NCBI GenBank assembly: GCA_033398695.1
Contig: CM065802.1
Coordinates: 206,913,096-206,977,095 of the forward strand
Origin: Orobanche coerulescens
Taxonomy: Eukaryota > Streptophyta > Magnoliopsida > Lamiales > Orobanchaceae
Direction of reading: 5' to 3'
Length of the DNA stretch: 64,000 bases
The notes below the pieces were generated by a model. That model saw nothing but the letters and a program-made list of their open reading frames with translations. It made no database searches and was not told the DNA's origin. The first letter of the stretch is position 1. Each line of letters begins with the position of its first letter. Shown one piece after another: positions 1-64,000 of this stretch. Made by a program: the position numbers and the translations under genes.

Positions 1-829
1 AAGCTCTGATACCATCTTCTGTAACACCCCCAAAACCGACCGGGAATATTACAGCGCCGTGGGCCCCATATTGGAACCCACAAGGCTAAGATTATTTTCG
101 CAAACGTTTAAAAATACAAAAAGGCCCTTTGAAAGTAAACACACACACACAGTGGATAAAAACACAATTAATTACATTTGCAGCGGAATTATAAAAACCA
201 GAAAGAACACTCGAATCCCAACAACTACGCCATAGCCAGTATCACCGGAAAGCTCATCCCTTAACGACCGCTACCAGCTCGAACTCCGAGTACCTAAAAG
301 ATAAAGCCCACGGCCAGAATTGACCATAATACTCAACAATGATAACGATCACATCACAAAAACAATACATATCAATGTAATTACAAGGTAAGAATAATTC
401 CAATATGATCTCACCGAAGTAACCTTACCAACCTGTCACAACCATAACAATCAAATCTTACCATAACCCATGCCTCGTGTCCTTAAGTAATGAACGAATT
501 CAAATGTAATCACCTGTACTGTATCCGAAACACTACCAAGATTTCCAAACAGAAACATATCTCGAGTATAGAATAATCTGGTCAAGTTCGATTCTGTCGG
601 CTGGGTCGCACAATCGGAACCCAATACTGATAGGAACTGATATCACACGATACATCTGCAAATCAACTGTCCCGAAACAATGGCAAGTCCCGAATATCAA
701 TGCAAAACACGAATGTTGACACAGTCAATAATGATAAACAATTAATGCATCACAACGGAAATATCAATGACATGATATTTCCACACAAGATCGACAAAGG
801 GATCAACCACGAATGAGAGTACCATGATG

Positions 830-1265
830 TGGCAACTCCAACAAGATCAATGAAGAATCAATAACCGGGAATACCGGCAATACGGAAAATCCCAACTAGG
901 TCAATAAAAGGTCGACAACCGAGAATACCGACGACACAGTAAGGATCAACGAAGAATCAATAATCGAGAATACCGACGACACGGTAAACTCTAACAAGGT
1001 CAATAAGAGTCGACAACCAGAAATACCAACGGTACGATAAACTCAAATAAGATCAATAAAGGGTCAACAACCGAGAATACTGACGACACAGTAAACTCTA
1101 GCAAGATCAATAAGGACCAACAACTGGGAATACCAACGATAAGGCAAACTCCCAAACAGAATCAATAAGGATCAATAACGAACGAGACTACCAATGATAG
1201 GGGGAACTCCAAACGAGATTAATAAAGGATCGATAACAAATAAGTTTACCATCGATATGGTAACT
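830..1265 (-). repeat. Degenerate minisatellite in T1 LTR R-U5
   Basis: About seven diverged units of roughly 50-65 bp, each with a 'gatcaataa..gtcaacaaccgagaataccgacgacac' core, lie end to end. The same block occurs in the second LTR at about 5525-5955. The function is unknown. Other Tekay-like LTRs in the window (T2, T3, T5) have minisatellites in the same part of the LTR. Confidence 0.7.
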
Positions 1266-3365
1266 CCCAACGAGATCAGAAAAGGATCAACGGGAACAGA
1301 TACACGGGAGAATAAAATCGTCAACCATATACAAATCATATATATGGGATTTCAAAGACAACCCGAATATCGAACAGATCCAATTATACATGGACTGTGA
1401 ACGACCAAGCAATAAGACTCAAGATGAACGTCACGATACGCTCGATCCGGACAAGTGTCCGTGTACAAGCCAACCACGGGTATTGATCAATAAACGCCTG
1501 GTCTCGTACCTAATCAGCCTCACGAAGTACGTCTCGTGTGCACGGTTCAATATGAGGTCGAAACCAACACATGCTACACGTGCCCGTCCCGAAAATCCTA
1601 CACATGAACGATCAGAACGTATCTGACTCCAGATATGCCACGATACAACATGACAACAAATCTCGAAGAAACGCATATTCAACAAGGATCAGAAGATTTT
1701 CCAAGAGGGCAACAATAACTCGATCATGAAAGACCGACACGACCACAATGTCGTATTCCGTCAGACAATAGTCCACAACATGCTCAACAATGCATATAAT
1801 AATAATACATAAACTCCCAAGGCAGCAGCCAAGGGTCACGGAAGCATCTACTCCGGAATACTCCGGACAATATCACATAAACTCCCAAGGCAAAGAGGTC
1901 ACTAAGCATCTACTCAGGAATACTCCGGACATAGGTGCCATTTAGGTCTTATCCCCTAACACATTTCCATTCGGGTACCATACAGGTTTTATCCCCAACA
2001 CATCGGCCCCACAGATTACGGCTCAAGAAAGAGCACTTCACAAAACGTAACAAACAATGGTGCACATTCACCGTATGAAATATCAACACACACATGCAAA
2101 AATGCAACATGATGATTATCATATTCTAACAATATTACTTTACCTCAAGCTGGAGACGCTAACCTTCCACGACCAACCGCCCTGAACGAATACACGGTTT
2201 ATCCGACAATCCAAAATTATGTACAGTCCATAACAAATACCCAACCACCATCCCGAGTTCAACATCGACACGATAACTAGCCTTGATATCCAACTCCTCA
2301 TGCAATAGACCAAATTATAATTCACGTTCCCATTTCCACTAGACATCCTTAAAATCATATACATTATGATTTATCTTACATACCACCATTCCGACAATTC
2401 ATATATTCCATAATACCATTGCTATATGAATCATAAATGAAATGAAAATGAAATCATTTATTAACATTATGAACTGAGCAAGCATAACTTGCCTTGATAC
2501 CAATTCGACGAAGCCACTATCAATCCCGCCGTCTTCGTCTACAAGCTCCGCAGCCCCAGCTCGTCCGCAGCACAATGGTTAACTTCAACGATCATTAAAC
2601 GCAACCTAATGCAATAATTAGTTAACGATACGTTCAACAACAATCAACAACCGAAATGACCAACTAATCAAACTCGATGGTTCAACGACATCTCGATCAT
2701 ACGAAACCAAACCATATCAACTCTTAACAATACGAACACAAGCCGAAATTCGGTGTTCAATGGTCCTAACGATGTCTTCAACATATATACTTCCCATAAC
2801 ATCACGAATCGCAACAAACTACCAAGAACATCGAGAATATTACGATTCCATATTCATAACAACATAATCGAATCATTTGATCACCAATTCATTATCTTCC
2901 CTTAACAAAATTCTCGTAAATACCAAGAATCATCACAACAATATCAATTCAACCATCATTCATACGAAAAAGTATAGAATTTCCCAAGTTCAACTCATTG
3001 AGGCATTTCATCGAACACTTTGAAGGCATAATCCAATTTAATCATTTTAACGAAGAAATACTCGAATTTGTTCCACAAAACTTCAAGAGTATTGAATGAT
3101 TACGAGTATACAATCAAGTTCTACCAATAATCAATCAAAATGGAGCAAATCGGCCAAAACACCAAGAAACCTCAAGAACATCCAAAAACCAAAAGTTCAT
3201 GTGTTCTTACCTTCGATCCGGGTGGAGGATGATGTTAATCCATGATTCCAACTTCCAAAACATGTTGTTATAAGTTGATTCTACTCAAAACCATCATATT
3301 TGCTGAAGAAATCGCAAAAGGGACGGAGAAAAATGGAAAATGATAAGGGTGACTCGGTCCAGGCC

Positions 3366-3961
3366 TTATATAGGCCGAGACCTGCCGGCCAGTTACGTAC
3401 GTAACCGGCGGGTCCTTACGTACGTATCCGGCCGCGGCCTAACCTTCTGTCCAGTTCGTTGGGCACCCTTACGTACGTAACCGGCAGCTCCCTTACGTAC
3501 GTAATCGGCCATTACGGCCGTAACCGGCCACTGCCTACGTACGTAATCGGCCAGTCCTAGCCCCCAGCGAGTCACTGCCGACCATGCTCGGCCATCCCAA
3601 CGAGTCACGTCCGGCCATGCTCGGCCATCCCAATGAGTCACGTCCGGCCATGCTCGGCCATCCAGGTCATCTCGGCCACGACTCAGCCAGTCGCCCCGTA
3701 ACGTACGTAACACTTAATCCGTTGCGTACGTAATACGTACGTTGACTTGCTACAGCATTATACTCATATTACGTACGTAATACACCCTGTATAACGTACG
3801 TAACTCCATCCATTGACTCACCTGTCCACATCCGCGCCGAAAGCTGCCGACACCGGGCCCAACTGTCCGATTCCTCTTGTTACGTACGTAATACCTTACT
3901 CGTAACGTATGTAACACGTACCACTTAGCGTACGTTATCTCAAAGTCTTAACGTACGTTAA
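3366..3961 (-). promoter_or_regulatory. T1 LTR-a core promoter with TTACGTACGTAA palindrome array
   Basis: On the minus strand a TATA box (CTATATAAG, 3366-3374) is preceded by about a dozen copies or close variants of the 12-bp palindrome TTACGTACGTAA between 3393 and 3961. The core TACGTA is an ACGT 'A-box', the class of site bound by plant bZIP factors. That this array binds a factor is inference. A 33-bp triplication (3565-3663) lies inside the array. Confidence 0.7.
3565..3663 (-). repeat. 33-bp tandem triplication in T1 U3
   Basis: Three adjacent 33-bp units start at 3565, 3598 and 3631, each containing CGAGTCAC and CCATGCTCGGCCATC. They recur at 8269-8367 in the second LTR. They give rise to the repetitive minus-strand open frame over 3393-3713, which I do not call a gene. 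Confidence 0.85.
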
Positions 3962-4327
3962 CAAATCCATACTTAGCCATTTCCGCCCCTGTCTGTCGTC
4001 TCAATAAACCGAACACATACACGCGACACACCGAATACATATACTCGTTCCGATAACATTTCCATACGATACATCTGATGCACGATACCCCCAATTACAA
4101 CTGTCGACCAAGTACGGCAATCATACAAATACTCATACGGTATATCCGACATCGAAAACACACCAAGCATGTAATATCCTAGAATCAAAATAACCTCGAT
4201 AGACATACTGGCACGGCTGTCATGGTTTCCAAAATTATCCACTCATATCGTGTCGGTCCCACTCTGTACAGTACATCCCAGATAAAATAATGCGAAAAAA
4301 TTCATAGTGAAATTCTAGGATATTACA

Positions 4328-4719
4328 TATCTACCCACTTAAATAAGTTTCGTCCTCGAAACTCAAAATCCTATCACAATCAGTATCTCAATCCCGAAAT
4401 ATCTCAGAATCACGACACCATACTCAAATAATCATCATCAAAACTGAAATAACTGAAAGAACAAACTTACAGGTCCGTGAAGTCGATGATCTTCCGTGAT
4501 ACCAGCATACGACTCCCATACAAAGTCTCAACACACTAACAACACACCGACATCGCAATACAGCAATTTGAAAATATTTCAAAAATTTTGAAACCTCCAA
4601 AATCGGTTTGACTCAAAAGTCAGAAAATCATTTTCAAAAGTCACGCTACTACCGCACTGGTAGAGCCACATAACACACACGCCCGGGTTTTACGAAACCC
4701 AAGCTCTGATACCATCTTC
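4328..4719 (-). other. T1 complete interior (392 bp, no coding capacity)
   Basis: On the minus strand the order is primer site (4703-4714, exact TGGTATCAGAGC), about 340 bp of non-coding sequence, a GACGAAACTT block and a polypurine-rich tract (about 4328-4341) directly before the 3' LTR. Retention of only primer site and PPT resembles a TRIM interior, although the LTRs are far larger than those of TRIMs. Confidence 0.85.
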
Positions 4720-7700
4720 TGTAACACCCCCAAAACCGACCGGGAATATTAAGCGCCGTGGGCCCCATATTGGAACCCACAAGGCTAAAATTATTTTCGC
4801 AAACGTTTAAAAATACAAAAAGGCCCTTTTAAAGTAAACACACACACGCAGCGGATAAAAACACAATTAATTACATTTGCAGCGGAATTATAAAAACCAG
4901 AAAGAACACTCGAATCCCAACAACTACGCCATAGCCAGTATCACCGGAAAGCTCATCCCTTAACGACCGCTACCAGCTCGAACTCCGAGTACCTAAAAGA
5001 TAAATCCCACGACGGGGTCAGCCATAATACTCAACAATGATAACGATCACATCACAAAAACAATACATATCAATGTAATTACAAGGTAAGAATAATTCCA
5101 ATATGATCTCACCGAAGTAACCTTACCAACCTGTCACAACCATAACAATCAAATCTTACCATAACCCATGCCTCGTGTCCTTAAGTAATGAACGAATTCA
5201 AATGTAATCACCTGTACTGTATCCGAAACACTACCAACATTTCCAAACATAAACATATCTCGAGTATAGAATAATCTGGTCAAGTTCGATTCTGTCGGCT
5301 GGGTCGCACAATCGGAACCCAATACTGATAGGAACTGATATCACACGATACATCTGCAAATCAACTGTCCCGAAACAATGGCAAGTCCCAAATATCAATG
5401 CAAAACACGAATGTTGACACAGTCAATAATGATAAACAATTAATGCATCATAACGGAAATATCAATGACATGATATTTCCACACAAGATCGACAAAGGGA
5501 TCAACCACGAACGAGAGTACCATGATGTGGCAACTCCAACAAGATCAATGAAGAATCAATAACCGGGAATACCGGCAATACGGCAAATCCCAACAAGGTC
5601 AATAAAAGGTCGACAACCGAGAATACCGACGACACAGTAAGGATCAACGAAGATCAATAATCGAGAATACCGACGACACGGTAAACTCTAACAAGGTCAA
5701 TAAGAGTCGACAACCAGAAATACCAACGGTACAATAAACTCAAATAAGATCAATAAAGGGTCAACAACCGAGAATACTGACGACACAGTAAACTCTAGCA
5801 AGATCAATAAGGACCAACAACTGGGAATACCAACGATAAGGCAAACTCCCAAACAGAATCAATAAGGATCAATAACGAACGAGACTACCAATGATAGGGG
5901 GAACTCCAAACGAGATTAATATAGGATCGATAACAAATAAGTTTACCATCGATATGGTAACTCCCAACGAGATCAGAAAAGGATCAACGGGAACAGATAC
6001 ACGGGAGAATAAAATCGTCAACCATATACAAATCATATATATGGGATTTCAAAGACAACCCGAATATCGAACAGATCCAATTATACATGGACTGTGAACG
6101 ACCAAGCAATAAGACTCAAGATGAACGTCACGATACGCTCGATCTGGACAAGTGTCCGTGTACAAGCCAACCACGGGTATTGATCAATACAAGCCTGGTC
6201 TCGTACCTAATCAGCCTCACGAAGTACGTCTCATGTGCACGGTTCAATATGAGGTCGAAACCAACACATGCTACACGTGCTCGTCCCGAAAATCCTACAC
6301 ATGAATGATCAGAACGTATCTGACTCCAGATATGCCACGATACAACATGACAACAAATCTCGAAGAAACGCATATTCAACAAGGATCAGAAGATTTTCCA
6401 AGAGGGCAACAATAACTCGATCATGAAAGACCGACACGACCACAATGTCGTATTCCGTCAGACAATAGTCCACAGCATGCTCAACAATGCATATAATAAT
6501 AATACATAAACACCCAAGGCAGCAACCAAGGGTCACGGAAGCATCTACTCAGGAATACTCCGGACCATATCACATAAACTCCCAAGGCAGCAGCCGAGGG
6601 TCACGGAAGCATCTACTCAGGAATACTCCGGACATAGGTGCCATTTAGGTCTTATCCCCTAACACATTTCCATTCGGGTACCATACAGGTTTTATCCCCA
6701 ACACATCGGCCCCACAGATTACGGCTCAAGAAAGAGCACTTCACAAAACGTAACAAACAATGGTGCACATTCACCGTATGAAATATCAACACACACATGC
6801 AAAAATGCAACATGATGATTATCATATTCTAACAATATTACTTTACCTCAAGCTGGAGACGCTAACCTTCCACGACCAACCGCCCTGAACGAATACACGG
6901 TTTATCAGACAATCCAAAATTATGTACAGTCCATAACAAATACCCAACCACCATCCCGAGTTCAACATCGACACGATAACTAGCCTTGATATCCAACTCC
7001 TCATGCAATAGACCAAATTATAATTCACGTTCCCATTTCCACTAGACATCCTTAAAATCATATACATTATGATTTATCTTACATACCACCATTCAGACAA
7101 TTCATATATTCCATAATACCATTGCTATATGAATCATAAATGAAATGAAAACGAAATCATTTATTAACATTATGAACTGAGCAAGCATAACTTGCCTTGA
7201 TACCAATTCGACGAAGCCACTATCAATCCCGCCGTCTTCGTCTACAAGCTCCATGACCCGGCTCGTCGCAAAGACAATGGTTAACTTCAACGATCACTAA
7301 ACGCAACCTAATGCAATAATTAGTTAACGATATGTTCAACAACAATCAACAACCGAAATGACCAACTAATCAAACTCGATGGTTCAACGACATCTCGATC
7401 ATACGAAACCAAACCATATCAAGTCTTAACAATACGAACACAAGCCGAAATTCGGTGTTCAATGGTCCTAACGATGTCTTCAACATATATACTTCCCATA
7501 ACATCACGAATCGCAACAAACTACCAAGAACATCGAGAATATTACGATTCCATATTCATAACAACATAATCGAATCATTTGATCACCAATTCATTATCTT
7601 CCCTTAACAAAATTCTCGTAAATACCAAGAATCATCACAACAATATCAATTCAACCATCATTCATACGAAAAAGTATAGAATTTCCCAAGTTCAACTCAT

Positions 7701-9031
7701 TGAGGCATTTCATCGAACACTTTGAAGGCATAATCCAATTTAATCATTTTAACGAATAAATACTCGAATTTGTTCCACAAAACTTCAAGAGTATTGAATG
7801 ATTACGAGTATACAATCAAGTTCTACCAATAATCTGAATCAAAATGGAGCAAATCGGCCAAAACACCAAGAAACCTCAAGAACATCCAAAAACCAAAAGT
7901 TCATGTGTTCTTACCTTCGATCCGGGTGGAGGATGATGTTAATCCATGATTCCAACTTCCAAAACATGTTGTTATAAGTTGATTCTACTCAAAACCATCA
8001 TATTTGCTGAAGAAATCGCAAAAGGGACGGAGAAAAATGGAAAATGATAAGGGTGACTCGGTCCAGGCCTTATATAGGCCGAGACCTGCCGGCCAGTTAC
8101 GTACGTAACCGGCGGGTCCTTACGTACGTAGCCGGCCGCGGCCTAACCTTCTGTCCAGTTCGTTCGGCACCCTTACGTACGTAACCGGCAGCTCCCTTAC
8201 GTACGTAATCGGCCATTACGGCCGTAACCGGCCACTGCCTACGTACGTAATCGGCCAGTCCTAGCCCCCAGCGAGTCACTGCCGACCATGCTCGGCCATC
8301 CCAACGAGTCACGTCCGGCCATGCTCGGCCATCCCAACGAGTCACGTCCGGCCATGCTCGGCCATCCAGGTCATCTCGGCCACGACTCGGCCAGTCGCCC
8401 CGTAACGTACGTAACACTTAATCCGTTGCGTACGTAATACGTACGTTGACTTGCTACAGCATTATACTCGTATTACGTACGTAATACACCCTGTATAACG
8501 TACGTAACTCCATCCATTGACTCACCTGTCCACATCCGCGCCGAAAGCTGCCGACACCGGGCCCAACTGTCCGATTCCTCTTGTTACGTACGTAATACCT
8601 TACTCGTAACGTACGTAACACGTACCACTTAGCGTACGTTATCTCAAAGTCTTAACGTACGTTAACAAATCCATACTTAGCCATTTCCGCCCCTGTCTGT
8701 CGTCTCAATAAACCGAACACATACACGCGACACACCGAATACATATACTCGTTCCGATAACATTTCCATACGATACATCTGATGCACGATACCCCCAATT
8801 ACAATTGTCGACCAAGTATGGAAATCATACAAATACTCATACGGTATATCCGACATCGAAAACACACCAAGCATGTAATATCCTAGAATCAAAATAACCT
8901 CGATAGACATACTGGCACGGCTGTCATGGTTTCCAAAATTATCCACTCATATCGGGTCGGTCCCACTCTGTACAGTACATCCCAGATAAAATAATGCGAA
9001 AAAATTCATAGTGAAATTCTAGGATATTACA
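4720..9031 (-). repeat. T1 LTR, copy b (4312 bp)
   Basis: Near-identical to copy a along its full length, with scattered substitutions and small indels; several of these sit at CAG/CTG (for example 5004-5024 and 7247-7272). It is the 5' LTR of the rightmost T1 unit. Its outer end (9031) joins directly to the TATAAAT box of the truncated T2 LTR. Confidence 0.88.
8070..8665 (-). promoter_or_regulatory. T1 LTR-b core promoter with palindrome array
   Basis: Same layout as copy a: minus-strand TATA box at 8070-8078 and the TTACGTACGTAA array from 8097 to 8665. One variant in copy a (CGTATGTAA near 3905) is a clean palindrome half (CGTACGTAA) here. Confidence 0.7.
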
Positions 9032-11091
9032 TATAAATACTGGACAGCAGGCTTCACTTTGTCATTTCTCATTTTCTTCATCCCTTCCGACGGGAGCGAG
9101 CTCCAGAGGCGATTTTGAGCGACCTTCTTCCTCAAGCTTCATCTCGGAGTGGATTTGTAGATGTTTAACAACATCTAATCATCTACTTTGCTCAAATCAA
9201 GGTAATCTCTTCTTAGAACCCTAGTTTCTTGAATTTGGGATTTTTCCTTGGATTTGTGATTCTTAACCGATCTCATCCGATCGGTTGTGTATTCTTGTTT
9301 TTCTTGACCGTAATCTTCAGATGTTGTTAACCGTTCATCGATTTTTATCGCCCGGATAAACGATTCTTGATTTCTTTAAGAACACTTAGATCCTTGTTGT
9401 TTTTAGGATCGTTTCGGATTTCGATTAGTGTTATTGATTCGTGGTGATGTTATTTTCGTAGTATTCGTGGGATTTGCCGAATCCTTGGTCGTTTTTGGAA
9501 GCTCGAGAACTATCCGACCATGTTCGTTCGTTGTTCGGTTGCTCGTGGTATCGAGGCAAGTATCTTGTCCATACGTTTCATGTTTCGTAGGCGTAATTAT
9601 TGATAAATGATTTTATGTGAAACTCAATGTTTAATGAACGTAAAAAGGGATCGGTATGTTCTCGATAAATGTTGTCTTTCAACGATAATTCGTATACTTC
9701 GTGAATATGTGTTCTCGGAATATGTGTGTTGGTTTTGTATGTTGAAAGATAATATGATCACTTCGAGTGAGTTTAATAGACCATAATCCTTTGCCGGGGA
9801 TTACGAATTGTTATTGTGTACTTGTTCGGTAAGAACGTAATGTGTGTGATATTAGTTGTGACTCCTTTGAAAGGAGGTTGTGATGTTTAAGTGTTGCTTG
9901 GCTTGATGTTCTGCTCATTGTTATGTGATCGTTGAAAGTGATGTGCCTCCGGGTAGGATTGTTGAATCTCCGGGATCCATGCTTGCTAGTATGGGTCGGG
10001 CGTGACCGTAGGGTTATCCAATCCGCGTATGTCTTGCGGGGACTCCGAGGTTCGGGGCTTGCTAGCCCGATGCCGAGATAACTTGTGGGGTTATCATCGG
10101 GTATGTCTTGCGGGGACTCCGAGGTTCGTGGCTTGTTAGCCCGATGCCGGGATAACTTATGGTTGTGGTTTGGAATGGTTCTGTGACGGTTGTCACGAGG
10201 ATATGTGATTTGGTATGGTTTCCTATTGGGTTATTCACTCGGGTATGTTCTATGGGAGCATCTGAGGTTCGTGGCTTGTTAGCACGGGACGCGAATAATC
10301 CTTAGGAACATGTGTTATGTGATATGGGTCGTGGACCCTATGGCTTATTATTTGGGTCTTAGACCCCGTGTGTTGTGAATTGGATCGTGAATCCACGTTT
10401 TATTATTGGAATCGTATTTTGGAAAGATGATTTTGGGCCGTGTCCCCAACTGTTTTCGAAAGACTTGAGAATTCCTTAATTCTAAATGTTTTCAAACTCA
10501 GAGATCGTAAAATATTTTGTATGGGATACATGGTTCTATTCCTACCTTTTATAAATCAAACTATTTGATTAAGTGAATTATCTCGGGAAATATATTCAAG
10601 ATTTTTATATTCTTGGAGTATGTTGCGTATGACTTGTATTTACATTTTATACTTGCACTAGCAAAACGGTGGAGTTTTGCTAACCCCAGTATTCGTGGGG
10701 TGGATGTCTGTATTGCGTCAGTGCGGCGGGTTGTTGGGGAGCGAATCACGGGATCGATACGAAGGATGATGGAAGGCAGCGATACTAATCACATGAAGAC
10801 CATTCGTTGAATATTTTGGTAGAGTCTCAGTATTTGGCCCTCCGTTGTGTAGTTTTCCCATTTTATGGGTATATTGTTGTATTCCAACCCCTGCGTGGGT
10901 ATGAGTTTTAAGTCGAGTTGTATATGTTTGATGTATGGTATTGTGGTAAAAGACCAAATCGGTCTAGCAGCTCATTATGTAGCCATGTCGGCATGTGACG
11001 TGAGGTATTGTTTTAGTTTTTAGCCTGGTAGATCCTCACGGAGAGGGTCTGCGGCGCTGTAATATTCCCAAACAGATTTGGGGGTGTTACA
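9032..11091 (+). repeat. T2 LTR copy a, lacking its first 557 bp
   Basis: It aligns with 14989-17050 of the next LTR, starting exactly at the TATAAAT box. The upstream U3 has been separated by the T1 insertion. It contains three diverged units built around GAGGTTCG..GCTTG (about 10020-10310) and the two hairpins at 10660-10700. Confidence 0.88.
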
Positions 11092-11096
11092 GAATA

Positions 11097-11108
11097 TGGT
11101 ATCGGAGC
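11097..11108 (+). promoter_or_regulatory. T2 primer-binding site, unit 1
   Basis: TGGTATCGGAGC lies 5 bp after the LTR end. It differs from the canonical plant initiator-Met primer site TGGTATCAGAGC at one base. Confidence 0.85.
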
Positions 11109-11410
11109 TTAGGTTGAGGAAACCTAGGCTGTCGGGTTGAGTTGTGTATTGTGAGGTCTTGTCTTGTCAGATTTGGTCTGACTGAGTGGTGTCGCGACGC
11201 GTCGTCTGAGTTGTCGGTCGTGATTAGTATCGAGGCGCAACCATCATATTCGTGCGATCTGTGGATGTAAGTCTCCCTACTTTGTTGTGTCTCGTGTTAT
11301 ACGAGTTTATGTGATTCTGTGTTATTATGTGGAGTTTAATTGTGCCTCGTGAATACTTACTCCATACTTGGTTGACTCTCGTATTGTGTTGGAATAAAGA
11401 GTAGTACCGG

Positions 11411-11464
11411 TATGTATGTATGTATGTATGTATGTATGTATGTATGTATGTATGTATGTATGTA
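11411..11464 (+). repeat. (TATG)n microsatellite in T2 leader, 54 bp
   Basis: About 13.5 perfect units. The orthologous tract in unit 2 (17370-17408) has about 10, so the two interiors differ here by about four units. On the minus strand it makes long Tyr/Ile/His/Thr-repeat frames, which are artefacts. Confidence 0.95.
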
Positions 11465-11902
11465 TACATCTTTGTGTGAAATCATTTTTACGGAGCGATG
11501 TTTTGGATTGGTTACTCAATAAAAGTTTATCCATGTGGTATTTCAATTTCAAATGTTTTGGGGAAGTCACGTAAATTCTATTTAAAAACATCCTTCAGGG
11601 AAGAAAAATGATTTGATTTTCGTATGATGACCTCGAGAACGAAGATTTTGAGAATTCAACCTCATATATTTTATTTTCATCTTGCATTGAAAATTTTCAA
11701 AATTCGATTTTTAAATGCTTAAACGAGGTCTACCAAAAGTTTACTTGAGACGTGACTTTCGCCTTCAACTTTTTGGTTAAAAGATATGTAGTGAGGATGT
11801 AAATTGTTGGCGTTTGGATTAGTATGTTGTTGATTACTTGTAACCCTCGACTTTTGATATTACTTGGTATATGCTCATGGATGTGTGCTGGATTGGAATA
11901 GC

Positions 11903-11938
11903 TAGCGCGCGCTAACATGGTATGGCTAGCGCACGCTA
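11903..11938 (+). promoter_or_regulatory. Pair of TAGCGYRCGCTA palindromes in T2 leader
   Basis: TAGCGCGCGCTA at 11903-11914 and TAGCGCACGCTA at 11927-11938, with centres 24 bp apart. They are repeated in unit 2 at 17846-17857 and 17870-17881. The same motif fills the T2 U3, so this is a second cluster about 800 bp downstream of the LTR. Role unknown. Confidence 0.8.
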
Positions 11939-12669
11939 AGTCTCTATTAAATCATATACTAAATGGTCTGATCAGAAGCCCGGAAATTGCATTCTGGCCA
12001 TCGGTCTAACTTTTGCGATTGTTAGGCTGACCATTTGTGACCGTACTCTATGTGTGTTGTTCAGGAATAACAATTGTTGTGTGGTTATGTGTAATTTGAA
12101 CTGTGTTCTTGTCCGCTGCGTGTGTACAGTTCAAAATGATTTTTTTAGTACTTTTACCAAATAGTGTGTGTTTTAAAATGACCTTTCGGGTTCGTAAATT
12201 TGAGTTATTTCGTTGACCCTTTTTCCTAACTCTTTTGTCGGGTGACTTAACGTATATTTTGAAACTATTGAGTTTTCGCGTCTTCGCCGTGTAATTTCAA
12301 TGGTATTTTATTACGATATCTGGTATTGGAAAATGACTTTTGGTGAGTATTTGGAAAGTATTACCGTCATCGGCCTTTTTGGCATTTTTGAACGTTTTTG
12401 AAAATGTTTTTCAACTTGGTGAGTTCCGGCGCGGAACCCGTACAGAAAATGATTTTGATATAGTGAATGACTTTAATTTCATTGCATTTATAATTCACAT
12501 AACAAAGACATTATTAATGAAGATTGTCGGGATAACACTTTGTATACTGTGCTCTAGCTTGAATTAAATCGTAATATGTATATGATTTAATGGTATGATT
12601 ATAGACGGAAATGTGAATATCTTGCTATGTGTTATGATCTTTCGTTACCATAGGTTATTATTTGTTAGT

Positions 12670-13679
12670 ATGCCTAGGGGCAGAGGTCGTGGTCGTAACC
12701 GTGGTGTTGATGGCCATGGGGATCAGATGCAGAATCGAGAGAATGTCGTTGAGAATGATTTTAGTTTGGGTGTTGCCACTATATTGCAACAAGTAGCGAC
12801 TCATATGACTCGGTTGACCTGGTGGTTCAACGTAGCATTGACGCCTGATCGAACGTCGGTGTAAATCAATGGCTTCGTGAGGTAGTTCGTATGAATCCCC
12901 TCGATTCGCGGTGCTGCGGATGCGTTGGTGGGATGGTTGGATTTTCCACTGGGGAAAGATTTTCGAGGTCGGATGTCTGAAGAGCGAAGGTACCTATCGC
13001 TCGTACCTTCTTGACAAAGATGCCGCTAATTGGTGGGAAGTGTTAAACCTCGTGATCGTGATGTCACGTGGGCGGAGTTCCGCATTTATGGAAGCCGAGT
13101 TTTGTCCAAACCGATTAGAGAGCGAGGATTCACCAATTTTATTCGGCGAACCGCAAGATGTTTCAGTGTCACAAGCTATCATCGACTATAGCAAACAACT
13201 CGCTTATAAAGTGCGAGATCGGGTGAGAACCGAGGAAGAGAGGATCTTTCATTTTGATGCATTTAATGAAGCCAGAGATTCGTGTGTATATGTCGGGACT
13301 CACTCTCACTTCGTTGAGGGACTACCAAGATCGAGCCTTGGCCCGTGAACTAGCTTCGTTATCGTCGGAGCGTGTGCCCGAGTCGAAGAAATAGAGGAAG
13401 TCCGATGACCTTGTGGACAGTGCAGGAGTTGGTGTTTCTAGTTCGCAACGTCGTAGTCTTTCGGCTGTGAAGCTCTGTCGCTCGTTGCGTGGGACTGAGA
13501 GTTCCAAGTCTTCTGCTTTGACTCCTGGTAAAGCCAGGAGGTGTTTTAACTGCAATGTGGTGGGGCATGTCCGTGCACATTGTCCTTCTCCGCCAGTAAT
13601 GTGTTACAAGTGCGGGCTTGAGGGACACCGAGTTCAGTTTTGCGAGTTGGTTACCGAGCATTCCGGGGCACGGACTTGA
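12670..13679 (+). pseudogene. gag: T2 gag, unit 1, frame broken by many small indels
   Basis: This is the same gene as 18613-19635, with the start ATG (12670) and stop aligned. The N terminus is the same basic Gly/Arg-rich segment. About 15 one- or few-base indels between 12800 and 13330 scatter the frame over at least three pieces (open to 12864, then about 12911-13348, then 13413-13679). The C-terminal piece keeps both zinc knuckles intact (CFNC..GH..HC and CYKC..GH..FC), including the His that unit 2 has lost. At least eleven of the indels remove a base from CAG or CTG, so this may be a consensus-sequence artefact rather than real decay. There is no protease or polymerase downstream. Confidence 0.85.
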
Positions 13680-14424
13680 GCACCGATATCTGGATCGACT
13701 CCGAGTAGTCCCGGAGGGTCGTGGTCTATCAGTTGTATGTTGAGTTATTTCCCTTGCTTTGTTGTTTCGAAATTCGGAGATTAACTTCTTTTATTTGAAG
13801 TGGATCGGATTTTGAACTCTGTACTTTCGACTATGTCGACTCGTTTATGCTCGTTGACATTTTCGAACTTGTCTGTCTTGTGCTTTTGTTGATCGAACGA
13901 GTTGTGATATTGTTTCAGAATAACCCGTTTGTCGTTGTGACCTTATAATTGCTATTCCATTTCCTGTGGATCTTATGTGAATGCACATCTTGTTGTCTTC
14001 ACCGGATCGTATATTGTCTCGAGTCGAGATGTGAACTTTTGGGGTTGTTGTTTTAGTATTATTTTTCGTCGTGATTCGAACATGATGGATCGACTGGTGT
14101 TGTCTCGATCGTTGAAATTCAATCATTTGATTGATCGGTTTTGTTGATCTCGTTTCGTGATTGTTGAGCGTTCGGACTCCTTCGTAATTTCCTTAAGTTC
14201 GGGAAATTAGTTTTTGTGTTCGATCTTCCAACCCTTGGGCTGTGAAATTTCGTATTTGTTCAGCGAATAGCTCGTGTTTTGATTGATGTACTGTTGAGTT
14301 GTTCAACCGTATTGATTTTCGGTCGTTGTGTTTTGTTCTTGTCGGCAACGGATGTCGTGTGTTATCTGAGTTTGTTTTGCGTTGTTCGTTCTATATTTCA
14401 AGTTCCGAGGACGAAACTTCTTTT
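13680..14424 (+). other. T2 unit-1 region between gag and polypurine tract
   Basis: About 750 bp with no recognisable protease, RT or integrase. It is near-identical to 19636-20382. In an autonomous Tekay element some 4 kb of pol would lie here. The region ends in a GACGAAACTT block and the PPT. Confidence 0.8.
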
Positions 14425-14437
14425 AAGAGGGGTAGAA
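14425..14437 (+). promoter_or_regulatory. T2 polypurine tracts
   Basis: AAGAGGGGTAGAA lies immediately before the LTR start TGTAATACCC, as expected for the plus-strand primer. The same sequence is at 20383-20395 before the third LTR. Confidence 0.85.
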
Positions 14438-14603
14438 TGTAATACCCGAGAATTTTGTTTCGGGTTCGTTGAGTTTTCGGGGCTTTATCGGATTGTTATT
14501 GCCCTCATCGTTGGAATTTTGTGCCATGTTTGGGTGTGCCTTGTTGGTACATGTGTTTGGAGACGTTTTGGATCACTATGTGAGTTTTTGGATTTTTGTA
14601 GTG

Positions 14604-14995
14604 TAGCGCACGCTAATGCTTGTGGCATAGCGCACGCTACGGCATTGTGGTTAGCGCACGCTACCGTATGTGTAGCGCACGCTAACTGGCAGTCCAGAGG
14701 CAGTCCAGGAGCTACTGGACTGGGACTGGGGCTTTGTTAGCGCACGCTAAGGTCTATAGCTAGCGCACGCTATCGACTGCTTAGCGCACGCTCTTTTTCT
14801 TTCTAGCGCACGCTACCCGGTAGGTGCAGTTCTATCCAGAGGCCACTGGACTGGTTTCGTGACCCGTTAGCGCGCGCTACGCTCATGGGTCTAGCGCACG
14901 CTAACAGTGTTATTCGGTAAGTTCTGGGCGTTGACCTCGTTAGCGCGCGCTAATGCTGTCTGGTTAGCGCACGCTAATTACTGTCCAGTATAAAT
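14604..14995 (+). promoter_or_regulatory. T2 U3 promoter: twelve TAGCGYRCGCTA palindromes plus TATA box
   Basis: Copies of TAGCGCACGCTA or TAGCGCGCGCTA begin at 14604, 14628, 14652, 14673, 14738, 14761, 14782 (partial), 14804, 14868, 14892, 14941 and 14965. The first four are 21-24 bp apart. The array ends 13 bp before TATAAAT (14989-14995). The position indicates a promoter-proximal element; binding of a factor is inference. Confidence 0.8.
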
Positions 14996-16617
14996 ACTGG
15001 ACAGCAGGCTTCACTTCGTCATTTCTCATTTTCTTTATCCCTTCCGACGGGAGCGAGCTCCAGAGGCGATTTTGAGCGACCTTCTTCCTCAAGCTTCATC
15101 TCGGAGTGGATTTGTAGATGTTTAACAACATCTAATCATCTACTTTGCTCAAATCAAGGTAATCTCTTCTTAGAACCCTAGTTTCTTGAATTTGGGATTT
15201 TCCCTTGGATTTTTGATTCTTAACCGATCTCATCCGATCGGTTGTGTATTCTTGTTTGTCTTGACCGTAATCTTCAGATGTTGTTAACCGTTCATCGATT
15301 TTTATCGACCGGATAAACGATTCTTGATTTCTTTGAGAACACTTAGATCCTTGTTGTTTTTAGGATCGTTTCGGATTTCGATTAGTGTTATTGATTCGTG
15401 GTGATGTTATTTTCGTAGTATTCGTGGGATTTGCCGAATCCTTGGTCGTTTTTGGAAGCTCGAGAACTATCCGACCATGTTCGTTCGTTGTTCGGTTGCT
15501 CGTGGTATCGAGGCAAGTATCTTGTCCATACGTTTCATGTTTCGTAGGCGTAATTATTGATAAATGATTTTATGTGAAACTCAATGTTTAATGAACGTAA
15601 AAAGGGATCGGTATGTTCTCGATAAATGTTGTCTTTCAACGATAATTCGTATACTTCGTGAATATGTGTTCTCGGAATATGTGTGTTGGTTTTGTATGTT
15701 GAAAGATAATATGATCACTTCGAGTGAGTTTAATAGACCATAATCCTTTGCCGGGGATTACGAATTGTTATTGTGTACTTGTTCGGTAAGAACGTAATGT
15801 GTGTGATATTAGTTGTGACTCCTTTGAAAGGAGGTTGTGATGTTTAAGTGTTGCTTGGCTTGATGTTCTGCTCATTGTTATGTGATCGTTGAAAGTGATG
15901 TGCCTCCGGGTAGGATTGTTGAATCTCCGGGATCCATGCTTGCTAGTATGGGTCGGGCGTGACCGTAGGGTTATCCAATCCGCGTATGTCTTGCGGGGAC
16001 TCCGAGGTTCGGGGCTTGCTAGCCCGATGCCGAGATAACTTGTGGGGTTATCATCGGGTATGTCTTGCGGGGACTCCGAGGTTCGTGGCTTGTTAGCCCG
16101 ATGCCGGGATAACTTATGGTTGTGGTTTGGAATGGTTCTGTGACGGTTGTCACGAGGATATGTGATTTGGTATGGTTTCCTATTGGGTTATTCACTCGGG
16201 TATGTTCTATGGGAGCATCTGAGGTTCGTGGCTTGTTAGCACGGGACGCGAATAATCCTTAGGAACATGTGTTATGTGATATGGGTCGTGGACCCTATGG
16301 CTTATTATTTGGGTCTTAGACCCCGTGTGTTGTGAATTGGATCGTGAATCCACGTTTTATTATTGGAATCGTATTTTGGAAAGATGATTTTGGGCCGTGT
16401 CCCCAACTGTTTTCGAAAGACTTGAGAATTCCTTAATTCTAAATGTTTTCAAACTCCCGAGATCGTAAAATATTTTGTATGGGATACATGGTTCTATTCC
16501 TACCTTTTATAAATCAAACTATTTGATTAAGTGAATTATCTCGGGAAATATATTCAAGATTTTTATATTCTTGGAGTATGTTGCGTATGACTTGTATTTC
16601 TGTTTTATACTTGCACT

Positions 16618-16660
16618 AGCAAAACAGTGGAGTTTTGCTAACCCCCGAGTATTCGTGGGG
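16618..16660 (+). promoter_or_regulatory. Conserved double stem-loop in T2 LTR
   Basis: First stem AGCAAAAC / GTTTTGCT with a 6-nt AGTGGA loop (16618-16639). It is followed at once by a C-run/G-run stem around GAGTATTCG. The same pair is at 10660-10700 and 22565-22607 in the other T2 LTRs, and in T3 LTRs with a compensatory base-pair change. Confidence 0.7.
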
Positions 16661-17055
16661 TGGATGTCTCAGACAAGTGCCCGTGCGGGTTGTTGGGGAG
16701 CGAATCACAGGATCGATACGAAGGATGATGGAAGACGACGATACTAATCACATGAAGACCATTCGTTGAATATTTTGGTAGAGTCTCAGTATTTGGCCCT
16801 CCGTTGTGTAGTTTTCCCATTTTATGGGTATATTGTTGTATTCCAACCCCTGCGTGGGTATGAGTTTTAAGTCGAGTTGTATATGTTTGATGTATGGTAT
16901 TGTGGTAAAAGACCAAATCGGTCTAGCAGCTCATTATGTAGCCATGTCGGCATGTGACGTGAGGTATTGTTTTAGTTTTTAGCCTGGTAGATCCTCACGG
17001 AGAGGGTCTGCGGCGCTGTAATATTCCCAAACAGATTTGGGGGTGTTACAGAATA

Positions 17056-17067
17056 TGGTATCGGAGC
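17056..17067 (+). promoter_or_regulatory. T2 primer-binding site, unit 2
   Basis: TGGTATCGGAGC, 5 bp after the end of LTR b, identical to the site at 11097. Its presence after a middle LTR shows that this is a true tandem array with shared LTRs. Confidence 0.85.
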
Positions 17068-18612
17068 TTAGGTTGAGGAAACCTAGGCTGTCGGGTTGAG
17101 TTGTGTATTGTGAGGTCTTGTCTTGTCAGATTTGGTCTGACTGAGTGGTGTCGCGACGCGTCGTCTGAGTTGTCGGTCGTGATTAGTATCGAGGCGCAAC
17201 CATCATATTCGTGCGATCTGTGGATGTAAGTCTCCCTACTTTGTTGTGTCTCGTGTTATACGAGTTTATGTGATTCTGTGTTATTATGTGGAGTTTAATT
17301 GTGCCTCGTGAATACTTACTCCATACTTGGTTGACTCTCGTATTGTGTTGGAATAAAGAGTAGTACCGGTATGTATGTATGTATGTATGTATGTATGTAT
17401 GTATGTATACATCTTTGTGTGAAATCATTTTTACGGAGCGATGTTTTGGATTGGTTACTCAATAAAAGTTTATCCATGTGGTATTTCAATTTCAAATGTT
17501 TTGGGGAAGTCACGTAAATTCTATTTAAAAACATCCTTCAGGGAAGAAAAATGATTTGATTTTCGTATGATGACCTCGAGAACGAAGATTTTGAGAATTC
17601 AACCTCATATATTTTATTTTCATCTTGCATTGAAAATTTTCAAAATTCGATTTTTAAATGCTTAAACGAGGTCTACCAAAAGTTTACTTGAGACGTGACT
17701 TTCGCCTTCAACTTTTTGGTTAAAAGATATGTAGTGAGGATGTAAATTGTTGGCGTTTGGATTAGTATGTTGTTGATTACTTGTAACCCTCGACTTTTGA
17801 TATTACTTGGTATATGCTCATGGATGTGTGCTGGATTGGAATAGCTAGCGCGCGCTAACATGGTATGGCTAGCGCACGCTAAGTCTCTATTAAATCATAT
17901 ACTAAATGGTCTGATCAGAAGCCCGGAAATTGCATTCTGGCCATCGGTCTAACTTTTGCGATTGTTAGGCTGACCATTTGTGACCGTACTCTATGTGTGT
18001 TGTTCAGGAATAACAATTGTTGTGTGGTTATGTGTAATTTGAACTGTGTTCTTGTCCGCTGCGTGTGTACAGTTCAAAATGATTTTTTTAGTACTTTTAC
18101 CAAATAGTGTGTGTTTTAAAATGACCTTTCGGGTTCGTAAATTTGAGTTATTTCGTTGACCCTTTTTCCTAACTCTTTTGTCGGGTGACTTAACGTATAT
18201 TTTGAAACTATTGAGTTTTCGCGTCTTCGCCGTGTAATTTCAATGGTATTTTATTACGATATCTGGTATTGGAAAATGACTTTTGGTGAGTATTTGGAAA
18301 GTATTACCGTCATCGGCCTTTTTGGCATTTTTGAACGTTTTTGAAAATGTTTTTCAACTTGGTGAGTTCCGGCGCGGAACCCGTACAGAAAATGATTTTG
18401 ATATAGTGAATGACTTTAATTTCATTGCATTTATAATTCACATAACAAAGACATTATTAATGAAGATTGTCGGGATAACACTTTGTATACTGTGCTCTAG
18501 CTTGAATTAAATCGTAATATGTATATGATTTAATGGTATGATTATAGACGGAAATGTGAATATCTTGCTATGTGTTATGATCTTTCGTTACCATAGGTTA
18601 TTATTTGTTAGT
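17068..18612 (+). other. T2 unit-2 leader between primer site and gag
   Basis: 1.54 kb, near-identical to 11109-12669. It contains (TATG)n at 17370-17408 (39 bp) and palindromes at 17846-17857 and 17870-17881. No other gene seen. Confidence 0.8.
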
Positions 18613-19635
18613 ATGCCTAGGGGCAGAGGTCGTGGTCGTAACCGTGGTGTTGATGGCCATGGGGATCAGATGCAGAATCGAGAGAATGTCGTTGAGAATG
18701 ATTTTAGTTTGGGTGTTGCCACTATATTGCAACAAGTAGCGACTCATATGACTCAGTTGACCCAGGTGGTTCAACGTAGCATTGACGCCAGTCAGAACGT
18801 CGGTGTAAATCAATGGCTTCGTGAGGTAGTTCGTATGAATCCCCCTCGATTCGCCGGTGCTGCGGATGCGTTGGGCTGGGATGGTTGGATTTTCCAGTTG
18901 GGAAAGATTTTCGAGGCTGTCGGATGTCCTGAAGAGCAGAAGGTACCTATCGCTCAGTACCTTCTTGACAAAGATGCCGCTAATTGGTGGGAAGCTGTTA
19001 AACCTCGTGATCGTGATGTCACGTGGGCGGAGTTCCAGGCATTTATGGAAGCTGAGTTTTGTCCGAAACCGATTAGAGAGCAGAGGATTCACCAATTTTA
19101 TTCGGCAGAACCGCAAGATGTTTCAGTGTCACAAGCTATCATCGACTATAGCAAACAACTCAGTTATGTGCGAGATCGGGTGAGAACCGAGGAAGAGAGG
19201 ATCTTTCATTTTGACAGACGAATGAAGCCAGAGATTCGTGTGTATATGTCGGGACTCACTTGCACTTCGTTGATGGACTACCAAGATCGAGCCTTGGCCC
19301 GTGAACTAGCTTCGTTATCGTCGGAGCGTGTGCCCGAGTTGAAGAAACAGAGGAAGTCCGATGACCTTGTGGACAGTGCAGGAGTTGGTGTTTCTAGTTC
19401 GCAACGTCGTAGTCTTTCGGCTGTGAAGCTCTGTCGCTCGTTGCGTGGGACTGAGAGTTCCAAGTCTTCTGCTTTGACTCCTGGTAAAGCGAGGAGGTGT
19501 TTTAACTGCAATGTGGCGGGGCATGTCTGTGCACATTGTCCTTCTCCGCCAGTAATGTGTTACAAGTGCGGGCTTGAGGGATACCGAGTTCAGTTTTGCG
19601 AGTTGGTTACCGAGCCTTCCAGGGCACGGACTTGA
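18613..19635 (+). CDS. gag: T2 Gag, intact (340 aa), Tekay-like
   Basis: Structural capsid/nucleocapsid protein expected to package element RNA in cytoplasmic virus-like particles. The start at 18613 is chosen because the N terminus (MPRGRGRGRNRG) is the basic segment seen at this position in related Gag and is shared by unit 1. The frame is also open upstream to an ATG at 18538. A retrotransposon-gag domain spans roughly residues 85-240 (GWDGWIFQLGKIF, AANWWEAV, FMEAEFCP). Near the C terminus are two zinc knuckles: CFNCNVAGHVCAHC (CX2CX4HX4C) and CYKCGLEGYRVQFC, where the ligand His is replaced by Tyr. No protease or pol follows, so movement would need enzymes in trans. An intact Gag in a pol-less element suggests the protein is useful in cis; that is inference. 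Confidence 0.88.
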   Translation: MPRGRGRGRNRGVDGHGDQMQNRENVVENDFSLGVATILQQVATHMTQLTQVVQRSIDASQNVGVNQWLREVVRMNPPRFAGAADALGWDGWIFQLGKIFEAVGCPEEQKVPIAQYLLDKDAANWWEAVKPRDRDVTWAEFQAFMEAEFCPKPIREQRIHQFYSAEPQDVSVSQAIIDYSKQLSYVRDRVRTEEERIFHFDRRMKPEIRVYMSGLTCTSLMDYQDRALARELASLSSERVPELKKQRKSDDLVDSAGVGVSSSQRRSLSAVKLCRSLRGTESSKSSALTPGKARRCFNCNVAGHVCAHCPSPPVMCYKCGLEGYRVQFCELVTEPSRART

Positions 19636-20382
19636 GCACCGATATCTGGATCGACTCCGAGTAGTCCCGGAGGGGCGTGGTCTATCAGTTGTATGTTGAT
19701 TTATTTCCCTTGCTTTGTTGTTTTGAAATTCGGAGATTAACCTCTTTTATTTGAAGTGGATCGGATTTTGAACTCTGTACTTTCGACTATGTCGACTCGT
19801 TTATGCTTGTTGACATTTTCTGAACTTGTCCTGTCTTGTGCTTTTGTTGATCGAACGAGTTGTGATATTGTTTCAGAATAACCCGTTTGTCGTTGTGACC
19901 TTATAATTGCTATTCCATTTCCTGTGGATCTTATGTGAATGCACATCTTGTTGTCTTCACCGGATCGTATATTGTCTCGAGTCGAGATGTGAACTTTTGG
20001 GGTTGTTGTTTTAGTATTATTTTTCGTCGTGATTCGAACATGATGGATCGACTGGTGTTGTCTCGATCGTTGAAATTCAATCATTTGATTGATCGGTTTT
20101 GTTGATCTCGTTTCGTGATTGTTGAGCGTTCGGACTCCTTCGTAATTTCCTTAAGTTCGGGAAATTAGTTTTTGTGTTCGATCTTCCAACCCTTGGGCTG
20201 TGAAATTTCGTATTTGTTCAGCGAATAGCTCGTGTTTTGATTGATGTACTGTTGAGTTGTTCAACCGTATTGATTTTCGGTCGTTGTGTTTTGTTCTTGT
20301 CGGCAACGGATGTCGTGTGTTATCTGAGTTTGTTTTGCGTTGTTCGTTCTATATTTCAAGTTCCGAGGACGAAACTTCTTTT
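19636..20382 (+). other. T2 unit-2 region between gag and polypurine tract
   Basis: About 750 bp with no recognisable pol remnant, near-identical to 13680-14424. Confidence 0.8.
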
Positions 20383-20395
20383 AAGAGGGGTAGAA

Positions 20396-23000
20396 TGTAA
20401 TACCCGAGAATTTTGTTTCGGGTTCGTTGAGTTTTCGGGGCTTTATCGGATTGTTATTGCCCTCATCGTTGGAATTTTGTGCCATGTTTGGGTGTGCCTT
20501 GTTGGTACATGTGTTTGGAGACGTTTTGGATCACTATGTGAGTTTTTGGATTTTTGTAGTGTAGCGCACGCTAATGCTTGTGGCATAGCGCACGCTACGG
20601 CATTGTGGTTAGCGCACGCTACCGTATGTGTAGCGCACGCTAGCGGCGATCGAGGCGATCCGAGAGCTACCGGATCGGGCCGGGCTTTGTTAGCGCACGC
20701 TAAGGTCTATAGCTAGCGACGCTATCGACCGCTTAGCGCACGCTCTTTTCTTTCTAGCGCACGCTACCCGGTAGGTGCGATTCTATCCAGAGGCCACCGG
20801 TGGTTTCGTGACCCGTTAGCGCGCGCTACGCTCATGGGTCTAGCGCACGCTAACGGTGTTATTCGGTAAGTTACGGCGTTGACCTCGTTAGCGCGCTAAT
20901 CTTTGTCTGGTTAGCGCACGCTAATTACTATCGATATAAATCTTGGGACAATGAGCTTCACTTCGTCATTTCTCATTTTCTTTATCCCTTCCGACGGGAG
21001 CGAGCTCCAGAGGCGATTTTGAGCGACCTTCTTCCTCAAGCTTCATCTCGGAGTGGATTTGTAGATGTTTAACAACATCTAATCATCTACTTTGCTCAAA
21101 TCAAGGTAATCTCTTCTTAGAACCCTAGTTTCTTGAATTTGGGATTTTCCCTTGGATTTTTGATTCTTAACCGATCTCATCCGATCGGTTGTGTATTCTT
21201 GTTTGTCTTGACCGTAATCTTCAGATGTTGTTAACCGTTCATCGATTTTTATCGACCGGATAAACGATTCTTGATTTCTTTGAGAACACTTAGATCCTTG
21301 TTGTTTTTAGGATCGTTTCGGATTTCGATTAGTGTTATTGATTCGTGGTGATGTTATTTTCGTAGTATTCGTGGGATTTGCCGAATCCTTGGTCGTTTTT
21401 GGAAGCTCGAGAACTATCCGACCATGTTCGTTCGTTGTTCGGTTGCTCGTGGTATCGAGGCAAGTATCTTGTCCATACGTTTCATGTTTCGTAGGCGTAA
21501 TTATTGATAAATGATTTTATGCGAAACTCAATGTTTAATGAACGTAAAAAGGGATCGGTATGTTCTCGATAAATGTTGTCTTTCAACGATAATTCGTATA
21601 CTTCGTGAATATGTGTTCTCGGAATATGTGTGTTGGTTTTGTATGTTGAAAGATAATATGATCACTTCGAGTGAGTTTAATAGACTGTAATCCTTTGTCG
21701 GGGATTACGAATTGTTATTGTGTACTTGTTCGGTAAGAACGTAATGTGTGTGATATTAGTTGTGACTCCTTTGAAAGGAGGTTGTGATGTTTAAGTGTTG
21801 CTTGGCTTGATGTTCTGCTCATTGTTATGTGATCGTTGAAAGTGATGTGCCTCCGGGTAGGATTGTTGAATCTCCGGGATCCATGCTTGCTAGTATGGGT
21901 CGGGCGTGACCGTATGGTTGTCCAATCCGCGTATGTCTTGCGGGGACTCCGAGGTTCGGGGCTTGCTATCCCGATGCCGAGATAACTTGTGGGGTTATCA
22001 GCGGGTATGTCTTGCGGGGACTTTGAGGTTCGTGGCTTGTTAGCCCGATGCCGGGATAACTTATGGTTGTGGTTTGGAATGGTTCTGTGACGGTTGTCAC
22101 GAAGATATGTGATTTGGTATGGTTTCCTATTGGGTTATTCACTCGGGTATGTTCTACGGGAGCATCTGAGGTTCGTGGGTTGTTAGCACGGGACGCGAAT
22201 AATCCTTAGGAACATGTGTTATGTGATATGGGTCGTGGACCCTGTGGCTTATGATTTGGGTCTTAGACCCCGTGTGTTGTGAATTGGATCGTGAATCCAC
22301 GTTTTATTATTGGAATCGTATTTTGGAAAGATGATTTTGGGTCGTGTCCCCAAGTGTTTTCGAAAGACTTGAGAATTCCTTAATTCCAAATGTTTTCAAA
22401 CTCCCGAGATCGTAAAATATTTTGTATGGGATACATGGTTCTATTCCTACCTTTTATAAATCAAACTGTTTGATTAAGTGAATTATCTCGGGAAATATAT
22501 TCAAGATTTTTATATTCTTGGAGTATGTTGCGTATGACTTGTATTTCTGTTTTATACTTGCACTAGCAAAACAGTGGAGTTTTGCTAAGCCCCGAGTATT
22601 CGGGGGGTGGATGTCTGTATTGCGTCCAGGTACTTGCAGGTTGTTGGGGAGTGAATCACAGGATCGATACGAAGGATGATGGAAGACGACGATACTAATC
22701 ACATGAAGACCATTCGTTGAATATTTTGGTAGAGTCTCAGTATTTGGCCCTCCGTTGTGTAGTTTTCCCGTTTTATGGGTATATTGTTGTATTCCAACCC
22801 CTGCGTGGGTATGAGTTTTAAGTCGAGTTGTATATGTTTGATGTATGGTATTGTGGTAAAAGACCAAATCGGTCTAGCAGCTCATTATGTAGCCATGTCG
22901 GCATGTGACGTGAGGTATTGTTTTAGTTTTTAGCCTGGTAGATCCTCACCGAGAGGGTCTGCGGCGCTATAATATTCCCAAGCGGTTTGGGGGTGTTACA
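20396..23000 (+). repeat. T2 LTR copy c (2605 bp, complete)
   Basis: Near-identical to copy b except for a cluster of differences at about 20640-20950. There almost every change replaces or deletes bases of CAG/CTG or CCAG/CTGG words. It ends at 23000 with GGGTGTTACA, and Copia coding sequence (C1) starts at the next base. Confidence 0.88.
20562..20941 (+). promoter_or_regulatory. T2 U3 promoter in LTR c
   Basis: Same palindrome array as LTR b, first copy at 20562 and last at 20912, with TATAAAT at 20935-20941. One copy near 20715 lacks two bases (TAGCGACGCTA) and one near 20888 has lost a CG pair. Confidence 0.75.
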
Positions 23001-24436
23001 CTCCTCTCCCCCTAACGGCGGGAATTATGACTCATTGAAGTGACAATCCACAAAGCGTGTGGTAAAGAGATCACCTGTCAAGGGTTGTAAGTAGCGGATG
23101 ATTATTGGGGATTCATATCCAACGTAGATACCTAAACGTCTCTAAGGACCCATCTTATTGCATTGTGTGGGCGCAATCGAAACATATGTTGCACAACCCA
23201 ATATGCGTAGATGTGAGATATCTGGCTCATATCCATTTACCAACTGGTACGCATAGAATGGTTGGCCAACAGTGGGTCTGAAATGACTAAGTACGGCTGC
23301 ATGTAGGACTGCATATCCCCAAGCAGAGATGGGCAGATTGGTGCACAAAATCAATGCCCATGCTACCATTTGGATTCTTTTAATGGTTGCCTCTGCGAGA
23401 CCATTTTGCATATACACATGGGGAACATGATGCTCTACATCGATTTCGATTGACATGCAGTAGTCATCAAATACTTTAGATATAAATTCTCCTGCATTAT
23501 CGAGTCGAATAGACTTGATAGGGTGATCAGGATGGTGAGTCCTTAGACGAATGATCTGAGCTAGGAGTTTTGCAAATGCATCATTTCGAGTGGAAGGGAT
23601 GCGACATGTGACCAGCGTGTCGAAGCATCCACAAATACCATAAAGTACCTAAATGGTCCGTATTCTGGGTGGATGGGTCCAGAAATATCTCCTTATATAC
23701 GTTGTAAGAATGGGATGTTCGCTTTAGTATCTTTAGTGTAGGAAAGTCTCGCTCCTACTTTAGCTAAAGAGCAGGCTTTGCAGAATGAGCGATGTGCTTT
23801 TGACTTAGTCAATTGCTTAGGAGGGGAATATGTCTCTATTTCTTTAGACGACATAACATGATTAACATCAATACTGTTTTTCTGTTGAGTTGTTGCCCTT
23901 TTTTTCACTCGAAAGAAAGGATGTCCGTGCGAGATCTTTAGGATACGGATCATCATATCTCGACCGGGATGACCTAGTTTATCATGCCAAAGCCTATATG
24001 AGTCTTTGTCCCAAATTTCATTTATGGTGACAGCATAAGATTCGAATACCCTAATGGTTGTGGTGTACAGTCCACTATTTTGACTCTTAAGTTTTTTTAA
24101 TATGCGTTTACGTCCACATTCATTAAATGTAATATAAAGGAACTCGATTCCATTCTCACGGTGGGTTTCGACATGGAAACCATTGCTACGTATATCTTTA
24201 AAGCTTAGTAAGGTTCGAGGGGTCCTAGGTGCGTATAGAGTATCGGTAACTCGAAGAAGAGTGCCGTTAGGTAATAAAAATCGGGCATTGCCTCGCCCTT
24301 GTATGAGTTGGAAGGACCCAGTCATCATGGTTACCGAGGATTGACATGCAACTAATTCAGGGAATAGAAGCCTATTTCTAAGAATGGTGTGGGTGGTCCC
24401 ACTGTCAACCAAACATTCAAGTTCTCCTCGATTCAT
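23001..24436 (-). pseudogene. pol: C1 protease-integrase region, decayed and truncated
   Basis: The N-terminal part (24436-23693) carries an aspartic protease site (CLVDSGTTH). About 110 residues later comes the integrase HHCC zinc domain (LWHDKLGHPG...FCKACSLAK). The frame stops at a TAA (23693) where relatives have CAA, just before the first catalytic Asp (GDISGP). After a frameshift near 23600 the second Asp (RLDNAGEF) and the Glu (GLAEATIK) can be read, then the integrase C-terminal region (23456-23142). A TAG lies near 23150 and the reading ends at 23001. All three DDE residues are recognisable, but the gene cannot give a full protein. Confidence 0.8.
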
Positions 24437-24651
24437 TCCTACGCAAAAGAGGGAAAAAAATTCGAATCATAAACACACAAGCAATATTCGTTTCTTCGAA
24501 ATAAAGCTAAGAATATAACGTAAGCAATAATAATATCTTGTTCTAGAAAAACAAAGTTTCATCACAACATTACTGAAAATAAAACATCGATAAAATCGTT
24601 CTGAGGTAACAATGCGAAATGTAAACGAGAAAGTAAACATAATGATGACAT

Positions 24652-25691
24652 TCAGTCATAAAGGGGTGCCTCTAATGACTGTGACACGTATGGCTCATTG
24701 CGATTATCGTTTATTGTGAAATTAATGTTGGGGGCCTCATCGAGAGCATCTTTCTCCATATAGTGAGCTTCCTGTTCTTTGGACTCTCTATATTTCTTGT
24801 AGTGTGCTGCGACTTGCTTGCTTGCATGGCAGTTCTTGTACCAATGTCTACCATCTCCACACCGATAGCATTGTTCATCGCCAACTCTGACTTTGGGAGC
24901 GACATGGGGGGTAAGTGCTTTGTTTCCTTGGCTAGAAGAGCCGGGAGCACCAAGTCTTCTCATTACATTGGAAGAACCCCCACGTCCTCGACCACTTTGC
25001 CCTTTTACACGTGGTTTGGGGTTGCCATGACCAGTCCCCTGTGTATTGGGGTTCTTTCCACCTTTCACTTTGCCATAATTAGCCTCGGGAACTTTCTTTG
25101 TCCTAGCAGGCCTGGAATTGTTGTTCACTAGCACTTCATTATGCCTCTCAGCCACTTGCAGTAGGTTGATAAGCTTATTGAAGGTAGTGATGCATTTGTT
25201 GTCATACTCGAGCCTATACTGGTTCGCTAGTATAAGGGCAAAAGTAGGGAAGGTGGAAAGGGTTTTCTAGATCATATCATATTCTGTGATGTCTTTTCCA
25301 CAGAAATTAAGGCGTGCCTTCATACGGAGCATATCTTTGTTGAAATTGTTGACCCGTTTATAATCAAGCAAGCGGATTTCATTCCACTGTACGGTCAACT
25401 CTGGGAGCAAGGTATTGTGGATGTTCCCAAAATGGCTCTTAAGGGCATCCCACAGTTCTTTCGGGGATTTCAACTGTAGATATTCTCATCTTAGGCTGGG
25501 GTCGATATGTCGCCTAAGGAACATTAATGCACTAGCTTTGGTTTTGTCAGACGGTACTTCGCCTGCTTTTTCAAAGATAGTAGCACTATAGTCTTTAGCG
25601 CAAAAGTGGTCTCTACGTCAGAAACCCATCTATGGTACTCAAATCCTTCTGAGTCCAAGATGTCAAATTCAGGACGAGTTGGATCAGCCAT
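24652..25691 (-). pseudogene. gag: C1 gag, broken frame
   Basis: The start is placed at 25691, where MADPTRPEFDILDSEGFEYH begins. A Copia Gag (UBN2-like) core continues at 25473-25267 (SPKELWDALKSHFGN, VQWNEIRLLDYKRV). The C-terminal part (25155-24652) is Lys/Gly-rich with one zinc knuckle, CYRCGDGRHWYKNC (CX2CX4HX4C). Frameshifts lie near 25560, 25480 and 25230. Separate from the protease frame as it now stands. Confidence 0.8.
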
Positions 25692-25735
25692 CTTGAGACA
25701 AGAAAAAAAAAAGAAATGAGTTTTCACAGTATATC

Positions 25736-26818
25736 ATGAGTACTTTCCATGATAAAATTTTCAACAATGTGGAGGGTTATTATTTTTTAGAACCAAGATA
25801 TGGTCAATAAATTACTTTCGATGCCATTGAAGGTGACCAATGAAATTACTTTATCATGGTTCGAGTTAATGTAGGCAGTAGATATAAGTCCTCTAAAAAT
25901 CTAGTAATGATGAAGCCTAATTTGCATGCCATATCTATATATGTATGCAAAATATATGTATAATTATAGATATAATCACATAACCCTATGAATATATCTA
26001 TACACGGATATATGCAGTCAAAGAGATGTCTTATGGCGCAATCTACGTTTAGTTCGTGTAAATTAATTTTAATCCGAACTGTTTAAAGCAATTCGCTTTA
26101 TTAATGTATTATGCTTTTAGTTAGTTTAATTAAGAATAAATAAATTCGGTTATAAGTATGCAATCAAAGATACATAAAAAAAATCTAAAATTGCACATTG
26201 TAGATAGTAGGGTACATGTTGTGTACTTTACTTCGTGAATAGGGGAAGAAAACGGATTGAAAATGGGACTGCCAAGTGGGTCGGGCCAGGTCAGCAATTG
26301 GGTCGGGTGTGGTTCAGTAACCGGGTTGAGTCAGCTCCTTCTGGGTCTGGGTCGCGGGCCCAGTTCTGGACTGCAGTGACGGGCTGGACAATCAGGTCGA
26401 AGGCTGGACGAGCGGGCCATAAAATTACAGCGGAGGGGTCGGAGACGTGACTGGACAGGTCAGCATTGTCGGGGCGAGCGACTGGACAAGTCTGGCTGGT
26501 GATTTCGGGTCGGGCAGACAGAAGTAGCGGCGGTCGCTATTGGAATCGGTGAAAATCGACTGAAAAACGACGGTCGAAGGTCGGGTCTATAGTATGGCGG
26601 CGCTTCGGCGTTTTTGGAAACGAGCGGGGTGGAAGGTCGCGGTCGGATGTATGGTAGATATCCGACAGGAGTTGCGATCCGAGGTTGTCTAAACGGAGGT
26701 CGACTGAAAACGAAGGCGAGCAACAATTTAGTGGAATGTGTCATAATTATGTTTTGGGGTAGAAAGATAAAAGTAATTCATTTCCATATAATATTTTCCT
26801 CCGAGTTTTGATTCATTC
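25736..26818. other. Unassigned stretch between C1 gag and A1
   Basis: 25736-26230 is AT-rich with no gene and may be the 5' leader or LTR of C1; I could not find a primer site or matching terminal repeat. 26240-26740 is distinctly GC-rich (repeated GGGTCGGG, CTGGAC and GGTCG words) with short frames on both strands lacking any known motif. 26814-26818 is CATTC, the left target-site duplication of A1. Confidence 0.5.
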
Positions 26819-28324
26819 TGATAGAACAAAAATAGTGTGCTAAAATCATTGTTAATTATAAGGTTTTAATGAATTTTATGTTGGCACACTTGGTTATTTT
26901 CCATATATTTATATTTTGGATGCAATTTACTTCACTTGGTAATTTGTTATTTAATTTAGGTGTTTGATGGAGTTTTTAAGCGTAAGGAATAATTTGGATC
27001 ATCAAACGGACCAAGCCAAGGTGATTTGGGCTTAAATAAAGAAAATGTTGCGCGACACCGGGTGGCCCAGTGTCAGTTCGCTGACCCAGTGTCAGTCCTG
27101 TTACGAAAATAATCTTACTTGGGGTCCAAGAAACGACTCAAAAATCTCCCAATCAGTTCCACAAGGCAATAAATCGGTCCATATGCTGGAAAAGGGAATT
27201 GGAATAGATTTGGGAAGAAAGACTCCAAGGAAATTAAAACTCAAGAAGGAAGGAGTCCTAATTAAAGAAGGAAACTAAGAGATAAGGAATAATTATAAAA
27301 GGAGAGGAGGGCCAGAATTAATTTCAATCTTTGATCATCAATTTTTACGGCTGGAGCAGAAGAAGCAAAAGAAGACGACCGAACCAAATTCTTGCCGGAG
27401 CAACCGAGCCTTTTCCAACGTGCGAAGAAGAAGACTACACCTTTTGAATTTCTTTCTTCTCATGTCTATTATTAATTTGCTGTTTTCTAAAGCCAACATG
27501 TTTGGCTAATTTTCTATTCTAGTTCTTAATGAATTTTGAAACCATATTTGAATTATTCATGTTTTAATCCCGCAGCGTATTCTCAACTCGAATTCTCTTG
27601 AATTACTTTTGTGTTATTGAATTCACGACTATGCCATTTAATTTCTTGATTTGGTTTGGCCAACTAGATTAGGAGTTTTATGTCTTATGCTAGAAATTGA
27701 GTTGTAATCCGTAATTTTTGCAATTTTAATTTCACAAGTAGCAAATAATTGATTTTTCCCCAATTGAGTAACACAAAATCGAGATCCCTTAAGTCGAGCT
27801 TATGAACTTAATATCTTGCCTATTCCATTATTTTGGTTTTTAATGCATCTAGCGAGCGAGATTTGAAGAGCTTGCTTTGAATCCGCCGTATAGATAGGTT
27901 CAATTAAAGATCTTGTTTTAATTGAATAAACTTAAGAAATAATGGGGATCAACAGAGCTTGTTGTTGGCTTCAGAATAGGAGTTCATGAGATTAGAGAAG
28001 AGATAAGCGCTGCATTGAAACTTGAATCAATTCAAAACGGTGGATAACGGAACTAAGAACTAGATTATTCCCTTAATTGATACTTTCAACTTTTTAATTC
28101 CTTTGTTTATTTTATTTTATCTTACGCAATTTATTTTAGTTAAGATCAGAAACAAACCCCCCTTTCATTTTATTTTATTTGCACAAAGTACTTAATCCTT
28201 AATTAGTATAATTGTTTTACCGTTCTCCGTGGATCGATCCTTACTTGCCGATACTACTAGTTAGTAGAAGTAAGCCGAGGAAAATAAAAATAACTAATTT
28301 TGACGCATCACGACAGCGCGGTCA
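26819..28324 (+). repeat. A1 5' LTR (1506 bp)
   Basis: It starts TGATAGAAC and ends GCGCGGTCA; ends are fixed by the CATTC duplication and by the 3' copy. The empty site corresponding to the MITE in the 3' copy is at about 27285 (AAACTAAGAGATAAGG). Confidence 0.88.
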
Positions 28325-28330
28325 AAATTT

Positions 28331-28347
28331 TGGCGTCGTTGCCGCGG
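28331..28347 (+). promoter_or_regulatory. A1 primer-binding site (tRNA-Asp type)
   Basis: TGGCGTCGTTGCCGCGG, 6 bp after the LTR. Athila elements commonly prime from tRNA-Asp (TGGCGCCGTTGCC...); one C-to-T difference in the first 13 bases. Confidence 0.75.
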
Positions 28348-28481
28348 AACGGTGTTAAATTAATTTTACTTAATTTGGGTTAAAAACTTTCTGCAATTTC
28401 GACACTGGGTCGCCCAGTATCGGTTCTGGAAATTCATTTTAATTGTTAGTTGTGCACTAATCCATTTTGTTTTAGTTTTGC

Positions 28482-30997
28482 ATGAATACAAGGTCCCGTG
28501 GAGATAAGAATTTACAATATTTTCCAGAAATCACCAAGCGAGATCGTGTTTTCAGGCAGAAAGCAAAAGAAGCCAAAGAAGCACTCGGGCACTTACCATT
28601 TTCCCTCGAAACATCACCGAGTGAGTCGGAGGACGAAATTGGAGTCATGGCAAATAACGCTGAAAAGACGCTAAAGCAATTAGCCAACCCGGAACTACCT
28701 CAACAATCACAATCCTGGCTATTGACAACAACAACACCTTTGAACTGAAGTCGGGGTTGATTCACTTGCTACCTGCATTTCATGGTCTATCAGGAGAGGA
28801 TCCGCACAAACATCTCAAGGAATTCCATGTCGTTTGTGCAAGCATGAAGCCGAATGGTGTCACCGAAGAACAAATCAAGCTTAGAGCCTTCCCATTCTCA
28901 TTAAAAGATTCGGCTAAGGATTCGTTATTTTATTTACCGTCGGCCACCATCACAACGTGGAACGAGATGGAGAGCTTATTTCTACAAAAATATTTTCCAG
29001 CCTCTCGAGAGGCCAACCTAAGGAAGGAAATATGTGGTGCAAGGCAAATGACCGGAGAAACGTTGCATGAATATTAGGAACGATTCAAACAATTGATATC
29101 TCGATGCCCGCAACATCAAATTAGCGAGCAGCTCCTTATTCAATATTTTTACGAAGGACTTAATCCGATGGAGTGGAACACGATAGATGCAGCAAGTGGA
29201 GGAGCTCTAGTGGACAAAACTCCTTCGGCCGCAAGGGCTCTCATATCCAACATGGCGGCCAATTCACAGTAATTTGGATGTCGCGACGCACCGATCAGGA
29301 TGGTGAAGGAGATCCATGACTCATCCCTTGAGGAAAAATTGAATGAGCTAACTACTTTTGTTAGAAAACTTGCTGTAGGTAATAGCACGCCGGTCGTACC
29401 CTGTCGTCTTTGCAAAACCACGGAGCATACAACGAAGAATTGTCGGATTTTGCTTGATGAAATCGAGGCACACGCCAATGCAATTGGAACTGAAAATTCT
29501 TATGGGAGGAAGAACGATCCGTACTCAAACACATACAACCCAGGATGGAGGGATCACCCTAACTTTCGATGGAAAAACCAGCAAGAGGCACCTCCGCAAA
29601 ATAGGGGACAATTCTACAAGCAGCCCGCCGAAAATCCGACACCATCTTTGGAGGAGATGATGAAGACCCTTGTGGCAAACACTATGCAATTCCAGCATGA
29701 CACTAAATCGAGTATCAAAATTCTCGAAAATCAAGTGAGTCAACTAGCCACCACGGTGAGCCGTTTGGAAAACCAAAATAGTGGGAAATTGCCATCCCAA
29801 CCTGAACCGAACCCAAGGAACATGAGTGTTGTAACTCTAAGGAGTGGGAAGCAGCTTCAGGAGCCTAATAAGGTGGAGGAAGCTGAAAACGAGGAGGAAA
29901 AATCCACTGAACAGATCAACACTGGGACACCCAGTGCAGAATCAGCACCCAGTGCAGAACTACCGGACAGCAAGGTAAATTCGTCCAAAACTGCTCCTTT
30001 TGAGACTAACGAGTTACCTTTTCCATCTAGGGTCAAAAAGGCAGCGATCGTGAATAAAGAGAAGCAAATCCTCGACGTATTTCGAAAGGTTGAGATCAAC
30101 ATTCCCTTACTCGACGCAGTTCAATAAATTCCAAAATACGCAAAGTTCCTTAAGGACTTATGCACCAACAAACGGAGATTAAAGGGGAATGGGAAGGTGG
30201 TAATGGGAGAAAATGTGTCCGCTGTATTCCAAAAGAAATTGCCACCAAAACGGGAAGATCCAGGTATGTTTGCTATTCCTTGTCGGATTGGAAATATGGG
30301 TTTTGAATGAGCTATGCTAGATTTGGGAGCATCAATAAATGTTATGCCACGCTCTATTTACACCTCCTTAAATCTAGGACCTCTTCGGGAAACAAAGATA
30401 ATTATACAATTAGCGGATCGTAGCCTTGGGTATCCCGAAGGGGTAATTGAGGATGTTCTTGTCCAAGCCAATAAGTTCGTATTTCCATCCGACTTCTACG
30501 TTCTTGATATGTAGAACGAGTCATCAAATTCAACACCTATTTTGTTAGGAAGGCCATTTCTAAATACCACCAATACCAAAATAGATGTTCGTGAGGGATC
30601 TCTCACGATGGAATTTGATGACCAAATCGTACGGTTTAATATTTATGATGCTATAAAATTTCATGAGGAAGATTGCTCTCTTTTTGCATTAAGCGTGATT
30701 GACCCTCTTGTCGAGGAAGTGTTTGAGTTACATTGCAGGCGTGGACTCGAAGTGGTGCTTACTAAAAACTTGGAGGCTGATAAAGAAAATGATTTTGCGG
30801 AGCTTCAAAGAGAATTACATCTAATACACGAGGAATTATATGGAAAAAGTGAACCAGAGTTAGCCTTCGATGAGCATCGCAAGGGAGGAAAGTTTTCAAT
30901 AAACACTCTGAGAAAGTTTGGTGTGGTTCAAGAAGACGAGTCATCAGTCGTAGATTTATTGAGACCCATACCAAAACCTCCTTGGTGTGTTCACTAA
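28482..30997 (+). pseudogene. gag-pro: A1 gag-protease, one frame with several stop codons
   Basis: ATG at 28482. After a frameshift near 28720 one frame stays open to 30997 except for stops at about 29075, 29270, 30125, 30308 and 30512. Several fit C-to-T or G-to-A hits (CAA to TAA, CGA to TGA, TGG to TAG). The Gag core reads SGLIHLLPAFHGLSGEDPHK, FPFSLKDSAKDSL, ITTWNEMESLFLQKYFP. A CX2CX4HX4C knuckle, CRLCKTTEHTTKNC, is near 29400. The aspartic protease follows (MLDLGASINVMP at about 30314, LLGRPFLNTTNTKIDV at 30542). The frame ends at KPPWCVH with no RT. The order and wording match Athila Gag-protease. The pol deletion seems old, since flanking parts are equally decayed. Confidence 0.82.
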
Positions 30998-31335
30998 AAA
31001 GGGAATTTTTCGTCGAGCCAACGACGTAAAAAAAAGGCGCTTGTTGGGAGGCAACCCAAATTTTTTTTTCGTATTTTTTTTCTCTTTTTCGTTTTTTTAT
31101 TTGCTTGCTAGGAGTCAGTTTTTTTTAAGTAATCTTTTCTTATAAATTAGAATATTTTTATGCCCCTCTTTTAATTTTCTTAGTTGCTTATTTCCTTTAA
31201 AATTTTATTTCCTTTATTATTTTTCCACTACTTAGTTGTTACCTTTATTATTATTAGTTATTTCCCTTATCCTTAAATCCCATCCCTTTCTCCCTTCTTT
31301 CTCTACCCTCGCCCCCGCTCGGTCTCAGAAATCTA

Positions 31336-31360
31336 ACCTCTTTTCCCCTCTCTTCTGCAG
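31336..31360 (+). promoter_or_regulatory. Candidate 3' splice site in A1
   Basis: A C/T-rich tract ending CTTCTGCAG lies 5 bp before the ATG of the small frame at 31366. Athila-type elements often carry a third frame in this position that could be made from a spliced RNA. The role is inferred from sequence alone. Confidence 0.45.
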
Positions 31361-31365
31361 CCCAA

Positions 31366-31515
31366 ATGCCACACATCGCCGATCGATCGCGAACCGGTGG
31401 ACGACCCGCAACCTACGGCCAAACAAAAAATGAGGCCGAGTGCGAGCAAGATCGCGCACTTCAAGCCAAGATGGATCGTTTGACCGAGAAGCTGGACGCT
31501 CTTCTCCCTCATTAG
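31366..31515 (+). CDS. Small A1 frame of 49 aa, possible ORF3 remnant
   Basis: An uninterrupted frame from MPHIADRSRTGGRP to a C-terminal segment with heptad-like spacing (LQAKMDRLTEKLDALLPH). It sits after the gag-protease end, where Athila elements may carry an additional frame. I do not recognise a domain. It could be the tail of a lost pol or env-like frame, or chance; the upstream splice-acceptor-like tract is the main reason for listing it. Confidence 0.35.
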   Translation: MPHIADRSRTGGRPATYGQTKNEAECEQDRALQAKMDRLTEKLDALLPH

Positions 31516-32876
31516 CCCGGTGATTCCTACTCTAGTCTTTTACTATCTTTTATTTTTATTTTTCTCTTCCTTCCCTTCTTTAGAGTCGTATGCTAAATTT
31601 TAAGTTTGGGGAAATTGGAGTCGGAATGATTAATTGAATTGGGAATTGTGATGAATTTAAATTTGCGTCCTTAGCTAAATTTGTGTGATTGAATCAAGTT
31701 CGTGTATTGAGGATTTAAGTATGGCCTGACATATGAAATGAATATGATTGACTAGTTTGATTTTGATTAGAGTAGTTCACTAGTCTTGATTTTGAATTTG
31801 GATAAAAGTGTGAGGGATTCATGGCACAACCCCTTTTTATTCGTGAGTTTTGATCCGTAGAGCAAAATATATATATACACACATATATAAATAATTATAC
31901 ATATACATGCTCACTAGTTCTTCTTGTGGGGTCGAACGTGCCGTGTTCATACTAGAACTTAATCAATTATTCATGTTAAGACTATGTTACTGCTCTCATG
32001 CAGTAAAGTGATAAAGGCAAATTAGGAATAATCCACTTGGCTTATATTTTCCCACCTCGACATAATCGCCATTAGAAGCCCATTTGGACCTAAGCCTTAT
32101 TCCTTGATCCGACACATTTTATTAGCCATTATCTAATTTTTGGTGAAAATTCATCCGTTTGGACCCTTGGTCAAGGATTGGTTGTGAATTAGGTATATAA
32201 CAAGTCGAGGGAAGGACGAGAAATTATCAAAAAGCGGGTGGAGAAGTGAAAAAAAATAAGGTGCTGAAATTAAGATAAAATTATAAGGCCGAAACCAAAA
32301 AAAAAATAGGGGGGCGGCCGTAAAAATACCCCCCTCGAATGTTGTTAAAGCCACTAACCTCAATTGATCCTTCGTGGCTATGCGATTACATGTATGTACC
32401 CAAAAGGGTGCAAAAGGAAGGACGGTGCTTCATTGTTGTAGGATTTGTTATGCACTTAATTTCATGATTAGTCTTGCCCAACGAATCCTTTATTTATCCT
32501 TTTTATCCTACCCATACCTAAAGCCCCGCCACAACCATAAAAGCCCTTTTGATTATATGCATGAGTTCATCTAAGTAGTGGAGATTTGATTTTTGTGCAA
32601 GTATGTGGTAATGACACACCATGTTTTGACGTGAATAATTGCTTAATAATCCCTATATCTACTTGAGCGAGAGTGACCCCTTGTGAGGCCATCGAATTTT
32701 CTCTCACTTGATGCCAATGAAGATGTTGAGATTGGTTGAGGTACTTTAATTTTCTTCTTACTTGTTCATGATTATTTATTCTCCCTTGAATATGGCTATC
32801 ATCTTGGATTTTTCAACACATGCCTCTTGAAATTCTTTCACTCGAATTATACTTGAGGACAAACATTAGTTTAAGT

Positions 32877-32887
32877 TTGGGGAGATT
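32877..32887 (+). promoter_or_regulatory. A1 polypurine tract
   Basis: TTGGGGAGATT immediately before the 3' LTR start (TGATAGAAC), preceded by TTTAAG as usual in Athila-type elements. Confidence 0.8.
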
Positions 32888-33347
32888 TGATAGAACAAAA
32901 ATGGTGTGCTAAAATCATTGTTAATTATAAGGTTTTAATGAATTTTATGTTGGCACACTTGGTTATTTTCCATATATTTATATTTTGGATGCAATTTACT
33001 TCACTTGGCAATTTGTTGTTTAATTTAGGTGTTTGATGGAGTTTTTAAGCTTAAGGAATAATTTGGATCATCAAACGGACCAAGCCAAGGTGATTTGGGC
33101 TTAAATAAAGAAAATGTCGCGCGACAATGGGTGTCCCAGTGTCAGTTCGCTGACCCAGTGTCAGTCCTGTTACGAAAATAATCTTACTTGGGCCCCAAGA
33201 AACGACTCAAAAATCTCCCATTCAGTTCCACAAGGCAATAAATCGGTCCATATGCTGGAAAAGGGAATTGGAATAGATTTGGGAAGAAAGACTCCAAGGA
33301 AATGAAAACTCAAGAAGGAAGGAGTCCCAATTAAAGAAGGAAACTAA

Positions 33348-34064
33348 GGGTGCGTTTGGTACAGAGAATGGAATTGCAGAGAAATGATTGCAGAGAAAGA
33401 GAATTGGTCAGGAGAATAGGAATTGACTATCCTGTTTGGTAGCACAGAGAATTCAGCAGAGAAATGCAACAGACGGTCGGTGGTGGTGGTGGCGACGGTG
33501 GTCGGTGGTGGCGGCGGTGGTCGGTGGCGGCGGTGGTGGTGGTGCAGGTGGTGGTGGTGGCGATGGTGATGGAGGCGATGGTCGGTGGTGGTCGGTGGTG
33601 GTGGCGGTGGTGGTGGTGGTGGTGGTGGCAACAGTGGTGGTGGTGGTGGTGGCGGCGGTGGTGGTGGCGGTGGTCGGTGGTGGCAGTGGTGGTGGTGGTG
33701 GCGACGGTGGTGGTGGTCGGTGGTGGTGGTGGTGGTGGCGGCGACGGTGGTGGTCGGTGGTGGTGGCGGTGGTGGTGGTCGGTGGTGGTGGTGGTGGCGG
33801 TGGTCGGTGGTGGCGACGGTGGTGGTGGCGGTGGTGGTGGTCGATGGTGGTGGCGGTGGTTGGTGGTGGTGGCGGTGGTCAATTCTCTCCATGTCTCTCC
33901 AATTCTCTTCCTACCACAGAGAAATGAATTCTCTCCAAATACAAAGGACTCAATTCTGTGGGAAATACCAACCATTTCCATTTCCATTTCTCTCCTCAAC
34001 CAAACAAGAGAAATGAATTCCATTTCCATTTCTCTACTCTCAATTCTCTCTACCAAACACCCCC
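33348..34064. mobile_element. Tourist-like MITE (717 bp) in A1 3' LTR
   Basis: Terminal inverted repeats GGGTGCGTTTGGTA / TACCAAACACCCC. The flanking TAA is duplicated (33345-33347 and 34065-34067), and the empty site is visible in the 5' LTR. TIR sequence and 3-bp TAA duplication fit PIF/Harbinger (Tourist). The subterminal regions are rich in GAGAATTG/CAGAGAAATG words that are complementary between the two ends. The centre is a GGT/GGC repeat. No transposase. Confidence 0.85.
33475..33880. repeat. GGT/GGC-rich trinucleotide-based minisatellite inside the MITE
   Basis: About 400 bp of imperfect (GGT)n mixed with GGC, GAC and TCGGTGGTGG units. It produces open frames in several frames on both strands (poly-Gly/Trp/Val or Pro/His/Thr); none is a gene. 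Confidence 0.92.
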
Positions 34065-35115
34065 TAAGAGATAAGGAATAATTATAAAAGGAGAGGAGGG
34101 CTGGAATTAATTTCAATCTTTGATCATCATTTTTTACGGCTGGAGCAGAAGAAGCAAAAGAGGACGACCGAACCAAATTCTTGCCGGAGCAACCGAGCCG
34201 TTTCCGACGTACGAAGAAGAAGACTACACCGTTTGAATTTCTTTCTTCTCATGTCTATTATTAATTTGCTGTTTTCTAAAGCCAACATGTCCGGCTAATT
34301 TTCTATTCTAGTTCTTAGTGAAATTTGAAACCATATTTGAATTATTCATGTTTTAATCCCGCAGCGTATTCTCAACTCGAATTCTCTTGAATTACTTTTG
34401 TGCTATTGAATTCAGGACTATGCCATTTAATTTCTTGATTTGGTTTGGCCAACTAGATTAAGTTTTATGTCTTATGCTAGAAATTGAGTTGTAATCCGTA
34501 ATTGTTGCAATTTTAATTTCACAAGTAGCAAACAATTTATTTTTTCCCAATTGAGTAACATAAAATCGAGATCCCTTAAGTCGAGCTTATGAACTTAATA
34601 TCTTGCCTATTCCATTATTTTGGTTTTTAATGCATCTAGCGAGCGAGATTTGAAGAGCTTGTTTTGAATCCACCGTATAGATAGGTTCAATTAAAGAGCT
34701 TGTTTTAATTGAATAAACTTAAGAAATAATAGGGGTCAACAGAGCTTGTTGTTGGCTTCGGAATAGGAGTTCATGAGATTAGAGAAGAGATAAGCGCTGC
34801 ATTGAAACTTGAATCAATTCGAAACGGTGGATAACGGAACTAAGAACTAGATTATTCACTTAATTGATACTTTCAACTTTTTAATTCCTTTGTTTATTTT
34901 ATTTTATCTTACGCAATTTATTTTAGTTAAGATCAGAAACAAACCCCATTTCGTTTTATTTTATTTGCACAAAGTATTTAATCCTTAATTAGTATAATTG
35001 ATTTACCGTTCTCCATGAGATCGACCCTTACTTGCCGATACTACTAGTTAGTAGAAATAAGCCGAGAAAAATAAAAATAACTAATTTTGACGCATCACGA
35101 CAGCCGGTCACATTC

Positions 35116-35784
35116 TCCCTTAAAAAAGATGTCATGATAATTCAGTGATCTGTATTGTCTATTAACTGCATTTGTTGGTCACTTTTTGACCAATTATGAA
35201 ATTAAGAAAAATAAGTGTTGAATTAGGCCATATCTTGAAGTATTAACTTGTAGAACTGAGAGAAACGAGTCCTAATTTAAGCCAAATAGTCAAGTATTTA
35301 TTTTCACAGCTAACTAGAAGTTATATCTATATTAAATTTGGAGTTAATTATAAAATAAATCATGAACATTTAGGGTTTTATCAATCAAAATATGAATTTT
35401 TTTTGTTGAGATTTGATATATAAACTATTTAAGTTTGTCAAATTGATACACTATAAAAAATTTCTGGCAAAAAATTGCTGACAAAGATGCTGGAGACGCC
35501 TTATATTCCACGTCCGCCCTACATCTTCAATGCAACGTAAACAAATCATGAAATTTCTATTTAAATTTAAAAAAGAAACAAGATATTTATAAAACAATCT
35601 AAAAATCATGTTATTTATTTTCTTAAAACTAAATAAAAATTCCATGTATTATCTATGTGGCATGGCATATAATGCATCTCTACATTATTTTCAGCTATTT
35701 TTTACTCAAAAAAATATCGTGTATTGATTTAACAAACTTGAATAGTTTGTGTATTGAATTACAATAAGAAAAAGTCATATTTGT
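35116..35784. other. Unassigned AT-rich stretch with a possible second MITE
   Basis: No gene. Within it an inverted repeat of about 65-70 bp (roughly 35380-35452 against 35719-35786, about 75-80% similar by eye) encloses about 265 bp. That suggests a degenerate MITE with long terminal inverted repeats, Mutator-like or hAT-like. I could not define a target-site duplication. Confidence 0.5.
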
Positions 35785-38095
35785 TGTACAATATGGATTT
35801 TAGCAACTTGTCAAATTTAGAATGCTCCATTAAATTTCCACTACAAATTATTTATTCTCCACCTCAAATATTTTATCTTGTAATTCTCCTATAAATAGGA
35901 GTCTTGAGAAGGTTGTAAAATGCACTAAGAAGAAGTAATAAAACTTCCTCTCGTTTCCACTCTACCTTTTGTTCTCTTGTTATTTTCTCTTTTATGCTAT
36001 TATTATATTCAATAATAGCGTTGCTTAATATTGGTTTCATAACACGTCATCAGCACGAGTTATTGCTCAAAAAAGAAATACAAATGGAAAATATCAAAGA
36101 GATACATAATTGTCTTATTGATAGTGCAACAACGCACTCAATATTTACAAATAAAGCATATTTCTCGAGCATGAAATTATGCTAGACGTACATTACAACT
36201 ATATCCAGTCCCATAGAGTTATTGATGGCTCCGGGAATGCAACTGTGATGTTGCCTAATGGAATAATTTTATACATTGAAAATGCATTATTATCTAGTTG
36301 ATCAAAAAAAAACTGCTGAGTTTTAAGGATGTACGCCGAAATGGCTATCATTTGGAAACAGTGATTGAAAATAATAAAGAATATCTCTGTATTACATCCT
36401 ATAAAATGGACACTCGGCTTGTCCACGAGAAAATTAAAGAAACAACTTTTGGACTGTATTGTGTCCCTATTCGATCTTTGAAACCTACGCTACCGTGGCT
36501 TGGAAGCTGGTGAATTCTGATATATTTGGGTTATGGCATGATCTCCTTGGACACCCAGGAACTACTATGTTACATAGGATTATTGAAAATACTCATGGAC
36601 ATTCATTAAAAGGCACAAAGATGCTAATGTCCAAAGATTATTTCTGTGAATCATGTTCACTTGGAAAACTTATGACCAAACCTTCTTTAAAAAAAGGTTG
36701 GTTATGAATCACCATCATTTTTACAACACATTCATGGTGATATTTGTGGACCAATACATCCAGCAAGTGGACCATTCCAATATTTTATGGTCTTAATAGA
36801 TGCATCATCCAGATGGTCCCATATATGTTTATTATCTACCAGAAATGATGCTTTTGCGCGACTCCTATCGCAAATTATTAAACTCCGAGTACCTTTTCAT
36901 GAATATCCTATTAAAAATATAAGAATGGATAATGACGGAGAATTCACAACAAAGAGATTTGATGAATATTGTGCAGCATTAGGAATAAATGTTGAGCACC
37001 CAGTAGCACATGTTCACACTCAGAATGGATTGGCTGAATCCTTAATTAAATGAGTTCAAATTATTGCTCGTACATTATTAATGAGATCAAAGCTCACTAC
37101 TACAGCATGAGGTCATACAGTATTACATGCATCAGCACTCGTAAGATCACGCACCACTGCTTATCATATGTACTCCCCGATGCAATTAACTTTAGGCTTT
37201 GAGCCAAATATTTCGCACTTACGCACATTTGGGTGTGCTATTCAAGTGCCCATTCCACCTCCTCAAAGGATACGAATGGATCCTCAACACCAACTTGGCA
37301 TATACGTTGGATTTGATTCCCCATCAGTAATTCAGTATTTGAAACCAATAACTAGTGATTTATTTACCGCACGTTTTGCAAATTTTCATTTTGATGAGAC
37401 GGTATTTCCATCGATTGGTAAGGATAAGACTGTTTTGGATAAAGATAATAAACAGAAACCAGTTGAGGATATCTCTTGGAATGTATAAAGCCTATCCCAT
37501 TTAGACCAACATACTGCATAATATGAAAATGAGTTGAAGAGAATCATCCATTTACAAAAATATTGCTAATAAACTTCCTGATGCATTTAATGATGCAAGT
37601 AAAGTAACAAAGTCTTACATTCCAGGTGTGAATGCTCCAGCTAGGATCGTTTTTCCTAATGTCACACATGATAATGCCCCACGACAAAAGCGTGGTAGAC
37701 CTATTGGTTCGAAGGACACTGTTCCTCAAAAAAATAGGGGAGAAATAATGGATCACAAACCAAGATCATCCTAGTGAGCATGCTGCTGATGAATCTGTAG
37801 AGCGTAATACTGCAAATAATGAAGGGATCATGAATTCTGAAAACATCAAGAATCCCGTAAACCATTACAATGAGATATGGGATCGAAAAAACATGATAAT
37901 CGATAATCTATTTGCTTCCTCGGTTGCACAGGAAATTATGAATGATGATTGCGATAATGAACCACATTAAATAATTGAATGTAGTCAAAGGTCGAATTGG
38001 CCTATATGGGAGGAAGCAATAAAATCAAAATTAGCTTCCCAAGAAAAACGGATGGTATTTGGGAAAATTATTCGAACACTGAACAATGTAAAACT
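35785..38095 (+). mobile_element. C4: plus-strand Copia, gag deleted, 3' part cut off by C2
   Basis: The order is LTR-like sequence (about 35785-36030, with CTATAAATAGG near 35890), the block AACACGTCATCAGCACGAG (36041-36059) seen at the primer region of this Copia group, then protease, integrase and the start of RT, ending at 38095 where a C2 LTR begins. No Gag lies between primer region and protease. Similar lineage to C1 but in the opposite orientation. The 5' boundary of the LTR is uncertain. Confidence 0.65.
36084..38095 (+). pseudogene. pol: C4 protease-integrase-RT fragment, decayed
   Basis: The protease active site appears as CLIDSATTHSIF near 36111. The HHCC zinc domain is LWHDLLGHPG...FCESCSLGK (about 36530-36670). 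DDE integrase residues lie in HGDICGPIHPASGPF, IRMDNDGEF and QNGLAESLIK (up to 37053). Next come two stops in one frame (K-stop-VQIIAR and A-stop-GH), both explained by CGA or TGG becoming TGA. The integrase C-terminal part is open at 37168-37488, then frames are scattered. The last recognisable piece (about 37985-38095, WPIWEEAIKSKL) is the RT start. Frameshifts occur near 36190, 36480 and 36700. Confidence 0.78.
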
Positions 38096-38711
38096 TGTTG
38101 GAGCAATATCGGTATTTGCACCGTTATGCGGAAGTGTAAATATAAAGGTGCGGAAAATAAATGACACAAGGATTTATAGAGGTTCAGCCAAACGTGCCTA
38201 CGTCCTCTCTCGTTATCTTTTTCTATAGGCTTAATATATAAACCTCTGCACCTCTCTTCTATCGATCGAGAGATTACTGTTACAAGCTCATCTTCTATCG
38301 GTCCGAGTAAACCGTTCTCTTACTTTCCTTTTTGTCGGTCCAAGTTAAACCGTTTTCCTTTTCTATTGGACAAGGAATCAACCACTCTAGCTTTCTATCG
38401 GTACTAGATAAACCTCACTAAGATAGCGATTGCGATTCTAATAATGCTGGATCCTTGATCCTAATAACACTAAATCCATTCATATCTTTTCTTTTTCTCT
38501 CTCTCTTGTATGATTTAGTGTATCACACTCAATCACTCTCAATTTAATCTCAAGAACAACAACTATAATGTTTAAAATGATATCTCAAGTGTATATGGCT
38601 TGCTCAATGTTGTTGTATGGTTTAATACCAATGATGTGGTATTTATAGCCTTCTCCATCAAAGTAGCCGTTGCTGACTGTAGCGTGCGCTAGCTTTCCTT
38701 AGCGTGCGCTA
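38096..38711 (-). repeat. C2 3' LTR, left part
   Basis: Runs from TGTTGGAGC (38096) to the T3 insertion site. Together with 50596-51177 it makes an LTR of about 1.2 kb. The bases 38707-38711 (CGCTA) are duplicated at 50591-50595. It contains the minus-strand TATA box and two palindromes. Confidence 0.82.
38640..38711 (-). promoter_or_regulatory. C2 core promoter and first two palindromes
   Basis: Minus-strand TATA box CTATAAATA (38640-38648). Upstream on that strand lie TAGCGTGCGCTA at 38680-38691 and 38700-38711. T3 inserted inside the second palindrome. The rest of the array continues at 50596-51043. Confidence 0.72.
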
Positions 38712-39284
38712 TGTAATATCCGCAATTTCGATTTCCAGTAATCTTCTTTTTTTTGGCGGAGGTCCGTTTAGAAGACTCGCTTGGGACCGTTTCTTCATTC
38801 TGAGAATGATTAATTCTGCACGTTTTGTCATCCGAGTTCGTTTCGGTATTGTTTTGTTGAGTTCTGTGTTTCTTAACGACTTTTCCGCACTCGAGTTCGA
38901 TTCTTGTGAATCTCGTCTGAAATTACTGTTTCATGTTTTCCGTAAGTCTTTTTAACTTTGTTAGACGTGTTGTGAACTTATGTTTGGTTATTCGATCACG
39001 TATCGTGATTTTCGGAGGTTTTGGGCCATTTTCATAATTTCTCAAAGTTTGGGGTAATTACCTTCCGTTGTCGAATTTCGAGCCTTTGGGTGGTCGGAAT
39101 CGTGTGTTCTCTTAGTGATCGAATTCGTCTTTGCGAGTACTTTGTAACCGAATCTCCGCTTTATATTCAGGTTTGGGTTTCGGGGTCGTTCGGATCGTCG
39201 TTGTGGTTTTGTCGTAATTTTCGGTTTGTGTCGGAATCATTTTGCGTCTGGAGGTTGCTGGCCGGACCTGTGCGGAACGGTGCT

Positions 39285-39542
39285 GAAAACGGTGCTTCCG
39301 AGCGCCGTGTCTTGCGCCGGGTCGGCCAGGACCAGCAAGTCTGCCGAGACACGGCCGAGAACCCGCGCAAGATTTGCGCCGGGTGATGCACCGTGTCGGA
39401 TACGGTCGAGACATACGCGCGGGCACCTTGCGCCGGGTGTTGCGCCGTGTCGGTCAGGTCGCGCGCTGACCCGCAACCCGGTGGTAGACACGGCGTTGGT
39501 GTGGGCCATTTGCTACGCCGTGTTCGGCAGGAGTATATATAT
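39285..39542 (+). promoter_or_regulatory. T3 U3 promoter: CCGTGTC/GACACGG inverted repeats plus TATA box
   Basis: About seven copies of CCGTGTC or its complement GACACGG alternate with CGCCGGG/CGCGC words up to the TATA box at 39534. The same block is in the 3' LTR (about 48448-48705) and, with clearer hairpins, in T3b (45470-45770). Confidence 0.65.
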
Positions 39543-40432
39543 GGTAGGACAGTCGGGTTTACACCCATTTTTCCCATTTATTCACTTCCTTTCCGCAGCT
39601 GGGACTTGGGGGGCACGAGGAGATGTTGTTCCACTGTAAATCCATGAAGTTCCTGAGTCCACAACATCGATTAATCCTTCCATAACTTGCTCCGATCGAC
39701 CGAATCAGGGTAAGTTTTCTTAAAATCTAGTTTTGGGGATTTTATTCGATTTGTCCGTTTAATCCGTTTTAACTCAGAATAGTGATGGATTGATGATTGT
39801 TAAGCTATATTATATTGAATTCCTTGTTATTCCATGGTTGTATTGCCATGGATTTTTCGTTCTATTGAGTATCTTATCGACTCCTTGAAGGTGTTCAATA
39901 AAATGTCACAAAGAGAATCTGAGCGTTTTACGATTATTCCTCATCCTTCGTTCATTAATTTATTGATGGTATGATGTTATGGTCAGATTCCTTGTGAAGA
40001 ACTCGAGTTGGAACCCTTCCGTTCGTTTTTTTCTTCATGGTACAAGCTTCCCGGTCGAATCGTATTCTTCGGGGTATTCGGTAACGGTTATTAAGGCAAG
40101 TATTTTACTATACGAATTGTGTCTTGTGAATAGGGACGTTGTGTTATGGTTATGATGAATTGATTTATCTTAGCGAATATGCTTCGTATGAATTGATTAT
40201 TATGAACGATTGACGGTAACGATAATACCTTCACTTAATTAACATCGTGGAATTGTGTTGGATGTGCAAATCATCTAAGTTTGTGCCGGGCGTGATTGGT
40301 CATTGTGGAGTTGTTGTGATGATTATGATACTTGTGTTGTTTTGGTTTACATACTTGATTATACCTTTCGGTGTAATGTGGATTACTTGACATTTGATGA
40401 TTATGAATTGTGTCGTGTCGACGTGTGTGTGT

Positions 40433-40683
40433 GTTCCAAGTAGGGTCTGACGAGGCCTCTGGAGTTCGGTACATGATGTGTACGAACAAGGTGTGTGGTC
40501 CAGGTAGGGTCTGACGAGGCCTCTGGAGTTTGGTACATGATGTGTACGAACGATGTTGTGGTCGGGTAAGGTCCATCGAGGCCTCCGGAGTTCGGTACAT
40601 GATGTGTACGAACAGTGTGTGTGATCTGGGTAAAGGTCCGTTGAGGTCTCCAGAGTTCGGTACATGATGTGTACGAACAACGA
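40433..40683 (+). repeat. 60-bp repeats in T3 5' LTR, four units
   Basis: Each unit contains GGGTCTGACGAGGCCTC and GTTCGGTACATGATGTGTAC followed by GAAC, which is itself a near-inverted repeat. The 3' LTR also has four units (49597-49848). The solo LTR T3b has six (46713-47078). Confidence 0.88.
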
Positions 40684-40999
40684 TCGTATAACAGTGATTG
40701 TTTGGGTAACATTTTAAATACGGGTCTCGGACTCATAATGATATCTTATCTAGTGTGTTTTGAAACGAGAATCGAGCTAAGGTCCTAATGTTTACGAAAA
40801 GGTTTTGTAAATTGGGACTCGAGGTCGAAAAGAATTTTCCACTTTAAAAATCCCCGAGATGATGTGTTCCTTGTCAAATATCTCCTGCTTGAGTTCGAAA
40901 TTCAAAAACTTCTCGGGAACATTTTTGATAATTGATTTCCGTATTAATTTCGTAGTTGCTATTTACTTGTTGCATTTCGTATCGTATTATACTTGCAAT

Positions 41000-41042
41000 A
41001 GTAAAACAGTGGAGTTTTACTAACCCCCGAGTAATCGGGGGG
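41000..41042 (+). promoter_or_regulatory. Conserved double stem-loop in T3 LTR
   Basis: AGTAAAAC / GTTTTACT stem with the same AGTGGA loop as T2, then CCCCCGA / TCGGGGG. Also at 47392-47430 (T3b) and 50164-50206 (3' LTR). Relative to T2, the third pair of the first stem changes from C-G to T-A while pairing is kept. Confidence 0.7.
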
Positions 41043-41398
41043 TGGATGTCTGTTCTGCGTACAGGTACATGTAGGTTCAGGGGAGCAGTCACAGGATTAG
41101 CACAAGAGGATGACGAGCTGCGATACTAATCAAGAGTCGAGAGTTGGTAGAGTTTGGTTGTATTGTTAGAGTTGATTTCAGTCTTCCACTGTATTGTGTT
41201 TCGACCCCTGTGTGGGTAATGTTGTTTTAGTCAGTTCTGTTGATGGAGTTGTGTGACCTCATCGGTCTGTATTATTATATTGCTTGACCCTGGTCGGGCA
41301 AGCATTTGGTTGTTTATGGATGTTTAGCCTGGTAGATCCTTGTGGAAAGGGTCTACAACGTGTAATATTCCCATACGGTTTTGGGGGTGTTACATTTA

Positions 41399-41410
41399 TG
41401 GTATCGGAGC
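41399..41410 (+). promoter_or_regulatory. T3 primer-binding site
   Basis: TGGTATCGGAGC, 4 bp after the 5' LTR, identical to the T2 site. The leader from here to 43045 (about 1.6 kb) has no recognisable gene. Confidence 0.85.
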
Positions 41411-43045
41411 TTATGTTGCGGAAACCTAGGCTGTCGGGTCGAGTCAAGTCGCGATTTGTCGAGTAATGTGTTGTCTTGTTTCGAGTCGTCACGTGACAAG
41501 TTGAGTTGTGTGTAGTCACAACATGTCGGTTATGTTGTCGGACGAGATTAGTATCGTGGGCGACCGTCACCTACGTGCGGCCTGTGGATGTAAGTCTCCT
41601 CCTTTATGCGTAATACCTGTGTATCTCGATTTTATTTTAGTGAGTTAATTGCGGTGCATAATTTTATTTACACGGTGTTGTGTAATATAGTTGTATATAA
41701 TACTTGTGACACATAGTATATGTATATAAAACTGAGCGTATTGTTGCTTTACCTTTGAACCACCATATGAGGTGGTATGGTGTGAAAACTTGAGAACCTT
41801 GATTGGTTTCGAATAAGGTACCGACGGTAGAGCTTGTGAGAAACTCCAATGAATGATTTTGTTGTGTGTTTAAACTGGGTACTACGAGATACATTCGATT
41901 GAATTGGCGACCCTGGTTGCCGTTTGAGCATTTTTGTAGGAATCGATTTTTGGAAAATATTTTGGTGGTGCGGTCAAACCACGGTTTATATGGATTTTTA
42001 AAATTGGTTAAATTTTGACAACATGAGCCGTGTATTTTCAAATGACACCATCAGACGGTATTTGGAAAGTGTGTTTTGAAGTACTTCGGACATTGTAAAA
42101 TATTACCGTCGTTTTTTTTGTTATGAACAAAAGGATTTTGGAAAAATTTTATTTTGCAGAACGATTTTTTTTGGTTTTCGGAATTTTGAACTTCATATGT
42201 CCACGTGTTGGGGCTAAGTGGTTGTGATAAGTTTGTGGTGTTGCTGTGCTCGCCGGAGAATGTTTCAGTGTTTTCTAAATGTTGGGATACATTGTTAGGT
42301 ATCGTTCCCTAACTCTCAGAGCCCTGTTGGAGGTTGCTGTGACAATTCTGCAGTCCTGCAGCTAGATGGTACGGCCATAAGATGTTTTCCATTATGGCTG
42401 TAAGCTCAGAGTTGTTACGGCCGTAAACTTTTGACTGACCCGGTTGTAATTTGTTATTACAATTGTACACGTGCCCCTTTTTACTGATTATTTAATCTCT
42501 GTTGATATATTAGTGATGGTTGGCGTGGTAACATGTTGTTACCCTATATATCGCTAGTAAAGATAATGATATATTGATAAGGTCATTTTGACGATATCGT
42601 CTAGCGAAAAGATTCAAGCCTCAACATGTTGTTTTGCAAATAGCTTCAATCAAAACAATTTTGATAATGAGATACATGGTTTTGATTAAACGACCGAGGT
42701 ATTAAAAGTGTTTTCAAAAATTTCATTTCACCAAATTTTTCAAACTTGAGAATTTTAAAATTTTATCATTTGAATAATACCCCGGAAATATTTTATTTTT
42801 GTTGCTAGTGTTTAATCCCTACGATACGTGTGTGGTTTTGACTGCATTTGATTTGGTAAAATCCAAAATCTCTGTTGATGTGACTGTGTGAATTATTTTT
42901 GAATGAAGTTCTTAAATTACAGTGTTAGTTCGTGCACTTGCGTGATCACTTGGAGTTGATGTTTTATCGTGCTGCTATTTATCGTCCTATATTGACGTTG
43001 TGATGTTTGTTTGGTTGTGTTATTCTGATTGATCGTCCATTCAGT

Positions 43046-44166
43046 TTGCCAAGAGGTCGAGGCCGATGACGTGGTCGTAGTCGTGGTCGTGATCAGGAGC
43101 GTGAGAGGGTGACCTGCTCGTTGTCGAATGCTAATCAGCTCAGTACGGACGGTCATGATGACCCATCAGGTGATTAGCAGCAATCATCCAGAGGTAATGT
43201 TGACGTTGGCGCCGCCACCATCCTTCGTCAAGTGGCTGACCAGTTGGCGCATATGAATCAGACCGTATACCGGTATGGGATTCCGGATGAGGATAACGGA
43301 GCTAGTAAGTGGTTACGAGTTGTGATGAGAATGCACCCACCCCGTTTCGTAGGTTCTTCGAACTCGTTAGGGTGGGAGAACTGGCTCTTCTAGTTGGACA
43401 GAACATTTGATGTTGTAGCTTGCCCCGATGAGAGAAGAGTACCCATCGCCCAATACCTGCTTGACAGGGAAGCTGCACACTGGTGGGAGGCCGTAGCGCC
43501 TAGTGATCGTACAGCTACTTGGGACGAATTCAAGATTTTCATGGAGGCCGAGTATTGTCCGACGCCTGTTAAAGAGCGTAGGATTGTTGAGTTTTTCTCG
43601 GCTACGCCCCGAGACGTGTCGGTGTCACAACAATAGTCGATTACAATCGAGAACTGTGTTATGTTTGGGATCAGGTGAAAAGTGAGGCAGATAAGGTTCG
43701 TTATTTCGATATGCGTATGAAACCTCAGATTCGGCAGTGTATGGCTCCTTTTATCTGTACAACCTTGAAGGACTATCAGGATCGAGCCTTGGCTTTTGAG
43801 ATGGCTATAATGACTACCGAGTCCGTATCGGTATCGAAGAAGCAGAAGATCTCTGATGACGCATCGGGAAGTGAGGGAATTGGGATTCCCACACCTCAAC
43901 CCTTGTATCAGTCGAGTACGGGACCTGTTCGGTCAACTGTGGAACCTAAAAGACCCAAGCAAGTGTCTTTGAGTTCTGGTAATGCTCCTAGGTGTTTCAA
44001 CTGTAATGTTATAGGCCATGAACGTGCGCATTGTAAGAAACCGCCTCTGACTTGTTATAATTGTGGACACGAGGGGCATCGAATTCAGTACTGCGAGATT
44101 GTTGCCAAGATGATAAGGGACCGGAATTCTATTCCTACTTCCGGAGGGCCCAGTGATGTCCAGTGA
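43046..44166 (+). pseudogene. gag: T3 gag, decayed
   Basis: Related to the T2 Gag. The start codon position reads TTG (43046), followed by the basic PRGRGR segment. In-frame stops occur at 43067 (TGA where CGA is expected), about 43177 and 43391, then a one-base deletion near 43632 shifts the frame. The core is readable (RVPIAQYLLDREAAHWWEAV, FMEAEYCPTPVKERRI). Two intact zinc knuckles are at the C terminus: CFNCNVIGHERAHC and CYNCGHEGHRIQYC. The frame ends at 44166 with no pol. Like T2, this is a gag-only design, so pol loss preceded or accompanied amplification of these families. Confidence 0.82.
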
Positions 44167-44386
44167 TAGTGTTTTTGGTACTCGTTGCGCGGATTATTTC
44201 TCGTGTAGAGATGTATTTTGTGACGCCTTTACGTTTGGAACTTGTTGAATGATATTTTGTTTTGTGTAAGTTCCCGTTTAGTTGTTGAACCTACGGAGGC
44301 GTGACAGTGGACCGCGGGGTCATAAACATGGTATTTTATTATGTGCCGTTATGTTTTGTTTCGTATCACTGTGATAACATTAGTTT

Positions 44387-44773
44387 AAGTTTTGGGACGA
44401 AACTTATTTTTAGTATGATGGAATGTAATATCCGGTATTATCGTTTTCTGTTATCTTGAATTGTTTGTGTTTTGACGTTGGACATTTCCTTGTTGATGAG
44501 AATCGGAGTGATTTCTATCGTGATACTCTATTTGTTTCTATCGCATAGCCGTTTTAGTCGGGTGCGACTTGTTGTCATGTGCGTTTCTTTTATTAAATGT
44601 GTGCATGTGATGTGTCGTGAATTGCTCGTTATTGTTTTGAATCATAGTCGGTGGCGTTGTGTTGATCATCGTGGGGCGTGTTTTCACGCTGTATATTCTT
44701 TTGCGTTGCTTGTAACATTTCGCCAATGGGCAAAAGTAACGCGTTTCTTGTGTATCTTGTTGAGTTTTCCTGT
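44387..44773 (+). other. Internal PPT/LTR-start look-alike in T3
   Basis: GGGACGAAACTT (about 44393) and a purine-rich stretch lead into TGTAATATCCGG (44433), the usual signature of a 3' LTR start. No LTR body or end follows. About 340 bp later the sequence meets solo LTR T3b and then the genuine 3' end of T3. Probably a relic of recombination with another Tekay-like element. Confidence 0.6.
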
Positions 44774-45469
44774 TGTAATATCCGCAAATTTTCGATTTTC
44801 GGTAAATTTCTTTTTTCGGCCGAAGTCCGTTTTGACGACTCGCTTTTGACCGTTTCGTCATTCGGAGAATATTTAATTCTGCACTTTTTGTCATCCGAGT
44901 TCGTTTGGTCCGCTTTGTTGAGTTCCGTGCTTTTAACGACTTTTCCGCTTGAGTTCGGTTCTTGCGAATCTCGTTCGAAACTGTCGTTTGGGGTTTTTCG
45001 TAAGTTCATTTAACGTTGTTATACGTGTTGTGAGCTTCGGTTTGATTATTCGTTGTCGTATGGTGATTTCGGGCATTTGGACCATTTTCGTAATTTCCCA
45101 AAGTTTGGGGTAATTACCTTCCGTTGTCCAATTTCGAGCCTTCGGGTGGTCGGAATCGTGTGTTCTACTAGCTCTTAGATTCGTCTTTGTGAGTACTTCG
45201 TAACCGTATCTTCGGTTCGTATTCAGGTTCGGGTTTCGGTGTCGTTTTGTTGAATTCAGGATTACTAAACGACTTTTCTAAGTATGAGTTCGACTTTGTT
45301 AGATCACCATTAATTTTTGGTAACTCCAAAAATTCTGAATCTTTGCAATAATATAGAGCATCGAGTTAGCTTTCCAATGGTTCAAACGGTGAGTCAATCG
45401 GAGTCCGGACGAGAGAGTTATGGTCGTTTTAGCTCACCCGCTCGTTATTGCCGATCACCGCGGCCGAAC

Positions 45470-45770
45470 TCGGCCGTGTCGTCCGACACGGCCCGTGCCG
45501 TACTCGTCCGGATAAGCCAGAAGTCTCTGCCTCAGGACCCGACCGTGTCGTCTGGCACGGCCGAGCCGAACTCTTCCGGATAAGCCGGAAGAGGCCCGAC
45601 CGTGTTCCAGGACACGGTCGAGTCAATGCCGAGCGCCACGGACAGGTCACTATCGGTAGGCCCCTTCGCGCCGACACCGTGTCATGCAGGACACGGTCGA
45701 GTCCCTGCCGGCCAACTGCGCGCCACGACCGTGTCAGGCGGACACGGTCGAGTCTGTCAGCCTATTTAAG
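45470..45770 (+). promoter_or_regulatory. T3b U3 promoter with ACCGTGTC...GACACGGT hairpins
   Basis: At least five inverted-repeat pairs: CCGTGTC-GTCC-GACACGG near 45475, then pairs near 45541, 45600, 45678 and 45728. They finish just before a TATTTAAG box at 45763-45770. Confidence 0.68.
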
Positions 45771-46712
45771 GCCCAGCAGTCGTTTTTTCGCCATTTTTTC
45801 TCCTTCTTCTACTTCGCTTCCGCGTCTGGGATTGTTTCTATCATGGAGAGATGTTGTTTTTCAATAAATCCATGAAGTCTTGGAGTTCATATCATCAATC
45901 ATACATCCTATAACATCCTTTGATCGAGCGAATCAGGTCAGATTTTCTAGAAATCTAATTTTGGGGATTTTGGGTATTTTGTTCGATTTCGTCCGTTTAA
46001 TCCGATTTAACTTAGGATTGTGATGGATTGATGATTATTTAGATGTATTGTATCATTTCCCTTGTTATCCCATGGTTGGATCGTATCGATTCGTTGTTTT
46101 GGTCGAGTTCTTGACCGACGCCTTGAAGGTGTCCTAGAAATGTCATAGAGGGGTTTTCGGGCGTTCTACGATTATTCTTCCTCGTATGATCGATGATTTT
46201 TTGAATTTATGTTGCTAGGGTCGAATTATTGTGAAGAACTCGAGTCGAAACCCTTCCGTTCATTGTCTTCTTCGGGGTCCGAGCTTCCCGGTCGAACCGT
46301 GTTTTTCGGAGCGTTTGGTAGCGGTTATTAAGGCAAGTATCTTATTATACGACTTGTATCTTGTGAATAGTAATTACGTATGATATGTATAACGATTTTG
46401 CTTGCCTCCGTAAATATGTTCCGTTTGAGTTGGTTGTGTTTTCCGAAATTTGAAGGCTTTGTGATAATAGTGATATATTGGTATACGTGTTCGGCGTTGT
46501 GCCATTTGTGCAGGATTGCGATGTACATATGAGATGGTTGTACACGTGGTTGTGCAATGTATTGTGTACCGAATGTGTGTTATGTTGGTTAAGAGTCGTT
46601 GTGATGATCATGATATTTGCGTTGTTTTGGTTTACATACTTGATTGTACATTTCATTGTAATGTGGAATGGCTTGACATTTAATGATTATGAATTGTGTC
46701 GTGTCGATGTGT

Positions 46713-47078
46713 GGGTGTTCGGTAGGGTCCGACGAGGCCTCGGAGTTCGGTACATGATGTGTACGAACAAAGTGTGTGATCCGGTAGGGTCCGACGAGGC
46801 CTGCGGAGTCCAGACATGACGTGTACGGACAGGATGTGTGATCCGTGGTAGGTCCGACGAGGCCTCCGGAGTTCGGTACATGATGTGTACGAACGATGTT
46901 GTGGCCGGGTAGGGTCCGTCGAGGCCTCGGAGTTCGGTACATGATGTGTACGAACAGGTGTGTGTGGGTAAGGTCCGTTGAGGCCTCCGAGTTCGGCACA
47001 TGATGTGTACGAACGGTGTGTGGTCCGGGTAAGGTCCGTCGAGGTCTCGGAGTTCGGTACATGATGTGTACGAACAAT
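46713..47078 (+). repeat. 60-bp repeats in T3b, six units
   Basis: Same unit as in the T3 LTRs. The second unit is the most diverged. Several units lack bases at CTGG/CCAGG words that the T3 LTRs keep. Confidence 0.85.
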
Positions 47079-47862
47079 GATCGTGTAGTGATTGTTCGGG
47101 TAACATTTTATATATGGATCTCGGACTCAAAATGATATATATTATTTTGTATGCTTTGAAACGAGAATCGGGCTAAGGCCCTAATGTTTTCGAAAAGGTT
47201 TTGTAAATTGGGACTCGAGGTCCAAAAGAATTTCGTTTTAAAAATCCCGAGATGATGTGTTCCTTTTCAAATATCTCTTACTTGAGTTCGAAATTCTAAA
47301 ACTTCTCGGGAACATTTTGATAATGGATTTCCGTATTAAATTCGTTGTTGCTATTTGCTTGTTACATTTCGTATGGTTTGATACTTGCACTAGTAAAACA
47401 GTGGAGTTTTACTAACCCCGAGTATTCGGGGGTGGATGTCTGCTGCGTCTGTACATGCAGTTCGGGGAGCACACAGGGATTGGCACAAGGGGATGACGAG
47501 TGCGATACTAATCAAGAGTTGAGAGTTGGTAGAGTTTAGTTGTATTGTTAGAGTTGATTCGGTCTTCATTTGTATTGTATTTCGACCCCTGTGTGGGTAA
47601 TGTTGTTAGTCGATCCTGTTGATAGAGTTGTGTGACCTCACCTGGCCGTGTGTTTATGTGTAAGTGACCTTGACGGTCTGTATTATTATATTGTTTGACC
47701 CTGGACGGGCAAGCATTTGGTTGTTTATGGACGTTTAGCCTGGTAGATCCTTGCGGAAAGGGTTTACGGCGTGTAATATTCCCATACGGTTTTGGGGGTG
47801 TTACACCTGTCGGGTTATTGCTTCTCCCTACTTATTTTAAGTTTCGGGACGAAACTTCTTTT

Positions 47863-47875
47863 AAGGAGGGTAGTA
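47863..47875 (+). promoter_or_regulatory. T3 polypurine tract
   Basis: AAGGAGGGTAGTA directly before the 3' LTR, preceded by GGGACGAAACTTC. It is separated from the gag region by solo LTR T3b. Confidence 0.82.
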
Positions 47876-50590
47876 TGTAATATCCGCAATTTCGATTTCC
47901 GGTAATCTTCTTTTTTCGGAAGAGGTCCGTTTCGACGTCTCTCTTGGGACCGTTTCGTCATTCTGAGAATGATTAATTCTGCACTTTTTGTCATCCGAGT
48001 TCGTTTCGGTATTGTTTTGTTGAGTTCCGTGTTTCTTAACGACTTTTCCGCACTCGAGTTCGATTCTTATGAATCTCGTCTGAAATTACTGTTTCGTGTT
48101 TTCCGTAAGTCTTTTTAACTTTTTTAGACGTGTTGTGAACTTATGTTTGGTTATTCGATCACGTATCGTGATTTTCGGAGGTTTTGGGCCATTTTCGTAA
48201 TTTCCCAAAGTTTGGGGTAATTACCTTCCGTTGTCGAATTTCGAGCCTTCGGGTGGTCAGAATCGTGTGTTCTCTAAGTGCTCGAATTCGTCTTTGCGAG
48301 TACTTTGTAACCGAATCTCCGCTTTATATTCAGGTTTGGGTTTCGGGGTCGTTCGGATCGTCGTTGTGGTTTTGTCGTAATTTTCGGTTTGTGTCGGAAT
48401 CATTTTGCGTCTGGAGGTTGCTGGCCGGACCTGTGCGGAACGGCGCTGAAAACGGTGCTACCGAGCGCCGTGTCCTGCGCCGGGTCGGCCAGGACCAACA
48501 AGTCTGCCGAGACACGGCCGAGAACCCGCGCAAGATTTGCGCCGGGTGATGCACCGTGTCGGATACGGCCGAGACATACGCGCGGGCACCTTGCGCCGGG
48601 TGTTGCGCCGTGTCGGTCAGGTCGCGCGCTGACCCGCAACCCGGCGGTAGACACGGCGCTGGTGTGGGCCGTTTGCTGCGCCGTGTTCGGCAGGAGTATA
48701 TATATGGCAGGACAGTCGGGATTACACCCATTTTTCCCATTTATTCACTTCCTTTCCGCGGCTGGGACTTGGGGGGCACGAGGAGATGTTGTTCCACTAT
48801 AAATCCATGAAGTTCCTGAGTCCATAACATCGATTAATCCTTCCATAACTTGCTCCGATCGACCGAATCAGGGTAAGTTTTCTTAAAATCTAGTTTTGGG
48901 GATTTTGTTCGATTTGTCTATTTAATCCATTTTAACTCAGAATAGTGATGGATTGATGATTCTTAAGCTATATTATATCAAATTCCTTGTTATTCCACGG
49001 TTGGATTGCCATGGATTTGTCGTTTTATTGAGTATCTTATCGACGTCTTGAAGGTGTTCGATAAAATGTCACAAAGAGAATCCGAGCGTTCTACGATTAT
49101 TCTTCCTCGTTCGTTCGTTAATTTATTGATGGTATGATGTTAGGGTCAGATTCCTTGTGAAGAACTCGAGTCAGAACCCTTCCGTTCATTGTTTTCTTCG
49201 TGGTACAAGCTTCCTGGTCGAACCGTGTTCTTCGGGGTATTCGGTAACGGTTATTATGGCAAGTATTTTACTATACGAATTGTGTCTTGTGAATAGGGAC
49301 GTTATGTTATGGTTATGATGAATTGATTTATCTTAGCGAATATGCTTCGCATGAATTTATTATTATGAACGATTGACGGTAACGATAATACCTTCACTTA
49401 ATTAACATCGTGGAATTGTGTTGGACGTGCAAATCATCTAAGTTTGTGCCGGGCGTGATTGGTCATTGTGGAGTTGTTGTGATGATTATGATATTTGTGT
49501 TGTTTTAGTTTACATACTTGATTATACCTTTCGGTGTAATGTGGTATGACTTGACATTTGATGATTATGAATTGTGTCGTGTCGACGTGTGTGTGTGTTC
49601 CAGGTAGGGTCTGACGAGGCCTCTGGAGTTCGGTACATGATGTGTACGAACAAGGTGTGTGATCCAGGTAGGGTCTGACGAGGCCTCTGGAGTTCGGTAC
49701 ATGATGTGTACGAACGATGTTGTGGCCGGGTAAGGTCCGTTGAGGCCTCCGGAGTTCGGTACATGATGTGTACGAACAGTATGTGTGATCTGGGTAAAGG
49801 TCCGTCGAGGTCTCCGGAGTTTGGTACATGATGTGTACGAACAACGATCGTATAACAGTGATTGTTTGGGTAACATTTTAAATACGGGTCTCGGACTCAT
49901 AATGATATCTTATCTAGTTTGTTTTGAAACGAGAATCGGGCCAAGGCCCTAATGTTTACGAAAAGGTTTTGTAAATTGGGACTCGAGGTCCAAAAAAACT
50001 TTCCACTTTAAAAATCCTCGAGATGATATGTTCCTTGTCAAATATCTCCTGCTTGAGTTCGAAATTCAAAAACTTCTCGGGAACATTTTTGATAATTGAT
50101 TTCCGTATTAAATTCGTAGTTGCTATTTACTTGTTGCATTTCGTATCGTATTATACTTGCACTAGTAAAACAGTGGAGTTTTACTAACCCCCGCGTAATC
50201 GGGGGGTGGATGTCTGTTCTGCGTCCAGGTACATGCAGGTTCAGGGGAGCAGTCACAGGATTGGCATAAGAGGATGACGAGCTGCGATACTAATCAAGAG
50301 TCGAGAGTTGGTAGAGTTTGGTTGTATTGTTAGAGTTGATTTCAGTCTTCCGCTGTATTGTGTTTCGACCCCTGTGTGGGTAATGTTGTTTTAGTCAGTT
50401 CTGTTGATGGAGTTGTGTGACCTCATCGGTCTGTGTATACATGTGCAAGTGACCTTAACGGTCTGTATTATTATATCGCTTGACCCTGGCCGGGCAAGCA
50501 TTTGGTTGTTTATGGATGTTTAGCCTGGTAGATCCTTGTGGAAAGGGTCTACGGCGTGTAATATTCCCATACGGTTTTGGGGGTGTTACA
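47876..50590 (+). repeat. T3 3' LTR (2715 bp)
   Basis: Pairs with 38712-41394: same four 60-bp repeats, same TATATATAT box (48697-48705), same ends. It is followed by CGCTA and then C2 LTR sequence. Confidence 0.9.
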
Positions 50591-51043
50591 CGCTATCGCT
50601 TGTAGCGTATGGTAATGTCTATTTGCGTGCGTTAACTACGTGTAACTTCAGTCCAGTGGCTACTGTCCATGACAGTTAGCGTGCGCTAACATTTCCTTGT
50701 AGCGTGCGCTAATCTTGCATCATTGCATGCATCATATATCCGTTTATACTTTTTGACTTTGCTTCAGAATCTCCCAACGGATTGATTGACTTGAATTCAA
50801 AATGCTATTTAGCATGCGCTAAATATCATCAGTAGCGTGCGCTATGTCTTACTTCACTGCATACGTCATTCTTAGTTTGAATGTCTTCACAATGTAAGAT
50901 AGCCTTCGATAGCGTGCGTTAGTGTTCATGTGTAGCATGCGCTATCTTCACCAGATGACTTAACTTCAGGTAACTTTGATCTCGTCTGATTTGCAGTCCG
51001 GGCCCGTTAGCATGCGCTAACTTATATGTCTAGCGTGGCGCTA
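50591..51043 (-). promoter_or_regulatory. C2 U3 palindrome array, distal part
   Basis: TAGCGTGCGCTA and variants at about 50677, 50699, 50812, 50833, 50910, 50932, 51008 and 51031, continuing the array at 38680-38711 on the other side of T3. Several copies read TAGCATGCGCTA. In the uninterrupted LTR all lie upstream of the TATA box on the minus strand. Confidence 0.75.
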
Positions 51044-51177
51044 GCTTTGTATTTTGTCCAGCTTTTTGCGACTTCGTCTGCTTCGTTGCTTTGCTTCGCC
51101 TTTTTGTTATTTTGATTTGTTTAGCAACATAATCATCAAAACTTTATTAACGAATATGTGGAATAAATATTCGAACA
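50596..51177 (-). repeat. C2 3' LTR, right part
   Basis: From the T3 insertion site to TTCGAACA (51177), which is TGTTCGAA on the minus strand. The polypurine tract follows at once (minus-strand AAAAAGGGGTAGAT). Confidence 0.8.
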
Positions 51178-51659
51178 ATCTACCCCTTTTTGATGATTAC
51201 AAAACGACCCTTGAATTGGATAAAACCTGCAAAATAAAAGTATATATATTTGTACGTATCAAAGTTTTCGGCTTTGATCGTTTCGTTAGTTTCACCCATA
51301 TTTTCTTTTCTTGTCATTTTCGACTTCTTCGTTTCTCATTTTTAACTCCTTCGTTTGTCCCCCTTTTTGTATGCTTTCTTTTTCTTCTTCTCGACTTCTT
51401 TGATTTTTATTATTTTCTCCTCCTTGTACTTTTTATTTTTCTCATCATTCTTTCATGACACTTTTTATCTGATTCTACTCCTTCTCCCCCTTTTCGTGTT
51501 CAGCAAAAAGTGTAAAAAATATACCAATTGAATATCAATATGCATGATATCAATTGATGAATATAACTATATGCATGAATAGGGTATAACTCCCCCTGAA
51601 AATATTATCTCCCTTTAAAAAATACCCCCCCTTTGTAAAATATCAAAAATTGTTAAAAA
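51178..51659 (-). other. C2 3' non-coding interior and polypurine tract
   Basis: Polypurine tract at 51178-51190 (reverse complement), then about 470 bp rich in T and C with no gene. In a complete SIRE-like element protease, integrase and RT would separate gag from this region. Confidence 0.7.
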
Positions 51660-53194
51660 TTAATTCTTGGGGATCCAACCTATAGTTGGTATTTGTTTAG
51701 ATACATAGACGATATTCGGAATAGGTGTTCCTTTGGTAATCCAAATTTTTTTAGTTGCTATCGTCCGTCGTGGGCTTTTGCAATTCGAAATGTAGTGCCC
51801 AATTTTCAAATATTTTTCGCAATGGGGTATCTTCAAGTTCACGGATTCGGTTTTAAAATTTTGTTTGAATCCCAACCCCTATTTTTTCAAAGTAAATTTA
51901 TGAACCGAGAGCATTTGTTCAAATTTCTCGTTTCCACACGAGAATTTCTTCGTTAAATTTTTGAGCTCGGTTTGACTTTTCAAAAGATCATCCTTTAGGA
52001 TATTTCGTTTTCAATGCATTTAGAATGATCGATCTCAATAAATTTTCCTTTTTCAAGAATTTTGGAATTTTTCTTTTCCAATGATTTATATTTAGATTTA
52101 AGGGATTTAATCTCAGATAAAGCATTTTGATAGTCCGTATGCAATAGTTCAAATGCTTCAAAAAGTTCATCGTAATAATTACTTACTTGGCTTTCGACGT
52201 TGCTATCGTCGAATGAACTCCGGGCCATAAATGCAAGGTTATTTTTATCAATGAAATTATCATCAATATCTTCGTCACTCCATGTTGCAACGAGTACCTT
52301 CTTCGGATTTGCTGCTTGGAAATTCTTTGCGAAATGGCCTGGTTTTCCACATACTCGACAATTATTGTCGAATTTCTTATATTCGCCCAATTTGATGTCT
52401 TTCTTTCTCCGATTTAATAGGTGTTGGAACTTATTAATATTTTTGGCATAATATGCCGATTCTTCGTTGCTTTCATCCACCGGGATTTCTTCTCTCTTGG
52501 ACATCTTAGCCTTCATGGCTATCGTCCTTTTCTTCAGGTTTGGTTTCGCATTCCGAGATTTAAGTACTATCTCGTAGTTGATAAGTGAACCAACGAGAGT
52601 ACTAAAATCAAGATTATTTAGATCTTTAGATTCCATTATTGCCGTCACCGTATCGTCCCATTCTCGAGGTACTGATCGGAGAATTTTCTTTACTTTATTA
52701 CTACTCGAAAGTGGTTTTCCGAAACCTGCTAATCCATTTGTGATGACTGAGAATCGGTCGAGCATTATAGTGATGGATTCGTCTCTTTCATTTGGAATAA
52801 CTCGTAATCGTGAAGGAGCATGTTTATCTTCATCTCCTTGACTTGGGACGTCCTTCGTGTGTTACCTCAAGAATTTTCCAAATTTCTTTGGCACTATCAC
52901 ACGATGATATCCGGTTGTGTTCTTCTGGATTTAATACACAATATAATAATTGCGTGACTTTGCAATTATAATGGTCATTTTTTCAATCCGCATCATCATA
53001 CTCTTCAAAGGTTTTGAGAGTTCCGTTTGAGTTTGTCGGAATTTTGGGACCAAGGCATATAACCTTCTATAATTCCATATCGTAAGCTCGGATGAAAATA
53101 GACATCTTCTTCTTCCAAGACATTAAATTCGATCCATCAAAAATGGTGGTCGATTGAGAGCAAGGCCTTCGACTAGAGCATATTGAAACGCCAT
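51660..53194 (-). pseudogene. gag: C2 gag (SIRE-like), broken
   Basis: The start is placed at 53194 (MAFQYALVEGLALNRPP). After a frameshift near 53150 the N-terminal domain reads SWKKKMSIFIRAYDMELWK. A TGA where Trp is expected lies near 52980 and another frameshift near 52850. The longest open part (52765-51995, 256 aa) has the UBN2-type core (MLDRFSVITNGLAGFGKPLS, LRSVPREWDDTV) and a zinc knuckle CRVCGKPGHFAKNF, whose last Cys has become Phe. An acidic and then coiled-coil-like stretch follows (SEIKSLKSKYKSLEKKNS). The final part (51875-51660) carries a degraded second knuckle (HCEKYLKIGHYISNC), a layout known in SIRE-type Gag. No pol follows. Confidence 0.75.
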
Positions 53195-53237
53195 TTGGAT
53201 CTACTTCTTGGATGTTAAGCCGCTTATTGGAGGTACC

Positions 53238-53249
53238 GCTCCGGTACCA
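53238..53249 (-). promoter_or_regulatory. C2 primer-binding site
   Basis: Minus strand TGGTACCGGAGC, two changes from TGGTATCAGAGC, 2 bp from the LTR end at 53252. Confidence 0.72.
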
Positions 53250-53251
53250 AT

Positions 53252-53508
53252 TGTTGGAGCAATATCGGTATTTGCGCCGTTGTACGAAATTTATAACGAA
53301 CGATTTACATATTATATATTTACATGAAGGTTCTTTTTTGTGTTCCCGTATAATTATACGGGTGTTATACTAGTATATATATATATATATATATTCCATT
53401 GATTAAAGAAACCACACTATTTGTGGACGACTCCAAAAGGATTAATACAACGTAGTTCATTACCTTAAAGTATATATATCCAAATAATTTAATAATTGAA
53501 GCATACAC
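53252..53508 (-). repeat. C2 5' LTR, terminal fragment
   Basis: Begins TGTTGGAGCAATATCGG next to the primer site, like the 3' LTR. After about 30 bp it no longer matches the 3' LTR at 38096. It contains a (TA)n tract near 53371-53394 and ends where T5 begins. Confidence 0.55.
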
Positions 53509-55875
53509 AGTAATACTCCCAAGATATTCAGGGCATGTTAGAGCGCCGCGAACCCCTACGTGGGACCCACCAGGCTAAATGAACAATACCGCTCGTCTAA
53601 CCATCTCGGTTAGCGAGAAACACACAACACCACAATAATAACTAAATGAAATCACCCGGTACAACCGGTAAACAGGACATCACCCAAATTCACAATTACA
53701 ATTAAACATACAAAACATACCCCAAATCAAAAATGCCTAAGTACTCGCGAGTACTATCTATAAGTTCACAAGTTTGGAAAACAAACACATTTAAATGGAA
53801 AACAGAAGTAAAGGGACTCCATTGCACACATCAACATCCCCGGCCAACATCCTCGTACTGCTCCAGTGCGCTCAACCGGCTGAACGCCACCTGAAATTCA
53901 TAACAAGAATTTCCCCAAAACGGGTCCCCAAAGGGGTTAGCAATTACGCTAGTACAAGTAATCAAGGCAGACCATTCGCTTACACATTTTATAGTACATG
54001 CATCAAGTCATTTTAAAATCCAAAACCAGACATGTCTTTTCCGGAAAACGAACAGTCAATAATAAATTTGCCTAGGACCGGGGCAAAACCACTGGTCCCA
54101 TTCGAGGCCCTTAAGGACCCTCCCGAACTGGCCATAATCATAAAATAAATCACGCACAGGCATCGCCTAGGACCGGGGCTAAACCACTGATCCCATTCGA
54201 GGCCTCTAAGGACCCTCTGTAACTGGCTAGCGAACAAGCTCGTGAATCCCGAGTGAAGTCACGGATTCCCGTGAGGCCCCGTCGGACCCTCCCGGAGTGA
54301 GCAAAGTGCACACATATTATACATCACAATTTCATGTTAAGAATAAAGGTTTCCAAGAATACTTGCCTTGAGTAATTAACGACGAAATGGACGGAATGGA
54401 GAAACAATCACCATCGCTAGGAACCGACAAACTCGAACCTAACGATTCGAAGAATACAATCACAACCATTTGTAAACGATTACGGAAATGGAATATACCC
54501 AGAAACCCACCTACGATTCATATAAATTCGTACAAAAACAACAACGAGGGCGGATCGCAACCGAACCCTCTCGATTTCATAAATACCACGAAACTTGCCA
54601 TGAACTCGTAGAGAAAACAAGAATACCACCAAGATTAATCATATACATCATGGATTTATCAGCAATACGGAACGAATCGGACAAAAACTCTAAATTTCCC
54701 AAAAATAGGGTTCTAGGAGATTATCTTGGATTAAAGACGAAGAACACGAGTAGTTGTTGTTAATCTACACCAAGAACTCAAGAAAGATGGTAGTTGAGGT
54801 GATTAGAAGAAGAAATCGCCTCCAAATCGCCTCTGGATCGCTCAGGCCGTGGGGAGGAAGAGAAGTGAGTAAAGTGGACGGATCTGGGTCAACTCTCGGG
54901 TATATATAACCAAATGGTTTAGCGTGCGCTAACGGCTCACGGTTAGCGCGCGCTAACCAGCCAAATTGGTCCAGAACTTGCGGTTCTGACCCGTTAGCGT
55001 GTGCTACCGGAAAATAGTGTGCGATAACAGTTCCCCGATAGCGCGTGCTATCGAGCTATAGCGTGCGCTGCCTGTTCGCCATCCCGAGTCCAGAAATATT
55101 CTACCCAGTCTGGACTACCGAATTAGTACTCGCTGTCACACACCTAGCCTGCGTTATGCCTCGGCCATATCATGCACTAATATACAGATTTAGCGTGCGC
55201 TAAGCTGCTCGTCCAAAGAACAGAAACAGTCTACTGCCACTGCTGTACTCGAGTCATTAGCGCGCGCTACCAAACGAATATAGCATGCGCTACACAACGA
55301 CATTAGCGTGTGCTACATAACAAAATTAGCACGCGCTAACGAGTGCAGATAGTAGTATAGACAACACCCAGAGATGGAAAACAGCGAATTCTACCTCGGA
55401 TGAAAACAACGTGCATCTAACACCAAACAACGGACTGAAAGAAAACACACGCACGATGAGTTCGAGTCGGAACTAAAGCAAAAGGTTCGACTACCCAAAA
55501 GGTTCGGAAAACGACAACAATAGTAATTATCCCATAACTTTGGGAAATTACAAAACAGCCCAAAACATCCGAAATACACGATACACGATCGAAACACCAA
55601 ACGAAAGCTCACAACATGCACAGTGACATAAGACGGATCTGCGGCAACCCCAAAACGGCAGTTCAGAACAACGATTATGAAAATCGAACCAAATAGTGAC
55701 GGGAATGACATTAAATGCGGGATTGAGTAAAACAGGTCCGAAACACGCTCGGATAACAAAAAGTCCAGTATTAAATATTCTCGAAATATCAATATAGTTA
55801 TAATCGAGTCACTAAAAATGAAAAATACATCACAACAAAAAATACCAAAAAAAAGAAAAAAATGCGGATATTACA
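53509..55875 (-). repeat. T5 3' LTR (about 2.37 kb)
   Basis: The inner end is exact (TGTAATATCCGCATTTTT on the minus strand, ending at 55875). The outer end is inferred by alignment with the T1 and T3 ends and is decayed (AGTAATACTCCC for TGTAACACCCCC), so it is uncertain by a few bases. It holds three GAGGCC/ACCACTG repeat units at about 54069-54290. Confidence 0.75.
54900..55338 (-). promoter_or_regulatory. T5 U3 promoter with TAGCGYRCGCTA array
   Basis: Minus-strand TATA box TATATATA (54900-54909). Upstream on that strand are about eleven palindrome copies, among them 54920-54931, 54944-54955, about 55189, 55257, 55280 and 55302, and 55327-55338. Same motif and same position relative to TATA as in T2 and C2. 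Confidence 0.75.
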
Positions 55876-55888
55876 TTCTCCCCTCCTA
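55876..55888 (-). promoter_or_regulatory. T5 polypurine tract
   Basis: Minus strand TAGGAGGGGAGAA immediately before the LTR, preceded by GGGACGAAACTTG. Confidence 0.85.
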
Positions 55889-55920
55889 AAAACAAGTTTC
55901 GTCCCGAAACTTAAGAAACA

Positions 55921-58102
55921 AACAACTCGGGGCACCTAGAACGCATTCTATCCTCGATTTCCCAAGTTGCCTCCTCGACACCATGCCTCGACCACTGCAT
56001 CTTGACCAAAGGAATGGTCTTATGCCTCAATCGCTTCTCACGGTGCTCCAAATCTTCAAGGGACACTCCTCGAAGGTAATATCCTCAGTGATATCGAGCT
56101 CACCATAGTCGATGACATGACTAAGATCCAGAACATATTTCCTCGACTGGGAAACATGGAAAATGCTATGGACGTGACTCAAAGCTGGAGGCAACGCCAA
56201 ACGATATGCCAACTCACCGACCCTTTCAAGAATCTCAAAGGGCCCAATAAATCTCGGACTCAACTTTTCCTTCTTCCCGAAGCAGAAAATTTTCCTTGTT
56301 GGTGACACTTTTAGCAAAACATGGTCTCCGACCTAGAATCCCCAAGGTCGAACACGAACGTCAGCATAGGATTTCTGTCAACTCCGAGCAGTCAACATCC
56401 TTTCCCGAATCAATTCCACCTTCTTCCTTGTCTCCAAGGCGATATCTGGTTGGTCCCGACCAAATCGGATGCCTCGTTCTAACAAATCGGCGACCGACAT
56501 CGCCACCCATGAAGCGCCTCATACGGTGCCATCTGAATCGACGCGTGCCAACTATTGTTGTACGTGAACTCGATCAACGACAAATGCTCCTCCCAATCAC
56601 TGCTCTACTCGAGAGCACAAGCATGCAACATATACTCAAATGTATGGATAGTACGCTCCGACTGCCCATCCGTCTGAGGCTGAAAAGAAGTACTCAGACG
56701 CAACCGAGTACCTAATGCCTTATGTACCGCCTGCCAAAAATGCGATACAAAACGGCCATCACGATCCGAAATAATAGACTTCGGAGTACCGTGAAGCCTA
56801 ACAATCTACGCAATAAATACACGAGCTAGATTTTCCGGACCCCAAGTATCCTTGATGCCCAGAAAGTACGCCGACTTGGTCAGACGATCCACAATCACCC
56901 AAACCATATTCATACCCTTCGATCTCGGCAAGCTCGGGATGAAGTCCATTGAAATATCTTCTCATTTCCATTCCGGAACAGGAAGCGATTGCAACAACCC
57001 GGCTGGTCGCTGATGCTCAATTTTGACATGCTCACAAGTCAAATATCTCGCTACAAATTATGCGACCTCCTCCTTCATATCATTCCACAAAAAGTTCCTC
57101 CTTAGGTCCTTATACATCTTACTCGAACCAGGATGAACCGAATAAGGCATAGCATGGGCCTCACGCAAAATACTCTGCCTCAATTCCAAGTCATTCGGTA
57201 CACAAAGCCGACTCTGGAATCTCAACACACCATCCTCGTGAATCACAAATCCAGGAGACTTCCCTTTAATAACATTTTCTCGGATTGAGTAATCATCGGA
57301 TCCTCCAACTGCTTCAGTTTAATTTCATCGATCAGCGACGACGAAATCTCCAAAGCACAAAGTTGCCCAAAAGCTCCTGGCAACAAAATCTCAACACCCA
57401 ACTCGATCAAATCACGCTGAAGCTCAGATTGAGATGTAACTATCTCAAGCGTCCGCAACTTAACCGGTTTTCGACTCAAGGCATCTGCCACGACGTTCAC
57501 CTTGCCTAAAGGATTTTGAGGTCATAATCCTTAACAACTCCAACCACCTCATCTGCCTCATATTCAACTCCCACTGAGTAAATATGTACTTCAGACTTTT
57601 ATGATCGGTAAAAATCTGACATGCAGAGCCAAAAAGATAGTGACGCCAAATCTTCAGCGCTAAAACAACTGACGGTAACTCTAGAGCGTGAGTAGGGTAG
57701 TTGAGCTCATATGGCCTCAATTGTGTCGAAGCATAAGCAACGATCTTGTCGTGCTGAATCAGCACACACCCAAGACCCTGACCTGAAGCATCGCTATAAA
57801 CAGCAAAACCCTCGTTGCCACATGGCAACGCTAGAATCGGGGCTGAAGTCAAACGCCTCTTCAACTCCTCAAAACTCGACTGTCTTTCGTCATTCCATAT
57901 TAACTTCTCAGATTTCTGAAGCAACTGTGTAAGTGGCGGAGTCAGTTTCGAGAACCCCTCGACGAACCTATGATAGCAGCCAGCCAAACCCAAGAAACTA
58001 TGGACCTCCTTCACATTCTTAGGCGGTGCCCAATCCAGCACTGCCTCAATCTTCTGTGGATCCACAAGGACCCCCTCGGCTGAAATCACGTGACCCAGAA
58101 AC
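55921..58102 (-). pseudogene. pol: T5 pol fragment: RT end, RNase H, integrase, chromodomain
   Basis: From 58102 leftward: the RT C terminus ([32 protein letters not shown]), then RNase H with [13 protein letters not shown], a Glu in [14 protein letters not shown] and [11 protein letters not shown]. After a frameshift near 57510 it continues [11 protein letters not shown]. The integrase zinc domain follows (about 57246-57000). The DDE core is readable with stops: VDRLTKSAYF, SDRDGRF (near 56765) and QTDGQSERT (near 56655). The GPF/Y module reads LSPRFIGPFEILERVGELAY (from about 56260). A chromodomain ends the protein (KTIPLVKMQWSRHGVEEATW, about 55940-56035). The chromodomain and domain order define a Tekay-type chromovirus; such domains are thought to steer integration to heterochromatin. 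Confidence 0.85.
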
Positions 58103-59952
58103 TGTTGGGATTCCACAGAAAATAAATGCAGTGGAAGAATAAACGGAATCCCTAAGAGGATCGATCAAGTAACGTATATACGAAAAGAAAAATACGAAGA
58201 TCAAGGAATCAAAGTCCCATACCTATGATGTCTCTGAAAAACCTTCGTATGATGATGATGATGATGATGATGATGAAGAGCCCTTCGTTCCAAGCACCTA
58301 AAGCAAGGTGCCTCTACTTCACAAGCCGGAACTTGACGGAAAAATCAGCAAACTTCCTTTCTCTAAGAATGCGGCTAGGGAAGCTTGTAGAAATTTTTTT
58401 CTCTCGATATTTTCTACTAATAACTTGTCTCTAAGATCAAGTATATGCTGTAGAAAATTTTTCTCACTCTTGAAGCTCTCCAAAAAAACGAAATGAAACA
58501 CTTGGGGAAGGAAAAAGGAGACTTTATGATTGAAAAGACTTTGTTTTCACAATCACTCAAGCCTCACATGTAGAAGATGCTTTTAAAAGCATCTCTACAC
58601 CTCACATGACCCCATAAGTGTATAATATAATGAGAGAGAGACAAAGTAGAGATGAGGGGGGGCCTTATAGGGAATCTTCCAAGAAAAGGGTCGAGTTAAT
58701 TCGGCTCGTGTATTGGACGTTCGTCAAACGAATCCCTCGTGAATCGGATGTCCGTCAAACGAATCCGTTTTATTTCCAATGTGTTTATACTAATTAATTA
58801 ATCCAATTAATTATTTATATCAAACACAAATATACATTTCTCTAAGAAATATAATTTATGAATTAAAGTAATCACCCAGTAACCTACTTACAATTCATAA
58901 GACCGCTATTTGATTTATCCGATAAATCACTAATATCTAATATTATAAGAGAGATTATTAATTTATATTTATCCATCAATGATCCTATTGCGCGACTCCA
59001 TAGGTTCGTCTCAGCCGGCATTGGGAGGAACCAATGAGTGCAGGCAGCACTTAGCCAGCCTAGCGGGCCGCACTGTAAACCGCGACTGAGAACGAATGAA
59101 CGAATCATTCCAGAACCATTATGTCATGAATACTATATACGTATAGACCCTTCATCAGATGTCTCGGTCAAGTCTTCGGGTCACGGGAAAGTCAAACCCT
59201 AATGTTGACTAAACTCTATACATGTGTTAATGCAAATCAAGACCGACTGATTAATAGTGTATCTAATACGACTATATCAGAATGCTTTGGCCAAAGACTT
59301 ATGATCTTATTTGACATTAACCGTATAAGACATTCGCCTGCTCACTAACAGGAGATAGAATCCGTTCTTGGCGTACAGCAAAGACTGCTACCTGCCTGTA
59401 TAGTCCGCACTTCGAGGTCGACTCATCAATTAAGCAAATGAGTCTAACTACTCTAATGACAAACTAAACGTCACAGGCACATCTTCTACTGAACCCTCAA
59501 GTCAAAGGTCTGCGTATACTATCACAACCTTTAGATTCGTCATCGACTCTCCGAGAGTGAATACCGTGTGACTGAATCGAGTATGAGTCGTGTTCGAGTA
59601 TACTGGTCCCACCAATATACTTATAACTATGCTATCAAGACGTGCACATGTCCTAGCATCAGTTATACAAGTCTTATTAAAACTTAATGTCCTGTTAAGT
59701 TTTATCGACTTGCGAACTAGTTAAGCATTCGAGCTCTAAACACTTCTAGTGCCTATCTCCTTATCTCCATAAGGAGTAAAATATTCACTCTCAAATGCAA
59801 GGACTATTATTCTATATACCAAATCACAATGCCAGTGATATACAATAATATAGAAATAATAATTGCCTTATTAAATATAATATTCATAATTACAATACAA
59901 TTGCTCTCACTCTCTCATCCTCTGAGTGTCATTCGAGGGCATATTCCTAACA
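58103..59952 (-). repeat. C3 3' LTR (1850 bp)
   Basis: TGTTGGGATTCC (58103) to CCTAACA (59952); on the minus strand it starts TGTTAGGAATATG. A plausible TATA box, CTATAAGG, is near 58665 on the minus strand. A (GAT)n microsatellite lies at 58247-58275. No gene. Confidence 0.85.
58247..58275. repeat. (ATG/GAT)n microsatellite in C3 LTR
   Basis: About nine perfect trinucleotide units. Confidence 0.9.
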
Positions 59953-59967
59953 ATCTCCCACTTGCAC
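59953..59967 (-). promoter_or_regulatory. C3 polypurine tract
   Basis: Minus strand TGCAAGTGGGAGAT immediately before TGTTAGG, the usual layout in this Copia group. Confidence 0.85.
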
Positions 59968-62827
59968 TCAATGCCACAAACTATGGTATCTAATACCCAT
60001 ACTCTCCAGATGCCTCTCTAAGACCTTCTGAGATAGTGGCTTGGTAAGCGGATCAGCAACATTATTTGCTGTGTCTACTCTCTGCAGTGTAACATTCCCA
60101 TCCCGAACCATTTCTCTAACAAAATGATATTTTCTCGCAATATGTTTGGTGTTGTGGTGAGCCCTAGGCTCCTTAGCCTGTGCAACAACTCCATCGTTGT
60201 CACAAAATAGTGTCACGGGCTTCTCTGCGTTAGGAACCACATGAAGTTCCTCAGTGAACTTCTTTATCCAAAAAGCTTCTTTAGCGACCTCGTGGTCACT
60301 GATATTCGGCTTGACATGTAGAGATAGCAGTCGAACTTTGCTTGGCACTTCTCCAAGAAACCGCCCCACCATTCAAAGTAAAGATATACCCTGATGTGGA
60401 GATCTGAGCATCCATGTCCCCCGAAAAATCTGAGTCTGTATAACCTATCACTCTTAGTTCTCCACCGCCGTATGTAAGAACCAAGTCTTTAGTCCTCCTT
60501 AGGTACTTAAGAATGTTCTTTATGAGTCCAATGTTCCCGCCTGGATTTGGTGAAGCCGACTTACTACGCTCACAAAGATAGGCAATGTCCGGTCTAGTGC
60601 AAATCATTGCATACATAAGGCTACCTACTGCCGAAGCATAAGGTACCTTGCTCATTTCCTTTCTATCTTTCTCACTTTGAGGACACATCTCTAAGGAAAG
60701 TTTTGCACCATGTTGCATAGGTAGAAACCCTCTTTTAGAATCTTCCATCCTAAATTGCTTCAGGATCTTTTCTATGTAGAGGGCTTGGGAAAGACCTAAC
60801 ATTCTTTTCGCTCTATCCCGGTAGAGACGAATACCTAGAATATAGGTAGCTTCTCCCAAGTCTTTCATTGAGAACTCTTTAGAAAGCCAAGCTTTCACAG
60901 AACTGAGTATTCCTACGTCGTTTCCTATAAGTAGAATGTCATCTACATATAGTATTAAGAACGCAATTTTGCTCCCACTAACCTTCTTGTAAATACAGGG
61001 CTCTTCTTCGTTTTGGACAAAATCAAACTCTTTGACTGTCTCGTTAAAACGAAGATTCTAACTCCGTGAATCTTGCTTCAGTCCATAAATGGCACGCTGA
61101 AGTTTGCATACTTTATGAATATTGGTTTGAGATATGAATCCCTTAGGCTGTTCCATGTAAATCTCCTCCTCGAGGAATCCATTTAGGAATGCCGTTTTCA
61201 CATCCATTTGCCATATTTCATAATCTAAGTGGGCTGCTATAGCAAGCATCATGCGAATATACTTAATCATAGCTACAGGCGAGAAGGTCTCGAAGTAATC
61301 GATTCCCTCTCTTTAGGAATAACCCTTTGCCACAAGCCTGGCCTTATAGGTATCAACCTTGCCATCTCCATCAGTCTTTCTCTTATAGATCCATTTGTTT
61401 CCAATAGGCACTATGCCTTTAGGACGATCTACTAAAGTCCAGACCTGATTAGCATGCATTGAGTCTATCTCAGCTTCCATAGCTTCTTTCCACTTGGTGG
61501 AGTCAACGTCTACCATCGCTTGGTCGTATGTAGAAGGATCATTCTCTTGACTACTTTCTGTCATCTCATGGACACCCAGTTCCTCTTGATGCAGATAGCC
61601 ATACCTCTCAGGTATTTGAGAAATTCTACTAGACTTGCGAGGTTGTGTTTGTATTTCAGAAGGGTGGGTTCTAATATCTTGCATAGGTGTCTCATTTGGT
61701 GTTTCTTTTATTTCTTCCAAAGAAATATTTCTACCTGCTCCTCCTTCCTGAATAAACTGATCTTCCAGGAAGTGTGCTTGTATAGCAACGATGATCCTAT
61801 GATATTCGTGCATGTAGAATAGATATCCCATGGAATCCCCTGGATATCCTATGAAACGACCTTTCACAGACCTAGTTTCCAATTTCTCTACTTTAGTCTT
61901 CTTGACATAAGCAGGGCATCCCCAAATCCTAATGTGATTAAGACTTGGTTTCCTACCTCTCCACATATCATGGGGAGTCTTAGGAATGGATTTGGAAGGA
62001 CATCTGTTCAAGATATGCACAGCAGTAAGGAGCGCGTAACCCCAAAGATAAATCGGTAGATCAGTATAGTTAAGCATGGAGCGAACCATGTCCAACAAGG
62101 TTCGGTTCCTTCTTTCTGATACACCATTCAATTGTGGAGCAGCTGGAGGAGTGAATTGTGACACTATTCCTAGTTCTTTTAAGAACTCATCAAATTCGGT
62201 ACTCATGTACTCACCACCCCGGTCTGACCGAAGAGTCTTAACACGGTTACCTGTTTGATTTTCAACTAGGGCTTTAAATTCCTTGAATTTATCAAAAGCT
62301 TCATACTTATGTTTCATTAAGTACACGAATCCATACCTGGTATGGTCATCAGTGAATGTAATGAAATACTGAAAGCCATCTCGTGCCACTTCAAAAGGGC
62401 CACAGACGTCGGTATGGATCAATCCAAGCTTTTCAGCAGCTCTTTCAAAAGTCCCTGCGAAGGGTAACTTAGTCATTTTTCCTTGAAGGCAAGATTCACA
62501 AGTTGGATAGGGATCTGGTCCCAATGGACCTATAAGCCCATCTTTCTCCATTTTATGAACCTTGGTCTGACCGATATGACCAAGTCTAAGATGCCACTTA
62601 AGTGCTTGGTTCGTTTCATCCCTACCACGCTTCCTAGTTATAGTGTTCACAGTTGTTTTATTCTTTAAATTTAAATGGTATAAACCATTTAATAATGTAG
62701 CTTGACCAACCAATTTATTTCGAAATAAATACGACAGACCCATCTCCAATAAAGAAGTGAAATCCCTTTCGGTCCATGACCGAATTGATACAATATTCTT
62801 ATGCCTTGGGCAAAACAAGTACATCAT
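59968..62827 (-). pseudogene. pol: C3 pol: integrase, RT, RNase H with two stops and a frameshift
   Basis: One frame runs from 62827 to 60296 with only two stops: TAA at 61313 (KGYS-stop-REG, CAA to TAA) and TAG at 61058 (TGG to TAG). Integrase: HHCC domain (WHLRLGHIG...CESCLQGK), then DDE residues in LIHTDVCGPF, TLRSDRGGEY and NGVSERRNRTL. RT: WKEAMEAEIDSM, MDVKTAFLNGFLEEEIYM, catalytic YVDD near 60937-60948, then GSLMYAMICTRPDIAY. RNase H starts at VIGYTDSDFSGD and, after a frameshift near 60300, ends at 59968 (TLFCDNDGVVAQAK, HIARKYHFVREMV, ADPLTKPL). Few lesions over about 2.9 kb make this a relatively recent insertion, consistent with its position at the top of the nest. Confidence 0.87.
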
Positions 62828-63107
62828 CTAAAGTAAGAATAAAACCGATTCTAAATCCAACATAAGGGATCCGATATCGAAGCCTCGACACTATGCCCAC
62901 TTCCGACGGTGACCATCACCTCCCCGAATCCACTTCCTACTTCGTTCCAGATCCCGATTCATTGTACAAATGTGAGAACTCGCACCGAATCAAGTATCCA
63001 AGAAGTAGAATATACGATTATAGAACAATTTGTTTCTAAAACCGTAGTTACGTACTGAAGGCGCATTAAGGTCAAGCTTTGACAAGTACCTCTTCCAGTG
63101 GCCTAGC
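62828..63107 (-). pseudogene. C3 protease and Gag-tail region, decayed
   Basis: Joins gag to pol. The aspartic protease site is reduced to WILDSV.. at about 62986-63000, and the frame is lost on both sides. The zinc knuckle straddles 63065-63125: a frameshift separates its first Cys, and the last Cys position reads Tyr/Leu (CGELGHWKRYL). Confidence 0.6.
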
Positions 63108-63887
63108 TCACCGCAGATTGAGGCATACATCCGCTTTCTTGGCCCCCTTGCTCTTTTGAACCATTGGGGCCTTGCCCTTTCCCTTGTCGATCTTGGCTAT
63201 TGGACCTAACCGCTTCTTGTTCTTTTTCTTCTTATTCTTGGACTTCCAAGTCCCAGAAGAAATCACAAGTGCAGCTTCCTTTCCCTTTGTCTTCATCTGA
63301 GACTGGGCAGTCGTCAGTTTGTTCATTAGCCCAGCTAAGTTACATGCAATCTCATTGCAGTTGAAGTTCATGACAAATTGTGAAAAAGAATCAGGAAGTG
63401 ACTGCAGGATAAGGTCAGTTTGGAGAGATGCGTGCATCTGAAAATCAAGAGCTTCCAATCTCTCAATCATCGAGATCATCTTGAGGACATGGTCCCCAAC
63501 CCTCTCTCCTTCCATCATCCTGGCGCCGAATAATTGCTTTGATATCTCATATCTAGCAGTTCGACTATGCTCTCCATAGAGCTCAGCCAGGTGCGCTAAG
63601 ATGGCTCGTGAAGACATCATCTTTTCATGGGCACGTTGAAGCTCATTGGTCATTGAGCCTAACATGTACCCTCGCACTCTTATGTCGTCTTTTACCCATT
63701 TCTCATGGGCATCGACATCTTCCTGATTGGCTCGGGTTCTTGCAGGAGCCGCTGGGATGTCCGCCTCCAAGACGTATCCCAACATTTCCATAGTTAGGAC
63801 AATCCTCAAGTTCCGAAGCCAGTCCACATAGTTCGGACCAGTCAGGACGTTCTTTTCAAGTAGTATAGCGAGTGGGTTCATTGTCAT
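63108..63887 (-). pseudogene. gag: C3 gag, open for 259 aa then frameshifted
   Basis: Start at 63887 (MTMNPLAILLEKNVLTGPNY). The Copia Gag N-terminal domain has YVDWLRNLRIVLTMEMLGYV, and the UBN2-type core has KQLFGARMMEGERVGDHVLK and LILQSLPDSFSQFVMNFNC. A Lys-rich basic segment follows (SKNKKKKNKKRLG). The frame ends early inside the zinc-knuckle region because of a frameshift near 63110; a full Gag would run on into protease. 5' leader sequence occupies 63888-64000 with no gene or primer site seen. Confidence 0.82.
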
Positions 63888-64000
63888 ATTGAGAGTTATG
63901 TTAACTGCAGAGAATAATTTGAGATTCGTTAGTGTTTGTTTAATTATGATCCGAGTAAAGAATTTAAGGACTTTCTTTATTCATAACTCGGCTCCCACTA

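What the first reader, a model, noticed from the sequence alone, without database searches (positions are those of the whole stretch)
14604..55338. One palindrome, TAGCGYRCGCTA, fills the U3 promoters of two Ty3 families and one Copia family
Eleven to twelve copies lie just upstream of the TATA box in T2 (14604-14976, TATA 14989), T5 (54920-55338 on the minus strand, TATA 54900-54909) and C2, a Copia element (38680-38711 plus 50677-51043, TATA 38640-38648). The surrounding LTR sequences are otherwise different. Ty3 and Copia LTRs share no ancestry that would explain it, so the array was either acquired by exchange between elements or evolved convergently because one host factor, or the methylation machinery, reads this motif. 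A second small cluster sits in the T2 leader (11903-11938). I know of no named plant promoter element with this sequence.
Basis: partly seen in the sequence, partly recalled or inferred. Interest (0 to 1): 0.87.

Follow-up and report, generated by a model that had tools for sequence, protein, structure and literature searches.

The report
Paired palindrome arrays powering retrotransposon promoters
In this plant genome a 12-letter near-palindrome occurs about 1.3 million times, and in the stretches sampled it sits mostly in paired, regularly spaced arrays, usually just before the TATA box of jumping genes from at least two unrelated families, where it likely serves as the docking site for a host protein that switches them on.

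Summary
The arrays are real and far from chance. TAGCGYRCGCTA occurs 33 times in the window (0 in shuffles) and 1,309,842 times in the 3.65-Gb genome (reversed control 108). They precede the TATA box in Ty3 families T2 and T5 and Copia family C2. A further, Ty3-like family, T1, was missed; it has a sister palindrome, TTACGTACGTAA (170,680 genome-wide).

In 27 sampled arrays sites come as pairs and pairs of pairs 23-24 bp apart (92 of 113 groups even; shuffles at most 66). The centre is mostly CA on the mRNA strand, the last site often lies 11-12 bp before TATA, and CTGGAC recurs between groups. In eight related array pairs palindromes differ at 3.2% of bases, spacers at 15.3%. C2 flanks match no Ty3 flank; T2, T4 and T5 LTRs are partly homologous, T5 looking like a mosaic.

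Best reading: an LTR enhancer module, likely bound by one host protein acting in pairs. Sirevirus palindromic boxes (PMC2829016) are a close precedent; new here are the motif, Ty3-Copia sharing, pair grammar and scale. Protein and function are untested; exchange and convergence remain open.

The parts
14604..14976 (+). T2 (Ty3, middle LTR) palindrome array: 12 sites in groups 4,4,2,2
14989..14996 (+). T2 TATA box, 12 bp after the last palindrome
20562..20923 (+).
11903..11938 (+). Palindrome pair in the T2 leader, downstream of the PBS
17846..17881 (+). Second copy of the T2 leader pair
54920..55338 (-). T5 (Ty3) array: 12 sites with up to 2 mismatches, 13 counting one with 3; groups 4,3,4,2
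54901..54908 (-). T5 TATA box, 11 bp after the last palindrome
50603..51043 (-). C2 (Copia) U3 array, upstream part
38680..38711 (-). C2 array, last two sites, cut off from the rest by the T4 insertion
38640..38647 (-). C2 TATA box, 32 bp after the last palindrome
51130..51199 (-). C2 polypurine tract AGGGGTAG (51180-51187), AT/TG junction and flanking 12-bp inverted repeat (51188-51199 and 51130-51141): Sirevirus-like
51998..52861 (-). C2 Copia gag fragment (PF14223)
   Evidence: best hit in the protein search from Orobanche gracilis
8097..8664 (-). T1 array of the sister palindrome TTACGTACGTAA, 14 sites, groups 4,2,2,4,2; TATA begins at 8076, 20 bp on
3393..3960 (-). T1 array in the other LTR
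18529..19632 (+). T2 Ty3-type gag (PF03732); no pol domain found in the four T2 pieces scanned
57463..58164 (-). T5 Ty3 RNase H piece (PF17917); integrase pieces at 57061-57318 and 56030-56332
38712..50590 (+). T4 (Ty3-like by LTR, PBS and DNA similarity to T2) inserted inside one palindrome of C2, 5-bp target duplication CGCTA; its own U3 carries a different CG-rich repeat

Best explanation
The palindromes form paired, 23-24-bp-spaced arrays upstream of the TATA box in Ty3 and Copia LTRs, and they are likely enhancer sites through which one host DNA-binding protein, predicted to bind as a dimer of dimers, drives element transcription. Shown: site pairs and pairs of pairs, a preferred 11-12 bp step from the last site to TATA in the commonest group, a mostly CA centre on the mRNA strand, a second element CTGGAC between groups, and lower divergence of the palindromes than of the spacers among related arrays. 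Inferred: each 12-mer binds a dimer, adjacent dimers co-operate about two helical turns apart, and the last one contacts the TATA complex. Also inferred: the module spreads when LTR parts are recombined between elements (T5 looks like such a mosaic) and is kept because the same host factor is available to all of them; for C2, convergence is equally possible.
For: Genome counts: TAGCGYRCGCTA 1,309,842 against reversed control 108; TTACGTACGTAA 170,680 against 255; TAGCGCACGCTA followed after 11-12 bp by TATAWA 43,279 (21,624+21,655) against 0. In the 200-kb grid TAGCGNNCGCTA is the commonest 12-bp palindrome: 97 against 0.0 expected, 12 of 20 stretches. Spacing: 23 bp (113) and 24 bp (50) of 204 near gaps in 26 arrays. 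Group sizes in 27 arrays: 92 of 113 even, shuffled mean 47, maximum 66 in 5000; in the window 17 of 18 even with hand-curated sites, P 1e-5. Promoter direction: of 26 arrays oriented by their centre, 20 have TATAWA within 120 bp downstream and 2 upstream; 14 of 26 at 11-12 bp. CTGGAC is 16.6-fold enriched in spacers, in 19 of 26 arrays. Conservation in 8 chosen array pairs read both ways: palindromes differ at 53 of 1671 bases, spacers at 866 of 5663; CpG bases 17 of 590 against 102 of 866. T5 upstream part like T4 (z 31.8), not like T2 (z 1.2); downstream part closer to T2 (z 25.4) than to T4 (z 9.6).
Against: No binding protein is identified and no expression data were available. The sampled arrays are not independent: with the window families their flanks fall into 7 upstream and 10 downstream clusters, most of them in one Ty3-linked group, and 11 of the 27 arrays were fetched because they hold sites. 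Some arrays have a weak centre majority (2 to 1 in L030_457, L030_6405 and L039_657). Conservation is overstated by calling sites exact in one copy; by my reckoning that alone would give about half the spacer rate (0.077), against 0.032 seen. In C2 TATA is 32 bp away, in its relative L016 41 bp, in T1 20 bp, so the 11-12 bp register belongs to the T2/T5-like group. At TATA-proximal sites the centre is CA 10, TG 3, CG 2, TA 1, so orientation is a bias, not a rule. Under a strict rule (at most 1 mismatch) only 15 of 21 window groups are even. 1.3 million sites would swamp most transcription factors unless many are silenced.
Confidence: 0.66

Rival explanations
1. The pairs are arms of RNA hairpins in the LTR transcript; the hairpins are diced into small RNAs or act in the RNA life cycle, as proposed for maize Sirevirus palindromes.
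For: Array RNA folds better than dinucleotide shuffles: sense z -4.1 (T1), -5.6 (T2), -3.5 (T5); antisense -10.5, -8.2, -8.2; four control stretches lie between 0.9 and -2.5. Sirevirus palindrome regions are small-RNA hotspots (PMC5311732 and PMC10760457, passages read).
Against: Any repeated palindrome folds well, so the z-scores follow from the repeats. Partners are no more complementary than non-partners of the same array: sense 9.95 against 9.92 of 12, antisense 11.51 against 11.46 (204 and 1813 pairs). The usual CA centre makes two mismatches in the sense stem. The C2 part folds weakly (z -0.5 and -1.9). A TATA register is not expected.
Confidence: 0.15
2. The motif is the target of a silencing or anti-silencing protein (a host methylation reader, or an element-encoded factor of the kind I recall as VANC) rather than of an activator.
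For: Each site carries two to three CpGs. T2 middle and right LTR arrays differ mainly at CWG trinucleotides (33 of 66 CWG bases changed or deleted, 16 of 222 other spacer bases).
Against: CpG is high across the whole window (o/e 1.09), so the arrays do not stand out by CpG alone. No extra element gene was noticed in the 30 open pieces scanned. TATA register and promoter-pointing orientation fit an activator better.
Confidence: 0.11
3. Simple common descent: one homologous U3 block carried by all families.
For: T2 and T5 are homologous downstream of TATA (z 25.4); most sampled arrays belong to one linked Ty3 group.
Against: With palindromes masked the arrays of the four window families do not align except a short T2-C2 match (z 4.4). 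C2 flanks match no Ty3 flank (z at most 2.4). It cannot explain the Copia family.
Confidence: 0.05

Closest known systems
Sirevirus palindromic repeated-motif (RM) boxes, Copia (PMC2829016: abstract, sections 9, 10, 19 and passages read; the maize study Bousios 2016 is not held and is known to me only as cited in PMC5311732 and PMC10760457)
   Same: Short palindromes, at least 8 copies per element, clustered in the upper half of the LTR upstream of TATA, extra copies in the internal region of some elements, no known binding factor.
   Different: Their core is CGG-CCG in 12 of 13 elements (GCG-CGC here); the paper calls them Sirevirus-specific among the Copia elements it studied; [quoted passage not shown] Here Ty3 families carry the motif too.
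Palindrome shared between transposon classes in maize (PMC10760457, passages read)
   Same: CACCGGACNNNGTCCGGTG was the commonest motif of structured regions in both Copia and Helitron elements, so a palindrome shared by unrelated elements has a precedent; the paper also cites arrays of sometimes palindromic cis-repeats in other elements.
   Different: Copia and Helitron rather than Copia and Ty3; reported as secondary structure, not as an array grammar set to TATA.
Heat-responsive elements of ONSEN and other COPIA LTRs (PMC5059998, abstract and passages read)
   Same: Clusters of sites for one host factor gained or kept in LTRs of several retrotransposon families.
   Different: nGAAn clusters, HSFA2 in ONSEN; here about a dozen 12-bp palindromes per LTR and an unknown factor.
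Nested-insertion preference for palindromes (PMC6911290, abstract and passages read)
   Same: T4 sits inside one palindrome of C2 (target duplication CGCTA).
   Different: That paper finds only a weak palindrome preference and says LTRs are not commonly targeted; this is a single case.

Membership tests
Sirevirus RM boxes | Palindromic repeat, at least 8 copies per element | tested here: met
   T1 14, T2 12, T5 12-13, C2 11-12 sites per LTR allowing mismatches
Sirevirus RM boxes | Cluster upstream of TATA in the LTR | tested here: met
   Gaps from last palindrome to TATA 20, 12, 11 and 32 bp in T1, T2, T5, C2
Sirevirus RM boxes | CGG-CCG core | tested here: not met
   TAGCG-NN-CGCTA and TTACG-NN-CGTAA
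Sirevirus RM boxes | Restricted to Sireviruses | tested here: not met
   Present in Ty3 T2 (gag PF03732) and T5 (PF17917, PF17921, PF24626)
Sirevirus RM boxes | RM cluster defines a CpG island | tested here: inconclusive
   Array CpG o/e 1.2-1.65, but many other 300-bp windows also exceed 1.2 and the whole window is at 1.09; no island predictor was run
Sirevirus (element C2) | PPT AGGGGGAG 10 bp before the 3' LTR, AT/TG junction, extra PPT copies in the linker | tested here: inconclusive
   Terminal AGGGGTAG (one change) at that place with AT/TG; two exact AGGGGGAG in the linker
Sirevirus (element C2) | Inverted repeat whose left arm borders the PPT | tested here: met
   12-bp perfect repeat, left arm 51188-51199, right arm 36 bp inside the LTR
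Sirevirus (element C2) | PBS TATCAGAGC | tested here: not met
   C2 has TACCGGAGC within TGGTACCGGAGC at 53238-53249
Sirevirus (element C2) | C-rich integrase signal near the LTR end | not tested
   No call made for it
Sirevirus (element C2) | Position in a pol tree | not testable with these tools
   No pol seen in C2; about 0.8 kb lies between its gag piece and its PPT
Copia (element C2) | Copia-type gag | tested here: met
   PF14223, E 4.3e-12
Ty3 (element T5) | Ty3-type RNase H and integrase | tested here: met
   PF17917 and PF17919, PF17921 and PF24626; that these are Ty3 marks is general knowledge
Ty3 (element T2) | Ty3-type gag | tested here: met
   PF03732 above its cut-off; Ty3_capsid PF19259 below its cut-off
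Ty3 (element T1) | Ty3-type coding domain | not testable with these tools
   About 370 bp internal region; filed by LTR end, PBS and PPT flank (by eye) only
Heat-responsive element | nGAAn cluster | not tested
   The palindrome holds no GAA; no dedicated scan was run

The most novel reading that the evidence does not exclude
A large share of this genome's LTR retrotransposons, Ty3 and Copia alike, run on one host regulator: its paired palindromic sites, set in register with TATA, have been traded between elements as a promoter cassette and multiplied to over a million copies, making the mobile DNA one regulon that also soaks up its own activator.
Probability: 0.35. Interest if true: 0.86.

Novelty: new variant of a known kind. 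Interest (0 to 1): 0.74.

Why it matters
If a single host protein reads these sites, a large share of the genome's LTR retrotransposons would be under one switch, and the protein could be fished out directly with the paired motif. It would turn the question of why unrelated retrotransposons expand together into a test on one factor, and would suggest promoter modules crossing the Ty3-Copia divide. The pair grammar gives a precise probe design.

Tried and rejected
Hairpin-arm selection: rejected as main cause because partners are no more complementary than non-partners. One homologous U3 block: rejected for C2. CpG islands as the point of the arrays: CpG is high over much of the window. Relatives in viral and prokaryote collections: one locus in IMG/VR for each pair pattern and two in GTDB contigs, each a single place; L001, the only one read, is an isolated inverted repeat in GC-rich DNA. 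Rfam and tRNA scans of the window: 0 hits. Literature search for the motif letters: 49 papers, 25 listings seen, by title and start of abstract none about plant promoters. Helical phasing of the far gaps: R 0.40, n 82, best period near 11 bp, 0 of 500 jitter runs reached it, but the arrays are related, so I give it little weight. Identity of the protein: only binding motifs recalled from memory were considered (NAC, SBP, BZR, E2F and others) and dropped, because none seemed to fit both TAGCGYRCGCTA and TTACGTACGTAA; no motif library was searched.

Rows chosen or dropped: one array without majority centre (L018_7889) is left out of the 26. The window group test uses one LTR each of T1, T2 and T5 and the C2 array; T1b, T2b and the leader pairs are not in it. 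Its C2 list of 12 includes a 13-letter variant at 51030 added by eye, and its T5 list of 13 a site at 55168 with 3 mismatches; the recount by rule, with only the upstream part of C2, is. The C2 junction distance was 18 and should be 19 (target duplication 50591-50595); the grouping is unchanged. The 8 pairs were picked by me from the most similar pairs, leaving out two-LTR pairs of one stretch; two arrays (L042, L044) are used twice. One search fetched 11 of the 14 site clusters listed; the loci L005-L012 were not analysed.


Full report
What was checked. The 12-mer TAGCGYRCGCTA has 33 exact matches in the window and none in 100 shuffles. Allowing up to two mismatches T2 has 12 sites (11 exact), T5 12 (4 exact) and C2 11 (5 exact). 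TATA follows at 12, 11 and 32 bp. The joint form TWRCGYRCGYWA has 56 exact matches in the window, 52 in U3 arrays, 4 in the T2 leaders, none elsewhere.

The hosts of the arrays. T2 is a Ty3-type element in which only gag was found (PF03732; four pieces scanned); three LTR copies stand in tandem, the left one cut short by T1. T5 has Ty3 RNase H and integrase pieces. C2 has Copia gag (PF14223), two exact AGGGGGAG polypurine tracts in its linker, a terminal AGGGGTAG-AT/TG junction and a 12-bp inverted repeat bordering it; these resemble the Sirevirus marks described in PMC2829016, although its PBS differs and no pol was seen. The protein hits that carry an organism name and score best are from Orobanche gracilis and O. 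minor, so the plant is likely of the broomrape family; this is an inference.

Genome scale. The genome search answered: the window lies in a 3,646,015,169-base assembly with 1,309,842 copies of TAGCGYRCGCTA (reversed control 108). TTACGTACGTAA has 170,680 (control 255). In 20 grid stretches of 10 kb TAGCGNNCGCTA is the commonest 12-bp palindrome, 97 against 0.0 expected, in 12 of 20 stretches; TTACGNNCGTAA is next after the TA repeats (16, in 7 stretches). In 24 grid stretches 97 of 104 exact sites lie in clusters and 73 of 104 have an exact neighbour at 18-26 bp; the reversed control has 0.

Grammar. Near neighbours lie 23 bp (113) or 24 bp (50) apart among 204 near gaps in 26 arrays. Groups of sites hold 2 (46), 4 (45), 1 (13), 3 (5), 5 (3) or 6 (1) members in 27 genomic arrays (16 from the grid, 11 fetched around listed sites): 92 of 113 even, against a mean of 47 and a maximum of 66 when gap order is shuffled 5000 times. 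The window gives 17 of 18 with hand-curated sites (P 1e-5) and 16 of 19, 15 of 21 and 14 of 18 by mechanical rules allowing 2, 1 and 3 mismatches. In T2, T5 and C2 the centre on the mRNA strand is CA 30, CG 7, TA 1, TG 0 of 38. Among the first 100 genomic places 77 of 81 CA/TG centres agree with the majority of their array (labelling by majority favours this). Orienting 26 arrays by their centre puts TATAWA within 120 bp downstream in 20 and upstream in 2; with laxer site calling 19 of 26 have one downstream, 14 of them at 11-12 bp. The CA-centred site occurs 11-12 bp before TATAWA at 43,279 places, control 0. 11-12 bp is also the usual spacer length inside a pair, so TATA often takes the place of the next site. 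The matching searches with a TG centre and with other distances did not complete, and in the local sample sites so placed are CA 10, TG 3, CG 2, TA 1.

Second element. With palindromes masked, CTGGAC is the top 6-mer of the four window families among 849 tested: 12 copies, 0.42 expected from the rest of the window; it is in all four, which happened in 0 of 2000 Markov resamplings. In genomic arrays it is 16.6-fold enriched and present in 19 of 26. An 18-base exact match between C2 and the array L027 (E 3.8e-4) and matches of 16-22 bases to four others centre on this element, in both orientations. It resembles the half-site of the maize OPIE-2/PREM-2 box CACCGGACTGTCCGGTG listed in PMC2829016; that is a lead, not a test.

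Homology and exchange. C2 flanks show no significant match to T1, T2, T4 or T5 flanks. T5 matches T4 upstream of the array (z 31.8) and not T2 there (z 1.2); downstream of TATA it is closer to T2 (z 25.4) than to T4 (z 9.6), and T2 and T4 also match (z 7.8). Masked arrays do not align between the four families except a short T2-C2 match (z 4.4). T5 thus looks like a mosaic whose T4-like part ends about 150 bp before its array; unequal divergence is not excluded. Another C2-like copy with two arrays 3.3 kb apart was met by chance in the grid (L016) with the same grammar. So the module probably moves within Ty3 by recombination of LTR parts; how it reached C2 is open.

Constraint. In eight chosen pairs of related arrays, read both ways, exact palindromes of one copy differ in the other at 53 of 1671 bases, spacers at 866 of 5663; for CpG bases 17 of 590 against 102 of 866. 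Calling sites exact in one copy would by itself about halve the rate; the observed drop is nearly fivefold. This is what selection on binding sites would leave, in spite of their CpG content.

Mechanism. Near-symmetric 12-mers in pairs about two helical turns apart, pairs of pairs, a preferred step to TATA and a direction that tends to point to the promoter fit co-operative binding by a dimeric activator. Steps from binding onward are inferred. The hairpin reading is weaker: arms in a pair are no more complementary than any two sites of the array, though antisense array RNA folds strongly (z -8 to -10 in T1, T2 and T5, -1.9 in the C2 part; control stretches 0.9 to -2.5).

Known and new. Palindromic repeat boxes upstream of TATA are known from Sireviruses, with an unknown factor (PMC2829016), and are small-RNA hotspots in maize (PMC5311732, PMC10760457, passages); PMC10760457 also reports one palindrome as the top motif of both Copia and Helitron structured regions, so sharing between unrelated elements is not without precedent. 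The searches, seen as listings except for the papers named here, showed me no report of such boxes in Ty3 elements, of this motif in a plant promoter, or of the pair grammar; most subscription papers are not in that library. I file it as a new variant of a known kind.

Noticed in passing
38707-38712 and 50590-50595: A Ty3-like element (T4) is inserted exactly inside one palindrome of C2, with the 5-bp target duplication CGCTA being part of that palindrome.
   Followed up: partly
9031/9032: T1 ends exactly at the TATA box of the left T2 LTR, just downstream of where its array would lie. Other nested junctions of the window were not examined.
   Followed up: no
14604-15036 versus 20562-20990: T2 middle and right LTRs are identical over the 166 bp before the array and 97.9% alike after it, but the array and TATA region differ mainly at CWG trinucleotides: 22 CWG in one, 2 in the other. 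Escape from CHG methylation, recombination or a base-calling artefact could each do this.
   Followed up: partly
51178-53250: C2 internal region is very poor in CWG (o/e 0.29) while CpG is not depleted (1.23).
   Followed up: no
38712-39540, 44774-45790: T4 LTRs have their own CG-rich repeated words in U3 (GACACGGC, CCCGGCGC); a related LTR at 44774 has a changed version (ACACGGTC), suggesting fast turnover of U3 arrays.
   Followed up: no
L013, L022, L025, L034: Further palindromes with CG, ACACGNNCGTGT (13 in 3 of 20 stretches) and TCGTGNNCACGA (8 in 2), are enriched in the genome grid.
   Followed up: no
1-64000: CpG is not depleted (o/e 1.09) in a window rich in retrotransposons, which I would not expect of heavily methylated plant repeats.
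   Followed up: no
33344-34081: GC-rich tandem repeat region inside the T3 element duplication with long open frames on both strands.
   Followed up: no
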